Both the position numbers and the translations under genes were made by a program. From the NCBI GenBank assembly GCA_945271295.1, contig CALYPG010000017.1, forward strand, positions 1-56,103: a DNA stretch of 56,103 nt, written 5' to 3'. This document shows, in pieces, positions 1 through 56,103 of this stretch. Under the pieces are notes generated by a model. That model was given only the letters and a program-made list of their open reading frames with translations. It was not told the DNA's origin and did no database searches. Within the stretch, counting starts at the first letter, position 1. Each line of letters starts with the position of its first letter. The stretch is from an uncultured Gilliamella sp. (GTDB lineage: Bacteria; Pseudomonadota; Gammaproteobacteria; Enterobacterales; Orbaceae).

Positions 1-93
1 ATCGTCCAAGAAAACGGCTTAAGTATAAAACACCTTATGAAGCCTTTTACTGACTAGATTCGCACTTAGATGTTGAATGTAGGAATTATTTTC

Positions 94-130
94 TACTAAA
101 ACGTATGCCTTTCCTGAAACTTTTTTACAA
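94..130 (+). repeat. 37-bp dispersed intergenic repeat, copy 1
   Basis: First of five copies of the same 37-bp element. It reads TACTAAAACG, eight variable bases, TCCTGAAAC and TTTTTTACAA. It lies 17 bp beyond the stop codon of the minus-strand LysR gene, so that gene's transcript would carry its reverse complement. Function unknown. Confidence 0.85.
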
Positions 131-147
131 ACAGTAATCATTACAAT

Positions 148-1059
148 TTACGATTGGTTATCATGTTTGTTTTTAAAAAAAGATAGCATATAATCAAATA
201 CATATTGATTTAGTCTAGAATAATGTTCTTTTCGGGGACGACATAATAACACTTTCCAATCAATGGGATCATTGAAGCGACGTTCAACAATATGATGATT
301 GGAATAAATATCAAGAATTGGTGAAGGTAGAATGGTCAGGAATTTTGAATTAGTAGCGATTTGAAGCAAAAAGTCCCATGATGCTGACATGGTATATTTT
401 TGTGGTTGTATATTGTATTCGCCGAATTTTTTCATTAGTTTGTGATGAATCATAAAGCTGGGTTCAAAAACGGCTAGCATTTGATCATGAAGATCTGACC
501 ACTCTAGTTTTTGTTTTTTTGCTAACGGGTGATCATGATTAAAAAAAACGGATAATTCACTTTGCTGTATAAGGTGTTCATCAATAATAGTTGAATTTAT
601 ATTGGTCGGATCAAGTAAGATAGCAAAATCTAGTTCATCCACTATAAACATTCTGCTCAATTCATAAGCACCTTTTTCAATAATTTCGACTTCAATATTG
701 GGATGATTAATAATTAAATCAGCAATAATATCTGAAAAGACAACACCTAATATTAATGGCGGAATACCGATTCTAACTTTTCCTTTTAGCTGACCTGCAT
801 CTTCGCGAATAGCAGTTAACATGGAATTGTATTGTGATAACAGCTGTTTTACCTGTTCATAAAACAGTTCCCCTGTTGGCGTTAATCCTTGTAAGCGCCC
901 TTTATACCTTTCAAATAAATAAATTTTTTCTGACTCTTCAAATGATTTAATGAATTGGCTTAAAGCGGGTTGTGAAATATAAAGCCTTTTGGCGGCTAAT
1001 GATAAATTAAAATCCGCTTTTACTACCGCGACAAAATATTGAAGGTGTCTAATATCCAT
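148..1059 (-). CDS. LysR-family transcriptional regulator
   Basis: This 303-residue protein has the LysR layout. An N-terminal winged helix-turn-helix (about residues 1-60, with the typical LAAKRLYISQPALSQ stretch) is followed by a linker helix and a periplasmic-binding-like effector domain (about 90-300). It is divergent from the thiolase/CoA-transferase genes starting at 1214. LysR regulators usually control the divergent neighbour, so acetoacetate or a related acyl compound is a reasonable guess for the inducer. A perfect 9-bp inverted repeat in the shared intergenic region (1108-1130) fits the T-N11-A operator form. Family assignment is firm; the target is inferred from position only. Confidence 0.9.
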   Translation of the reverse strand: MDIRHLQYFVAVVKADFNLSLAAKRLYISQPALSQFIKSFEESEKIYLFERYKGRLQGLTPTGELFYEQVKQLLSQYNSMLTAIREDAGQLKGKVRIGIPPLILGVVFSDIIADLIINHPNIEVEIIEKGAYELSRMFIVDELDFAILLDPTNINSTIIDEHLIQQSELSVFFNHDHPLAKKQKLEWSDLHDQMLAVFEPSFMIHHKLMKKFGEYNIQPQKYTMSASWDFLLQIATNSKFLTILPSPILDIYSNHHIVERRFNDPIDWKVLLCRPRKEHYSRLNQYVFDYMLSFFKNKHDNQS

Positions 1060-1107
1060 ATGTTTCCACGTTTTGCAATAGTTAACTTAAACTAAGTACA
1101 TAAATTA

Positions 1108-1130
1108 ATCTATAAGATAAACTTATAGAT
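1108..1130. promoter_or_regulatory. Putative LysR operator (perfect inverted repeat)
   Basis: The arms ATCTATAAG and CTTATAGAT are perfectly complementary around a 5-bp ATAAA spacer. T1113 and A1125 are separated by 11 bases inside the dyad, which is the classical T-N11-A LysR box. It lies between the divergent lysR-type gene and the thiolase gene, the expected place for an autoregulatory or activator site. Binding itself is inference. Confidence 0.55.
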
Positions 1131-1213
1131 ACTATAATAAACAAGACTTGGACAAAGGTAAATCCTTCATCTAGCATAAGTTAAATTTATCATTTACGTT
1201 AAAGGATGAGCTT

Positions 1214-2392
1214 ATGAAAGATGTTGTCATTGTATCGGCAGTTAGAACACCAATTGGTAGTTTTGGCGGAGTATTTAAAAATGTCCCTGCTGTAGATTTA
1301 GGTGTTATTGCCGTTAAAGAAGCTATGGATAGAATTTCACTTAATCCAAATGAAATAGATGAAGTTATTTTAGGTAATGTATTACAAGCCGGACTTGGTC
1401 AAAATGTAGCAAGACAAATTGCTATCAAAGCGGGTATTCCAGATGTTGTTCCAAGTTTTACGGTGAATAAAGTTTGTGGTTCTGGATTAAAAACGGTTCA
1501 ACTTGCAGCTCAAGCTATTGCAGCAGGTGAAGCTGATGTTGTTGTGGCGGGTGGTGCTGAAAGTATGAGTTTATCTCCTTACGTGGTACCTAATGCACGC
1601 TTTGGCTTTAAAATGGGCAATGTGCAGATGATAGATACTATGATTTGTGATGGTTTAACCGATGCATTTAATCATTATCATATGGGGATCACTGCGGAAA
1701 ATGTAGCAGAAAAATATGGGATTTCTCGTCAGGCTCAAGATGAAATGGCTTTAGCCAGCCAACAAAAAGCCGCAATAGCACTCCAAACTGGTCGTTTTAA
1801 AGATGAAATTGTACCGGTATCAATAGCAAATAAAAAAGGTGAAGCGACAGTTGTTGATACTGATGAGTATCCAAAAATTGGTACTACTTTAGAAAAATTA
1901 GCCGGTTTACGTCCAGCATTTAAAAAAGATGGAACGGTCACCGCGGGAAATGCATCTGGTATTAATGATGGTGCAGCGATTTTAATTTTGATGAGCGGCG
2001 ATAAAGCTAAAAAATTAGGTCTAAAACCACTGGTAACAATTACTAGCTGTGCATCAGCAGGGGTTGCTCCAGAACTTATGGGAATAGGGCCAATACCAGC
2101 TTCAGAAAAAGCCTTACAAAAAGCCGGTTTAACGGTTAATGATATTGATTTATTTGAAGCTAATGAAGCCTTTGCTGCTCAGGCCCTAGCTGTTTGTAAT
2201 AGCTTAAAACTGCCGACTGAAAAGGTAAATGTCAATGGTGGAGCAATTGCATTAGGTCATCCAATTGGTGCTAGTGGTGCAAGAATTTTAATTTCACTTA
2301 TTTATGAGATGAAGAAACGTGATGCTAAAAATGGCTTAGCTACGCTCTGTATTGGTGGTGGGCAAGGTATAGCAATGATTGTTTCTCGATAA
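1214..2392 (+). CDS. atoB: Acetyl-CoA C-acetyltransferase (thiolase)
   Basis: Biosynthetic-type thiolase of 392 residues, the usual length. It interconverts two acetyl-CoA with acetoacetyl-CoA plus CoA. The nucleophilic cysteine is C88 in NKVCGSG. The C-terminal catalytic residues are H349 in GHPIGASG and C379 in LCIGGGQG, and the NEAFAAQ motif is also present. The start is supported by AAGGA about 8 bases upstream. It is first in a three-gene operon with the two CoA-transferase subunits, 9 bp before the next gene. With them it would turn acetoacetate into two acetyl-CoA, or run in reverse. No acetoacetate transporter (atoE) or AtoSC pair is present here. Confidence 0.95.
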
Positions 2393-2401
2393 GGAGGATG
2401 T

Positions 2402-3058
2402 ATGGATAAAGTAGTTGATATCGAGAAAGCCTTGTCTTGTGTTAAAGATGGCACGGTAATGATGGTTGGTGGTTTTATGGCTAATGGATCACCAATAATG
2501 CTTATCGATTATTTATGTCAAAAAAATGTTAAAGATTTGACTTTGATTTGCAATGACTCAGGTTTAATTGACAAAGGTGTCGGTAAAATGGTGGTATTAA
2601 AGCAGTTTAAAAAAATCATTGCTTCACATATTGGGTTGAATAAAGAAACAGGTAGACAAATGACAGCAGGTGAAACTGAAGTTGAGTTGATTCCACAAGG
2701 AACCTTAGCAGAACGAATTCGTTGCGCTGGTTATGGTTTAGGTGGTATTTTGACACCAACAGGTATTGGTACCTTAGTTGAACAAGGTAAACAAAAACTC
2801 ATGGTTGGTGGCAAAGATTATTTGCTGGAAGAACCATTACCGGCAGATGTCGCTTTATTATATGCAGATAAAGTTGATCGAGCCGGCAATATGGTTTACA
2901 AAGGTTCAATGAATAATTTTAATAATGTCATGGCGAGTGCAGCAAAAATTACTATTGTTGAAGCGGGTGAGATTGTTGAGGTTGGCCAGTTAGACCCTCA
3001 AGAGATTGCAACGCCAGGGATTTTTATTGATTATATTGTGAAAGGGAGTCGTTGCTAA
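2402..3058 (+). CDS. atoD: 3-oxoacid (acetoacetate) CoA-transferase, alpha subunit
   Basis: At 218 residues this matches the size of AtoD/ScoA subunits (about 220). The N-terminal glycine-rich stretch VGGFMANGSP and the GIGTLVEQGK region are typical of family I CoA-transferase alpha chains. The heterodimer moves CoA between acetyl- or succinyl-CoA and acetoacetate; the donor cannot be told from sequence. GGAGG immediately upstream is a strong ribosome binding site. Its stop codon overlaps the ATG of the beta subunit by one base, which implies coupled translation. Confidence 0.92.
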   Translation: MDKVVDIEKALSCVKDGTVMMVGGFMANGSPIMLIDYLCQKNVKDLTLICNDSGLIDKGVGKMVVLKQFKKIIASHIGLNKETGRQMTAGETEVELIPQGTLAERIRCAGYGLGGILTPTGIGTLVEQGKQKLMVGGKDYLLEEPLPADVALLYADKVDRAGNMVYKGSMNNFNNVMASAAKITIVEAGEIVEVGQLDPQEIATPGIFIDYIVKGSRC

Positions 3059-3696
3059 TGGATAAGGAACAATTGCAAAATTATATTGCTAGTCGTGTTG
3101 CAAAAGAGTTAGCCGATGGTGATATTGTTAACCTTGGCATTGGTTTACCAACCAGAGTAGCTAACTTTATTCCCGATGACATCGAAATTATTTTCCAATC
3201 TGAAAATGGTTTTTTAGGCTTAGGTCCAAGCCCTTCTACTGAAAATTTTGATGAAAGTATTGTTAATGCTGGTGGCCAACCCGTTACTATTCTACCGGGT
3301 GGATGTTTTTTTGATAGTGCAACTTCATTTGGTATTATCCGTGGTGGGCATGTTGATGTTTCAGTGCTCGGCGCCCTACAAGTTGATCAGCATGGTAACA
3401 TTGCGAATTATATGATCCCTGGAAAAATGGTACCAGGTATGGGTGGCGCAATGGATCTGGTTACTGGCGCAAGAAAAGTGATTGTTGCGATGGAACATAC
3501 TGCCAAAGGCGCCCCAAAAATCTTGAATGAATGTAATTTACCATTAACCGCAGTTAATGCTGTGGACTTAATTATTACCGAGATGGGCGTTATTGAAGTT
3601 ACACCAAATGGATTAAAACTAACAGAAATCAATCCAGAGTATACGGTTGAAGATGTTATTAATGCAACTCAAGCACCTTTGATCATTGCGGTATAA
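3058..3696 (+). CDS. atoA: 3-oxoacid (acetoacetate) CoA-transferase, beta subunit
   Basis: The beta subunit carries the catalytic glutamate in the signature SENG (E49), to which CoA is transferred. From the ATG at 3058 it is 212 residues, close to AtoA. A TTG six bases earlier (3052) is in frame, but the ATG overlaps the upstream TAA as TAATG and follows GGGAG at a good distance, so I prefer it. It closes the operon and is followed by a strong terminator at 3761. Confidence 0.93.
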   Translation: MDKEQLQNYIASRVAKELADGDIVNLGIGLPTRVANFIPDDIEIIFQSENGFLGLGPSPSTENFDESIVNAGGQPVTILPGGCFFDSATSFGIIRGGHVDVSVLGALQVDQHGNIANYMIPGKMVPGMGGAMDLVTGARKVIVAMEHTAKGAPKILNECNLPLTAVNAVDLIITEMGVIEVTPNGLKLTEINPEYTVEDVINATQAPLIIAV

Positions 3697-3760
3697 GGTT
3701 ATTGGCTTATGGTATTGTTTTTAAATTACTCCTAACATTAATTATAAATTCCGACTTTTG

Positions 3761-3788
3761 CCATCAGCTTTAGCTGATGGTTTTTTTT
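3761..3788 (+). terminator. Intrinsic terminator after the CoA-transferase operon
   Basis: Perfect 8-bp stem (CCATCAGC / GCTGATGG) with a four-base loop, followed directly by eight T residues. It ends the thiolase/CoA-transferase transcript. Confidence 0.92.
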
Positions 3789-3843
3789 CATATAACGCTT
3801 ATCACTCAATCGCATAATTGTGTCATCTCTATACAACATAAAC

Positions 3844-3872
3844 TAGCAAAAAGACTGTAAAAGCTTTATACT
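3844..3872 (+). promoter_or_regulatory. Possible suhB promoter
   Basis: A good -10 hexamer TATACT (3867-3872) lies about 75 bp before suhB. The hexamer 17 bp upstream (TAGCAA, 3844-3849) is a poor -35. It lies after the preceding terminator, where a suhB promoter is needed. Confidence 0.4.
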
Positions 3873-3945
3873 AGCGCCACGTTTTAATATGGTAAGTGCA
3901 TATTAAATCAACCCGTTCTTTAACATCATCAATTGGAAAAAAATT

Positions 3946-4749
3946 ATGCATCCGATGCTGAATATTGCTATTCGTGCTGCTCGTAAAGCAGGTAATGTGG
4001 CCATTAAGGCTTATGAAAATCCGGGATCAATAGAAGTTGATACCAAAAGTCCGAATGATTTTGCTACTAATGTTGACCGAGCGGCTGAAGCATTAATTAT
4101 TGAAACAATCAAAAAAGCTTATCCAGATCATACTATTATTGCTGAAGAGAGTGGTTTGGCTAAAGGTAATGATAGTGATACACAATGGATAATTGATCCA
4201 ATCGATGGTACAACTAACTTTATCAAAAATATTCCCCATTTTGCTGTTTCAATTGCCGTGCGAGTAAAAGGTAAAACTGAAGTTGCGGTAGTATATAATC
4301 CAATGAGTAATGAGCTTTTCACGGCAGTGAGGGGACAAGGAGCGCAACTTAATGGCTACCGAATTCGTGTTAGTCATGCTAAAGATTTAGAAGGTTGTGT
4401 TTTGGCAACTGCTTTCCCTTTTAGAGCAAAACAGTATAGTGATAGCTACTTTTTAGTATTACAAAAATTATTTACTAAATGTGGTGATTTTCGTCGGGCT
4501 GGCTCAGGGGCTTTAGATCTAGCTTATGTTGCTGCCGGTCGATTAGATGGTTTTTTTGAAATTGGTTTAAAACCATGGGATATTGCCGGTGGTGAACTTA
4601 TTTTACGTGAAGCCGGTGGGGTGATTACTGATTTCGCAGGCGGCAATAATTACATGGTTTCAGGTAATGTTGTAGCTGGTAATCCTAAAGTGGTAAAAGA
4701 ACTGCTGATTGCGACTCAAAATGAATGGCCTGAAAAATTACGTAATTAA
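3946..4749 (+). CDS. suhB: Inositol-1-monophosphatase family protein SuhB
   Basis: The 267 residues match the length of E. coli SuhB. Metal-binding signatures of the inositol monophosphatase family are present: E67 in AEESG, D84 and D87 in DPIDGTTNF, and the C-terminal WDIAGGELILREAGG. The enzyme dephosphorylates inositol phosphates. In E. coli the protein also joins the Nus antitermination complex on rRNA operons, and that second role is plausible here. It stands alone between two terminators. Confidence 0.95.
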   Translation: MHPMLNIAIRAARKAGNVAIKAYENPGSIEVDTKSPNDFATNVDRAAEALIIETIKKAYPDHTIIAEESGLAKGNDSDTQWIIDPIDGTTNFIKNIPHFAVSIAVRVKGKTEVAVVYNPMSNELFTAVRGQGAQLNGYRIRVSHAKDLEGCVLATAFPFRAKQYSDSYFLVLQKLFTKCGDFRRAGSGALDLAYVAAGRLDGFFEIGLKPWDIAGGELILREAGGVITDFAGGNNYMVSGNVVAGNPKVVKELLIATQNEWPEKLRN

Positions 4750-4764
4750 TTTACATTGTTAAAA

Positions 4765-4800
4765 CACAGGGTTAACCAGCCCTGTTGTTTCTTTCCTGCT
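4765..4800 (+). terminator. Terminator after suhB
   Basis: ACAGGG and CCCTGT pair around an eight-base loop, followed by a T-rich stretch (TTGTTTCTTT). It lies 16 bp after the suhB stop codon. Confidence 0.7.
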
Positions 4801-4874
4801 TTTTATGTGTGTTTTTCTTCATAATTGGTATAAGAGAAGTGAGCATAACATATTAGTGATTTAAGTGAATATGG

Positions 4875-5279
4875 TTAAAATTGGTCAGTTATTGCTACCA
4901 TTGAACAATTAACTTCCAACCCTTGTTTTTTCAAGCAATGGCTTCCCCATTTATACATTGCTTCTAATACTGGTTTAATACTTCTGCCAAAATCGGTTAA
5001 TGAATATTCAACTTTTGGTGGTACCACCGGGAAAACTTTTCGGATAATCAAACCATTGGCTTCAAGTTCACGTAATTGATGGGTTAGCATTTTAGGTGTA
5101 GCACATGGAATTTCTCTATGTAATTGAGAAAATCTTAACGTTGTTGTCGTCATCAGTTTCCATAAAATTAAGGATTTATATTTCCCCCCAATCATGTTTA
5201 TTGTTGTTTCAACCGGGCAATGGGTAATAGAAGGATCACGCTGATTTTGTTCAACAGCGGTAAACAAATTACTATTCAT
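4875..5279 (-). CDS. HxlR-family transcriptional regulator
   Basis: From the ATG at 5279 this is 134 residues with one HxlR/DUF24 winged helix domain. It shows CPVETTINMIGGKYKSLILW near the N-terminus and the LRFSQLHREIP...TPKMLTHQLRELE recognition region. An upstream in-frame ATG (5330) would add 17 residues, but HxlR proteins normally begin shortly before the conserved cysteine, so the shorter form is preferred. Several characterised members sense electrophiles or oxidants through that cysteine. It is divergent from copA across about 250 bp, but HxlR proteins are not known copper regulators, so a link is unproven. Confidence 0.85.
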   Translation of the reverse strand: MNSNLFTAVEQNQRDPSITHCPVETTINMIGGKYKSLILWKLMTTTTLRFSQLHREIPCATPKMLTHQLRELEANGLIIRKVFPVVPPKVEYSLTDFGRSIKPVLEAMYKWGSHCLKKQGLEVNCSMVAITDQF

Positions 5280-5532
5280 ATAGATGTCTCGACAGTATCT
5301 TTTTGGTAAGTATATATCAAAAAAGTGCATTCTTGTTAATACAATAATTAGTATTAAAATGTTTGTTAGTTATATTATTAAGATAAAGTAAACCGCTCAT
5401 TCTCTGTAATATTTAATAAATGTAAGTAGCATCAATTCTATCTATTAAAATAATAGTGCACATTGCTAGCAAATGATTTCTTATCATGTAGGATATATTA
5501 AACCTAACAACACCAATTAAGGGATGCGTTAA

Positions 5533-7713
5533 ATGAAAACAGTTGAATATAATTTTTTTGTTGAAGATATGAGCTGCGCATCATGCGTTAGCCGTGTTGA
5601 AAAAGCACTAAAAAAAATTGATGGTGTGATTGATGTTAGTGTTAATCTTGCTACAGAAAAAGCAACGGTAGCTGCTAACGCAAATGTTAAGTTAGAATCC
5701 TTAATGGCAGCAGTTGATAAAGCTGGTTATCATGCAGTTAAAATTTCTGACCAAGAAACCCACGCCAAAGATACTGATAAACAAGCATCACTTTGGCCAA
5801 TTGTTACCTCAGTAATCCTTGCTATACCTTTTGTCTTTCCTATGTTATTAGAACCATTTGGTTTGCATTTAATGATGCCAGCTTGGCTACAACTTATTTT
5901 AGCCTCAACCGTGCAATTTGGCTTAGGGGCAAAATTTTATCGTAGTGGTTTAAAATCTGCTATAGCACTATCCGGTAATATGGATTTATTGGTGGCAATT
6001 GGCACGAGCGCCGCTTATGGATTATCGGTTTATCAACTGATTAAGGGTGATTATAACCACCTTTATTTTGAGTCATCCGTAGTTATTATTACTTTGATTT
6101 TGATCGGTAAGTGGTTAGAATCAAGGGCTAAACATCAAACTACCCAAGCAATTGAAGCACTTTCTGCCTTACGACCGGAAATGGCTTTAGTCAGGCGCAA
6201 TGAACACGAGATAACTATACCAATTAATCAAGTACAAGTTGATGATATTGTCGTGATTAAACCAGGTGAAAGGATACCTGTTGATGGTGTGGTTATTGAA
6301 GGTTCATCAAGTAGTGATGAATCGATGTTAACCGGTGAGAGCTTTCCAGTTAACAAAACAGTTAATGATAAAGTCACCGGTGGTGCCATCAATGGTGAAG
6401 GATTGATTATCGTTAAAACCACGGCCATTTTAGCTGATTCAACCTTATCTAAGATTATTGAAATGGTTGAGTCAGCCCAAGCCAAGAAAGCACCAATCCA
6501 AAGAATTGTTGATCGTATATCTGCTATTTTTGTACCAGTAATTTTGTTGATTGCACTTATTACGTTAGTCAGTTGGGGGGTGTTAACCCAAGATTGGCAA
6601 CAGGCATTATTACATGCCGTGGCGGTGCTAGTGATTGCTTGTCCGTGTGCATTGGGTTTGGCAACACCAACGGCGATAATGGTTGGCACTGGCGTTGCTG
6701 CTCGTCATGGTATTTTAATTAAAGATGCCGAAGCGCTAGAAACGTTACATAATATAAATACTGTTGCATTTGATAAAACTGGTACATTAACTATGGGTAA
6801 GCCAGAATTGGTTGAAATGGATATTGTTGGCAGTGATACGCCAGAACAAATCTTATCCATTGCGGCGTCAATGCAAGCCGGTAGTGAACATCCATTAGCC
6901 AAAGCTATTTTAGCTAAAGCTAAACAATATAGTTATGCACAAAATATAACTTCGGTCGCTGGCTCGGGCGTGATGGCGACACTTGATAATAGTGAATATT
7001 ACTTAGGAAGTTTACGTTGGATGAAATCACTCAATGCTTACTTTGTGGATATGGATGATAAAATCAACGAATTTACACAAAAGGGCTATACCATTTCATT
7101 GTTAGCTAAACAGCAATCAGAAGATAACGTAGTAATCTTAGCCCTATTTGGTTTTGCTGATGTAATAAAAGATGAAGCAAAAACCGCTATCCAAGCTTTA
7201 CATCAACTACAGGTAAAAACGGTAATGTTAACGGGCGATAATCAAATTGCTGCTAATTATGTTGGACAGCAGTTAGGGCTTGATGATGTTATTGCAGAGG
7301 TTTTACCGCAAGATAAAGCTAATTATATTTATCAACTGCAAAAAAATAATGAGCACAATAACGCTTATAAAGTTGCCATGGTCGGTGATGGTATTAATGA
7401 TGCGCCAGCATTAGCAGCAGCTGATATTGGGATTGCAATGGGAACGGGCACGGATGTGGCCATGCATGCCTCAAGTATCACTTTAATGCGCGGTAATTTA
7501 TTTTTAATTGCTGATGCGATTGATATTTCTCGTAGAACCTATAATAAAATTAAACAAAATTTATTTTGGGCATTTTTCTATAATCTAATTGGGATCCCAC
7601 TAGCGGCATTAGGTTTCTTAAATCCGATGATTGCCGGTGCGGCAATGGCATTAAGTAGTGTGAGTGTGGTGACAAATGCGCTATTACTAAAACGTTGGCA
7701 AGCCAGGTCTTAA
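5533..7713 (+). CDS. copA: Copper-exporting P1B-type ATPase
   Basis: Inner-membrane ATPase of 726 residues exporting Cu(I) from the cytoplasm. It has one N-terminal heavy-metal domain with MSCASC (C15, C18), the membrane CPC motif (370-372), the phosphorylated aspartate D414 in DKTGTLT, the SEHPLAKA nucleotide-binding motif and the hinge GDGINDAPALAAAD. A C-terminal MALSSVSVVTNA helix is typical of Cu(I) pumps. E. coli CopA (834 aa) has two metal domains, so this is a one-domain version. I found no CueR-type dyad in the upstream region and no copZ neighbour. It is monocistronic and ends at a bidirectional terminator. Confidence 0.95.
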   Translation: MKTVEYNFFVEDMSCASCVSRVEKALKKIDGVIDVSVNLATEKATVAANANVKLESLMAAVDKAGYHAVKISDQETHAKDTDKQASLWPIVTSVILAIPFVFPMLLEPFGLHLMMPAWLQLILASTVQFGLGAKFYRSGLKSAIALSGNMDLLVAIGTSAAYGLSVYQLIKGDYNHLYFESSVVIITLILIGKWLESRAKHQTTQAIEALSALRPEMALVRRNEHEITIPINQVQVDDIVVIKPGERIPVDGVVIEGSSSSDESMLTGESFPVNKTVNDKVTGGAINGEGLIIVKTTAILADSTLSKIIEMVESAQAKKAPIQRIVDRISAIFVPVILLIALITLVSWGVLTQDWQQALLHAVAVLVIACPCALGLATPTAIMVGTGVAARHGILIKDAEALETLHNINTVAFDKTGTLTMGKPELVEMDIVGSDTPEQILSIAASMQAGSEHPLAKAILAKAKQYSYAQNITSVAGSGVMATLDNSEYYLGSLRWMKSLNAYFVDMDDKINEFTQKGYTISLLAKQQSEDNVVILALFGFADVIKDEAKTAIQALHQLQVKTVMLTGDNQIAANYVGQQLGLDDVIAEVLPQDKANYIYQLQKNNEHNNAYKVAMVGDGINDAPALAAADIGIAMGTGTDVAMHASSITLMRGNLFLIADAIDISRRTYNKIKQNLFWAFFYNLIGIPLAALGFLNPMIAGAAMALSSVSVVTNALLLKRWQARS

Positions 7714-7741
7714 ATATCTAGTGGAATATAATTTCTCAAAA

Positions 7742-7765
7742 AAAGGAGGCGCTAGTGCCTCCTTT
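7742..7765. terminator. Bidirectional terminator between copA and tilS
   Basis: Perfect 9-bp stem AAAGGAGGC / GCCTCCTTT with a six-base loop. T-rich sequence follows on the + side and a run of A precedes it, so it can serve both convergent genes. Confidence 0.85.
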
Positions 7766-7806
7766 ATCGTTTGATTTTTAGTCAATCTAATAATTTGGTT
7801 TAATGA

Positions 7807-9114
7807 TTATTTTTGAATAAAGCTAATTTCAGTACCTTTACCTTGTTCTGTCACAAATATACCCACAGCGGTGATCAGTTGTTCATTATAATAAATCAAA
7901 GGAATACGGGTTCGTTGCCAAGATGGAATACGATGCTCTTGCCAAAGTTTTTTTATGGAACGAGAACCGTGCCGATTAACAATCTGGAATTGACCTTGGG
8001 TATGAAATCGAACTGTAATTTGTTCATTAGCAAGAGGTAAGCGACACGCTAAATCCATATGATAATCAACTTGTAGTTGCCCTAAATTATCTGGCAAGAC
8101 TAGCGGAGAATGCAAATCCCAATTCAGTATTTCATGTTCAATTTCTTGATATATCGGCAGTAAATAAAGTTGGTTTTGATAGCGGCGGATTTGCCGATTA
8201 TGTAACAAAAATTTGGGATTAGCATCTTCTTTGGCTAAAGCGACAGTTTGCCAAATTAAGGCAATTTGCTGACGTGTTGGCATGTTAATTTGTTGTGATT
8301 TAAACCACATGCGCAAAATTGCATTGCGTTTATATTCAGCATAATCGAGTAGTGGCGTTATTGATAGTTGCCCTTGTTTACCAATTATTTGACTGAAATC
8401 TGCTTGTAAAAGTTCTTCAATAAGATCTTGTTGTTGCTGACATAGTTCAGCGCTGCGCGCCACCATTTGTGAAAAATGTGGCCAACGATGGTTAAGAATG
8501 GGCAGGACATTTAATCTTAAAAAATTGCGGTCATAATGATCATCTTGGTTACTTTCATCTTCAATCCAAGTTAATTTATATTTGGTAGCATAATGCTCAA
8601 TTTGTTGGCGAGTGATGGTTAATAAAGGACGAAGATGTTGTTTATTTTCTTGTGGCATAGCCGCAAGGCCGGCAGGACCACTGCCGCGTTTTAAGGCTAA
8701 AAAAAAGGTCTCACATTGGTCGTCTAAATGTTGAGCGGTACATAATGTTTCATTATGGTGTAGATGTTTAAAGATAGCTTGGTAACGAGCCTTTCTAGCT
8801 TGCTCTTCAATATTACCCGCTTTAGCGTTAAGTTTTACCTTTTCAATAATTAATGGCACCTGCCATGTTTGGCACTGTTGATGACAATGCTCAGCCCAAT
8901 AGTCTGCATTTTGACTTAAGCCATGGTGAATATAAATAGCTCTTAGTTGTAAGTCAGGCATGGAATACTGCTTGAGTTGTACCAGCCCATGCAAGAGTAC
9001 CGATGAATCTACACCACCACTAAAAGCAATTAACAGCGATTGTCTACCTTTAAGACTATGCAATATTGTTTGTATAATTGTTTCATCGATAATTTGATCT
9101 TGTTGGTTTATCAT
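7807..9114 (-). CDS. tilS: tRNA(Ile)-lysidine synthase
   Basis: This 435-residue enzyme converts C34 of the CAU-anticodon isoleucine tRNA to lysidine, so that the tRNA reads AUA. The N-type ATP pyrophosphatase loop SGGVDS lies at residues 32-37. The central tRNA-contact region (RNFLRLNVLPIL) and the C-terminal TilS domains are all present at full length. In an AT-rich genome AUA codons are common, so the gene should be essential. It lies 11 bp downstream of metC on the same strand and is probably co-transcribed with it. Confidence 0.95.
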   Translation of the reverse strand: MINQQDQIIDETIIQTILHSLKGRQSLLIAFSGGVDSSVLLHGLVQLKQYSMPDLQLRAIYIHHGLSQNADYWAEHCHQQCQTWQVPLIIEKVKLNAKAGNIEEQARKARYQAIFKHLHHNETLCTAQHLDDQCETFFLALKRGSGPAGLAAMPQENKQHLRPLLTITRQQIEHYATKYKLTWIEDESNQDDHYDRNFLRLNVLPILNHRWPHFSQMVARSAELCQQQQDLIEELLQADFSQIIGKQGQLSITPLLDYAEYKRNAILRMWFKSQQINMPTRQQIALIWQTVALAKEDANPKFLLHNRQIRRYQNQLYLLPIYQEIEHEILNWDLHSPLVLPDNLGQLQVDYHMDLACRLPLANEQITVRFHTQGQFQIVNRHGSRSIKKLWQEHRIPSWQRTRIPLIYYNEQLITAVGIFVTEQGKGTEISFIQK

Positions 9115-9125
9115 TATTAGTCCGA

Positions 9126-10343
9126 CTATACTAATGTTTGTAAGGCATTGACTTTATTTTTATGTAATTTTATACGATTGAGACCAGCTTCTAGATCAGC
9201 TATTAAATCATCGGGATCTTCAAGACCAATATGTAGTCGAATTAACGTTCCGCTAAAATTCACGCCCGATACCGGTCTAATTTTAGCGAGTTCTTCCGGT
9301 TGATTGGCCAGAATTAATGATTCGAATCCGCCCCAAGAATAAGCCATAGAAAAGTAAGTGAGATTATCTAAAAAATCCGATAATTGAACGTCGCTCAGAT
9401 GTTCTTTGAGCACAAAAGAAAATAGACCGCTAGCCCCAGTAAAATCACGTTTAAAAAACTCATGACCTTTACAGCTTTCTAATGCGGGATGATTGACAAT
9501 GGCAACTTTTGGATGCTCAGCTAACCATTTAGCGACTTTTATGCCACTTTCATGATGTTGCTTCAATCTTATTGCTAGGGTACGTAAACCGCGTGCAGCC
9601 ATATAAGCAGTGTCAGCATCACACATTTGCCCCATTAAATAACTACGTTCCCGCAGTGTATCCCAACAGCGTTCATTTGCTACTGCTGTGCCTATCATGG
9701 CATCAGAATGACCAACTAAATATTTGGTGCCAGCTTGGATTGATATATCAATATCATGTTCGAGTGCTTTAAATAATACACCCGCTCCCCAGGTATTATC
9801 CATCATAATGATGATCTCAGGGTTAACACTGCGAATGGCTTTAACAATAGCAGGGACATCATGAACTTCCATCGTAATTGAACTTGGTGATTCAAGGAAG
9901 ACTACTTTAGTATTTGGTTTAATCTGCTGACTAATATAGCGTCCGATTAAGGGCGAAAAGTAATCTGTTTGCACGCCAAAATCTTTTAAAATATGTTGGC
10001 AAAATTCTTGGGTAGGCTCATAAGCTGCTTCGGAAACAAGAATATGATCACCTGATTTTACGAATGCTAACATCGCATTAGCAATAGCAGCAGCGCCACA
10101 CGGGTAGAGATAGCAACCCGCGCCACCTTCAATTTCAACCATGGCATCTTGTAGTGCAAAATGCGTTAGTGTACCACGGCGTCCATAAAATAGTGCTCCT
10201 TTGGTACGATTTTCAGCTGCTTCTTTTTTGGCTTCAACAGTATCAAAAACCAATGAAGAGGCTCGTTGAATTACTGAATTAACAGCGCCTTGGGTGTAAC
10301 GCTTTTTACGTCCGGCATTAACTAATTGGGTTGGTAACGACAT
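9126..10343 (-). CDS. metC: Cystathionine beta-lyase
   Basis: PLP enzyme of the Cys/Met metabolism family, 405 residues (E. coli MetC 395). It cleaves cystathionine to homocysteine, pyruvate and ammonia in methionine synthesis. The Schiff-base lysine is K207 in [12 protein letters not shown], and MMDNTWGAG holds the PLP-ring aspartate. The beta-lyase call rests on overall resemblance to MetC rather than MetB. No MetJ box of the AGACGTCT type is visible upstream. It is followed by tilS. Confidence 0.92.
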
Positions 10344-10375
10344 GATGTGTCCTTTGGCTACTTAGTAATTTTTAA

Positions 10376-10400
10376 TAACAGTTAGCATAGCATGCTGTTA
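10376..10400. promoter_or_regulatory. Inverted repeat in the metC / transferase intergenic region
   Basis: TAACAG and CTGTTA form a perfect 6-bp dyad with a 13-bp spacer, midway between the divergent metC and phosphopantetheinyl transferase genes. The position suits an operator, but I recognise no known consensus. Confidence 0.3.
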
Positions 10401-10441
10401 AAATAGAAAAAATAAATTTTATTAATAATGGTTTGTCGACA

Positions 10442-11059
10442 ATGCTAATCATACAACTTGCTGATCTAAATGATGCTAGCGTGGATTTTTCTCTTTTGTC
10501 TCCGCAAATTCTTGAACAAGCTAATAAATTAAATGCTCACCGCAAAACACAATTTTTAGTTTGTCGATCAGTATTGGCAAGGTTACTGCACCGTTATTGT
10601 GCTATCTCAATATTACCCGATATTATTATTGGGGATAATAGTCGCCCTTGCTTTTTAGACCGAAATTTACCGGATTTTAATATCAGCCATAGTCAAAATA
10701 TGGTAGCTGTCGCGGTTTCGTTGACAGGAAAAGTTGGATTAGATATTGAAGTTGCACGTGCGCGCAAAAATTATCTTAATGTAGCCAAAAATTTTTTTGC
10801 TGAAGATGAATATCAATGGATGATTAAACAAGCTGATTGTTTAAAGGCTTTTTGGCAATTGTGGACCTTAAAAGAGTCTGCACTAAAATTATACGCCAAA
10901 GGTGTTTGGCAAATTAAGTCAGTTAGTGTTGATATAGATAACGGCATAATTAGTGCGCCTTTTGCCGAACATTTTTTTTATCAATATAAACAAATTAAAC
11001 ATGTCCACCTTGCGGTTAACAGTAATATTCCAATAAGTAAATGTGAATTGCTGGTATAA
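10442..11059 (+). CDS. 4'-phosphopantetheinyl transferase family protein
   Basis: About 205 residues from the ATG at 10442; a TTG nine bases earlier (10433) would add three residues, and neither has a strong ribosome binding site. Family signatures are the Mg-binding VGLDIE stretch and WTLKESALK (the W-x2-KE-x3-K motif). Such enzymes load the phosphopantetheine arm of CoA onto carrier proteins. Size and motifs fit the Sfp/AcpT group rather than the short AcpS. No carrier protein or synthase gene is nearby, so the partner is unknown. It is convergent with a phosphatase gene. Confidence 0.85.
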   Translation: MLIIQLADLNDASVDFSLLSPQILEQANKLNAHRKTQFLVCRSVLARLLHRYCAISILPDIIIGDNSRPCFLDRNLPDFNISHSQNMVAVAVSLTGKVGLDIEVARARKNYLNVAKNFFAEDEYQWMIKQADCLKAFWQLWTLKESALKLYAKGVWQIKSVSVDIDNGIISAPFAEHFFYQYKQIKHVHLAVNSNIPISKCELLV

Positions 11060-11112
11060 TTGAAGGTAATTTATTATTTTTTAATTACTCGAATTACTCT
11101 AAATTATTTGTT

Positions 11113-11134
11113 TGTACCTATTCAAATAGGTACA
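11113..11134. other. Perfect hairpin between convergent genes
   Basis: TGTACCTAT and ATAGGTACA form a perfect 9-bp stem with the loop TCAA. It lies between the stops of the phosphopantetheinyl transferase (+) and phosphatase (-) genes. Neither side has a T run, so it is not a standard intrinsic terminator, though its place suggests transcript-end protection or termination. Confidence 0.5.
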
Positions 11135-11167
11135 TTGGATTGGCGCATTTTAATATTGTTCAAGTAA

Positions 11168-11950
11168 TTAAATGAGATATATTTGTTGTAGAATTTTTTT
11201 GTTCTTTTCATCTAACTGATATTCTTTAGCTAACCAATTATCAATTGTGTCATAATGCTCTTTTATTGCAGTAATAGCAGCTAATAAATAGTCTTTTTTA
11301 GCAGCAAAAATTAGTCTACGATTTTCTAGTTTATCAGGATTTAATTTATATTTTTCTTTTTCTTTATATTGGTTTAATAACCATTCCCGATAGTCGGTTA
11401 ATAGCTGTTCGGTAAGTAAATAATCTTGCATAATATTATCTTCACTCACGCCTAATGCAAATAGGATTAACGCCACGCCAACTCCGGTACGATCTTTACC
11501 CACGGCACAATGTTGTACTAAAGGTTTGCCATCAGCATTAAGTAAAATAGAGGTGAGTTTTTGATAAGCGGGATTATTAAATGGTAACTTTTGATACAGT
11601 TTTATCATAAAATCGAATGGGGAACGGTTTTTTAGAATTTTATTATCATCTTCCAAGTCACTGGTTAAACTAGCGGTAACCTCATTATTCAAAGGGTTGG
11701 CAGGAACATTAATATAATTGGCGTTATGCCATAGCCTATCAGGAAAATGTTCAATTTCTTTTTGATCTCGATAATCGATCACATAATGTAGTTTTAATTG
11801 ATTAGCTAAAAATTCACCTTCGCTAGGTGTAATATGCGCAAAGTTACCAGCTCTGTATAACATGCCCGGTCGAATTTGGCGACCATCCATTGTTGCGATT
11901 CCACCCAAATCCCGGAAATTGATTCCATTTTTTATTGGTACCACTGTCAT
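11168..11950 (-). CDS. Tyrosine-type protein phosphatase (PF13350-like)
   Basis: This 260-residue protein carries the cysteine-phosphatase signature [10 protein letters not shown] (C148, R154). Upstream conserved features are NFRDLGG and LYRAGN, typical of the bacterial Y_phosphatase3 family (relatives of Mycobacterium PtpB and Listeria LipA). No signal peptide is seen, so it is probably cytoplasmic. Substrates could be phosphotyrosine, phosphoserine or phosphoinositides. It stands alone, divergent from pepB, with no kinase nearby to suggest a pathway. Confidence 0.85.
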
Positions 11951-12043
11951 TGCTTATCCTTAATAATTCTTAACTTCGCTTGCTATATTAACATGTTTCT
12001 GATTAAATTTAATTCATTGTTTATCATTATTGAGGTTCTTGCT

Positions 12044-13324
12044 ATGTCGATGTTATCTATTTTGCTTTCTGATAAACCCGCTCCATCACAATGGGGAAAA
12101 GATGCTTTGCTGAGTTTTTCGGATGGCACAATTACTATTCACTACAAACCAGAACATCGTTTAGGGGCGATTCAGCGAGCTGGACGCAAATTAGATAACC
12201 AAGGCATTAATTCCGTCAAATTAAGTGGTGAGAATTGGGATTTAGAAGCCTGCTGGCATTTTTGGTTAGGTTACCGGAATGCTAAAAAAAGCACGAAAGT
12301 AACGTGGCCAACACTTAACAGTAAAGAGAAGCAAGAACTTAACTACCGTTTAGCTATTATTGATTGGTGTCGCGATATTGTTAACCAACAAGCTGAAACA
12401 TTATCACCCCTAGAGCTTGCTACGCAAAGTGCGAAATTGATTAGCTCCTATAGTGCGGATGTTAGTTATAACATCATTTCAGGCGAGGCATTAAAAGAAC
12501 ATGACTATATGGGAATTTATACGGTCGGTAAAGGTTCTGATAGACCTGCGGCTTTACTTGAACTTGATTTTAATCCAACTAACAATCCAAAAGCCCCGGT
12601 TACTACTTGCTTAGTTGGCAAAGGAATTACTTTTGATTCGGGTGGCTACAGTTTAAAACCAAGTAGTTTTATGGAGTCGATGCGTGCTGATATGGGGGGT
12701 GCTGCATTAGTCACGGGGGCATTGGCACTTGCGATAGCCAGAGGTGTTAATCATCGAATTAAACTATATTTATGCTGTGCTGATAATTTAGTCAGCGGCA
12801 ATGCTTTTAAGTTAGGTGACATTATTCATTACCGTAATGGTAAAACTGTCGAAGTTGATAATACAGATGCGGAAGGGCGTTTAGTGTTAGCCGATGGTTT
12901 AATTTGTGCCGATAATGACAAACCGCATTATATTATTGACTGCGCAACACTAACGGGCGCCGCTAAAATAGCGGTTGGTAATGATTATCAGTCATTATTA
13001 TCCTTTGATGATAAATTAGCTAACCAATTGTTAGCATGTAGTGAAATTGAACATGAAGCGTTTTGGCGTTTACCATTAGCCGAATTTCATCGTTCTCAGT
13101 TTCCATCATCTTTTGCTGATATCGCCAATTCTGGATTGCCTAATACTGCCGGCGCTAGTACAGCGGCAGCATTCTTGTCTTATTTTATTAAGAATTATAA
13201 ACGCAATTGGTTACATATTGATTGCTCAGCCACATTTCGCAAAAGTGGTACAGCTTTATGGGCAACCGGTGCCACAGGGACAGGAATTAGAACAATTGCT
13301 AACTTACTGAGTCAATTGAAATAA
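12044..13324 (+). CDS. pepB: Aminopeptidase B (M17 leucyl aminopeptidase family)
   Basis: From the ATG at 12044 the protein is 426 residues, essentially the length of E. coli PepB (427). The open frame runs back to 11876, but that part overlaps the divergent phosphatase gene and is not conserved-looking, while GAGG precedes 12044. M17 landmarks are [17 protein letters not shown] (first metal lysine and aspartate), MRADMGGAA and the signature [12 protein letters not shown]. It is a dimetal cytoplasmic exopeptidase that removes N-terminal residues in peptide turnover. It ends at a palindromic terminator shared with ppiA. Confidence 0.94.
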
Positions 13325-13347
13325 AAACCACTTTTAAAAGTGGTTTT
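13324..13347. terminator. Bidirectional terminator between pepB and ppiA
   Basis: A perfect 24-base palindrome with arms AAAACCACTT and AAGTGGTTTT. Its outer A and T tracts serve as the U tract in either direction between the convergent genes. Confidence 0.85.
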
Positions 13348-13377
13348 CCAAGTGAATACAGACAAACGTTAATTAAA

Positions 13378-13944
13378 TTATTGGCTGTCAAGAATGATAG
13401 CTTTTTTGATATAAATGGGATCAACAGGAACATTTTGGTGCGGCCCCATTCGTTTGGTTGGAACATTAACAATTTTATCAACAACATCCATTCCTTTGAT
13501 TACTTTACCAAATACTGCATAACCGTATTGTTCTGGAGATTGGTAGTTAAGATAATCGTTATTTACAACATTAATGAAGAATTGGCTAGTGGCACTATCT
13601 ATTGCGCTGGTTCTTGCCATTGCTATTGTGCCTCGGTCATTTTTTAGACCATTATTGGCTTCATTTTTGATTGGGGCATTATTATCTTTAAATTTTAATT
13701 GATCGTCAGCCCCCCCACCTTGAATCATAAAACCGGGAATAACGCGATGGAAAGTTAAATTTTCGTAAAAACCATTGTTGACATAATTGATAAAATTTTT
13801 AGTGGTAATTGGAGCATGTTCGCTGTCCAATTCAATTTCAATGTCCCCCATACTGGTTTGTAATAACACTTTGGTATCAGCTAAAACGACGGTGGAAAAA
13901 AGCGTTAACCATAACAATATAAATAACATTTTGATTTTTTTCAT
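13378..13944 (-). CDS. ppiA: Periplasmic peptidyl-prolyl cis-trans isomerase (cyclophilin A)
   Basis: Cyclophilin of 188 residues (E. coli PpiA 190). A Sec signal peptide covers about residues 1-22, with a KKIK start, hydrophobic core and VLA cleavage region. The cyclophilin core follows, with [13 protein letters not shown] and the TSQFFINV region. It speeds proline isomerisation in periplasmic protein folding. It is monocistronic. In E. coli ppiA is under CRP control, and a CRP-like site lies in the upstream region here (14034-14049). Confidence 0.95.
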
Positions 13945-14033
13945 ATATAACCTTCCTTATTTAATTCGTTGGGCAAATTATACCTAAAATCACATTTATT
14001 GAAATATTAAATATGCAAAATTAAATGAAACAA

Positions 14034-14049
14034 TGTGAAACAGATCAAA
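14034..14049. promoter_or_regulatory. CRP-like site between ppiA and comF
   Basis: TGTGA, six bases, then TCAAA: one perfect CRP half-site and a second half-site matching 3 of 5 positions. It lies in the divergent ppiA/comF region. E. coli ppiA is CRP-regulated, which makes the match more credible, but it is a short motif in AT-rich DNA. Confidence 0.35.
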
Positions 14050-14148
14050 ACTTGATTGGTTTGTTGGCAAATTTATTTTTAATAAGCCGTATTATAAGTT
14101 GGTTTAGTTGCAATATATTAATTTTAGTAGAAATAAAACTGATTTTTA

Positions 14149-14185
14149 TACTAAAACGCACGCTACTCCTGAAACATCTTTACAA
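14149..14185 (+). repeat. 37-bp dispersed intergenic repeat, copy 2
   Basis: TACTAAAACG, eight variable bases, TCCTGAAAC, then ATCTTTACAA. It ends 14 bp before the comF ATG, with the ribosome binding site directly after it. This is the only copy immediately upstream of a start codon in sense orientation. The first bases form TATACT, a possible -10. Confidence 0.85.
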
Positions 14186-14199
14186 CTAAGGTGATCTAT

Positions 14200-14871
14200 A
14201 TGCGCTGTATTTTATGTAATATGCCTTTATTTTTATCTCAGCATGGTATTTGTTGTCAGTGTTTAAAAAATTTACCCGCTTTAAATAAAGTTTGCCCTCA
14301 ATGTGCTTTGCCTCATTCCTGGTCAACTCATATTTGTTATCGATGTCGTGAGCAAAAACCCTGCTGGGATGAACTTATTGCGGTTGCTAATTATATAGAT
14401 CCATTAAAAAAATTGATTCATCATCTAAAGTTTTATCAAAAGATTGAATTAACTAATGCGCTTGCGAGGTTAATGTTTTTAGCCTGGTATAAACGCAGAG
14501 AAAGGTATGGTATTTTAAAACCAGATTTAATTACCTGTGTGCCACTACATCATATTCGTTATTGGTCTCGTGGCTTTAATCAAGCACAACAACTTGCTAA
14601 ACCAATAGCCAGATGGTTGGCTAGAGATTTTAATCCTTATTTATTACAGCGAAAGCAGGTGGCAATGGATCAAAAAAGTCTATCGCTTAATGAACGTACC
14701 AAAAATGTTGCGTCATTATTTATATGTGAAGAGAATCTTTCGGGTAAATCAATTTTGCTTGTTGATGATATTGTCACTACGGGTAATACGATTAATGTTA
14801 TCAGTCAACAATTAAAAAAATGTGGTGCGGTTAACATTCAAGTTATTTGTTTATGCCGCACTATGTTGTAA
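14200..14871 (+). CDS. comF: ComF/GntX-family phosphoribosyltransferase-like protein
   Basis: From the ATG at 14200 this is 223 residues; AAGGTG lies 7 bases upstream, so the in-frame GTG at 14191 is part of the ribosome binding site. The N-terminus has paired cysteines (CILC, CCQC, CPQC, CYRC) expected for a zinc ribbon. The C-terminal phosphoribosyltransferase motif is ILLVDDIVTTGNT. ComF homologues act in natural DNA uptake; the enterobacterial form is GntX. It is followed by nfuA, the order found in E. coli. The only competence-linked gene I see in this window. Confidence 0.88.
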   Translation: MRCILCNMPLFLSQHGICCQCLKNLPALNKVCPQCALPHSWSTHICYRCREQKPCWDELIAVANYIDPLKKLIHHLKFYQKIELTNALARLMFLAWYKRRERYGILKPDLITCVPLHHIRYWSRGFNQAQQLAKPIARWLARDFNPYLLQRKQVAMDQKSLSLNERTKNVASLFICEENLSGKSILLVDDIVTTGNTINVISQQLKKCGAVNIQVICLCRTML

Positions 14872-14929
14872 AATATTAAACAATCCCTATAATAACCAAG
14901 AAACAAAGTCAACTATTATCGATGATATC

Positions 14930-14948
14930 ACTGGTTATGCCAACCAGT
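14930..14948 (+). other. Hairpin between comF and nfuA
   Basis: ACTGGTT and AACCAGT form a perfect 7-bp stem with a five-base loop, 25 bp before the nfuA start. No T run follows. It could be a leader structure of nfuA or a weak comF terminator. Confidence 0.4.
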
Positions 14949-14973
14949 AGCGTCGAAGCGAAAGAGAGGGGTT

Positions 14974-15555
14974 ATGTCCATTATTACCATTTCTGAATCA
15001 GCACAACAGCATTTTAAAAAATTACTTGCTAATCAAGCTGATGGAACACAAATTCGCGTATTTGTGATTAACCCAGGCACACCTTCAGCAGAGTGTGGGG
15101 TTTCATATTGTCCGGCTGATACTATAGAAGATAGTGACATAGAAGAAAAACAGACAGGCTTTTCGGTTTATATTGATGAGATGAGCGCGCCATTTTTAGA
15201 AGAAACTGTTATTGACTATGTTACTGATGAGCTAGGTTCTCAATTAACATTAAAAGCACCGAACTCTAAAATGAAAAAAGTTGCGGATGATGCACCATTA
15301 ATTGAGCGCGTTAATTATGCAATCCAAGCTCAAGTCAATCCACAACTTGCCAGTCATGGTGGGCATGTAAGCTTAATTGAAATAACTGAAGATAATTATG
15401 TGATTTTACAATTCGGTGGTGGATGTAATGGTTGTTCTATGGTTGATTATACCTTGAAAGAAGGAATAGAAAAGCAGCTATTAGCCGAATTTCCTGAACT
15501 TGCCGGAGTAAAAGATATCACTGAACATCAGGCAGGAACTCATTCTTATTACTGA
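14974..15555 (+). CDS. nfuA: Fe/S biogenesis protein NfuA
   Basis: Iron-sulfur carrier of 193 residues (E. coli 191). An N-terminal degenerate A-type domain (about 1-95) is fused to a C-terminal Nfu domain with the cluster-binding pair C151 and C154 in [10 protein letters not shown] dimer holds one [4Fe-4S] cluster and passes it to client enzymes, especially under oxidative stress or iron limitation. The ribosome binding site is GAGAGGGG. It complements the isc operon located 4 kb downstream. Confidence 0.95.
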
Positions 15556-15639
15556 AATAATTTTATTTAAACCTTGCTTATTACTGTGATTAAGTCATAA
15601 TCGCAAGATGTCTGCCAGTTAATATTATGATGGGGTGTT

Positions 15640-16554
15640 ATGAATCAAGTTAGCATTATTTCAGCTCTTATCGTTTGGATTGAAAAAAATCTCGAGCAAC
15701 CATTATCTATTGATCATGTTGCGCAAAAGTCGGGTTATTCGAAATGGCATTTACAACGGATGTTTAAAGAAGTAACGGGTCAAGTTTTGGGGACATATAT
15801 TCGCCATCGACGGTTAACTTATGCGGCACTGTCATTACGAATGACCAGTAAACCGATTTTAGATATAGCCATGCAATATCGGTTTGATTCACAACAGACA
15901 TTCACCCGTTCATTTAAAAAGCAATTTAATGAAACACCGGCAAGCTATCGGCGTGGAGAGTTTTGGGATCCGACTGGATTAACGCCAGCGATTGAGTTAA
16001 ATAAGAGTCAACTTACTTTACCCGAACCAGAGTTTGTTAATATGCCGAGTCAAACTTTTTGGGGTATTACTTATAAAAATAATTGTAATTTAGGTAAATT
16101 ATTGGATGAAAAATACAAGCTAAGAGCGCAATTCTTTTATAACTATTTATCTCGATATCCTCATAAAGATGAAAATTTACCCGATAAAATATATGCTTTT
16201 AGTCGGATATTAAAAAGTAAAGATAATGCCAATGAACAAGAGCTTCTTTACACAATTGCTTTAGATCATAATAATCATCTTGAACATATAGAGCAGTTTG
16301 TGAGTGAAGGTGGTCTTTATCTTTGTTTTAAATATATAGGTTCCCCAGATAATTTTAGTGATTTTATTTCACAAGTACATTTAGCTGCCATGCCAGCATT
16401 AAAAGTTCGTTTACGGCCAGGGTGCTTAATTGAAATTCACCATAATCGCCATGATGATACTGTTGAATCAATTAGAGATATTAAAAACATGGAATGTGAT
16501 TATTGTGTACCTGTAGTAACCGAAAACGAAGTTAATATTCAGCAAATCTCATAA
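15640..16554 (+). CDS. rob: AraC-family regulator of the Rob type
   Basis: The 304 residues split into an N-terminal AraC/XylS DNA-binding domain (about 1-105, two helix-turn-helix motifs, with WHLQRMFKEVTG and FNETPASYRR) and a C-terminal GyrI-like ligand-binding domain (about 120-300). This order is that of E. coli Rob (289 aa). Rob activates the mar/sox/rob regulon for multidrug and bile tolerance after binding bile salts or fatty acids, which would suit a gut bacterium. Orthology with Rob is likely but other AraC-GyrI proteins exist. Confidence 0.8.
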   Translation: MNQVSIISALIVWIEKNLEQPLSIDHVAQKSGYSKWHLQRMFKEVTGQVLGTYIRHRRLTYAALSLRMTSKPILDIAMQYRFDSQQTFTRSFKKQFNETPASYRRGEFWDPTGLTPAIELNKSQLTLPEPEFVNMPSQTFWGITYKNNCNLGKLLDEKYKLRAQFFYNYLSRYPHKDENLPDKIYAFSRILKSKDNANEQELLYTIALDHNNHLEHIEQFVSEGGLYLCFKYIGSPDNFSDFISQVHLAAMPALKVRLRPGCLIEIHHNRHDDTVESIRDIKNMECDYCVPVVTENEVNIQQIS

Positions 16555-16616
16555 TGATAACTATAAAATTTATTAAATACTAAAAGTATTGATATACATA
16601 ACTAATTTAATTGTCA

Positions 16617-16910
16617 TTAATTTAATAAAGTTTTTTCTAGCCATTTTTTAAACTCTGGTGTAGCTTCTTTTAAGCTATTTGAACCACGTGTTACAGTTGC
16701 AATACCTATTCCTAACTGCTCTTTGAGTTGGCGTTGGTTAATTGAACCATCGAGCAGTGAGTGAATAATTTTTACTCGTGTGATTAAAGCATCTCGTTCA
16801 TCAGCGGTCATGAGTAGTTTTAATATATCAATTGCATAACCATCATTAAATGCTTGGTGTAAGATTTCAACTGTTTGTTGCCATTGTTTAGTTTTCATTT
16901 TATGCACCAT
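16617..16910 (-). CDS. trpR: Trp operon repressor
   Basis: The 97-residue protein matches TrpR in length and in its helix-turn-helix: NQRQLKEQLGIGIATVTRG, followed by SNSLKEATPEFKKWLE. It is a dimeric repressor that binds DNA with tryptophan as co-repressor. Its ATG overlaps the slt stop codon by one base, so translation may be coupled to slt. A second methionine four codons in is an alternative start. No trp biosynthetic gene or obvious TrpR operator is visible here. E. coli also places trpR directly after slt. Confidence 0.94.
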   Translation of the reverse strand: MVHKMKTKQWQQTVEILHQAFNDGYAIDILKLLMTADERDALITRVKIIHSLLDGSINQRQLKEQLGIGIATVTRGSNSLKEATPEFKKWLEKTLLN

Positions 16911-18850
16911 TAATATTGTCTATTAAATTCATTTGCAGTAAGAATATTAGCGTTTGGTTGTCTTAAAATTAATTGATAAACATAATCATAGACTAATACA
17001 TTCTTGACATAATTACGGGTTTCAGTAAATGGAATACTTTCAATGAAAGCGATCACATCAAGCTTTCCATTACTCTTGTTAAGCCAACGTTTTACTCGAT
17101 TTGGTCCTGCATTATAAGCGGCGGAAGATAAAATACGATTATTATCATTAGTTAGGTACATAGTATTTAAAAAGTAAGTACCTAATTGTATGTTTATCTT
17201 CGGATCAAACAACTGATTGGATGAATAATACGTCACAGTATTTACTTTTTTAGCTGTTTCTTTTGCTGTACCAGGCATTAATTGCATTAAACCTTTAGCT
17301 CCAGCAGGTGATTGTACTGTAGTATCTAGGGCGCTTTCTTGACGAGAAATGGCTAGTGTATAAGATAAAGGAATTGCTTTATTTTTTAACGCCTCTGTAT
17401 ACAGGCTTTTATACATAATAGGTAAACGTTCAGTCCAATTATCCCAAAGCTTACCGGCAATTGTTGCTTGAATACTCAGATCGCCCCAACCTTTTTGATA
17501 GGCATACTTAGCTAAATTTAAGTACTCGTTATCTGCTGCATGATTATTTAGCAGATAGCGCCATTCACGGTTTGATTCGGATAACATACCCCAATAACGT
17601 AATTCATTAATTCTTTGAATAGCCGGCTGATTATTATACTTGGTTGCTAATGTGGTTGATTCAGTTTTGGACATTTTAGTTGAACGATTATTAAGTAAGT
17701 AGGTTTTTTTAAGTGTTTGAGCACTAATCATGCCATAAAAACCACGATTTTTTGATAATACTTGTAAAATAGTATTTGCTTCCTTTTTTTTATTATTTTT
17801 TAATAATACTCGTGCTTGCCAATATTGCCAATCTTCTTTTGATTGAGCCTCAGAAGGTAATAGTGCTAACCAATAAGCAATATCTTTATAATTATTGTCA
17901 TTAATTGCAAGACGAATACGTTTTTCAATGAGTAATGCATCACGATTTTTAGCGATAAAATTATCACGCCATTTGATTTGTTCACTGGTTGCCGAATCAT
18001 TAAAGTAACTATTAGCTAGACTTTTTTGTAATAAGATCTGTTCTGTTTCGTTTAATGTTTGTTGTTTAATCAGATCAGGTAATAGCGAAATGGCTAAATT
18101 TGTATCTGTTTTAACTAAGCGGGGAAAAAAGGCTAATACAATGTGTTTAGTAAATGGACTGGCTTTTATATTTTTGGAAAAATCAGCCAATTTTCGAGGA
18201 TTATCAAGTAAAGCTAATAAATTGGCTTTGGTTGTTTTGTAGTCATTTTCTAATAAATTTGCTAAATGGCGAGCTAATTTTAAGTTGTTTGCTTCTATAG
18301 CAAGTTCGATGCGTAATAAGATTAAATTAGAGGTTCGTTTACCAGCTTGTGCCCATGCATTGAGTAGTGGGTCACATGCAGAAGGAAGTTCTTTCCCTGT
18401 TTTCCATAACTTCTCAACAGTATTAAATACAGATTTATTGTTTCCTTGTTGTAATAATGCATATTGATATCGACAATTTGATAATATTGAATTGTCTTTT
18501 GGCAACGAAACAATTGAATCCCAATCGTGACGATTAGTTAATTCAGTTAAATAGGATTGAATTAATGAAGAAGTTAAAGGGAAATCATTATATTTTTTTA
18601 CAAAATCGCTAACCATTTGCGGTGAAATAATTTTAAGATTTTTTTGAAAAAATTGAACTGCAACATAAGGGTATAAGGAATAATCTTGTAAAGAATTGAC
18701 TAACGTCTTTTGTTCGTCATAGTTTAAAGATTGATTGGAATTAAGCCATTTTTGATAATTTACCCTTAAATTTTTTGGCGAATTATCTGCAACAATGCTT
18801 TGAGAAAAAAATAATCCTATTATCAATAAACAACGAAAAGCTAATTTCAT
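16910..18850 (-). CDS. slt: Soluble lytic murein transglycosylase
   Basis: Slt70-type periplasmic enzyme of 646 residues (E. coli 645). A signal peptide covers about residues 1-21. A long helical superhelix (U and L domains) runs to about residue 470. The lysozyme-like catalytic domain has E505 in SRQESALD, followed by SPAGAKGLMQLMPGTA and AAYNAGPNRV. It cleaves peptidoglycan with formation of 1,6-anhydromuramic ends. It is divergent from iscR and leads directly into trpR. Confidence 0.95.
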   Translation of the reverse strand: MKLAFRCLLIIGLFFSQSIVADNSPKNLRVNYQKWLNSNQSLNYDEQKTLVNSLQDYSLYPYVAVQFFQKNLKIISPQMVSDFVKKYNDFPLTSSLIQSYLTELTNRHDWDSIVSLPKDNSILSNCRYQYALLQQGNNKSVFNTVEKLWKTGKELPSACDPLLNAWAQAGKRTSNLILLRIELAIEANNLKLARHLANLLENDYKTTKANLLALLDNPRKLADFSKNIKASPFTKHIVLAFFPRLVKTDTNLAISLLPDLIKQQTLNETEQILLQKSLANSYFNDSATSEQIKWRDNFIAKNRDALLIEKRIRLAINDNNYKDIAYWLALLPSEAQSKEDWQYWQARVLLKNNKKKEANTILQVLSKNRGFYGMISAQTLKKTYLLNNRSTKMSKTESTTLATKYNNQPAIQRINELRYWGMLSESNREWRYLLNNHAADNEYLNLAKYAYQKGWGDLSIQATIAGKLWDNWTERLPIMYKSLYTEALKNKAIPLSYTLAISRQESALDTTVQSPAGAKGLMQLMPGTAKETAKKVNTVTYYSSNQLFDPKINIQLGTYFLNTMYLTNDNNRILSSAAYNAGPNRVKRWLNKSNGKLDVIAFIESIPFTETRNYVKNVLVYDYVYQLILRQPNANILTANEFNRQY

Positions 18851-18926
18851 TCTTTAACCCCTATATCAAATTGACTTATTAGCTTAGCATATAATGCAAT
18901 TATTCGTCGATGAAGAAATTAAGCTT

Positions 18927-18953
18927 AATTCCGACTAAAATACTCAACTAAAT
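18927..18953. promoter_or_regulatory. Upstream IscR type-1-like site
   Basis: Contains CCGACTAAAAT followed by CTCAACT, close to the type 1 IscR pattern (YGACT, A/T-rich centre, AGTCR). It lies directly upstream of a second, similar site over the iscR promoter. E. coli also has tandem IscR sites here. Confidence 0.6.
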
Positions 18954-18984
18954 ACTTGACTAAATTGAAAGGAAATATACAATA
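18952..18984 (+). promoter_or_regulatory. iscR promoter with overlapping IscR type-1-like site
   Basis: The -35 is TTGACT (18956-18961) and the -10 is TACAAT (18978-18983), 16 bp apart. The sequence ATACTTGACTAAATT with downstream GG and ATAT (to 18978) fits the IscR type 1 pattern and covers the -35. [2Fe-2S]-IscR bound here would repress the isc operon when cluster supply is adequate, as in E. coli. Confidence 0.75.
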
Positions 18985-19013
18985 GCCCTAATTATACAGG
19001 GGGGAATTGATTA

Positions 19014-19469
19014 ATGAAATTGACATCAAAAGGGCGCTATGCAGTAACTGCAATGTTAGATGTTGCATTGCATTCTAATTCCGGTCCGGTATCACTTGCA
19101 GATATCTCATTACGTCAGGAAATCTCACTATCTTATCTTGAACAATTGTTTGCGAGGTTACGCAAACATGGCTTGGTAATGAGTGTTAGAGGTCCAGGAG
19201 GCGGCTATGTACTTAGCCGTGGTATGGATGAGATTGCCATCAGTTCAATTGTTAAAGCGGTTGATGAAACAGTTCATGCTACCAAATGTCATGGTGAAAC
19301 GGGCTGTCAAGGTGGAGTTAAATGTTTAACTCATACCCTGTGGAATGATTTAAGTGAACGAATTGATGATTTCCTAACCAGTATTACGTTAAGTGAATTA
19401 GTCAACAATAAAGAAGTTAGAGCTGTGGCTAATCGTCAAAGCAATATACAACATGCAAGAATCAATTAA
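19014..19469 (+). CDS. iscR: Iron-sulfur cluster regulator IscR
   Basis: Rrf2-family regulator of 151 residues with an N-terminal winged helix. The [2Fe-2S] ligands are C92, C98, C104 and probably H107, the E. coli pattern of three cysteines spaced by five residues. It represses its own operon when loaded with cluster and controls other iron-sulfur genes. It heads the operon, 39 bp before iscS. GGGGGGAATTG just upstream gives a strong ribosome binding site. Confidence 0.96.
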
Positions 19470-19508
19470 TAAAAAATAGAATATAGCATTTACATTTGGG
19501 AGTAATAA

Positions 19509-20723
19509 ATGAAACTACCGATTTATATGGATTATGCAGCAACTACCCCTGTGGATCCTAGGGTTGCCGATAAAATGATGCAATTTTTGACTCAAGATGG
19601 GATTTTTGGTAATCCTGCCTCACGTTCGCATCGATTTGGTTGGCAAGCTGAAGAAGCGGTTGATATTGCACGCAATCAAATAGCCGATCTTATTGGGGCT
19701 GATTCGCGTGAAATTGTGTTTACCTCAGGTGCCACGGAAGCAGATAATCTGGCTATTAAAGGATCTGCACATTTTAATCAAGCAAAAGGTAAACATATTA
19801 TTACTTGTAAAACCGAACATAAAGCGGTGCTTGATACTTGCCGTCAATTAGAACGAGAAGGGTATGAGGTCACTTATTTAGCTCCTGAATCTGACGGAAT
19901 AGTTGATCTCAATAAATTAGCAGCAGTAATGCGCCCAGATACAACAGTTGTATCAATTATGCATGTAAATAACGAAACAGGTGTAGTACAAGATATCGAA
20001 AAAATTGGTGAAATGTGTCGGGAAAGAGGCATTATTTTTCACGTTGATGCGACCCAAAGCGTTGGTAAATTACCAATTGATCTAACTAAACTGAAAGTGG
20101 ATTTAATGTCATTTTCAGGCCATAAAATCTATGGACCAAAAGGTATTGGGGGACTTTATGTAAGGCGTAAACCTCGGGTAAGGATTGAAGCTCAAATGCA
20201 TGGTGGTGGTCATGAACGCGGTATGCGCTCTGGTACTTTACCTGTTCACCAAATTGTTGGTATGGGTGAGGCATACCATATTGCTAAAGAAGAGATGGCA
20301 ACGGAAATGCCTCGTTTATTAGCACTAAAAAATCGTTTATGGAATGGTTTAAAAGATATTGAAGAAGTTTATCTTAATGGTTCTTTGGAACATAGTGCGC
20401 CCAATATCTTAAATGTTAGCTTTGCATATATTGAAGGTGAATCACTTATGATGGCGTTAAAAGATTTAGCGGTATCATCAGGCTCTGCTTGTACGTCAGC
20501 TAGCTTAGAACCTTCTTATGTTTTGCGTGCTTTAGGGCTTAATGACGAGTTGGCACATAGTTCAATTCGTTTTTCATTTGGTCGTTTTAGTACGGAAGAA
20601 GAAGTTGACTATGTGATTAAGTTGATTAAAGACTCTATTGGTAAATTAAGGGATTTATCACCACTTTGGGAAATGTTTAAACAAGGCGTTGATTTAACTA
20701 AAATCAAATGGTCAGCGCATTAA
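19509..20723 (+). CDS. iscS: Cysteine desulfurase IscS
   Basis: PLP enzyme of 404 residues, the same length as E. coli IscS. It takes sulfur from cysteine as a persulfide for Fe-S clusters, thio-modified tRNA and cofactors. The PLP lysine is in [13 protein letters not shown], and the mobile persulfide cysteine is in [13 protein letters not shown] (about C328). It is placed between the regulator iscR and the scaffold iscU. Confidence 0.97.
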
Positions 20724-20738
20724 AATTAGGAGCAAATT

Positions 20739-21125
20739 ATGGCATACAGTGAAAAAGTTGTTGATCATTATGAAAACCCTCGTAATGTGGGTTCTTTTGA
20801 TCAAAATGATCCTAATGTTGGTAGTGGTATGGTTGGCGCACCAGCATGTGGTGATGTTATGCGTTTACAAATCAAAGTGAATGATGATGGGATTATTGAA
20901 GATGCCAAGTTTAAAACTTATGGTTGCGGTAGCGCGATTGCTTCGAGTTCTTTGGTTACTGAGTGGATAAAAGGTAAATCATTAGATGAAGCCGAAGCGA
21001 TAAAAAACACTGATATTGCTAAAGAACTAGCTTTACCCCCAGTTAAAATTCATTGTTCAATTTTGGCTGAAGATGCAATTAAAGCCGCAATTGAAGATTA
21101 TAAAACCAAAAAAGGACAGCGTTAA
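20739..21125 (+). CDS. iscU: Iron-sulfur cluster scaffold IscU
   Basis: Scaffold of 128 residues on which clusters are built. The three conserved cysteines lie in APACGDVM (C37), YGCGSAIA (C63) and HCSILAEDA (C106). The HscA recognition motif is LPPVK just before the last cysteine. Its stop overlaps the iscA start by one base. Confidence 0.97.
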
Positions 21126-21448
21126 TGGCAATTACACTAACAACGAGTGCTGCTGATCGAGTCCAATCTTTTTTGGCAAATCGAGGTAAAGGTGTTGGAC
21201 TTCGATTAGGCGTTAAAACATCGGGGTGTTCTGGTATGGCTTATGTATTAGAATTTGCTGATACCATTAATAATGATGATAGTGTATTTGAAGATAAAAA
21301 TGTTAAAGTTATCGTTGATAAAAAAAGTTTGGTCTATATTGATGGAACAGAACTTGATTTTGTTAAAGAAGGATTAAACGAAGGCTTTAAATTTAATAAT
21401 CCCAATGCAAAGAATGAATGTGGTTGTGGCGAAAGCTTTAATGTTTAA
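21125..21448 (+). CDS. iscA: A-type iron-sulfur carrier IscA
   Basis: The 107-residue carrier has the A-type cysteine pattern: one in SGCSGMAY (about C35) and the pair in NECGCGESF (about C99 and C101). It helps deliver or assemble [4Fe-4S] clusters. It is translationally coupled to iscU and lies 14 bp before hscB. Confidence 0.96.
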
Positions 21449-21462
21449 TTGGAGCAATTATA

Positions 21463-21981
21463 GTGGTTAATTACTTTGAGTTATTTCAGTTACCCGTTCA
21501 GTTACCTATTGATACTGCATTACTTACAACACATTATCAACAGTTACAAAAAAAATATCACCCAGATAATTTTACTGCTGCTGTAGATAGTGAAAAAGTT
21601 TCAATTATCCAAAAATCATCTATGATTAATGATGGTTATCAAACTTTAAAGAATCCTATTACAGCGGCGGAACACTTATTATCTCTTCAAGGTTTTGACA
21701 TTGCCACAGAACAGAATATTATTCATGATGCTGATTTTTTGATGGAGCAATTTTCCTTACGTGAACGGCTTGATAATATTGAAAATCAACATAATGTTGA
21801 ATTATTAGATGGTTTTCATACTGAAATTGTTGAGCGTAGAAAAAATGTTTATGACCAATTATTGCAATATATCAAAGAGCAAGATTGGCATACAGCACTT
21901 AATCATATCTATAAAATTCGTTATCTCAACCGATTGCTTGAACAAGTCGAAAAGATACAAGAAATGCAATTTCCTTTATAA
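21463..21981 (+). CDS. hscB: Fe-S co-chaperone HscB
   Basis: J-domain protein of 172 residues (E. coli 171). The HPD tripeptide at residues 33-35 stimulates the HscA ATPase, and the C-terminal helical bundle binds IscU. It starts with GTG; GGAGC lies about 10 bases upstream and no better ATG is in frame near it. Confidence 0.95.
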   Translation: MVNYFELFQLPVQLPIDTALLTTHYQQLQKKYHPDNFTAAVDSEKVSIIQKSSMINDGYQTLKNPITAAEHLLSLQGFDIATEQNIIHDADFLMEQFSLRERLDNIENQHNVELLDGFHTEIVERRKNVYDQLLQYIKEQDWHTALNHIYKIRYLNRLLEQVEKIQEMQFPL

Positions 21982-22017
21982 TTTTAGGTAAATAAACGTC
22001 AATTAGAGATATATTAC

Positions 22018-23874
22018 ATGGTACTTTTACAGATCAGTGAACCTGGACAAACACCAGCACCTCATCAACGCCGTTTTGCAGTAGGTATCGATCTTGGTAC
22101 AACTAACTCATTAGTTGCCACTGTACGTAGTGGACAATTTGAAGTCTTAGCTGATTTGGCAGGGGAGCCATTGTTGCCTTCAGTAGTGCATTATGGACTT
22201 GATCATGATGATAATCCAATTGTAACTGTTGGAAAAAATGCCAAAGCTAATTCTGCTAATGATCCACAAAATACCGTGAGTTCAATTAAACGGCTTATGG
22301 GAAGAAGTTTATCTGATATTGATCAATCTCATTTCCCTTATTCATTTTCGCAAAGTGAAAATGGTGTGCCATTACTTAATTTACCAAATGGTCAAGTTAA
22401 TCCGGTACAAGTTTCGGCTGAAATTTTAACAGCATTAGCAAATCGAGCCAGAGAAACATTTAATAATGAAATTGATGGTGCTGTGATTACAGTTCCTGCT
22501 TATTTTGATGATGCTCAACGGCAAGCAACTAAAGATGCGGCTAAATTAGCCGGTTTACATGTGTTACGTCTTTTAAACGAACCAACGGCAGCCGCTATTG
22601 CTTATGGTTTAGATTCTGGCAAAGAAGGCATAATTGCCGTTTATGATTTAGGCGGTGGTACATTTGATATTTCTATTCTGCGGTTACATAAAGGTGTATT
22701 TGAAGTTTTAGCAACTAGTGGCGATTCTGCTCTCGGTGGTGATGACTTTGATCAGTTGCTTGTTGATTATATAAAAGCCGAATTAGGTCTTAATAATATA
22801 GATCCTTATATTAACCAAGAGATTATAAATCAAGCTGTGAATATGAAAATTGCCTTAAGTCATCAAGAATCAATTTCATTTACGCTTGATAATCAATCGT
22901 TGACAATCACTCGAAAGCAATTTGAAAAACTAATTGAACCATTGGTGAAAAAAACTTTAGCTGTGTGCCGACGAGCAATAAAAGATGCTGATATTAGTAT
23001 TAATGAAGTAGTTGAAGTTGTTATGGTGGGTGGTTCTACGCGTGTACCATTAGTTCGCCAGTTAGTAAGTAATTATTTTAACAAAGATCCTCTTACTTCT
23101 ATTGATCCAGATCAGGTTGTTGCTCTTGGCGCTGCCATTCAAGCTGATATCTTAGTCGGAAATAAACCCGATTCTGATATGTTATTGCTTGATGTTATCC
23201 CGCTGTCTTTAGGGATTGAAACTATGGGTGAACTGGTTGAAAAAATTATTCCACGCAATAGTACTATTCCCTGTGCTCGTGCTCAAGAATTTACCACCTT
23301 TAAAGATGGTCAAACAGCCATGATGATTCATGTTTTGCAAGGAGAACGAGAACGTGTTGCTGATTGTCGCTCGTTGGCTAAATTTACTTTACGCGGAATT
23401 CCGCCTATGCCTGCTGGTGGCGCTCATATTAGGGTTACATTTCAAGTTGATGCCGATGGTTTATTAAGTGTTACCGCTTTAGAAAAATCAACTGGGGTTG
23501 AAGCTGCAATTCAGGTTAAACCGTCTTATGGACTTACCGATAATGAAATTGCGAGTATGATTCAAGACTCAATAAGTTATGCTGAACAAGATAAGCAAAC
23601 GAGAATGTTAGCAGAACAAAAAGTTGAAGCGGCAAGAGTACTTGAAAGTTTACAAACTGCTTTAGATAAAGATATTGATTTATTAAGTGAACATCAACTC
23701 AATCTAATTTTAACTGCTAAGCATCAGTTAGAAGTCGCAAGTCAAGCTAGCGACAGTTACGAGATCGAAAAATACATTAAAGTTATTGATAACCTTACTC
23801 AAGATTTTGCTGCTAAACGTATGGATAGATCTATTCGCCATGCGTTAACAGGTCATAATGTTGATGATATCTAA
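22018..23874 (+). CDS. hscA: Fe-S chaperone HscA (Hsp70 family)
   Basis: Specialised Hsp70 of 618 residues (E. coli 616). ATPase motifs are [25 protein letters not shown] and [15 protein letters not shown]. The C-terminal substrate-binding domain recognises the LPPVK loop of IscU. With HscB it drives cluster release from IscU to acceptors. It lies in order between hscB and fdx. Confidence 0.96.
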
Positions 23875-23888
23875 TTGATGAGATAATT

Positions 23889-24227
23889 ATGCCAAAAATT
23901 ACTTTTTTACCTAATGCTGATCTTTGTCCTGAAGGAAAAACGGTTGAAGCAGAAGAAGGAGAGTCTATTTTAGAGGTTGCTTTACGCAACGATATTGAAA
24001 TAGAACATGCTTGTGAAATGTCTTGTGCTTGTTCAACATGTCATTGTATTGTCCGTAAAGGTTTTGATTCTTTAGAAGAAAGCGATGAACAAGAGGATGA
24101 CATGCTTGATAAAGCATGGGGTGTTGAACCGCAAAGTCGTTTAAGCTGTCAAGCTCGAGTGACTGATGAAGATCTCGAAGTCGAAATTCCACGATATAGT
24201 CTAAATCACGCTAAAGAAGATCATTAA
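23889..24227 (+). CDS. fdx: [2Fe-2S] ferredoxin of the isc operon
   Basis: Adrenodoxin-type ferredoxin of 112 residues. The cluster ligands are C42, C48, C51 and C87, as in E. coli Fdx, with extra cysteines C46 and C53. It supplies electrons for cluster assembly on IscU. It is the last gene of the operon: no iscX frame follows before the hairpin at 24232. Confidence 0.95.
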   Translation: MPKITFLPNADLCPEGKTVEAEEGESILEVALRNDIEIEHACEMSCACSTCHCIVRKGFDSLEESDEQEDDMLDKAWGVEPQSRLSCQARVTDEDLEVEIPRYSLNHAKEDH

Positions 24228-24231
24228 CAAG

Positions 24232-24258
24232 TCGCCTTAACGGCGATTTATCGTTGTT
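24232..24258 (+). terminator. Probable terminator of the isc operon
   Basis: TCGCC and GGCGA form a short stem around TTAAC, followed by the T-rich stretch TTTATCGTTGTTT, 4 bp after the fdx stop codon. Confidence 0.6.
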
Positions 24259-24420
24259 TACAATTTAACTATCTATTTTATTCATCTTTTATTTTAGTAA
24301 GAATCTTATAGTATTGATAATTATATTTCTTTGCCAATGTTATTACCTGTTTTTTAATTCCATTGTCATAAAATAAATGATTCAACCTGCCAAATTAGTT
24401 TCATAAATAGCTCTTCCTTA

Positions 24421-24449
24421 TTGCAATATCTAATAAGTTGTATTATAAA
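24421..24449 (+). promoter_or_regulatory. Probable nupX promoter
   Basis: TTGCAA (24421-24426) and TATAAA (24444-24449) are spaced by 17 bp, about 65 bp before the nupX start. Transcription would begin near 24456 and place the hairpin at 24466-24494 in the leader. Confidence 0.55.
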
Positions 24450-24465
24450 TTCGCTCCGTTAAAAA

Positions 24466-24494
24466 TGCGGGCATCACTGTTGAGTGTTCGCGCA
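24466..24494 (+). promoter_or_regulatory. Leader hairpin upstream of nupX
   Basis: TGCG and CACT pair with AGTG and CGCA around the loop GTTG, with a small internal loop (GGCAT opposite TTCG). The GC content is high for this genome. It ends about 20 bp before the ATG and leaves the AAGGTGGG ribosome binding site just outside. I do not recognise it as a known riboswitch. Confidence 0.45.
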
Positions 24495-24513
24495 GTATTT
24501 ATAAGGTGGGTTT

Positions 24514-25758
24514 ATGAACGCATTTAGGGGATTTGTTGCTATTGCAGTCTTGCTTTTAGTTGCATGTATTTTTTCTAAAAATCGTCGAAAAATAAATGTG
24601 CGGACTGTTAGTTCAGCATTATTACTTCAATTTGTACTTGGGGGATTGATGCTATTTGTTCCCGCAGGTCGCCAGTGTGTTGAAGTTGCGGCTAAAGGTA
24701 TAACTGATTTAGTTTCATTTGCTAATGCTGGAGCCTCGTTTGTTTTTGGTGGTTTAGTTGGTCCAAAAATGGGGGAACTTTTTGGTGATGGTGGTTTTGT
24801 GTTTGCGCTAAATGTTATTCCATCGATTATCTTTGTTACGGCTTTGATTTCTCTTTTATACTATATTGGATTTATGAATTGGTTTATTTATATTTTAGGC
24901 TCTTTATTCCAAAAATTACTAGGTATAAGTAGAATTGAAGCCTTTGTTGCTGTAATGACAATGATTCTTGGTCAAAATGAAATTCCAGCCGCGGTTAAAC
25001 CCTTTGTTAATAAGATGAATACTAATGAACTTTTTACCACTATGTGTAGTGGAATGGCATCTATTGCCGGTTCAATGCTGATTGCTTATGCGGGAGTTGG
25101 TGTTCCGTTAGAATATCTACTTGCTGCATCATTAATGGCAATTCCTGGTGGTATATTATTTGCTCGTATTTTAAGCCCGGCAACAGAAGAGTCGAAAGTT
25201 GAATTTAAAGAAATGTCATTTGGCGAAAAAAAAGCAACAAGTATCATTGAAGCTGTTGCAACTGGAGCAATGGTTGGTTTAAAGATTGGTGTTGGTGTGG
25301 CAACTGTCGCTATGACGTTTGTTGCGTTAATTGCGCTAATTAATGGTCTTCTTGGTGGTATTGGCAGTTGGTTCGGCTGGCAATCATTAAATCTGCAAGA
25401 TATTTTGGGTTATGTTTTTTCTCCAATAGCTTATGTAATGGGAATTGGTTGGCATGAAGCAACTTTGGCTGGTGGCTTGATCGGTGAAAAATTAGCAATT
25501 AATGAATTTGTTGCTTATGCAGATTTATCTCATCATCTTGCTTCAATGGATGCAAAATCCATTGCAATTATTTCATTTGCATTATGTGGTTTTGCTAATT
25601 TTGGTTCAATTGGTGTTATTGTTGGCGCTTTTGGCGCAATATGTCCGGAACGAATTTCTGAAATTGCCAAACTAGGGTTAAGAGCGTTATTGGCAGCAAC
25701 ATTATCTAATTTGATGAGTGCAACTATTGCTGGCATATTTATAGGTTTTGCTGTTTAA
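24514..25758 (+). CDS. nupX: Concentrative nucleoside transporter, NupX type
   Basis: CNT-family inner-membrane nucleoside/cation symporter of 414 residues. The sequence closely follows E. coli NupX (YeiM, 416 aa): FVFGGLVGPKMGELF, LISLLYYIGFM, LGQNEIPAAVKPF and the C-terminal SFALCGFANFGSIGVIVGAF are all recalled landmarks. Core CNT motifs for nucleoside and ion binding lie around the GQNEIP and NEFVAY regions. It is monocistronic between the isc and S10 operons. Confidence 0.92.
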   Translation: MNAFRGFVAIAVLLLVACIFSKNRRKINVRTVSSALLLQFVLGGLMLFVPAGRQCVEVAAKGITDLVSFANAGASFVFGGLVGPKMGELFGDGGFVFALNVIPSIIFVTALISLLYYIGFMNWFIYILGSLFQKLLGISRIEAFVAVMTMILGQNEIPAAVKPFVNKMNTNELFTTMCSGMASIAGSMLIAYAGVGVPLEYLLAASLMAIPGGILFARILSPATEESKVEFKEMSFGEKKATSIIEAVATGAMVGLKIGVGVATVAMTFVALIALINGLLGGIGSWFGWQSLNLQDILGYVFSPIAYVMGIGWHEATLAGGLIGEKLAINEFVAYADLSHHLASMDAKSIAIISFALCGFANFGSIGVIVGAFGAICPERISEIAKLGLRALLAATLSNLMSATIAGIFIGFAV

Positions 25759-26028
25759 CTATTAAATTTGCATTTTTTGCGACTTCTAGTTAAAACAGAT
25801 GATTAGATGAAAAATATCAAGTGTCAATTTAATTATCAAATAAGTTACAACCAGTTATAAAGGTAAATGATGGTTTAATCTAAAACCTTTATCAAGAAGA
25901 ATATACTTTTTAGATAATAGAATAAATTAAGTTATGATTATATGAACAATTGAAAAGTTGATTAAGCTTATTACATGAATTGTAAAATAGAATAATATAT
26001 CGTATCAGCTAGTTTTGTTAATTACTCC
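25759..26028. other. Intergenic stretch after nupX
   Basis: About 270 bp of AT-rich DNA between nupX and the S10 promoter. I see no convincing gene, RNA or terminator hairpin in it. In E. coli the region before S10 carries the bfr/tufA side of the str cluster; those genes are absent here. Confidence 0.5.
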
Positions 26029-26056
26029 TTGCAAAAGTGAATAATTTCCGTATAAT
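26029..26056 (+). promoter_or_regulatory. S10 operon promoter
   Basis: TTGCAA (26029-26034) and a perfect TATAAT (26051-26056) with a 16-bp spacer. The leader to rpsJ is about 195 nt, similar in scale to the E. coli S10 leader. Confidence 0.8.
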
Positions 26057-26065
26057 TAGCTCCAC

Positions 26066-26093
26066 TTTGCTTATTGGTTTTCCTATAAGCAAA
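26066..26093 (+). promoter_or_regulatory. 5' hairpin of the S10 leader
   Basis: TTTGCTTAT pairs perfectly with ATAAGCAAA, and the inner TGG/CCT adds two more pairs around a TTTT loop. It begins near the expected transcription start and may stabilise the leader. Confidence 0.6.
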
Positions 26094-26180
26094 TGCATAT
26101 AAAGATATAAACAATAACTGAACACATTGAATTATATCAACAATACTCCCGATTTGGGGGTTACGAAAAAGAACGGATTA

Positions 26181-26226
26181 CACTCTCCTGTCAATCGAAA
26201 CAGGATAAGAGGAGTGATCTTTTGTT
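26181..26226 (+). promoter_or_regulatory. S10 leader attenuator hairpin (L4-responsive type)
   Basis: CACTC pairs with GAGTG and TCCTGT with ACAGGA, with a one-sided bulge TAAGAG on the 3' arm, followed by ATCTTTTGTT. Shape and position match the E. coli leader hairpin where L4 with NusA stimulates termination and blocks translation of the S10 operon. L4 control here is inferred from that similarity. Confidence 0.7.
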
Positions 26227-26241
26227 ATAACTTTTTAATAG

Positions 26242-26568
<327 letters not shown>

Positions 26569-26599
26569 TCCTAGACTGAATGATTGAGAGGTCTAAACA

Positions 26600-27226
26600 A
26601 TGATTGGTTTAATCGGTCGTAAAGTAGGAATGACACGAATCTTTACCGAAGAAGGTGTTTCTATTCCTGTCACCGTAGTTGAAGTTCAAAGCAACCGTAT
26701 TACTCAAGTTAAAACGCTTGAGAATGATGGTTATCAAGCAATTCAGGTTACTACAGGTAGCAAAAAAGCAAGCCGTGTAAATAAGCCTGAAGCAGGTCAT
26801 TTCGCTAAGGCTGGCGTTGAAGCTGGTCGAGGTCTATGGGAATTCCGTTTCGAAGAAGGTGAATTTACTGTAGGTCAAAGCATTAACGTTGATATTTTTG
26901 CTGACGTTAAAAAAGTTGATGTTACTGGAACATCTAAAGGTAAGGGTTTTGCTGGCGTAACAAAACGTTGGAACTTCCGTACTCAAGATGCAACGCATGG
27001 TAACTCTTTGGCACACCGTGGTCATGGTTCTATTGGTCAAAACCAAACTCCAGGTAAAGTGTTCAAAGGTCGTAAAATGGCAGGTCACTTAGGTAATGAA
27101 CGTGTAACAGTTCAAAACTTAGATATTGTACGTGTTGATGCAGAACGTAACCTTTTATTAATTAAGGGTGCTGTTCCAGGCGCAATCAATAGTGACGTAA
27201 TTGTTAAACCGGCAATCAAGGCTTAA
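26600..27226 (+). CDS. rplC: 50S ribosomal protein L3
   Basis: 208 residues with the L3 start [15 protein letters not shown] and the central loop [22 protein letters not shown], including the glutamine that PrmB methylates in E. coli. It is an early 23S-binding protein reaching the peptidyl transferase centre. Confidence 0.98.
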
Positions 27227-27242
27227 CGTCGAGGAGATAGAG

Positions 27243-27842
27243 ATGGAATTAGTAGTAAAAGACGCGCAAGCGCTTTCTGTTTCCGAAACTACCTTCGGAC
27301 GTGAGTTTAATGAAGCGCTAGTTCACCAAGTGGTTGTTGCTTATGCAGCTGCTGCTCGTCAAGGTACGCGTGCGCAAAAAACTCGTGCAGAAATCGCTGG
27401 TTCAGGCAAAAAACCATGGCGTCAAAAAGGCACTGGTCGTGCTCGTTCAGGTTCAATTAAGAGTCCTATTTGGCGTAGTGGTGGTGTAACATTTGCAGCA
27501 AAACCACAAGATCATAGCCAAAAAGTTAACCGCAAAATGTATCGTGGTGCATTAAAGAGTATTTTCTCTGAATTAGTGCGTCAGGAACGTTTAATTGTGG
27601 TTGAAAATTTTACTGTTGAAGCACCTAAGACTAAATTATTAACTCAGAAATTAAATGAAATGAACCTCAATGATGTTCTTATTATTACTTCTGAAGTTGA
27701 CGAAAATCTTTTCTTAGCAGCACGTAATTTATATAAAGTTGATGTGCGTGATGTAGCAGGGATTGATCCAGTTAGTTTGATTGCATTTGACAAAGTGGTT
27801 ATCACTGTTGATGCAGTTAAACAAGTAGAGGAGAAATTAGCA
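27243..27842 (+). CDS. rplD: 50S ribosomal protein L4
   Basis: 200 residues from the ATG at 27243 ([11 protein letters not shown]), which matches E. coli L4 (201). The open frame extends back to 27201 inside rplC, but GAGGAGATAGAG supports 27243. L4 lines the exit tunnel and is the likely feedback regulator of this operon through the leader hairpin. The stop codon overlaps the rplW start (TAGCATG region, 4-bp overlap in the open frame). Confidence 0.97.
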
Positions 27843-28144
27843 TGATTCGTGAAGAGCGTCTGCTTAAAGTCCTGCGAGCACCACATGTTTCTGAAAAAGC
27901 ATCTATTTCAATGGAAAAAACTAATACATTAGTATTGAAAGTTGCTAAAGATGCTACTAAGAGAGAGATTAAAGCCGCAGTTGAACAACTATTTGAAGTT
28001 AAAGTAGATGACGTTAATACTCTTGTTGTTAAAGGCAAAGTAAAACGTCGTGGTCAACAAATCGGTCGCCGTAGCGACTGGAAAAAAGCTTACGTTACTT
28101 TAGCAGAAGGTCAAAACTTAGACCTTGCTGGCGTCGCTGAGTAA
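27842..28144 (+). CDS. rplW: 50S ribosomal protein L23
   Basis: 100 residues, E. coli length. It sits at the tunnel exit and docks trigger factor and SRP. The residues HVSEKAS near the N-terminus are typical. It is tightly coupled to rplD. Confidence 0.97.
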
Positions 28145-28987
<843 letters not shown>

Positions 28988-28991
28988 TTAA

Positions 28992-29285
<294 letters not shown>

Positions 29286-29289
29286 GTAG

Positions 29290-29631
<342 letters not shown>

Positions 29632-29645
29632 TCTGGAGAATAGCA

Positions 29646-30383
29646 ATGGGTCAAAAAGTAAATCCAAATGGTATCCGATTAGGTATTGTCAAGCCTTGGA
29701 CATCTACATGGTATTCGGGTACAAAGACATTCGCTGATAATTTAGAAAGTGATTTTAGAGTGCGTGAATTTTTAAATAAAGAATTAGCGCAAGCATCAAT
29801 CTCTAAGATTGTGATCGATCGTTCAGCAGAAACTAACGTTCGAATTACTATTCATACTGCTCGTCCGGGTATTGTGATTGGTAAAAAAGGCGAGGACGTT
29901 GAAAAATTACGTAATGCCGTAGCTTCTATTGTCAATAAATATAAAGACAAAAGAGAAAAACGTGATGTTGCAGTACAAATTAATATTGCTGAAGTTCGTA
30001 AACCAGAACTTGACGCAAAATTAGTTGCTGATAGCATTACTTCTCAATTAGAACGCCGAGTTATGTTCCGCCGTGCAATGAAACGTGCGGTACAAAATGC
30101 AATGAAAGCGGGTGCGAAAGGTATCAAAGTTGAAGTAAGTGGTCGTTTAGGTGGCGCTGAAATTGCTCGCAGTGAATGGTATCGTGAAGGTCGAGTACCT
30201 TTACATACATTACGAGCGGATATCGACTATGGATTATCTGAAGCATTAACTACCTATGGTATTATTGGTGTTAAAGTGTGGATCTTCAAAGGTGAGATCC
30301 TTGGTGGTATGGCTGCCGTTGAACAAGCAGAAAAACAACCTGCTGCTCAACCTAAAAAGCAGCGCAAAGGCCGAAAACAATAA
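29646..30383 (+). CDS. rpsC: 30S ribosomal protein S3
   Basis: 245 residues, 12 more than E. coli S3. The KH domain carries [15 protein letters not shown]. The extra length is a basic tail rich in Q, K and A ([15 protein letters not shown]). It lies at the mRNA entry site. Confidence 0.98.
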
Positions 30384-30806
<423 letters not shown>

Positions 30807-30998
30807 ATGAAAGCAAAAGAGCTACGCGAAAAAAGCGTTGAAGAGTTAAATACTGAACTTCTTAATTTATTACGTGAGCAATTTAACTTACGTATGCAAT
30901 TAGCTGGAGGCCAGTTAAATCAAACTCATATGTTAAAACAAGTGCGTCGAAATATCGCACGAGTTAAAACGTTATTAACTGAGAAGGCGGGTGCGTAA
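30807..30998 (+). CDS. rpmC: 50S ribosomal protein L29
   Basis: 63 residues, E. coli length, starting [15 protein letters not shown]. It lies near the tunnel exit beside L23. The ATG abuts the rplP stop codon. Confidence 0.97.
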
Positions 30999-30999
30999 T

Positions 31000-31260
31000 A
31001 TGACTACTGAAGTAAAAATTCGTACTCAGCAAGGTCGTGTTATTAGCGACAAAATGGATAAATCTATTACTGTAGCTATTGAACGTAAAGTGAAGCATCC
31101 GTTATATGGTAAGTTCATTAAACGTACGACTAAATTGCATGTACATGATGAAAACAACGAGTGTGGTATTGGTGATACTGTTGAAATTAAAGAGTGTCGT
31201 CCTTTATCAAAAACCAAATCTTGGACGCTTGTTCGCATCGTTGAAAAGGCAGTTAGCTAA
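31000..31260 (+). CDS. rpsQ: 30S ribosomal protein S17
   Basis: 86 residues from the ATG at 31000 ([14 protein letters not shown]). A GTG at 30991 is in frame but overlaps the rpmC end and adds three residues, so the ATG is preferred. It is the last gene of the S10 operon, before a strong terminator. Confidence 0.96.
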
Positions 31261-31290
31261 TCTAGTTGATTAAAAACTGCACACAATATA

Positions 31291-31320
31291 ATAAACGGCT
31301 GAACGTAGCCGTTTATTTTA
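31291..31320 (+). terminator. S10 operon terminator
   Basis: Perfect 10-bp stem ATAAACGGCT / AGCCGTTTAT with a six-base loop, followed by TTTA. It separates the S10 operon from spc. Confidence 0.88.
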
Positions 31321-31343
31321 TGCTATCCATTTTATTTGAGTGG

Positions 31344-31352
31344 TGTTATACT
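31344..31352 (+). promoter_or_regulatory. spc operon promoter (extended -10)
   Basis: TGTTATACT is a TG-extended -10 (TATACT at 31347-31352) followed by ATGCGCCCTC. The arrangement closely recalls the E. coli spc promoter, which has GTGTTATAATGCCGCGCCCT. The -35 region is poor. The leader to rplN is about 95 nt. Confidence 0.75.
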
Positions 31353-31368
31353 ATGCGCCCTCACATAA

Positions 31369-31827
<459 letters not shown>

Positions 31828-31837
31828 GGAGCGGGTA

Positions 31838-32152
31838 ATGGCAGCGAAGATCCGTCGAGAAGATGAAGTTATCGTGTTAACTGGTAAAGATAAAGGTAAA
31901 CGCGGTAAAGTTAGAAGCGTTTTGTCTACTGGCAAAGTGATTGTTGAAGGTATTAATTTGGTGAAAAAACATCAAAAACCTGTACCTGCATTAAATCAAG
32001 ATGGTGGAATTGTTGAGAAAGAAGCAGCTATTAATGTTTCTAATGTAGCAATTTTCAACCCAGCTACAGGCAAAGCAGATCGCGTAGGCTTTCGTATTGA
32101 AGACGGCAAAAAAGTTCGTTTTTATAAGTCTACTAATGAATTAATCAAATAA
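31838..32152 (+). CDS. rplX: 50S ribosomal protein L24
   Basis: 104 residues, E. coli length, with the KOW motif [17 protein letters not shown]. It is one of the assembly-initiating proteins of the 50S subunit. Confidence 0.98.
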
Positions 32153-32169
32153 GTAATTTGGAGTGTACG

Positions 32170-32709
32170 ATGGCGAAACTGCATGATTACTACAAAGCAC
32201 AGGTAGTAAATAAACTGCAAGAACAGTTTGGCTACAAATCTGTCATGCAAGTCCCTCGGATCGAAAAGATCACCTTGAATATGGGTGTGGGTGAAGCAAT
32301 TACTGATAAGAAATTATTAGATAATGCGGTTGCTGATTTAGCAGCAATTAGTGGACAAAAACCACTAGTCACCAAAGCACGCAAGTCAGTTGCTGGTTTT
32401 AAAATCCGTCAAGGGTATCCTATTGGTTGTAAAGTGACTTTACGTGGCGAACGTATGTGGGAATTTTTCGAACGTCTTGTTTATATTGCTCTTCCTCGTA
32501 CTCGAGATTTTCGTGGGTTAAGCGCAAAATCTTTCGATGGTCGTGGTAACTATAGCATGGGTGTTCGTGAACAAATCGTTTTCCCTGAAATCGATTATGA
32601 TAAAGTTGATCGTGTTCGTGGTTTAGATATTACTATCACCACTTCTGCACAATCAGATGAAGAAGGCCGAGCGTTATTATCTGCCTTTAACTTCCCATTT
32701 CGTAAGTAA
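32170..32709 (+). CDS. rplE: 50S ribosomal protein L5
   Basis: 179 residues from the ATG at 32170 ([13 protein letters not shown]), the E. coli length; the in-frame ATG at 32158 lies only 5 bp after rplX and has no ribosome binding site. It binds 5S rRNA. In E. coli the beginning of this gene is the mRNA site where S8 represses spc. The nucleotide sequence at the start is very E. coli-like here, so the same control is likely. Confidence 0.97.
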
Positions 32710-32720
32710 GGTAGGGCATA

Positions 32721-33026
32721 ATGGCTAAACAATCAATGATTGAACGCGATAAGAAACGCGTAAAGCTAGCAGAAAAATATTTTGCAAAGCGTCAAGAATT
32801 AAAAGCGATTATCTCTGATCTTAATGCATCAGATGAAGATCGTTGGAATGCAGTGCTGAAATTGCAAACGCTTCCTCGTGATTCTAGTCCATCACGTCAA
32901 CGTCGTCGTTGTCGTCAAACTGGTCGTCCGCATGGCGTCCTTCGTAAGTTTGGTTTAAGCCGTATTAAGGTTCGTGAGTCAGCCATGCGTGGTGAGATTC
33001 CTGGTCTTAAAAAGGCAAGTTGGTAA
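32721..33026 (+). CDS. rpsN: 30S ribosomal protein S14
   Basis: 101 residues, the long zinc-independent form: no CxxC pairs, with [14 protein letters not shown] and [14 protein letters not shown]. It lies in the 30S head. Confidence 0.98.
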
Positions 33027-33043
33027 TCAGGGGAGTGTTATAG

Positions 33044-33436
<393 letters not shown>

Positions 33437-33447
33437 GGGAGAAAAGA

Positions 33448-33981
33448 ATGTCTCGTGTTGCAAAAGCACATGTCGTTATTCCTGCTGGCGTAGAGGTAAA
33501 ACTCAGTGGTCAGGTAATTACGATTAAAGGTAAAAATGGCGAGTTAACTCGTTCAATTAACAATGCGGTTGTTATTAATCAAGAAGAGAATAATATTAAA
33601 TTTGCTCCTCGTGACGGTCATGCAGATGCTTGGGCTCAAGCAGGTACTGCACGTGCACTGATTAATGCAATGGTGATTGGTGTTACTGAAGGGTTTACTA
33701 AAAAACTTCAGCTAGTTGGTGTCGGTTATCGTGCACAAGTTAAGGGGTCAACAATTGGTTTATCACTTGGGTATTCTCATCCAATTGAACATCAATTGCC
33801 TAAAGGTGTAACGGCTGAGTGTCCTTCTCAAACTGAAATCGTACTAAAAAGTGCTGATAAACAGTTAATTGGACAAGTTGCAGCAGATATCCGTGCTTAT
33901 CGTCGTCCTGAACCTTATAAAGGTAAAGGTGTTCGTTACGCAGATGAAGTTGTGCGTACTAAAGAAGCTAAGAAAAAGTAA
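33448..33981 (+). CDS. rplF: 50S ribosomal protein L6
   Basis: 177 residues, E. coli length, with two alpha/beta repeats and the C-terminal signature [13 protein letters not shown]. It lies near the elongation-factor site. Confidence 0.98.
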
Positions 33982-33990
33982 GGTAACACT

Positions 33991-34344
33991 ATGGATAAGA
34001 AATCAGCTCGTATCCGTCGTGCAACTAAAGCGCGTCGCAAGATGCATGAACTACTTGCTACTCGCTTAGTGGTTCACCGTACTCCGCGTCATATTTATGC
34101 GCAGATTATCGCACCAAACGGATCAGAAGTACTGGCAGCAGCTTCTACATTAGAAAAAGCTATCAGTGAAAGTTTAAAATACACAGGAAACAAAGATGCA
34201 GCAGCAGCAGTTGGTAAAGCAATTGCAGAACGTGCATTAGCGAAAGATATTAAAGAAGTTTCTTTTGATCGTTCGGGTTTCCAATATCATGGTCGAGTTC
34301 AGGCGCTGGCAGATGCTGCTCGCGAAGCTGGCCTACAGTTCTAA
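33991..34344 (+). CDS. rplR: 50S ribosomal protein L18
   Basis: 117 residues, E. coli length. It binds 5S rRNA with L5. The ending [19 protein letters not shown] is typical. Confidence 0.98.
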
Positions 34345-34349
34345 GGTAG

Positions 34350-34859
<510 letters not shown>

Positions 34860-34866
34860 TTAAGCC

Positions 34867-35046
34867 ATGGCAAAGACAATTAAAATTACACAAACTCGTA
34901 GTTCTATTGGTCGTCTACCAAAGCATAAAGCAACGTTAGTAGGACTAGGATTACGTCGTATTGGTCATACTGTAGAACGTGAGGATACACCTGCGATTCG
35001 CGGTATGGTAAACCAAGTTTATTACATGGTTAAAGTAGAGGAGTAA
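34867..35046 (+). CDS. rpmD: 50S ribosomal protein L30
   Basis: A 59-residue gene read directly from the sequence: ATG at 34867, TAA at 35044. It begins [20 protein letters not shown] and continues with [13 protein letters not shown], the L30 core, and has the length of E. coli L30. It fills the gap between rpsE and rplO, as in other spc operons. Confidence 0.97.
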
Positions 35047-35051
35047 TAGTA

Positions 35052-35486
35052 ATGCGTTTAAATACTTTATCTCCTGCTGAGGGTTCAAAGCATGCACCAA
35101 AACGTCTAGGTCGAGGAATCGGTTCTGGATTGGGTAAAACTGGTACTCGTGGTGTTAAAGGTCAAAAATCTCGTTCAGGTGGCGGCGTTCGTCGCGGCTT
35201 TGAAGGTGGTCAAATGCCTTTATATCGTCGTTTGCCTAAATTTGGTTTTACTTCACGTAAAGCATTAGTTACAGCACAAGTTCGCCTTTCAGATCTGATG
35301 AAAGTTGAAGGTGATGTTGTTGATCTAAATAGCTTGAAAGTTGCAAATGTGATTAATTCACAAATCGAATATGCTAAGATTATGTTATCTGGTGAAGTAA
35401 CTAAACCAGTAACAGTTCGAGGTATTCGAGTAACTAAAGGTGCTAAAGTTGCAATTGAAGCTGCTGGCGGAAAAATTGAGGAATAA
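35052..35486 (+). CDS. rplO: 50S ribosomal protein L15
   Basis: 144 residues, E. coli length, with the glycine-rich N-terminal stretch [15 protein letters not shown] and [15 protein letters not shown]. It is a late assembly protein of the 50S subunit. Confidence 0.98.
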
Positions 35487-35494
35487 TTAGAAAG

Positions 35495-36835
35495 ATGGCA
35501 AAGCAACCAGGATTAGATTTTCAAAGTACACGAGGCGGAAGTGGTGAGCTTAAAAGACGGTTAATGTTTGTGCTTTTAGCGCTTGTTGTTTTTCGTCTTG
35601 GTTCTTATATTCCCGTTCCTGGTATTGATACTAAAGCGTTATCGGATTTACTAACAAAAGCCTCATCCGATGGTATTGTTGGTATGTTCAATATGTTCTC
35701 TGGTGGTGCTTTAAGCCGTGCTTCAATTTTTGCTTTAGGAATAATGCCTTACATTTCTTCATCAATTATTGTGCAGTTATTAACAGCAATTAATCCTAAA
35801 TTAGCAGAATTAAAGAAAGAAGGCGAATCGGGTCGAAAAAAAATCAACCAATATACGCGTTATGGAACTTTAGCTATAGCTGTTGTTCAAGCGGTTGGTA
35901 TAGCGACCGGTTTACCAAATATCCCTGAATATGGTCATGTAGTAATTAACCCAGGTTTTTCTTTCTATTTTATCGCATCGGTTAGTTTAGTCACTGGCAC
36001 TATGTTTCTTATGTGGTTAGGTGAACAGATCACAGAGCGAGGTGTAGGTAATGGTATTTCTATTATTATCTTTGCTGGTATTGTGGCTGGTCTTCCTCAT
36101 GCAATATATGAAACAATTGAACAAGCTCGTTCTGGTTCATTGCATCCGATTTTATTATTAGTTGTAGCAGCGTTAGTAATTGGTGTAACCTATTTTGTTG
36201 TATTTGTTGAACGAGGTCAGCGACGCATTGTCGTTAACTACGCACAAAGGCAACAAGGTCGTCGTGTTTATGCAGCACAAAGTACACATTTACCATTAAA
36301 GATTAATATGGCAGGTGTTATTCCTGCAATATTTGCCTCAACCATTGTTATGTTACCATCTATGATGGCTTCTTGGTTTCAGGGAAATGGCGAAGGTTGG
36401 AGATATATTATTGTTCTTATTGGACAATACTTCTCGCATGATCAACCGTTATATATAATCTTTTTTGCGGCTGCGATTATTTTCTTTTGTTTCTTTTATA
36501 CGGCGTTGGTTTTCAACCCAAGAGAAACAGCAGATCAACTTAAAAAATCTGGTGCGTTTATTCCAGGTATCCGTCCAGGTGAACAAACATCTAAGTATAT
36601 TGATAAAGTAATGACTCGTTTAACGTTAGTTGGCGCGATATATATTACTTTTGTATGTTTGGTACCAATGTTTATGACAAGTGCAATGAAAGTTCCAGTT
36701 CAATTTGGTGGGACTTCTTTACTAATTGTGGTTGTGGTAATCATGGATTTTATGGCACAAGTACAGACTTTAATGATGCCAAATCGTTATGAGTCAGTGT
36801 TAAAGAAAGCGAACCTTAAAGGCTATGGCCGATAA
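35495..36835 (+). CDS. secY: Protein translocase subunit SecY
   Basis: 446 residues (E. coli 443) with ten transmembrane helices. Typical features are [12 protein letters not shown] near the N-terminus, [21 protein letters not shown] (plug and TM2 region) and the cytoplasmic loop [16 protein letters not shown] with the arginine that contacts SecA and ribosomes. It forms the Sec channel with SecE and SecG. It lies 8 bp after rplO in the spc operon. Confidence 0.97.
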
Positions 36836-36861
36836 GTTAGCAAGAAGTTACGGAGAAAAAC

Positions 36862-36975
36862 ATGAAAGTTCGTGCTTCAGTCAAGAAACTATGCAGAAAT
36901 TGTAAAATCATTAAACGTAATGGCATTGTTCGTGTTATTTGCGTTGAAGGTAAACATAAACAACGTCAAGGTTAA
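36862..36975 (+). CDS. rpmJ: 50S ribosomal protein L36
   Basis: A 37-residue protein read directly from the sequence, starting [15 protein letters not shown] and ending KHKQRQG, with GGAGAAAAAC upstream. The zinc ligands C11, C14, C27 and H32 make it the zinc-binding form. It is one residue shorter than E. coli L36, in the loop before KHKQRQG. It lies between secY and the alpha operon leader. Confidence 0.97.
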
Positions 36976-37033
36976 TTTATTTAACCATAATGTTGTGAAC
37001 TTTTGCATATTTTACTTGCCAAAGTATAGTAAA

Positions 37034-37060
37034 GCTGGCTAGAATAGCCAGCCTAAATTT
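37034..37060 (+). terminator. Hairpin between rpmJ and the alpha operon
   Basis: Perfect 7-bp stem GCTGGCT / AGCCAGC with loop AGAAT, then CTAAATTTATTT. E. coli has a nearly identical hairpin here. The T tract is weak, so partial read-through from spc into alpha is likely. Confidence 0.6.
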
Positions 37061-37065
37061 ATTTG

Positions 37066-37155
37066 TAAACTCGCTGTTTGAGTATCCTGAAAACGGGCTT
37101 TTCAGTATAGTGATTTTACTAAACATTAATAATAAAGGAGTGCATAGTGGCCCGT
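37066..37155 (+). promoter_or_regulatory. Alpha operon leader (S4-binding pseudoknot)
   Basis: The segment TTTGAGTATCCTGAAAACGG with GCTTTTCAGTAT, followed by AAGGAGTGCATAGTGGCCCG at the rpsM start, is almost the same as the E. coli alpha operon ribosome binding site (Rfam Alpha_RBS). There S4 traps a nested pseudoknot and represses rpsM, rpsK, rpsD and rplQ. The pairing itself was not computed. Confidence 0.85.
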
Positions 37156-37503
37156 ATAGCAGGCATTAACATTCCTGATCAGCAACATGCTGTGATTGCT
37201 TTGCAAGCAATTTATGGTATTGGAAATACTCGTGCTAAGACAATTTGTGCTGAAGCAGGTATTCCTGAACATGTTAAGATCAGAGAACTATCTGAAGATC
37301 AGATTGAAAAGTTACGTGAACAAGTCGCTAAATTTACTGTTGAAGGTGATTTACGTCGTGAAGTAACTATGAGTATCAAGCGTTTATTAGACCTTGGTTG
37401 TTATCGTGGCATGCGTCATCGTCGTGGACTTCCGGTCCGTGGTCAACGCACTAAGACTAATGCTCGTACCCGTAAGGGACCGCGTAAGCCAATCAAGAAA
37501 TAA
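37147..37503 (+). CDS. rpsM: 30S ribosomal protein S13
   Basis: 118 residues (E. coli 118) starting at a GTG, as in E. coli, within the S4 target structure. It begins [19 protein letters not shown] and ends in the basic [18 protein letters not shown] tail that contacts the P-site tRNA. First gene of the alpha operon. Confidence 0.97.
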
Positions 37504-37519
37504 TTGAGGTGATAAATAA

Positions 37520-37909
<390 letters not shown>

Positions 37910-37933
37910 TTTTATTAAACATTGAATGTTTAG

Positions 37934-38572
<639 letters not shown>

Positions 38573-38597
38573 AGTTTAGCACTTAAGAGAGGACATA

Positions 38598-39587
38598 ATG
38601 CAGGGTTCTGTAACAGAGTTTTTAAAACCTCACCTAGTTGATGTTGTTCAATACAGTCAAACTCATGCTAAAGTGACTTTAGAGCCACTAGAGCGTGGTT
38701 TTGGTCATACTTTAGGTAATGCACTACGCCGCATTCTATTATCTTCAATGCCAGGATATGCAGTAACCGAAGTTGAAATTGACGGTGTTCTGCATGAGTA
38801 TAGTACTAAAGAAGGTGTTCAAGAAGATGTACTTGATATTTTGCTTAATTTGAAAAAATTAGCTGTACGAGTACATACCAAAGATGATGTAATGCTGACT
38901 TTAAATAAATCAGGTATTGGTGCGGTAACTGCATCGGATATTACTCACGATGGTGATGTTGAAATTGTTAATCCTGATTTAGTAATTTGTCATCTTACTG
39001 ATGCAAATGCTTCAATTAGTATGCGTATTCGTGTACAACGAGGACGTGGTTATGTCCCTGCTTCTGCTCGCGTTAAGTCAGAAGATGAAGAACGACCAAT
39101 TGGTCGTCTATTAGTTGATGCATGTTATAGCCCTGTTGAGCGTATCGCTTATTCTGTCGATGCTGCTCGTGTGGAGCAACGTACCGATTTAGATAAACTA
39201 GTTATCGATATGGAAACTAATGGTACTATCGATCCTGAGGAGTCTATTCGTCGCGCATCAACTATTTTGGCTGAACAACTTGAAGCTTTTGTTGATTTAC
39301 GTGATGTACGTCAACCTGAAGTGAAAGAAGATAAACCGGAATTTGATCCGATTCTTCTACGACCAGTAGATGATTTGGAATTAACTGTTCGGTCTGCTAA
39401 TTGCTTAAAAGCAGAAGCAGTTCATTATATTGGTGATTTAGTGCAACGTACTGAAGTCGAGTTACTTAAAACCCCTAATCTTGGTAAAAAATCTCTTACT
39501 GAAATTAAGGATGTGCTCGCATCTCGTGGTTTATCTTTAGGCATGCGTCTTGAGAACTGGCCACCAGCAAGTATTGTTGAAGACTAA
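38598..39587 (+). CDS. rpoA: DNA-directed RNA polymerase subunit alpha
   Basis: 329 residues, exactly the E. coli length. The N-terminal dimerisation and assembly domain (about 1-235) has [23 protein letters not shown]. The linker is followed by the alpha-CTD (about 250-329), with the DNA-contact arginine in [10 protein letters not shown] and [12 protein letters not shown]. It is placed between rpsD and rplQ as in E. coli. Confidence 0.98.
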
Positions 39588-39616
39588 GATAAAATTTATA
39601 TAAGAAGGATAAAGTT

Positions 39617-40003
39617 ATGCGCCATCGTAAAAGTGGTCGTCAACTGAACCGAAATAGCAGCCATCGCCAAGCAATGTTTCGTAACATGACTAGTTCACTT
39701 GTTGAACATGAAATCATCAAAACTACATTGCCAAAAGCAAAAGAGTTGCGTCGTGTCGTTGAACCGTTAATTACGCTAGCTAAAAGCGATAGCGTAGCTA
39801 ATCGCCGTTTGGCTTTTGCTCGTATCCGTGATAAAGATACAGTAAAAAAATTATTTTCAGATTTAGGTCCACGTTTTGCTACGCGCCCAGGTGGTTATGT
39901 ACGTATTTTAAAATGTGGCTTTCGTGATGGAGATAATGCTCCAATGGCTTATATTGAATTAGTTGATCGTCCAGCAGTGGAAGCAGAAGTCGCAGCTGAA
40001 TAA
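39617..40003 (+). CDS. rplQ: 50S ribosomal protein L17
   Basis: 128 residues (E. coli 127), starting [20 protein letters not shown]. It lies near the tunnel exit. Last gene of the alpha operon, followed by a terminator 25 bp downstream. Confidence 0.98.
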
Positions 40004-40028
40004 TTATATTATCAAACCATTGTGTATT

Positions 40029-40056
40029 AAAACCGGCTAATGTGCCGGTTTTTTAT
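40029..40056 (+). terminator. Alpha operon terminator
   Basis: Perfect 9-bp stem AAAACCGGC / GCCGGTTTT with a six-base loop and a continuing T run. Confidence 0.92.
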
Positions 40057-40420
40057 TCATAATTATTATTGTACTGCAACACAGCCATAGCTGTAGAATT
40101 TCATGAACATCACTATTTTTATCAATTACATTTTATTTTTATAAAATATTTATAAATAAAATATTTACTCTATTCAACAATAGATTACAGCTCATTTTCA
40201 AAATCTCTCGTGATGTGATTATTATAGAAACCTAGGCTTTGAAAAAAATGGAGTAAGAGCTTATTAATTTAACTTTTTCGTTAACTTATTGTCGATAGAT
40301 TTTTATACGAATAAGACATATGATTTTATTTAAAGTTGAGAATGAAAATATTCATTCGTAACAGTTAACTGTATTTGAAATATTTAATTTGATTAATCAA
40401 AAAATATTATTAAAGCTAAA
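40057..40420. other. Gene-free AT-rich stretch between rplQ and slyX
   Basis: About 360 bp with no credible open frame, RNA or repeat copy. Only AT-rich self-complementary runs are seen (for example near 40135-40165), as expected by chance at this composition. The zntR-yhdN-mscL genes that follow rplQ in E. coli are absent. Confidence 0.5.
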
Positions 40421-40624
40421 CTAATAATGTGGTGGTGGTGTTTCTTCTGATAGGTTCGCAATATTGGATACCTGGCTTGCTTGTAATTTTTGTGATAGTA
40501 GAATTAATTGTTCTTTTAATTTACTCACATCAGCTTGTAGATTCGTTACCGATTGATTTAGTTCTTCAATCGTGATTTCTTGAAAAGCGACTTTTGTTTC
40601 TAAAAATTCTAGTTGTTGGTTCAT
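40421..40624 (-). CDS. slyX: SlyX family protein
   Basis: Small 67-residue coiled-coil protein with leucine- and glutamine-rich heptads over most of its length ([19 protein letters not shown]). It ends in PPPHY, the characteristic C-terminus of SlyX. Its molecular role is unknown. In E. coli slyX lies next to slyD; here radC separates the two on the same strand. Confidence 0.9.
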
Positions 40625-40679
40625 AGAAATATCTTCATTAATGAGTTACTTTAACAAGCTCTATTGTAGGTAAAATTAG

Positions 40680-41351
40680 CTATAAAATCCATCCTCGTTC
40701 CGCAAAAGAAACATATTCGCCTTTACCAATTACGATATGATCAATAATTTGTATATCAATTAATTCACAAACTTGTTCGATTTTTCTAGTAAGATTACGA
40801 TCTGCTTGACTAGGTTCAGCCACACCTGAAGGATGATTGTGTGCTAAAATCAAAGCGGCAGCGTTATGTTGTAATGCTCGTCTGGCAACTTCACGAGGAT
40901 GAACTTCCACACAATTATAAGTACCGGTGAACATCTCTTCAGAGGTAATTACATGATTTTGATTATCTAAAAAAAGAACCATAAAAATTTCCCGTTCTTT
41001 GTTTGCTAAACGGCTTGCTAAATAGTGATGTGTTAATGATGGGGAAGTAAGTGAATTTTCTTTTATCATTTTCACATTTAAATAACGGTGAGAAAGTTCA
41101 ACAACGGCTTTTAATTGTGTATATTTAGCTGTGCCAAGCCCATGTATCTTACAAAAATCACTATGACTTGCATTTATTAAATGATACAAAGAACCAAACT
41201 GATAGAGTAATTTTTGCGATAGCTCCATGACTGGTAATTTGCGCGTGCCTGTGCGTAAAAATAGCGCAAGTAATTCTGCATCACTTAAAGTTTCAACTCC
41301 AAATTGTAAAAGCTTCTCTCGTGGCATTAATCTTGTAGTTTGTGAAGGCAT
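40680..41351 (-). CDS. radC: RadC family protein (JAMM/MPN+ domain)
   Basis: 223 residues. An N-terminal helix-hairpin-helix-like region (about 1-80, with LRTGTRKLPVMELSQ and IHGLGTAKYTQLKAV) precedes the JAMM metalloprotease-type domain with HNHPSG (171-176) and D184. RadC is not the DNA-repair factor once thought and its biochemical role remains unclear. It lies between slyX and slyD, whereas E. coli radC lies next to rpmB-rpmG. Confidence 0.93.
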   Translation of the reverse strand: MPSQTTRLMPREKLLQFGVETLSDAELLALFLRTGTRKLPVMELSQKLLYQFGSLYHLINASHSDFCKIHGLGTAKYTQLKAVVELSHRYLNVKMIKENSLTSPSLTHHYLASRLANKEREIFMVLFLDNQNHVITSEEMFTGTYNCVEVHPREVARRALQHNAAALILAHNHPSGVAEPSQADRNLTRKIEQVCELIDIQIIDHIVIGKGEYVSFAERGWIL

Positions 41352-41469
41352 AACTACTTTATTCTCTTTATAGAAAAAGATGATTATTGATGAAATGATT
41401 AAGATGGAAAATGGTAGTTTTCAGATTTTGTGAATTATTTCACAGAAAGATTAAACATTTTACATTATT

Positions 41470-41497
41470 AAAAAATAAAAGCGCAATTAAGCGCTTT
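41470..41497 (-). terminator. slyD terminator
   Basis: Read on the minus strand: AAAGCGC, a six-base loop, GCGCTTT, then TATTTTTT. It is 26 bp after the slyD stop codon. Confidence 0.88.
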
Positions 41498-41522
41498 ATT
41501 ATTAGTTGTTTGTTTTTTTACA

Positions 41523-42098
41523 CTAATGACAACCACATCCGCCATGATTACCACCACAGCAACCACTGTTTTCATCTTCGTCTTCACCATGACTATGTCC
41601 ACCGCAACCACAATCACCATGACTATGATTGTGAGCATCAGATCCATGGATATGTCCGTGAGAAATTTCTTCTTCAGTTGCCGCGCGAATCGCTAATACC
41701 TCGACATTAAAATATAGATCTTGTCCTGCTAACATATGATTACCATCAATAGTAATGGTATCTCCATTGATGGCGGTAATTTCAACGGGTAAAGAGCCGT
41801 GTTCAGTATCAGCAAAAAAACGCATTCCTACCTCAAGTTCATTAACACCAACAAACACGTCACGAGGTACATTTTGTACAAGTGCATCATTAAAATCACC
41901 ATAAGCGTTAATCAGTTCAACATCAAATTTATCGCCAACTTGATGACCTTCTAATGCCTTTTCAAGGTCCTGTAATAGATTTCCAGCACCATGCAAATAT
42001 TCTAAAGGTGCGGTAACTGTTGCTTCGTCAACAAGAACGCCATCTTTAGTTCGAACTTGATATGCCAAACTTACCACTGTATCTTTTGCTATTTTCAT
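41523..42098 (-). CDS. slyD: FKBP-type peptidyl-prolyl isomerase SlyD
   Basis: 191 residues from the ATG at 42098 (MKIAKDTVVSLAYQVR), preceded by CGGAGA; an ATG six codons earlier is less well placed. The FKBP fold with inserted flap (about 1-150) is followed by a tail very rich in histidine, cysteine and glycine (about 150-191). Such tails bind Ni, Zn and other metals. SlyD is a cytoplasmic folding helper that in E. coli also supplies nickel to hydrogenase. No hydrogenase gene lies in this window. Confidence 0.95.
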   Translation of the reverse strand: MKIAKDTVVSLAYQVRTKDGVLVDEATVTAPLEYLHGAGNLLQDLEKALEGHQVGDKFDVELINAYGDFNDALVQNVPRDVFVGVNELEVGMRFFADTEHGSLPVEITAINGDTITIDGNHMLAGQDLYFNVEVLAIRAATEEEISHGHIHGSDAHNHSHGDCGCGGHSHGEDEDENSGCCGGNHGGCGCH

Positions 42099-42172
42099 TT
42101 TTTCTCCGACAGACATTACTAAGCAATTCTGATAGATTTTAACGGAAAAAAGCTCATCTGTATGCTAGTTTT

Positions 42173-42209
42173 TTGTAAAAAAGTTTCAGGACATACTAAC
42201 GTTTAAGTA
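42173..42209 (-). repeat. 37-bp dispersed intergenic repeat, copy 3
   Basis: On the minus strand: TACTTAAACG, eight variable bases, TCCTGAAAC, TTTTTTACAA. It is the only copy on the minus strand, oriented towards slyD and 74 bp before its start. Confidence 0.85.
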
Positions 42210-42321
42210 TGCCACGATTAAATATTAAACAAAAACTGATTTGAAAATAATTTAACTATAAATGTAAGTTCCATACATAATTGATCGAAATAGTTAGTTT
42301 TTACGGTTGAATAAAAAATAA

Positions 42322-42341
42322 AAATATACTTAGGTATATTT
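42322..42341. promoter_or_regulatory. Inverted repeat upstream of the DUF2339 gene
   Basis: AAATATAC and GTATATTT form a perfect 8-bp dyad around TTAG. The core TTAGGTAT recurs in a second dyad upstream of the DUF3999 gene (45176-45189). A shared regulator is possible; AT-rich chance dyads are the main alternative. Confidence 0.4.
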
Positions 42342-42407
42342 ATTAGTTATATATTAGAATCGTAATTGATGAACAAAAACAATTAATAAAACGATACGAG
42401 AAAAACA

Positions 42408-45170
42408 ATGACTTTTCTTTTGCTGATTATGATAATCATCATGTTTGTTGTGGTAATTATAGTTTTATCCAACATGAAAGATCATATTACGGGTTTGCAA
42501 ATTCAGCTAACTGAATTACAAAAAAAAGTTCAACAGTTTGAATTAAGCGAGATTAACACCCCGATTAAATCAGAAATAAATGGTGAAATTACTCATGGAA
42601 TTCCAAATCAAGAACAATCTCAGAATGAAAATAGCTCACTAACTAATGAAATAACGTCAATAGCACCGGATTCGCAGAATCCTTCAATAACTGAACCTGA
42701 TGTTAATACCGAACCACTTGCACGCCCCTCTCAATTACAACAATCAGACGATTTGTTCATTACTGCTCCACAAAAAATATCGTCAGACCAGTCGACTGAT
42801 GTAGCTAATCATTTTATTAGTTGGTTACTTAAAGGCAATCTTGTGGCTAAAGTCGCTATTATTATTCTGTTTTTCGGTCTCTCGTATCTGTTTAAATATA
42901 GTATTGAACATGGCTTATTATCACCAGAAATTCGGGTGTTAGGAGCTTTAGTTTTAGGTATTGCATTATTAACTATCGGTTGGCGGCTACGTCATAAAAA
43001 ACAGCTTTATGCGTTAATATTACAAGGTGGTGCCATTGGTATTTTATATTTAACCATATTTGCGGCATTCAAACTTTATGATCTAGTACCAGTGCTATTA
43101 GCTTTTGCTTTATTAATTGTTATTTGTGGTACAAGTATTTTATTTGCCATATTACAACGTACTATGATTATGGCGATTATTGCCAGTGTCGGTGGTTATT
43201 TAGCCCCGATTTTATTATCCACCGGTTCGGGTAATCATATTGCACTATTTAGTTATTATTTAATGCTATCAAGTGCTATTTTAGTAATTAGTAACTGGCA
43301 ATCTTGGCGCATACTTAATCTGATAGGATTCTTATTTACCTTTATTGTGTCGTTATTATGGGGCATGAAATCTTACCAACCAGAATTTTATACTGAGTGT
43401 CAATTTTTTATTCTCGCTAATATGTTAATTTACGGTATATTAGCTGTATTACTTTCAATTCGTAGTATAAAAAAAGAACATTATCAATATCCAATCGACT
43501 TAATTTTACTCTTTGGGGTACCAATATCAGGTTTTGCTTTGCAATATGCAATTACACGCCAGTGGGAATTTGGTCCTGCATTTTCATCCTTAGGATTTGG
43601 ACTGTTTTACTTAATTGGTGCATATATTACATTGCATGCCTGGCGAACTACCGCTAAAACAACTTCGTTATTTGGACTGGCAATTGGTATTGGGTTCAGT
43701 AATTTAGCCATTCCATTAGCCTTTAGTGCTAACTGGACTGCATTAATCTGGCTATTCGAAGGTACAACATTAAGTTGGGTAATGCTCACACAAAAACAAT
43801 ATCGTTTTGCTTGGTTTGGTGCCTTAATTACGTTATTAGGGATGATGTCTGGTATTATTTCTATACCACTATATTATTTATCCACAACTGAGTTTATTAC
43901 TCTTTTTGGTATGATGAGTGCTGTTTTGCTATTTAATGCTTGTCTATGGCACTATTATCGTAATGTGCATAATACCTCAGCAAATGTGTTAAAAATCGTA
44001 TTTATTATAATAGCCAGTATTATATGGGCAATTTGGATTTTAATTAGCATAATGCAAACCATGGGGAGTGTTCCTAAAACCCAACCTATTATCCTGTGTT
44101 TTATTATCTCCGTGTGGTTATGGTACTTCATTGGTAGGAAATTAAAATGGGATCTGCTATGTTATGCCACCCTTACGCTCTGGCCCGTGCTGTTATTAGC
44201 CATTTTAAATAATGGCGTTACTTTACATTACAGCATCAAGAATATTGGTTTTTGGAGCATAGTTTGGCCGGTTGCTTTTATCAGTGCTTATGTTTATTTA
44301 CATAAAGCAAAAAAACTAATTAACCAACTACAAAAACAGCTATTTTATATATTACATATTAGCTTGTTTTGGATAATGCTAATTTGGCTATTTAATGAAA
44401 TTAGATCATTATTAAATACACTGCCATGGGGATTCGAAATAGTTGAGTTTAGCTTACTTACAATTGTTGCAAGTAGCATTATATTACTGTGTTATTATTT
44501 AATTAAACGACGAATACTGGTTACCTCTTCTTTAATTAAATCGTACTGGTTAGTTGGGTTATTACCAATTGCCATTTATTTGACTTATTCATTAATCATC
44601 GGCATTACTCTAAGTGGACAAATTATTTATTGGTACTATATGCCATTGCTTAACCCTCTGGAAGAAAGTGCAATCTTCGCTTGGATTATGCTTGGTCTAT
44701 GGTTGAAATTAGCTACACCTGTTTTAAAAGATCACTCCGCAATCATCGATATCACTAACATTCAAAAACCATTAACCAATATTGTTATTACTTTATTAAT
44801 TGCACTGGCTTTTTTATGGGCAAATAGTATGGTATTAAGAAGCCTAAGCCAATGGTTTAATCTTAACTGGTCATTCTATTCCTTATGGCATACTAACATT
44901 ATTCAAGTGGTATTATCGTTAATTTGGACATTAACCGCAGTTATACTAGTGGGGATTGCCCACCGTTACTTACTGCGTAAAGTATGGTATGCCGGCGTTA
45001 TTTTACAAAGCGTTATTGTAGCCAAATTAGTCTTTGTAGACAGTGTGGAACTCGATGGATTATTACGAGCATTTGTGTTTATCGGTGTCGCATTATTAAT
45101 GCTATTAATTGGTTATTTAGCACCATTGCCACCCAAAATCCCAGTAAATATAGATAAACAACAGGAATAA
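42408..45170 (+). CDS. DUF2339 domain-containing polytopic membrane protein
   Basis: Large 920-residue membrane protein. One N-terminal anchor helix (about 1-22) is followed by a coiled-coil stretch (about 24-45) and a polar Pro/Ser/Gln-rich linker to about residue 135. From about 146 to the end there are more than twenty hydrophobic helices separated by very short loops. This is the layout of the DUF2339 family, whose function is unknown. The gene lies 57 bp before a DUF3999 gene, a pairing I recall from other proteobacteria. An envelope role (transport or assembly of a surface component) is a guess from topology only. Confidence 0.85.
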   Translation: MTFLLLIMIIIMFVVVIIVLSNMKDHITGLQIQLTELQKKVQQFELSEINTPIKSEINGEITHGIPNQEQSQNENSSLTNEITSIAPDSQNPSITEPDVNTEPLARPSQLQQSDDLFITAPQKISSDQSTDVANHFISWLLKGNLVAKVAIIILFFGLSYLFKYSIEHGLLSPEIRVLGALVLGIALLTIGWRLRHKKQLYALILQGGAIGILYLTIFAAFKLYDLVPVLLAFALLIVICGTSILFAILQRTMIMAIIASVGGYLAPILLSTGSGNHIALFSYYLMLSSAILVISNWQSWRILNLIGFLFTFIVSLLWGMKSYQPEFYTECQFFILANMLIYGILAVLLSIRSIKKEHYQYPIDLILLFGVPISGFALQYAITRQWEFGPAFSSLGFGLFYLIGAYITLHAWRTTAKTTSLFGLAIGIGFSNLAIPLAFSANWTALIWLFEGTTLSWVMLTQKQYRFAWFGALITLLGMMSGIISIPLYYLSTTEFITLFGMMSAVLLFNACLWHYYRNVHNTSANVLKIVFIIIASIIWAIWILISIMQTMGSVPKTQPIILCFIISVWLWYFIGRKLKWDLLCYATLTLWPVLLLAILNNGVTLHYSIKNIGFWSIVWPVAFISAYVYLHKAKKLINQLQKQLFYILHISLFWIMLIWLFNEIRSLLNTLPWGFEIVEFSLLTIVASSIILLCYYLIKRRILVTSSLIKSYWLVGLLPIAIYLTYSLIIGITLSGQIIYWYYMPLLNPLEESAIFAWIMLGLWLKLATPVLKDHSAIIDITNIQKPLTNIVITLLIALAFLWANSMVLRSLSQWFNLNWSFYSLWHTNIIQVVLSLIWTLTAVILVGIAHRYLLRKVWYAGVILQSVIVAKLVFVDSVELDGLLRAFVFIGVALLMLLIGYLAPLPPKIPVNIDKQQE

Positions 45171-45175
45171 CAGTT

Positions 45176-45189
45176 ATACCTTTAGGTAT
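45176..45189. promoter_or_regulatory. Inverted repeat upstream of the DUF3999 gene
   Basis: ATACCT and AGGTAT form a perfect dyad with a TT centre in the 57-bp gap between the two membrane genes. It shares the core TTAGGTAT with the dyad at 42322. Confidence 0.35.
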
Positions 45190-45227
45190 GAAAAATAATA
45201 TAGATTTCTCTTATGGATGAATAAATT

Positions 45228-46613
45228 ATGAAAAAACCATTATTATACTTGCTATTGTTAATCAGTGGACTAAGTCATGCAACCGAAACAACTCTCGATT
45301 ATGCCTATGGCGCCACAATTAAGCTAACTGATGAAGCTAGCATGTATAATCGAATTGATCTTACTAATGATGTCTATACCCAAACTGTTTCTAGCTATTT
45401 AGATGATGTGAGGGTATTTAATCAAAAGGGACAACCGGTGCCTTATTCATTAGTTAATATCTACCAACAAAATAATGAGAGCCAAACTTTCCCGGCCACG
45501 ATTTATTCATTAGATAACAGCCGCAAAATTAATTCAGATGATAGCAGCAACCAAGATCTTGAACGATACAACATCAATATCAATAGCAAAGATATTCAAA
45601 TTAATCTTGATAAAACCACTGATAAAGATAGTAACAGTGCAACTTATTTACTACAAATTCCTGACAATATTAAACTAGAAAAATCAATAACGAGTTTATC
45701 GATTGATTTTGATACCACTATAACTCAAAATTGGCAAGCCACAGCTAGATTAATGTGTAGTTATGATTTAAAAAATTGGCGATCAGTGATGGATAATATT
45801 CCGATTATGTCACTTACTGATAACAATAATAACCAATCTCTTAAGCTCAATACCATTGATATTCCACCGCAATATAATTTTAAAGCTCACTATTGGATTA
45901 TCGTATTAACAGCAAAACAAAATGCCATACCTAATTTCAAAACAGTTGAATTTACTTCAAAAAATAATCGTACTGAAGTAGCATTGTTTCCAATCGATTC
46001 TGTACTAACAAGTTCTAATCATCAAGAAGCAACCTACATATTACCTTCACCACAGCCAGTTAAAGAGCTATCGATTCAATTAGCTAGTACCCGATCTGTG
46101 TTACCACTTAGCATGTACTATAAAACAAGTGATGATGATAAAATCTGGCATAAACTCAGTGATTATATTATTCGTCGAGTTAATAGCGATGATCAACCAC
46201 AGCGCATTAAATTAGATTATGCCAATTTAAATGTCCAACAATTACAGATTAGAGCTATCAATGCTAGCTTTGATGAAGCCCCAAAAATTACCGCCTATCG
46301 TGATCGCATGAGTATTATTTTTAATAGTAGCAATAATGGACCTTTTATTTTAGCGTGGGGATCGATCAAAGCAACTTCGGCTTCGTTGACCGAGCAAGCA
46401 TTGCTTTCAAATGTACAATCGGCAATTGATTTGCCACAAGCTTATCTTGGTGATAGAGTAGAGCTTGCTGGGGAAAGTGCATTAATTCAAACCACTACGG
46501 AACCTTCTCATTTTCCTAAATGGATAATTTGGATTTGTTTAATAGCAGGAGCCGCCTTCTTAATTATTTTAGCGTTGAAGCTTATTAAAGAGATTAAAAA
46601 AATCAATAATTGA
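45228..46613 (+). CDS. DUF3999 family protein
   Basis: 461 residues with a signal peptide (about 1-18, MKKPLLYLLLLISGLSHA). A long extracytoplasmic beta-rich region follows (about 19-430). One C-terminal transmembrane helix (about 434-453) ends in a short basic tail (KLIKEIKKINN). The topology is thus a periplasmic domain anchored at its C-terminus. The family has no known function. It follows the DUF2339 gene and probably works with it, the soluble domain acting outside the membrane part. Confidence 0.83.
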   Translation: MKKPLLYLLLLISGLSHATETTLDYAYGATIKLTDEASMYNRIDLTNDVYTQTVSSYLDDVRVFNQKGQPVPYSLVNIYQQNNESQTFPATIYSLDNSRKINSDDSSNQDLERYNININSKDIQINLDKTTDKDSNSATYLLQIPDNIKLEKSITSLSIDFDTTITQNWQATARLMCSYDLKNWRSVMDNIPIMSLTDNNNNQSLKLNTIDIPPQYNFKAHYWIIVLTAKQNAIPNFKTVEFTSKNNRTEVALFPIDSVLTSSNHQEATYILPSPQPVKELSIQLASTRSVLPLSMYYKTSDDDKIWHKLSDYIIRRVNSDDQPQRIKLDYANLNVQQLQIRAINASFDEAPKITAYRDRMSIIFNSSNNGPFILAWGSIKATSASLTEQALLSNVQSAIDLPQAYLGDRVELAGESALIQTTTEPSHFPKWIIWICLIAGAAFLIILALKLIKEIKKINN

Positions 46614-46630
46614 TAAATTAAGTAGAAAAA

Positions 46631-46650
46631 TTCGCCGACTACAGTCGGCG
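46631..46650 (-). terminator. glnS terminator
   Basis: CGCCGAC and GTCGGCG pair around TACA. On the minus strand the stem is followed by AATTTTTCT, 8 bp after the glnS stop. It may also stop the + strand DUF3999 transcript. Confidence 0.8.
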
Positions 46651-46657
46651 ATTGTGA

Positions 46658-48337
46658 CTATTTTGATGAGGATTCATTCCAGCTATCTCTTAAGCCCACA
46701 GTTCGATTAAACACTAAATTATCTTCAGTTGCATATTTACTATCTAAACAAAAATAACCTTCACGTTCAAACTGATAAGCTTGTCCAGCTTTAGCGTTTT
46801 GTAAACTTGGTTCCACAAAACCTTGCTTAATAACTAATGAAGTGGGATTAATCGTTGCTAAAAAGTCTTCGGCTGCGCCTGGATTTGGTGTATTAAATAA
46901 GCGATCATATAAGCGAATTTCAGCTGGTTTAGCAAACTTAGCCGAAACCCAATGAATAACCCCTTTAATTTTGCGACCATCTTCAGGATTTTTATTTAGT
47001 GTTGCTGGATCATAAGTACAATAAATAGTTTGAATATTACCATGTACATCTTTTTCAACTTTATCTGCACGAATAACATAGGCATTACGCAACCGCACTT
47101 CTTTACCTAATACCAGTCGTTTATAGTTTTTATTCGCTTCCTCTCGAAAATCAGCACGATCAATATAAATCTCACGGGTAAAAGTCACTTCCCGATGACC
47201 TAATTCAGGACGATTAGGATGATTTGGCATACTGAGCACTTCATCAAGTGTGTCAGAAAAGTTCTCAATAACCACTTTAACCGGATCAAGTACCGCCATA
47301 GCTCGAGGTGCGTTTTCGTTAAGATCTTCGCGAATACAAAACTCAAGTGTACTCATTTCAACGGTATTTTCTTGTTTAGTAATACCAATTCGCTGACAAA
47401 AATCACGAATAGATGCTGGCGTATAGCCACGGCGACGTAAGCCTGAAATGGTTGGCATGCGAGGATCGTTCCAGCCATCAACTATTTTTTCTGATACTAA
47501 TAAATTGAGTTTACGTTTTGACGTAATTGCATATTCTAAATTTAATCTTGAAAATTCATACTGATGTGGTCGCGCGCTAATAGTAATATTATCTAATACC
47601 CAATCATATAAACGGCGATTATCCTGAAATTCAAGTGTACATAACGAGTGAGTAATATTTTCAATCGCATCAGAAATGCAGTGAGTAAAGTCATACATTG
47701 GGTAAATACACCATTTATTACCCGTTTGATGATGTTCTGCAAACTTAATCCGATATAAGACCGGATCACGCATCACAATAAAAGGTGATGTCATGTCAAT
47801 TTTAGCGCGTAAACAAGCCTTACCTTCGGCAAATTTACCTTCCTTCATCTGCTTAAATAGGGCTAAATTTTCATCCACACTGCGATCTCGATAAGGACTA
47901 TTTTTGCCCGCTTGAGTTAAGGTGCCACGGTATTCACGGATTTCGTCAGCCGAAAGTTCATCAACATATGCTAATCCTTTAGTAATTAATTCAATAGCAT
48001 AGCCATAAAGCTTCTCAAAATAATCAGAGGAGTGACATATCTTACCATCCCACTCGAAACCTAACCAACGCACATCTTCTTTGATCGATTCAACGTATTC
48101 AACATCTTCTTTGGCCGGATTGGTATCATCAAAACGCAAATTGCATTTACCTTGATAGTCTTTAGCAATACCAAAATTTAAACAAATTGACTTAGCATGG
48201 CCAATATGCAAATAACCATTAGGCTCAGGTGGAAAGCGAGTATGGATGGTTTTATATTTCCCTGCCGCAAGATCGGTATCAATAATCTGGCGAATAAAAT
48301 TAGTTGGACGAGTCTCTGTCGGTAATGAACCGCTCAT
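46658..48337 (-). CDS. glnS: Glutaminyl-tRNA synthetase
   Basis: Class I synthetase of 559 residues (E. coli 554). It has [16 protein letters not shown] with HIGH at 44-47, and TSKRKL as the KMSKS-type loop. A C-terminal two-barrel anticodon domain completes it. It charges tRNA(Gln) directly, as expected in gammaproteobacteria. It is monocistronic; repeat copy 4 lies in the region upstream. Confidence 0.97.
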
Positions 48338-48480
48338 AACAAACCTCTGAATATATATTTACTCATGACAAATTTAAAATCAGCTTTGTCACTGTTATTA
48401 TTTTAGTCGAAGAATATAACAAATTTTTTATTTTTTCGAAATGATAAAACTAGGTATTTAAATCGCCAAAAGCAAATTTA

Positions 48481-48517
48481 TACTAAAACGCATAGTTAAT
48501 CTGAAACATTTTCACAA
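48481..48517 (+). repeat. 37-bp dispersed intergenic repeat, copy 4
   Basis: TACTAAAACG, eight variable bases, ATCTGAAAC, ATTTTCACAA. It is the most diverged in its second half. It ends 21 bp from the stop codon of the minus-strand rstB gene. Confidence 0.8.
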
Positions 48518-48538
48518 GATTGGATTATTAATCATTAT

Positions 48539-49882
48539 TTATTCATTACCTGATTTCAGTGATACCACAAATCTTGCACCACCTAATGGGCTGGTTACAA
48601 CAAAAGCTTTACCATTATGAAATTCAGCCATTAATTTGACATAAGCTAAACCTAAACCATAACCTCCGGTTGAACGAGTTCGACTGGTATCAAGTCTGGA
48701 AAAAGGCATAAAAATCTTATCGCGGGCATCAAAAGGGATACCAGCACCATCATCATCAATCTCAATAACCACACTATTTTGCTGTTTTCTCAGATTTAAG
48801 ACGGCCTTATGTGCTGCATATTTGAAAGCATTAAGTAATAAATTTTTGACTATGGTTTCCATTAAATTGGTGTCAATTAATGCTTCAACATTTTGGCAAT
48901 TACATATCAATTCAAATTCTTTAGGTTTAAATAATTCAAGGGACTGACAGATTTTATCTCCCCACTCTTTTAACGATACCCGGGTTAGATTTAACTCAAT
49001 ATTGCTTTGCTGCATTTTAAAGTAATTTAAACTAGCATTAATCAGTGTTTCTAGTTCATTAATATCATCACTCATGCCTTTTTGTAACAGTAATCTTTCT
49101 TGTTCATCGATCGACTCTTCAAGCATACTGAGCTCAAAACGCATTCTAGCAAGAGGCGTTCGTAATTCATGCGCCATAGCATGTGAAATAGTTTGATTAG
49201 TACTAACTAAATGTTCAATGTGAGTACCCATATTATTCAGGACATTTGCTAATGGCTTAAATAACCAACCTTTTACATTTTCTGTGCGTGCATGCAAGTT
49301 TCCTTGCCCTAGTTGTTCAGCCGTTTGCCGAATATTAACGAGATCTTTCCAAACAGCACTAAAGGCAAAATAGATCAGAATAAAAAAGATAATAGCACTA
49401 AATAGTGCCCAAATAAGCAAGAAAACACTTAAAGACATAGTGTTAGATTCCAAAATATCTCGCATTATAATCGGACCTAATTGCAACAAATTACCATCTT
49501 TTAAATCAACATAGACAACTTCCTTATCACCATCATATGAAAATCCAAGTTTGACTAATTCGTTGTGTACAGAATGAGGTAGTGATGTATTAATTGGCAT
49601 TATCTCAATTGGATAACCAAAATAAGGTTGTAATTCCTTAACGACTTCTTGCAGTGGACGATCTTTATTTTCATTAATTTGCATGCGAATTAAATTGACT
49701 GTTCCACGTTGAGATTCTCGGAACACAATATGATCATCAGGCATATCGGTTAATGAAGAAGGTAAAGAGTCAAAAACCAATAAAGCGCCATAAGCAATAA
49801 TACACTGCAATGAAAGTAAAATAACAAGGTAGAATATAATACGACGATTAAAAAATAGTGGTTTAGCGAGTAAATGACTCAA
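48539..49882 (-). CDS. rstB: Sensor histidine kinase RstB
   Basis: Two-component sensor of 447 residues. A transmembrane helix (about 15-38) leads to a periplasmic sensor domain (about 40-145). A second helix (about 148-174) leads to HAMP, then the HisKA domain with the phosphorylated H238 in AMAHELRTPLARM and a HATPase domain with DDGAGIP and GGYGLGLAYV. The pairing with the RstA-like regulator and the arrangement fit RstB. It overlaps rstA by four bases (ATGA), so the two are co-translated. Confidence 0.9.
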   Translation of the reverse strand: MSHLLAKPLFFNRRIIFYLVILLSLQCIIAYGALLVFDSLPSSLTDMPDDHIVFRESQRGTVNLIRMQINENKDRPLQEVVKELQPYFGYPIEIMPINTSLPHSVHNELVKLGFSYDGDKEVVYVDLKDGNLLQLGPIIMRDILESNTMSLSVFLLIWALFSAIIFFILIYFAFSAVWKDLVNIRQTAEQLGQGNLHARTENVKGWLFKPLANVLNNMGTHIEHLVSTNQTISHAMAHELRTPLARMRFELSMLEESIDEQERLLLQKGMSDDINELETLINASLNYFKMQQSNIELNLTRVSLKEWGDKICQSLELFKPKEFELICNCQNVEALIDTNLMETIVKNLLLNAFKYAAHKAVLNLRKQQNSVVIEIDDDGAGIPFDARDKIFMPFSRLDTSRTRSTGGYGLGLAYVKLMAEFHNGKAFVVTSPLGGARFVVSLKSGNE

Positions 49883-50607
49883 TGGTTATCCCCTTCGCGT
49901 AAAAATAAATAGCCTTTCCCCCGCACTGTTTTGATTCTTGATGGATTATCCGGATCATCAAGTAATTTACGACGGAGCCGTGAAATGCGAGCATCAATCG
50001 AACGATCACTACCATCAAAATCAATCCCTCTAACCTGCGAAAAAATATCATCTCGAGATAAGATTTTGCCTGCATTATTAGCAAGTAACCATAAAAGATC
50101 AAACTCAGCTGTAGTTAAATCAATTTCTAGGTCTTGTAATAATACTTTACGATTTTCACCATCAATTACCAGATTATCAAAAACTATGGTTTTGCCATTA
50201 GATGGTATAATTAAATCCTTAGCCCCTTCTTTATCTAATTCTATCTGTTTTCGGCGTAATAAAGCACGGATACGAGCAAGAAGTAATCTAGGTTCAACTG
50301 GCTTGGCTAAATAATCATCTGCCCCTAACTCTAGTCCGACAATCTCATCAATATTATCTTCGCTAGCTGTCATAATAAGAATAAAATTATTGAACCATGT
50401 GCGTATATCGCGGCAGATATCAAATCCCGATTTTTCTGGTAACATAACATCTAAAATAACAAGATCAGGATTAAGTTGTTGAATTTTTTCTTCAGCCCCA
50501 TCACCACTATTATGCCATTGAACATTATAGCCTTGTCGGATAAGGTATACTTGAATTAGGTTAGCTAATCGCTCATCATCTTCGATAATTAATATTCGTT
50601 CACTCAT
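49879..50607 (-). CDS. rstA: Response regulator RstA (OmpR family)
   Basis: 242 residues with a receiver domain (1-120, phosphorylated D53 in LVILDVMLPEKSG, conserved K in AKPVEPR) and an OmpR/PhoB winged helix (about 140-240). In enterobacteria RstA/RstB is controlled by PhoPQ and affects acid and iron responses and biofilm. The upstream region carries three TACAAA hexamers with an 11-bp period that look like tandem OmpR-family sites. Confidence 0.9.
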   Translation of the reverse strand: MSERILIIEDDERLANLIQVYLIRQGYNVQWHNSGDGAEEKIQQLNPDLVILDVMLPEKSGFDICRDIRTWFNNFILIMTASEDNIDEIVGLELGADDYLAKPVEPRLLLARIRALLRRKQIELDKEGAKDLIIPSNGKTIVFDNLVIDGENRKVLLQDLEIDLTTAEFDLLWLLANNAGKILSRDDIFSQVRGIDFDGSDRSIDARISRLRRKLLDDPDNPSRIKTVRGKGYLFLREGDNH

Positions 50608-50648
50608 TTTTCCTGCTTATTACTATGATGTGTAATTAGGGATGCCCC

Positions 50649-50701
50649 ATTATACAGACAATTTCAACCCCGTTACAAAATATATACAAAGAGTCTACAA
50701 A
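50649..50701 (-). promoter_or_regulatory. rstA promoter with tandem OmpR-family sites
   Basis: TACAAA occurs at 50674, 50685 and 50696 (TTTGTA on the minus strand), exactly 11 bp apart with 5-bp spacers. The minus-strand -10 TATAAT is at 50649-50654, and the -35 position (50672-50677, TGTAAC) overlaps the first hexamer. This suits activation by RstA itself or by a PhoP-like regulator. The E. coli RstA box has paired TACA elements. Confidence 0.6.
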
Positions 50702-50765
50702 GTTTAAAAGCACTCTATGAGAGAATTTGCGCATTTATATATAAATTGGCTATCTTTATTAAGAA

Positions 50766-51494
50766 ATGAACACTTTTTCATCTATTGCAAATCATCTGTT
50801 TTATCTATCTCATTCACAACAACAAAAACCAATTGTGTTGTGTGACTTTGATGGCACCATTAGCGTGAAGGATGTAACTGATACCTTATTGAGTCATTTC
50901 GGTCAAGATGGTTGTGATGAACTTGAAGAATTATGGGTTAACGGTAAAATTGGCTCTCAAGAATGCATGAGTAAACAGATTGCCTTAATGGATGCAAATT
51001 TAAATGAACTCAATCATGTTTTATCACAAATTGAAATTGATCCAACATTTAAAGCATTTATTGATTATACCGAAAAAAATCACATTCCTGTGCATATTGT
51101 CAGTGATGGATTAGATTATGCCATTGAGTTTATATTAAAGCGTCATGGGATGGAGCATTTACCTATTTTTGCTAATAAACTAATGCATGACAATAATCGC
51201 AGCTGGCGGCTCGAATTTCCTTATGCTAATAAAGATTGTATTAAGCAAAGTGGTAATTGTAAATGTAACCATGTAAAAAAACAGCAACATTTTAATCAAA
51301 TACTATATGTAGGTGATGGAACTTCAGATTACTGTGTGTCACATAATGTGGATTTTGTTTTTGCAAAAGATAAGCTGATCCATTATTGTGAAAAAAATAA
51401 AATCGAACACCGTGCTATAAATTGTTTTACTGATGTAACCAAAGCCTTAAAACACGCACAACAAATGGCAATTCCTGTCATGATGGTAAAGTAA
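50766..51494 (+). CDS. HAD-superfamily phosphatase (subfamily IB, MtnX-like)
   Basis: 242 residues with the HAD nucleophile motif in LCDFDGTIS (D27, D29), the SDG motif HIVSDGLDY and the C-terminal metal motif VGDGTSDY. The layout fits the MtnX / phosphoserine-phosphatase-like group, which acts on small phosphate esters. No other methionine-salvage gene is present, so MtnX activity itself is doubtful. It heads a tight four-gene operon with an esterase and two small transporters, and is divergent from rstA over the site-rich region at 50649-50701. Confidence 0.8.
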   Translation: MNTFSSIANHLFYLSHSQQQKPIVLCDFDGTISVKDVTDTLLSHFGQDGCDELEELWVNGKIGSQECMSKQIALMDANLNELNHVLSQIEIDPTFKAFIDYTEKNHIPVHIVSDGLDYAIEFILKRHGMEHLPIFANKLMHDNNRSWRLEFPYANKDCIKQSGNCKCNHVKKQQHFNQILYVGDGTSDYCVSHNVDFVFAKDKLIHYCEKNKIEHRAINCFTDVTKALKHAQQMAIPVMMVK

Positions 51495-51507
51495 ATAAGG
51501 AATTATA

Positions 51508-52356
51508 ATGGATACAATTCAAGATTTATCTTATTTTTTACCTGGCAATAAAAATGGCGTGCTCTTGATTCATGGATTAACCGGTACGCCAAATGAGATG
51601 CGAATATTAGCCAATGGGCTACATAAAGCAGGATTTACTGTCTATGCCGTGCAATTAGCGGGTCATTGTGGTACAGAAGCCGATCTTTGTAAAACAACAT
51701 GGCAAGATTGGTATCAAAGTGTGCGGGATGGCGCGGATTATTTAGCTCAGCATGTTGATAATCTTTTTGTTGCTGGACTATCAATGGGAGCCCTACTTGC
51801 ATTACAGCTTGCTGCCGATAGACCAGAGCAAGTCAAAGGTGTTGGTGTTTATGCCCCAACATTTTATTATGATGGTTGGAGTATGCCTTTTTGGGCTAAA
51901 AGGTTTTTCTTCTTGTTAGTTTATTTTAAAAAGCTGGGTATTTTCCAAAAAGTTTCTTTTATTGAAAAACCACCTTATGGGCTAAAAGATGAACGCATTC
52001 GCGCGGTAGTATCGGAAAGTATGCTTAGTGGTGATAGTGGCGCAGCTGGACTAGCCGGTAACCCATTTCCCGCTCTGGCTGAAATGCAGTTATTAGCTAA
52101 GAATGTGCGTAAGCAGTTACCTAAAGTCACTTCACCTTGTTTAATTATTCATTCAGGTAATGATGATATTGCCAACATTGAAACGAATGCTAAATTGGTC
52201 GAAAAACACGTTTCTGCCCCAACTAAACTTATTATATTACATGACAGCTATCATCTAGTCACCATTGATAGTCAAAGGCGAGAAGTGATTAAAGAATCAG
52301 TGGCCTTTTTCAATAAAATTGCAGAAGATGGGATGAAAGCACCATGTCACCATTAG
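51508..52356 (+). CDS. Alpha/beta hydrolase (carboxylesterase, Est30-like)
   Basis: 282 residues without a signal peptide. The oxyanion motif is LLIHGLTGTPNEM, the nucleophile S92 in AGLSMGA, the acid D219 or D220 in GNDDI and the histidine H249 in DSYHLV. These fit monoglyceride-lipase/Est30-type carboxylesterases. AAGGA precedes the start. It lies 13 bp after the HAD gene and its last 13 bases overlap the next gene, showing one co-translated operon. The substrate is unknown. Confidence 0.85.
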   Translation: MDTIQDLSYFLPGNKNGVLLIHGLTGTPNEMRILANGLHKAGFTVYAVQLAGHCGTEADLCKTTWQDWYQSVRDGADYLAQHVDNLFVAGLSMGALLALQLAADRPEQVKGVGVYAPTFYYDGWSMPFWAKRFFFLLVYFKKLGIFQKVSFIEKPPYGLKDERIRAVVSESMLSGDSGAAGLAGNPFPALAEMQLLAKNVRKQLPKVTSPCLIIHSGNDDIANIETNAKLVEKHVSAPTKLIILHDSYHLVTIDSQRREVIKESVAFFNKIAEDGMKAPCHH

Positions 52357-52700
52357 TTATTTTGCTTTGGGTCAGCAATATCTGTTTTGATACATTAGGG
52401 CAAATTGCTTTTAAATTTGCGGCTACTTCGGCCAATAACCGTAATGGTTGGTATTATTGGTTAGATCTATCTAAAAATGTCTGGATTTGGATAGGGATTA
52501 TTGCCTATATTGCAGAATTTTTATTATGGCTAGCATTCTTAACCTTAGTCCCCCTATCACAAGGAGTATTGCTTGCTTCATTTAATATTATTACCATTAT
52601 GCTGATGGGGCGCATTATTTTTAAAGAGTTACTTACAATATATCGTATTATCGGTATGCTGTTAATCACTCTTGGCGTAATTTTTGTAGGGATGAGTTAA
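52344..52700 (+). CDS. Small DMT-superfamily (SMR/EamA-like) transporter, subunit 1
   Basis: 118 residues and four predicted transmembrane helices, the size of SMR proteins and ArnE/ArnF-type half transporters. Helix 1 carries FDTLGQIAFKFAA. D16 and K24 take the positions and spacing of the essential E14 and K22 of EmrE, but with aspartate instead of glutamate. It overlaps the esterase gene by 13 bases and is followed one base later by a second, similar gene, so a hetero-oligomer is likely. Cargo unknown: drug, polyamine or lipid carrier are possible. Confidence 0.8.
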   Translation: MSPLVILLWVSNICFDTLGQIAFKFAATSANNRNGWYYWLDLSKNVWIWIGIIAYIAEFLLWLAFLTLVPLSQGVLLASFNIITIMLMGRIIFKELLTIYRIIGMLLITLGVIFVGMS

Positions 52701-52701
52701 T

Positions 52702-53100
52702 ATGGCAAGATTCTATTTAATCGGTTTTACTGTATTACTGATTTTCGATACTATTGCTCAATGTAGCTTCAAACTGGCCGCAATTCATGCCCAACCTTTA
52801 GCAATGAGTATTGAGTGGTTAATTCGAGTATTTACTAATCCTTGGATTTATATTTCAATTGCTGGTTATATTTTAACTTTTTTTACTTGGATGACGCTGT
52901 TAAAAAAAGCGCCTGTTGGACCTGCTTTTGCTGCTTCACATTTTGAAGTAGTAACGGTAATGATTGTTTCAGTTTGGTTATTTCATGAACCAATTACGTC
53001 ATATAAATTAATTGGCGCTATATTAATTATTTCAGGTATTTTATGTTTAGCTTTTGCTGAAAATAAGTTAACCAAACAAAATTCCAATAAACAACTTTGA
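52702..53100 (+). CDS. Small DMT-superfamily (SMR/EamA-like) transporter, subunit 2
   Basis: 132 residues, four predicted helices. Helix 1 has FDTIAQCSFKLAA, so D16 and K24 fall at exactly the same residue numbers as in the upstream partner. Helix 3-4 sequence (PVGPAFAASHFEVVTV, then KLIGAILIISGI) is typical of the superfamily. The two proteins resemble each other moderately and probably arose by duplication, like MdtI/MdtJ or ArnE/ArnF pairs. Last gene of the operon; repeat copy 5 follows. Confidence 0.8.
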   Translation: MARFYLIGFTVLLIFDTIAQCSFKLAAIHAQPLAMSIEWLIRVFTNPWIYISIAGYILTFFTWMTLLKKAPVGPAFAASHFEVVTVMIVSVWLFHEPITSYKLIGAILIISGILCLAFAENKLTKQNSNKQL

Positions 53101-53139
53101 TTTAGCTCACTAACTAATCAAGTTAGATAGTCAGTTTTA

Positions 53140-53176
53140 TACTGAAACATCTATCTTTCCTGAAACTTTTTTACAA
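53140..53176 (+). repeat. 37-bp dispersed intergenic repeat, copy 5
   Basis: TACTGAAACA, eight variable bases, TCCTGAAAC, TTTTTTACAA. Here both internal half-repeats contain CTGAAAC. It lies between the convergent transporter (+) and arginase-like (-) genes, 13 bp from the stop of the latter. Confidence 0.85.
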
Positions 53177-53189
53177 TATTTCTATCAAT

Positions 53190-54059
53190 CTATATTAATG
53201 CTTTTAATAACGTCAAATTCAGTTGGTGTTGTTCTTGTTGCCAGTTAATCAGGTTATCAGGTGAAATAGTGGGTTGTTTATCTAATGAACTTAACAAACG
53301 TTTAAACCAATTGGATGATTGCCATATTGACAGTTCACCAGTAATATCACTACCTATAATACGTTGTTTTATTGAGGTAATCGTGTCGAGTATATGATAA
53401 GTTTGTAGCTTACCTTGATCCCAATTAGTATGAATAACCTCTTCGCTCAATACATCTTTATCAATAGATAAATAAACGGGTTGAGTACTATGATATTGTT
53501 CTGATAAAAAACTTGCAATCAACTCATCTGGCGTAACAAAATGACGGAAAGCATGACTCAGACCTATTTTTTTTGCCCATGAAACATTGACATCTAAACT
53601 CCAATAAGTGAGTTTTTTATGGAAAAGTGGCGACCACCTATTCTCCCAAAAATGAGAAAGTCCAATATCATGTGAGGTAATTCCTAATACATGCACATGA
53701 CTAACAAATGGTAAGCTTGCAGCATAACTTACCCATGAACCACAATGAATGCCAAACAAATAACGCATGTTATCTGGATGATTATCAAAAATTACCACTT
53801 GGATAGGATTCTCTGCTGAATATTGCTTAGCCAGACGCTCGATAAGTAACAAAGAAACATGGTGGTAATCACCACTACCCATTAGCACTGTACCATGATT
53901 TTCGGGTAACAATTGTTGTAGTGAGTGACTAAATTGCCGAAATTTCTTCTCTGAACAACCAAAGCGAATACTATCTTGCCAATGAGTAACATTGATCATA
54001 TTTGCATGCTTAATCTCACCTACACTCTGATCGAAATTGAGTATAACAGGAAATGTCAT
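53190..54059 (-). CDS. Arginase/ureohydrolase-fold family protein
   Basis: 289 residues with the complete dimanganese site of ureohydrolases: GSGDYHH (H66), FDNHPDN (D92, H94, D96) and LSIDKDVL (D200, D202). The enzyme class hydrolyses C-N bonds of guanidino or formimino compounds (arginase, agmatinase, formimidoylglutamase, guanidine hydrolase). Outside the metal motifs the sequence departs from the classical forms, so the substrate cannot be named. Its ATG overlaps the upstream acyltransferase stop by four bases (ATGA). Confidence 0.82.
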   Translation of the reverse strand: MTFPVILNFDQSVGEIKHANMINVTHWQDSIRFGCSEKKFRQFSHSLQQLLPENHGTVLMGSGDYHHVSLLLIERLAKQYSAENPIQVVIFDNHPDNMRYLFGIHCGSWVSYAASLPFVSHVHVLGITSHDIGLSHFWENRWSPLFHKKLTYWSLDVNVSWAKKIGLSHAFRHFVTPDELIASFLSEQYHSTQPVYLSIDKDVLSEEVIHTNWDQGKLQTYHILDTITSIKQRIIGSDITGELSIWQSSNWFKRLLSSLDKQPTISPDNLINWQQEQHQLNLTLLKALI

Positions 54060-55105
54060 GCCACTTTCTCCTTATCATTTTCAAAATGACCAATCATGCT
54101 ACGCAATGCTATTCTTAATAATGGATTGCGAATATAAACTAAATGCTTGGTTAAGGTAAAACTTGCGCCTAACGATGCTTTAACTTCAGGATCGGTCCAA
54201 CCTGCAATGTAGTGACTAAATCCTTGTTGTAACGCATATTCAAGATTAATAAACCAACTTATATAATAGAGATTTAAGTCTCTTGCTTGAGGATAAACTA
54301 ACCCAATATATTTATCAATCAACATGTTATTAACCACAAAACAGATATTAAAACCAATCAATTCACCATTGTAGTGGTAAGTAAAAATACGAGCTTGAGC
54401 GGCTTTGTTTTGTAATAATTGAATAAAAAAAGGTTTAGTTAATAAATCAAAATGTACTTCACTTTGCTGATAAACATTTAGATACAGCTGATAATATTTA
54501 TCTAATATTGTATCGTCAAAAAAACAATCATCACCGCTTTGTAATATATCGATTGCTAATTTTTCACGAGCTTTTAATTTTCGTCTAAAGTTTTTACGAC
54601 GACTATATGAAAAACGAGTAAATAAATCATCAATACTAGTAAAATTAATCGGTACCCAAGCTAATGCTTGTCCTTCAACTTCAATAAAGCCTCGTTTTTT
54701 TAGCGACGAAATAAGTTGTTGAGAATATTGATTATCTTTTTCATTAAGTAATGGAGAAGCTAAAGGTAAATCTTTAACAATTAAAAAAGGATATTGTTTG
54801 GCATAAGTCGCTTTTAGATTATCAGCTAACTGCTCTACATTAATGTGATGATTGAGTAAAGTATATTCTGAAACAGTAGTACCAATAAAACAGGTATTTG
54901 GTTGTAGCCAATGTTGCCATTTTTTAAAAAAAGGAAGTTGCTGAATTTTATTTTTAAAATCTTCAGCAGCCGTTGTTAATAAATCAAATTTAGCCGAAAA
55001 TGCAGGTACACCATCTTCACTTAGCCATGCACAAAAGTGCTTAGGTGGATGAGTTAAAAAAATATCTATTAGTTCAGTAGGTTCTAACTGATTGATATAT
55101 TTCAT
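54056..55105 (-). CDS. GNAT/FemAB-like acyltransferase
   Basis: 349 residues. The middle and C-terminal part (about 160-330) looks like a GNAT/FemAB-type fold: the basic stretch FSYSRRKNFRRKLKARE, then ARIFTYHYNGELIGFNICFV and KYIGLVYPQARDLNLYYISW. This pattern is seen in BioF2-like and DUF482 acyltransferases that put an acyl or aminoacyl group on an amine. The N-terminal 150 residues are less clear. Position between a transaminase and an arginase-fold enzyme suggests an amino or guanidino compound as acceptor, but that is inference. Confidence 0.7.
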   Translation of the reverse strand: MKYINQLEPTELIDIFLTHPPKHFCAWLSEDGVPAFSAKFDLLTTAAEDFKNKIQQLPFFKKWQHWLQPNTCFIGTTVSEYTLLNHHINVEQLADNLKATYAKQYPFLIVKDLPLASPLLNEKDNQYSQQLISSLKKRGFIEVEGQALAWVPINFTSIDDLFTRFSYSRRKNFRRKLKAREKLAIDILQSGDDCFFDDTILDKYYQLYLNVYQQSEVHFDLLTKPFFIQLLQNKAAQARIFTYHYNGELIGFNICFVVNNMLIDKYIGLVYPQARDLNLYYISWFINLEYALQQGFSHYIAGWTDPEVKASLGASFTLTKHLVYIRNPLLRIALRSMIGHFENDKEKVA

Positions 55106-55126
55106 AAGTCTTTATAATGAGTAACT

Positions 55127-55162
55127 TTGCTATAGCAAGCCCGCCAACATAAAGTCGGCGGG
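55127..55162 (-). other. Hairpin and palindrome between aminotransferase and acyltransferase genes
   Basis: CCCGCC (55140-55145) pairs with GGCGGG (55157-55162), about 18 bp after the aminotransferase stop. A perfect 12-bp palindrome TTGCTATAGCAA (55127-55138) follows in the direction of transcription. No T run is present, so it may reduce, rather than stop, transcription into the next gene. Confidence 0.45.
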
Positions 55163-55180
55163 AAGATTAGAAATTGAGTA

Positions 55181-56103
55181 TTAAAGTTCTTTTTTCGCAC
55201 GAGTGATTAATTGATCTAGTAGTTCAATACCTTGATCTATTTCTTGACGAGAAATATGTAATGACGGTGCAAATGTGATTACATTTTTATAATAACCACC
55301 AATATCAAGTACTAAGCCCATTTTAGTGCCTTTCCAATCAAGATCACCTGACATACCAATATCAACCATTTTATCCACTAATGCTTTATTAGCGGTGAAG
55401 CCATCCTCAGTACAAATTTCTGCTCTAAGCGCTAAACCTAAACCGTCAACTTCACCGATTTCTTTATGTTTTTTCTCTAGCGTTTTTAATCCTTCAAGGA
55501 AATAAGCACCACTATCCATCACCATTTTTTCATAATCAGTTTCTGAGGTCATTTTTAATACTTCTAGACCAACAGCCGTACCGAGTGGGTTTGAAGCAAA
55601 TGTTGAGTGAGTAGATCCAACTGGGAATACTTGTGGATTAATTAACTCTTCACGCGCCCATAAACCACCTAATGGATTTAATCCGTTAGTTAATGCTTTG
55701 GCAAACACTACCACATCAGGTTTTACATCGAAATGTTCAATTGACCAAAGTTTACCAGTACGATAAAAGCCCATTTGAATTTCATCAACTACTAATAAAA
55801 TTCCATATTGATCCAAGACTTTTTTAAGTCCTTTGAAATAATTACGTGGCGGAACAATATAACCACCTGTTGCTTGTAAAGGTTCTGCATAAAATGCTGC
55901 ATATTCAGCCTGTCCAACTTTTGGATCCCAAACACCGTGATATTCTGTTTCAAACAAACGTGCAAATTCAGCAACTAAATGTTCACCATACTCTTCAGCG
56001 GTCATGCCTTTTGGTCGACGGAATGGATATGGGAATGGTACAAACATCGCACGATCACCAAAATGACCATAACGACGACGATAACGATAACTTGAAGTGA
56101 TTG
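55181..56103 (-). CDS. Class III PLP-dependent aminotransferase (partial, 5' end outside window)
   Basis: The frame stays open to the window edge: 18 codons lie upstream of the methionine at 56047 (…RRRYGHFGDRAM), so the true start is outside and the visible 306 residues are the C-terminal two thirds. Class III features are VVDEIQMGF (PLP-ring aspartate), VVFAKALTNG with the Schiff-base lysine at codon 55697-55699, and STHSTFASNPLG. Members act on omega-amino groups (GABA, ornithine, putrescine, diaminobutyrate). The substrate is unknown. It leads the acyltransferase and arginase-fold genes 75 bp downstream. Confidence 0.9.
   Translation of the reverse strand, partial: ITSSYRYRRRYGHFGDRAMFVPFPYPFRRPKGMTAEEYGEHLVAEFARLFETEYHGVWDPKVGQAEYAAFYAEPLQATGGYIVPPRNYFKGLKKVLDQYGILLVVDEIQMGFYRTGKLWSIEHFDVKPDVVVFAKALTNGLNPLGGLWAREELINPQVFPVGSTHSTFASNPLGTAVGLEVLKMTSETDYEKMVMDSGAYFLEGLKTLEKKHKEIGEVDGLGLALRAEICTEDGFTANKALVDKMVDIGMSGDLDWKGTKMGLVLDIGGYYKNVITFAPSLHISRQEIDQGIELLDQLITRAKKEL

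Follow-up and report, generated by a model that had tools for sequence, protein, structure and literature searches.

The window, i.e. the whole stretch of 56,103 nucleotides analysed here, opens contig C17 in the assembly of an uncultured Gilliamella sp. (G000; 2.80 Mb in 50 contigs) and carries, in gaps between its genes, five copies of a 37-bp motif (table 1). The positions and strands assigned to them in an initial annotation were all correct, as was its statement that none lies inside a gene, none of the five being covered by an open reading frame (ORF) of at least 90 aa. With the consensus of that annotation and up to three mismatches, four of the five copies are recovered and no match appears in 100 dinucleotide-preserving shuffles; the copy at 48481 is more divergent, with a weight-matrix score of 44.1. 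At a cutoff of 12, the weight matrix picks out exactly five places in the window, which are the five copies, and none in 118 kb of sequence from relatives after shuffling. Copy 2 directly precedes the ribosome-binding site of comF/gntX. A match to IS30 transposase spans positions 3-95 of the contig. In the window and in contigs C4, C9, C21 and C38 of the same assembly, a motif copy lies 50-110 bp after the contig start; the starts of C17 and C38 fall in the end of an IS30-family element, as would be expected if the assembly broke there.

Table 1. Positions of the motif copies and of other features discussed in the text (window coordinates unless a locus is named).
Feature	Position	Strand	Context
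IS30-family transposase gene tail and terminal repeat ...TTCGCACTTAGATGTTGAATGTAG	1..83	+	end 10-11 bp before copy 1; contig start
Copy 1 (37-bp form)	94..130	+	17 bp past 3' end of LysR-type gene (148-1059, -)
Copy 2	14149..14185	+	between cyclophilin gene (13378-13944, -) and comF/gntX (+)
Alpha operon ribosome-binding-site RNA (Rfam RF00140)	37063-37179		expected ahead of the alpha ribosomal operon
Copy 3	42173..42209	-	between FKBP-type gene (41523-42116, -) and DUF2339 gene (42408-45170, +)
Copy 4, most divergent	48481..48517	+	between histidine-kinase gene (48539-49882, -) and glnS (46658-48337, -)
AGATAG...CTATCT	53125..53156	+	base pairing possible between copy 5 centre and its 5' flank
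Copy 5	53140..53176	+	89-bp convergent gap, EamA-type gene / arginase-family gene
IS remnant, ~680 bp	L251 560-1242 and relatives		motif copy mid-element
Second-family examples	L207 424-1330; L277; L080 1965-2660		
CRISPR-like direct repeats (by eye)	G001 L185 2330-2760, L186 1745-3490		beside motif arrays
GC-rich repeat, few hundred bases	G001 L187 620-1340, L185 700-980		recurs between motif pairs

The genome scan proposed in the initial annotation returned further copies, namely 91 (one pattern, up to three mismatches), 115 (a second pattern) or 131 (a third) in G000, and no match to the reversed pattern; the accompanying guess of more than 150 copies per genome was thus close, but too high for this genome. 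Across 35 Gilliamella genomes the third pattern matches in 33, with 0-254 copies per genome (254 in G001, 180 in G015, 131 in G000, 101-116 in G011, G033, G034 and G002, the last with 108, 51-79 in G006, G035, G004, G014, G008 and G042, and 0-14 in the remaining genomes), and its reversed control gives a single match, in G033. Contigs C1 and C29 of G014 are two versions of one region, and two species may be mixed in this assembly. An exact gapped pattern, run against 394 genomes from 114 genera of the order, matched in 19, all from Gilliamella (one of the 114 genera), and in none of six genomes from other genera of the family or of 361 from other families, with the reservation that this pattern is insensitive and missed G034 too, so that another dialect in relatives could escape it; the named motif-bearing relatives among the matches listed are all Gilliamella (Orbaceae). 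A missed dialect in the copy-free genomes was considered and rejected, a spacing-tolerant scan having given no match in 400 kb (of ~2.7 Mb) of copy-free G005, versus seven in 180 kb of G011. Viral contigs (IMG/VR) contain no exact match, and open-licence PMC text yielded no literature on such repeats in Gilliamella.

The base frequencies of 149 copies give TTTA-TACTNAAACR-centre-WCCTGAAACWTYTTTACAA-A, with two half-sites in one direction, TACTNAAAC and YCTSAAAC followed by a T-rich tail, at a spacing fixed at 18 or 17 bp. The direct repeats of period 18 noted initially are real (17 in a 36-bp form). The view that the flanks are kept and the centre is free needs to be qualified: arms and spacing are kept, but the arms vary at some positions (any base at 5, G or A at 10, and WTYTTNACAA as the tail) and the centre, loosely constrained, is biased, with 140 distinct 11-mers among 261 copies, the commonest being GTATAGTTAAC. 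Adjacent centre bases co-vary as pairs, which may reflect ancestry. Weak conservation extends beyond the arms (TTTTA ahead, A behind) and stops within a few bases, and neither terminal inverted repeats nor target duplications were seen around the 37-mer in these 149 copies with their 40-bp flanks. The consensus differs by lineage, being YCTGAAA with TTGAC in G001 and partly CCTCAAAC in G011.

The length of exactly 37 bp reported for all copies is fixed in the window's genome, where the 36-bp pattern has no match, but varies across the genus. A second lineage carries a 36-bp form, with a centre one base shorter, at 13-85 copies in 12 genomes (G016 85, G009 83, G032 81, G031 56, G039 54, G008 54, G035 42, G042 31, G038 19, G017 16, G007 14 and G041 13) and 0-1 copies in the others; both forms are numerous in the intermediate genomes G008, G035 and G042, where 51-67 copies of the 37-bp form are also found. 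Both lengths occur within 12 groups of orthologous gaps, so that many sites changed length where they stood. The intact copies in the tadA-gpt gap comprise ten of 37 bp and seven of 36 bp, and sister genomes differ there (36 in G008, 37 in G035). The change in place may have come about either through selection for spacing or through conversion, and the 36/37 difference could also spread by gene conversion.

With regard to genes, just one of 119 copies with enough flank overlaps an ORF of at least 80 aa, so that copies are not as frequent in coding as in intergenic DNA. The gaps occupied by 117 copies are tandem in 64 cases, divergent in 32 and convergent in 21, the corresponding shares of intergenic bases being 55, 30 and 15%; copies thus track intergenic length whatever the gene orientation, and no gene-strand preference is apparent. 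Within tandem gaps, the copy is nearer to the 3' end of the upstream gene in 44 of 64 (p 0.004), with 19 copies at most 25 bp from the stop codon and seven at most 25 bp from the start. In the complete genome G011, spacing between sites is random (CV 1.01), with no regional clustering, and 52-53 of 80 merged sites point to the inferred origin (Fisher p ~0.01), a mild replichore bias that comes from one genome, with origin and terminus placed from 20 GC-skew samples and gene-strand bias still included.

Copies are inherited at fixed places. Among the loci fetched across species, 29 orthologous groups (tandem-array copies excluded) share a gap, and orientation agrees in 309 of 313 directed pairs. 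Orthologous pairs are 93% identical in the arms, a value that is partly circular because the loci were fetched by matching arms, 69% in the centres versus 59% for unrelated pairs, and 70% in the flanks versus 58-59%; thus, centres are partly inherited and flanks hardly align. These averages and the orientation count include pairs of an artefactual 25-member group joined by IS30-like or neighbouring repeats. Gaps were also fetched by similarity of the neighbouring genes, in relatives unselected for the motif, a copy being scored as intact at 24 and a genome as copy-rich at 50 copies, with G014 left out. An intact copy was found in the tadA-gpt gap in 15 of 17 copy-rich versus one of 12 copy-poor genomes, in the comF gap in 8 of 16 versus none of 13 (half of the rich genomes being without one), and at 53140 in 8 of 10 versus 2 of 9, contrasts that are not independent trials because the genomes are related, and that concern three gaps picked because the window's genome carries the motif there. 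The motif is recognisable in the 53140 gap in 10 of 20 other genomes. In copy-poor G017 and G041, visibly decayed copies remain in the tadA-gpt and comF gaps.

The motif also occurs in and beside other repeats. The IS30-family end TTGAAT[TG][CT]AG, found 51 times in loci that total 1.66 Mb and partly overlap, precedes 18 of 299 copies at a distance of 10-12 bp (11 bp in 16 of the 18). A 37-bp subfamily (TACATAAACGTAGTRCRCTCC) is found inside the repeated, degenerate IS remnant of table 1 (G008, G035, G042 and G038), and tandem arrays with units of ~105-200 bp are present in several genomes. A second related family, TGAAACGGTATAGANTCCTGAATATTTTTTAC, follows the same plan in 25 of 35 genomes, with up to 87 copies; it is more homogeneous and forms arrays of ~109-195-bp units (G015, G032, G016 and G035 among the 25). 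Where the window has copy 4, a member of the first family, between glnS and the kinase gene, G015 has a copy resembling the second. No transposase flanked by the element, in the way that REPINs flank RAYT, was seen where a locus has two copies separated by 0.45-4 kb. In G001, the CRISPR-like repeats (..GCTGCATAAGCTGTTTAGAAA..) end in a degenerate last repeat that adjoins a motif copy (by eye), and the GC-rich repeat of table 1 reads ..AGGGGGATTTTGTGCGAAATCCCCCTAATAACCCCCTCGCAG...

Among known systems, the closest parallels are of different kinds. Like the REPIN/REP-RAYT repeats of Escherichia and Pseudomonas, the motif is intergenic, present in tens to hundreds of copies and inherited over long times; it also shares with them lineage-specific forms, local tandem amplification, lineage-dependent numbers and use as an insertion target for IS elements. 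E. coli has 69-235 copies per genome (PMC8049555), and REP sequences are insertion targets for IS elements (PMC1525189). Unlike REPINs, the motif is not palindromic, its half-sites being direct and forming no general hairpin within the copy or with its flanks, and it shows a lineage-wide one-base change of spacing. In addition, the RAYT domain (Y1 transposase, PF01797) was found in just one of the 35 genomes (G008) and was absent from 34, with 5 of 14 control genomes positive. In its workings the motif is thus comparable to a REPIN population without being one, because the palindrome and RAYT tests fail. It resembles MITEs and Correia-type elements in being short, non-coding, interspersed and intergenic, but neither inverted repeats at the ends nor target duplications could be seen around the 37-mer, and no match to a known MITE or IS end emerged from these comparisons. 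The dRS3 repeat of Neisseria shares with the Gilliamella motif the plan of conserved arms and a variable centre, of ~8 bases, but its arms are inverted instead of direct. Sites of chromosome architecture (matS, SBS, KOPS and parS) are genome-wide, read by one protein, relatively short and mostly palindromic; the Gilliamella sites are similarly genome-wide, with little relation to gene function, but are longer and non-palindromic, with no regional clustering and a mild replichore bias.

The initial annotation had proposed a two-part binding or processing site rather than a decaying transposon. A two-part site fits best, because arms and spacing are kept and copies are intergenic, genome-wide and genus-specific; the processing role is unsupported, since copies follow intergenic length regardless of gene orientation and flank pairing is not general. 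The copies may be recognition sites that are inherited as a population and read by one co-evolving, putative DNA-binding protein, a function that we infer from the sequences and to which we give a little less than an even chance; this reading is favoured because it explains most with least. A putative protein with two similar DNA-binding modules (in a dimer or in one chain) would read both arms in tandem; its preferred spacing would have changed in one lineage, with the sites following, and where it was lost or changed the sites would have decayed. Most copying of the sites would occur through vertical descent, supplemented by tandem duplication and by riding on other repeats. Given that there is no promoter or gene-strand preference, a role at the level of the whole chromosome (in DNA architecture, or through maintenance of the sites by a transposase-like host protein) is favoured over gene-by-gene regulation. 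No candidate partner protein was found. A more specific version, a ‘dialect switch’ in which the host protein shifted the spacing by 1 bp and ~50-85 scattered sites adapted through one-base indels in parallel, each retaining its own centre, in a chromosome-architecture or domesticated-transposase system without a known partner family, is conceivable, albeit doubtful.

The main rival, that the motif is a selfish, non-autonomous mobile repeat with a REPIN-like lifestyle, copied occasionally by a putative transposase or recombinase, comes next and is rather unlikely. It would explain why copies are intergenic, because insertions in genes would be lost, and the lineage-specific consensus, the swing in numbers from 0 to 254, the homogeneous second family, the expanding arrays of 100-200-bp units, the subfamily clearly copied inside the IS remnant and the preference for gene 3' ends all agree with it; against it stand the same gap and orientation across species, the partly inherited centres, the terminal inverted repeats and target duplications that were not seen, the Y1 domain absent from 34 of 35 genomes, and a clean empty site that was not found, near-identical strains lying outside the comparison and flanks of orthologous gaps being too diverged. 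The two readings overlap, as each needs a protein that recognises the arms. A further proposal, that the motif is a relic or target of IS30-family elements, i.e. a descendant of their ends or a landing site, is quite improbable. The ends found just before 18 of 299 copies, the resemblance by eye between IS end and motif, and the full copy-side transposase in L111, which is of the IS30 family (218 bits), speak for it; yet a transposase match is limited to 7 of 35 genomes and missing from motif-rich G001, G002, G006, G011, G033 and G034, and for this reason the ends are read as insertion beside the motif, which does not account for the copies themselves.

Nor does transcription offer a likely explanation. 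That the motif is part of a transcription terminator or another RNA element is improbable: the centre pairs with the 5' flank at 53140 and in a few other gaps, the pairing at 53125..53156 recurring at orthologous sites with changed letters, and six of 189 unrelated copies score at least 22 versus 0.32 expected, but three of the six are 53140 orthologues and the pairing is local, weakly enriched overall (z 2.3 for 189 copies, z -3.2 for 299) and negative in a k-mer test. Similarly, many copies lie near a stop codon, ordinary hairpins stand in the 53140 gap of motif-free relatives (by eye), and a minority of copies have a stem, an intrinsic terminator being marked by a GC-rich stem with a T run directly behind it, sense to a gene end; but 32 of 117 copies lie in divergent gaps, there is no strand preference with respect to genes, and no copy has an Rfam match, the Alpha_RBS element of table 1 being the sole match in the window. 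A promoter on the reverse strand (with TATAAA and TTGNAA-like boxes) was rejected, as there is no enrichment by direction, 69 of 117 copies reading into a gene start in a count in which divergent gaps always score, and the centres would disrupt the -10 box; a regulon was rejected as well, conserved sites being flanked by unrelated housekeeping genes. Uptake signals have dialects, conserved positions and no gene-strand preference, with ~1000 or more short copies, many of them in genes. The first three traits recur in the motif, but its copies, at most 254 per genome with one of 119 in an ORF, are far too few, too long and too rarely in genes, and it is therefore extremely improbable that the motif serves DNA uptake by a competence system whose signals differ in dialect between lineages.

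Were the motif mobile, the lack of inverted ends, hairpin and RAYT would imply that an unknown copying enzyme must exist. If, instead, the sites have a protein partner, as in the site-population reading favoured here, Gilliamella would provide a natural experiment, with related species that carry the 37-bp form, the 36-bp form, both or none, and the co-evolution of a DNA-binding protein with ~100 sites would become directly testable.
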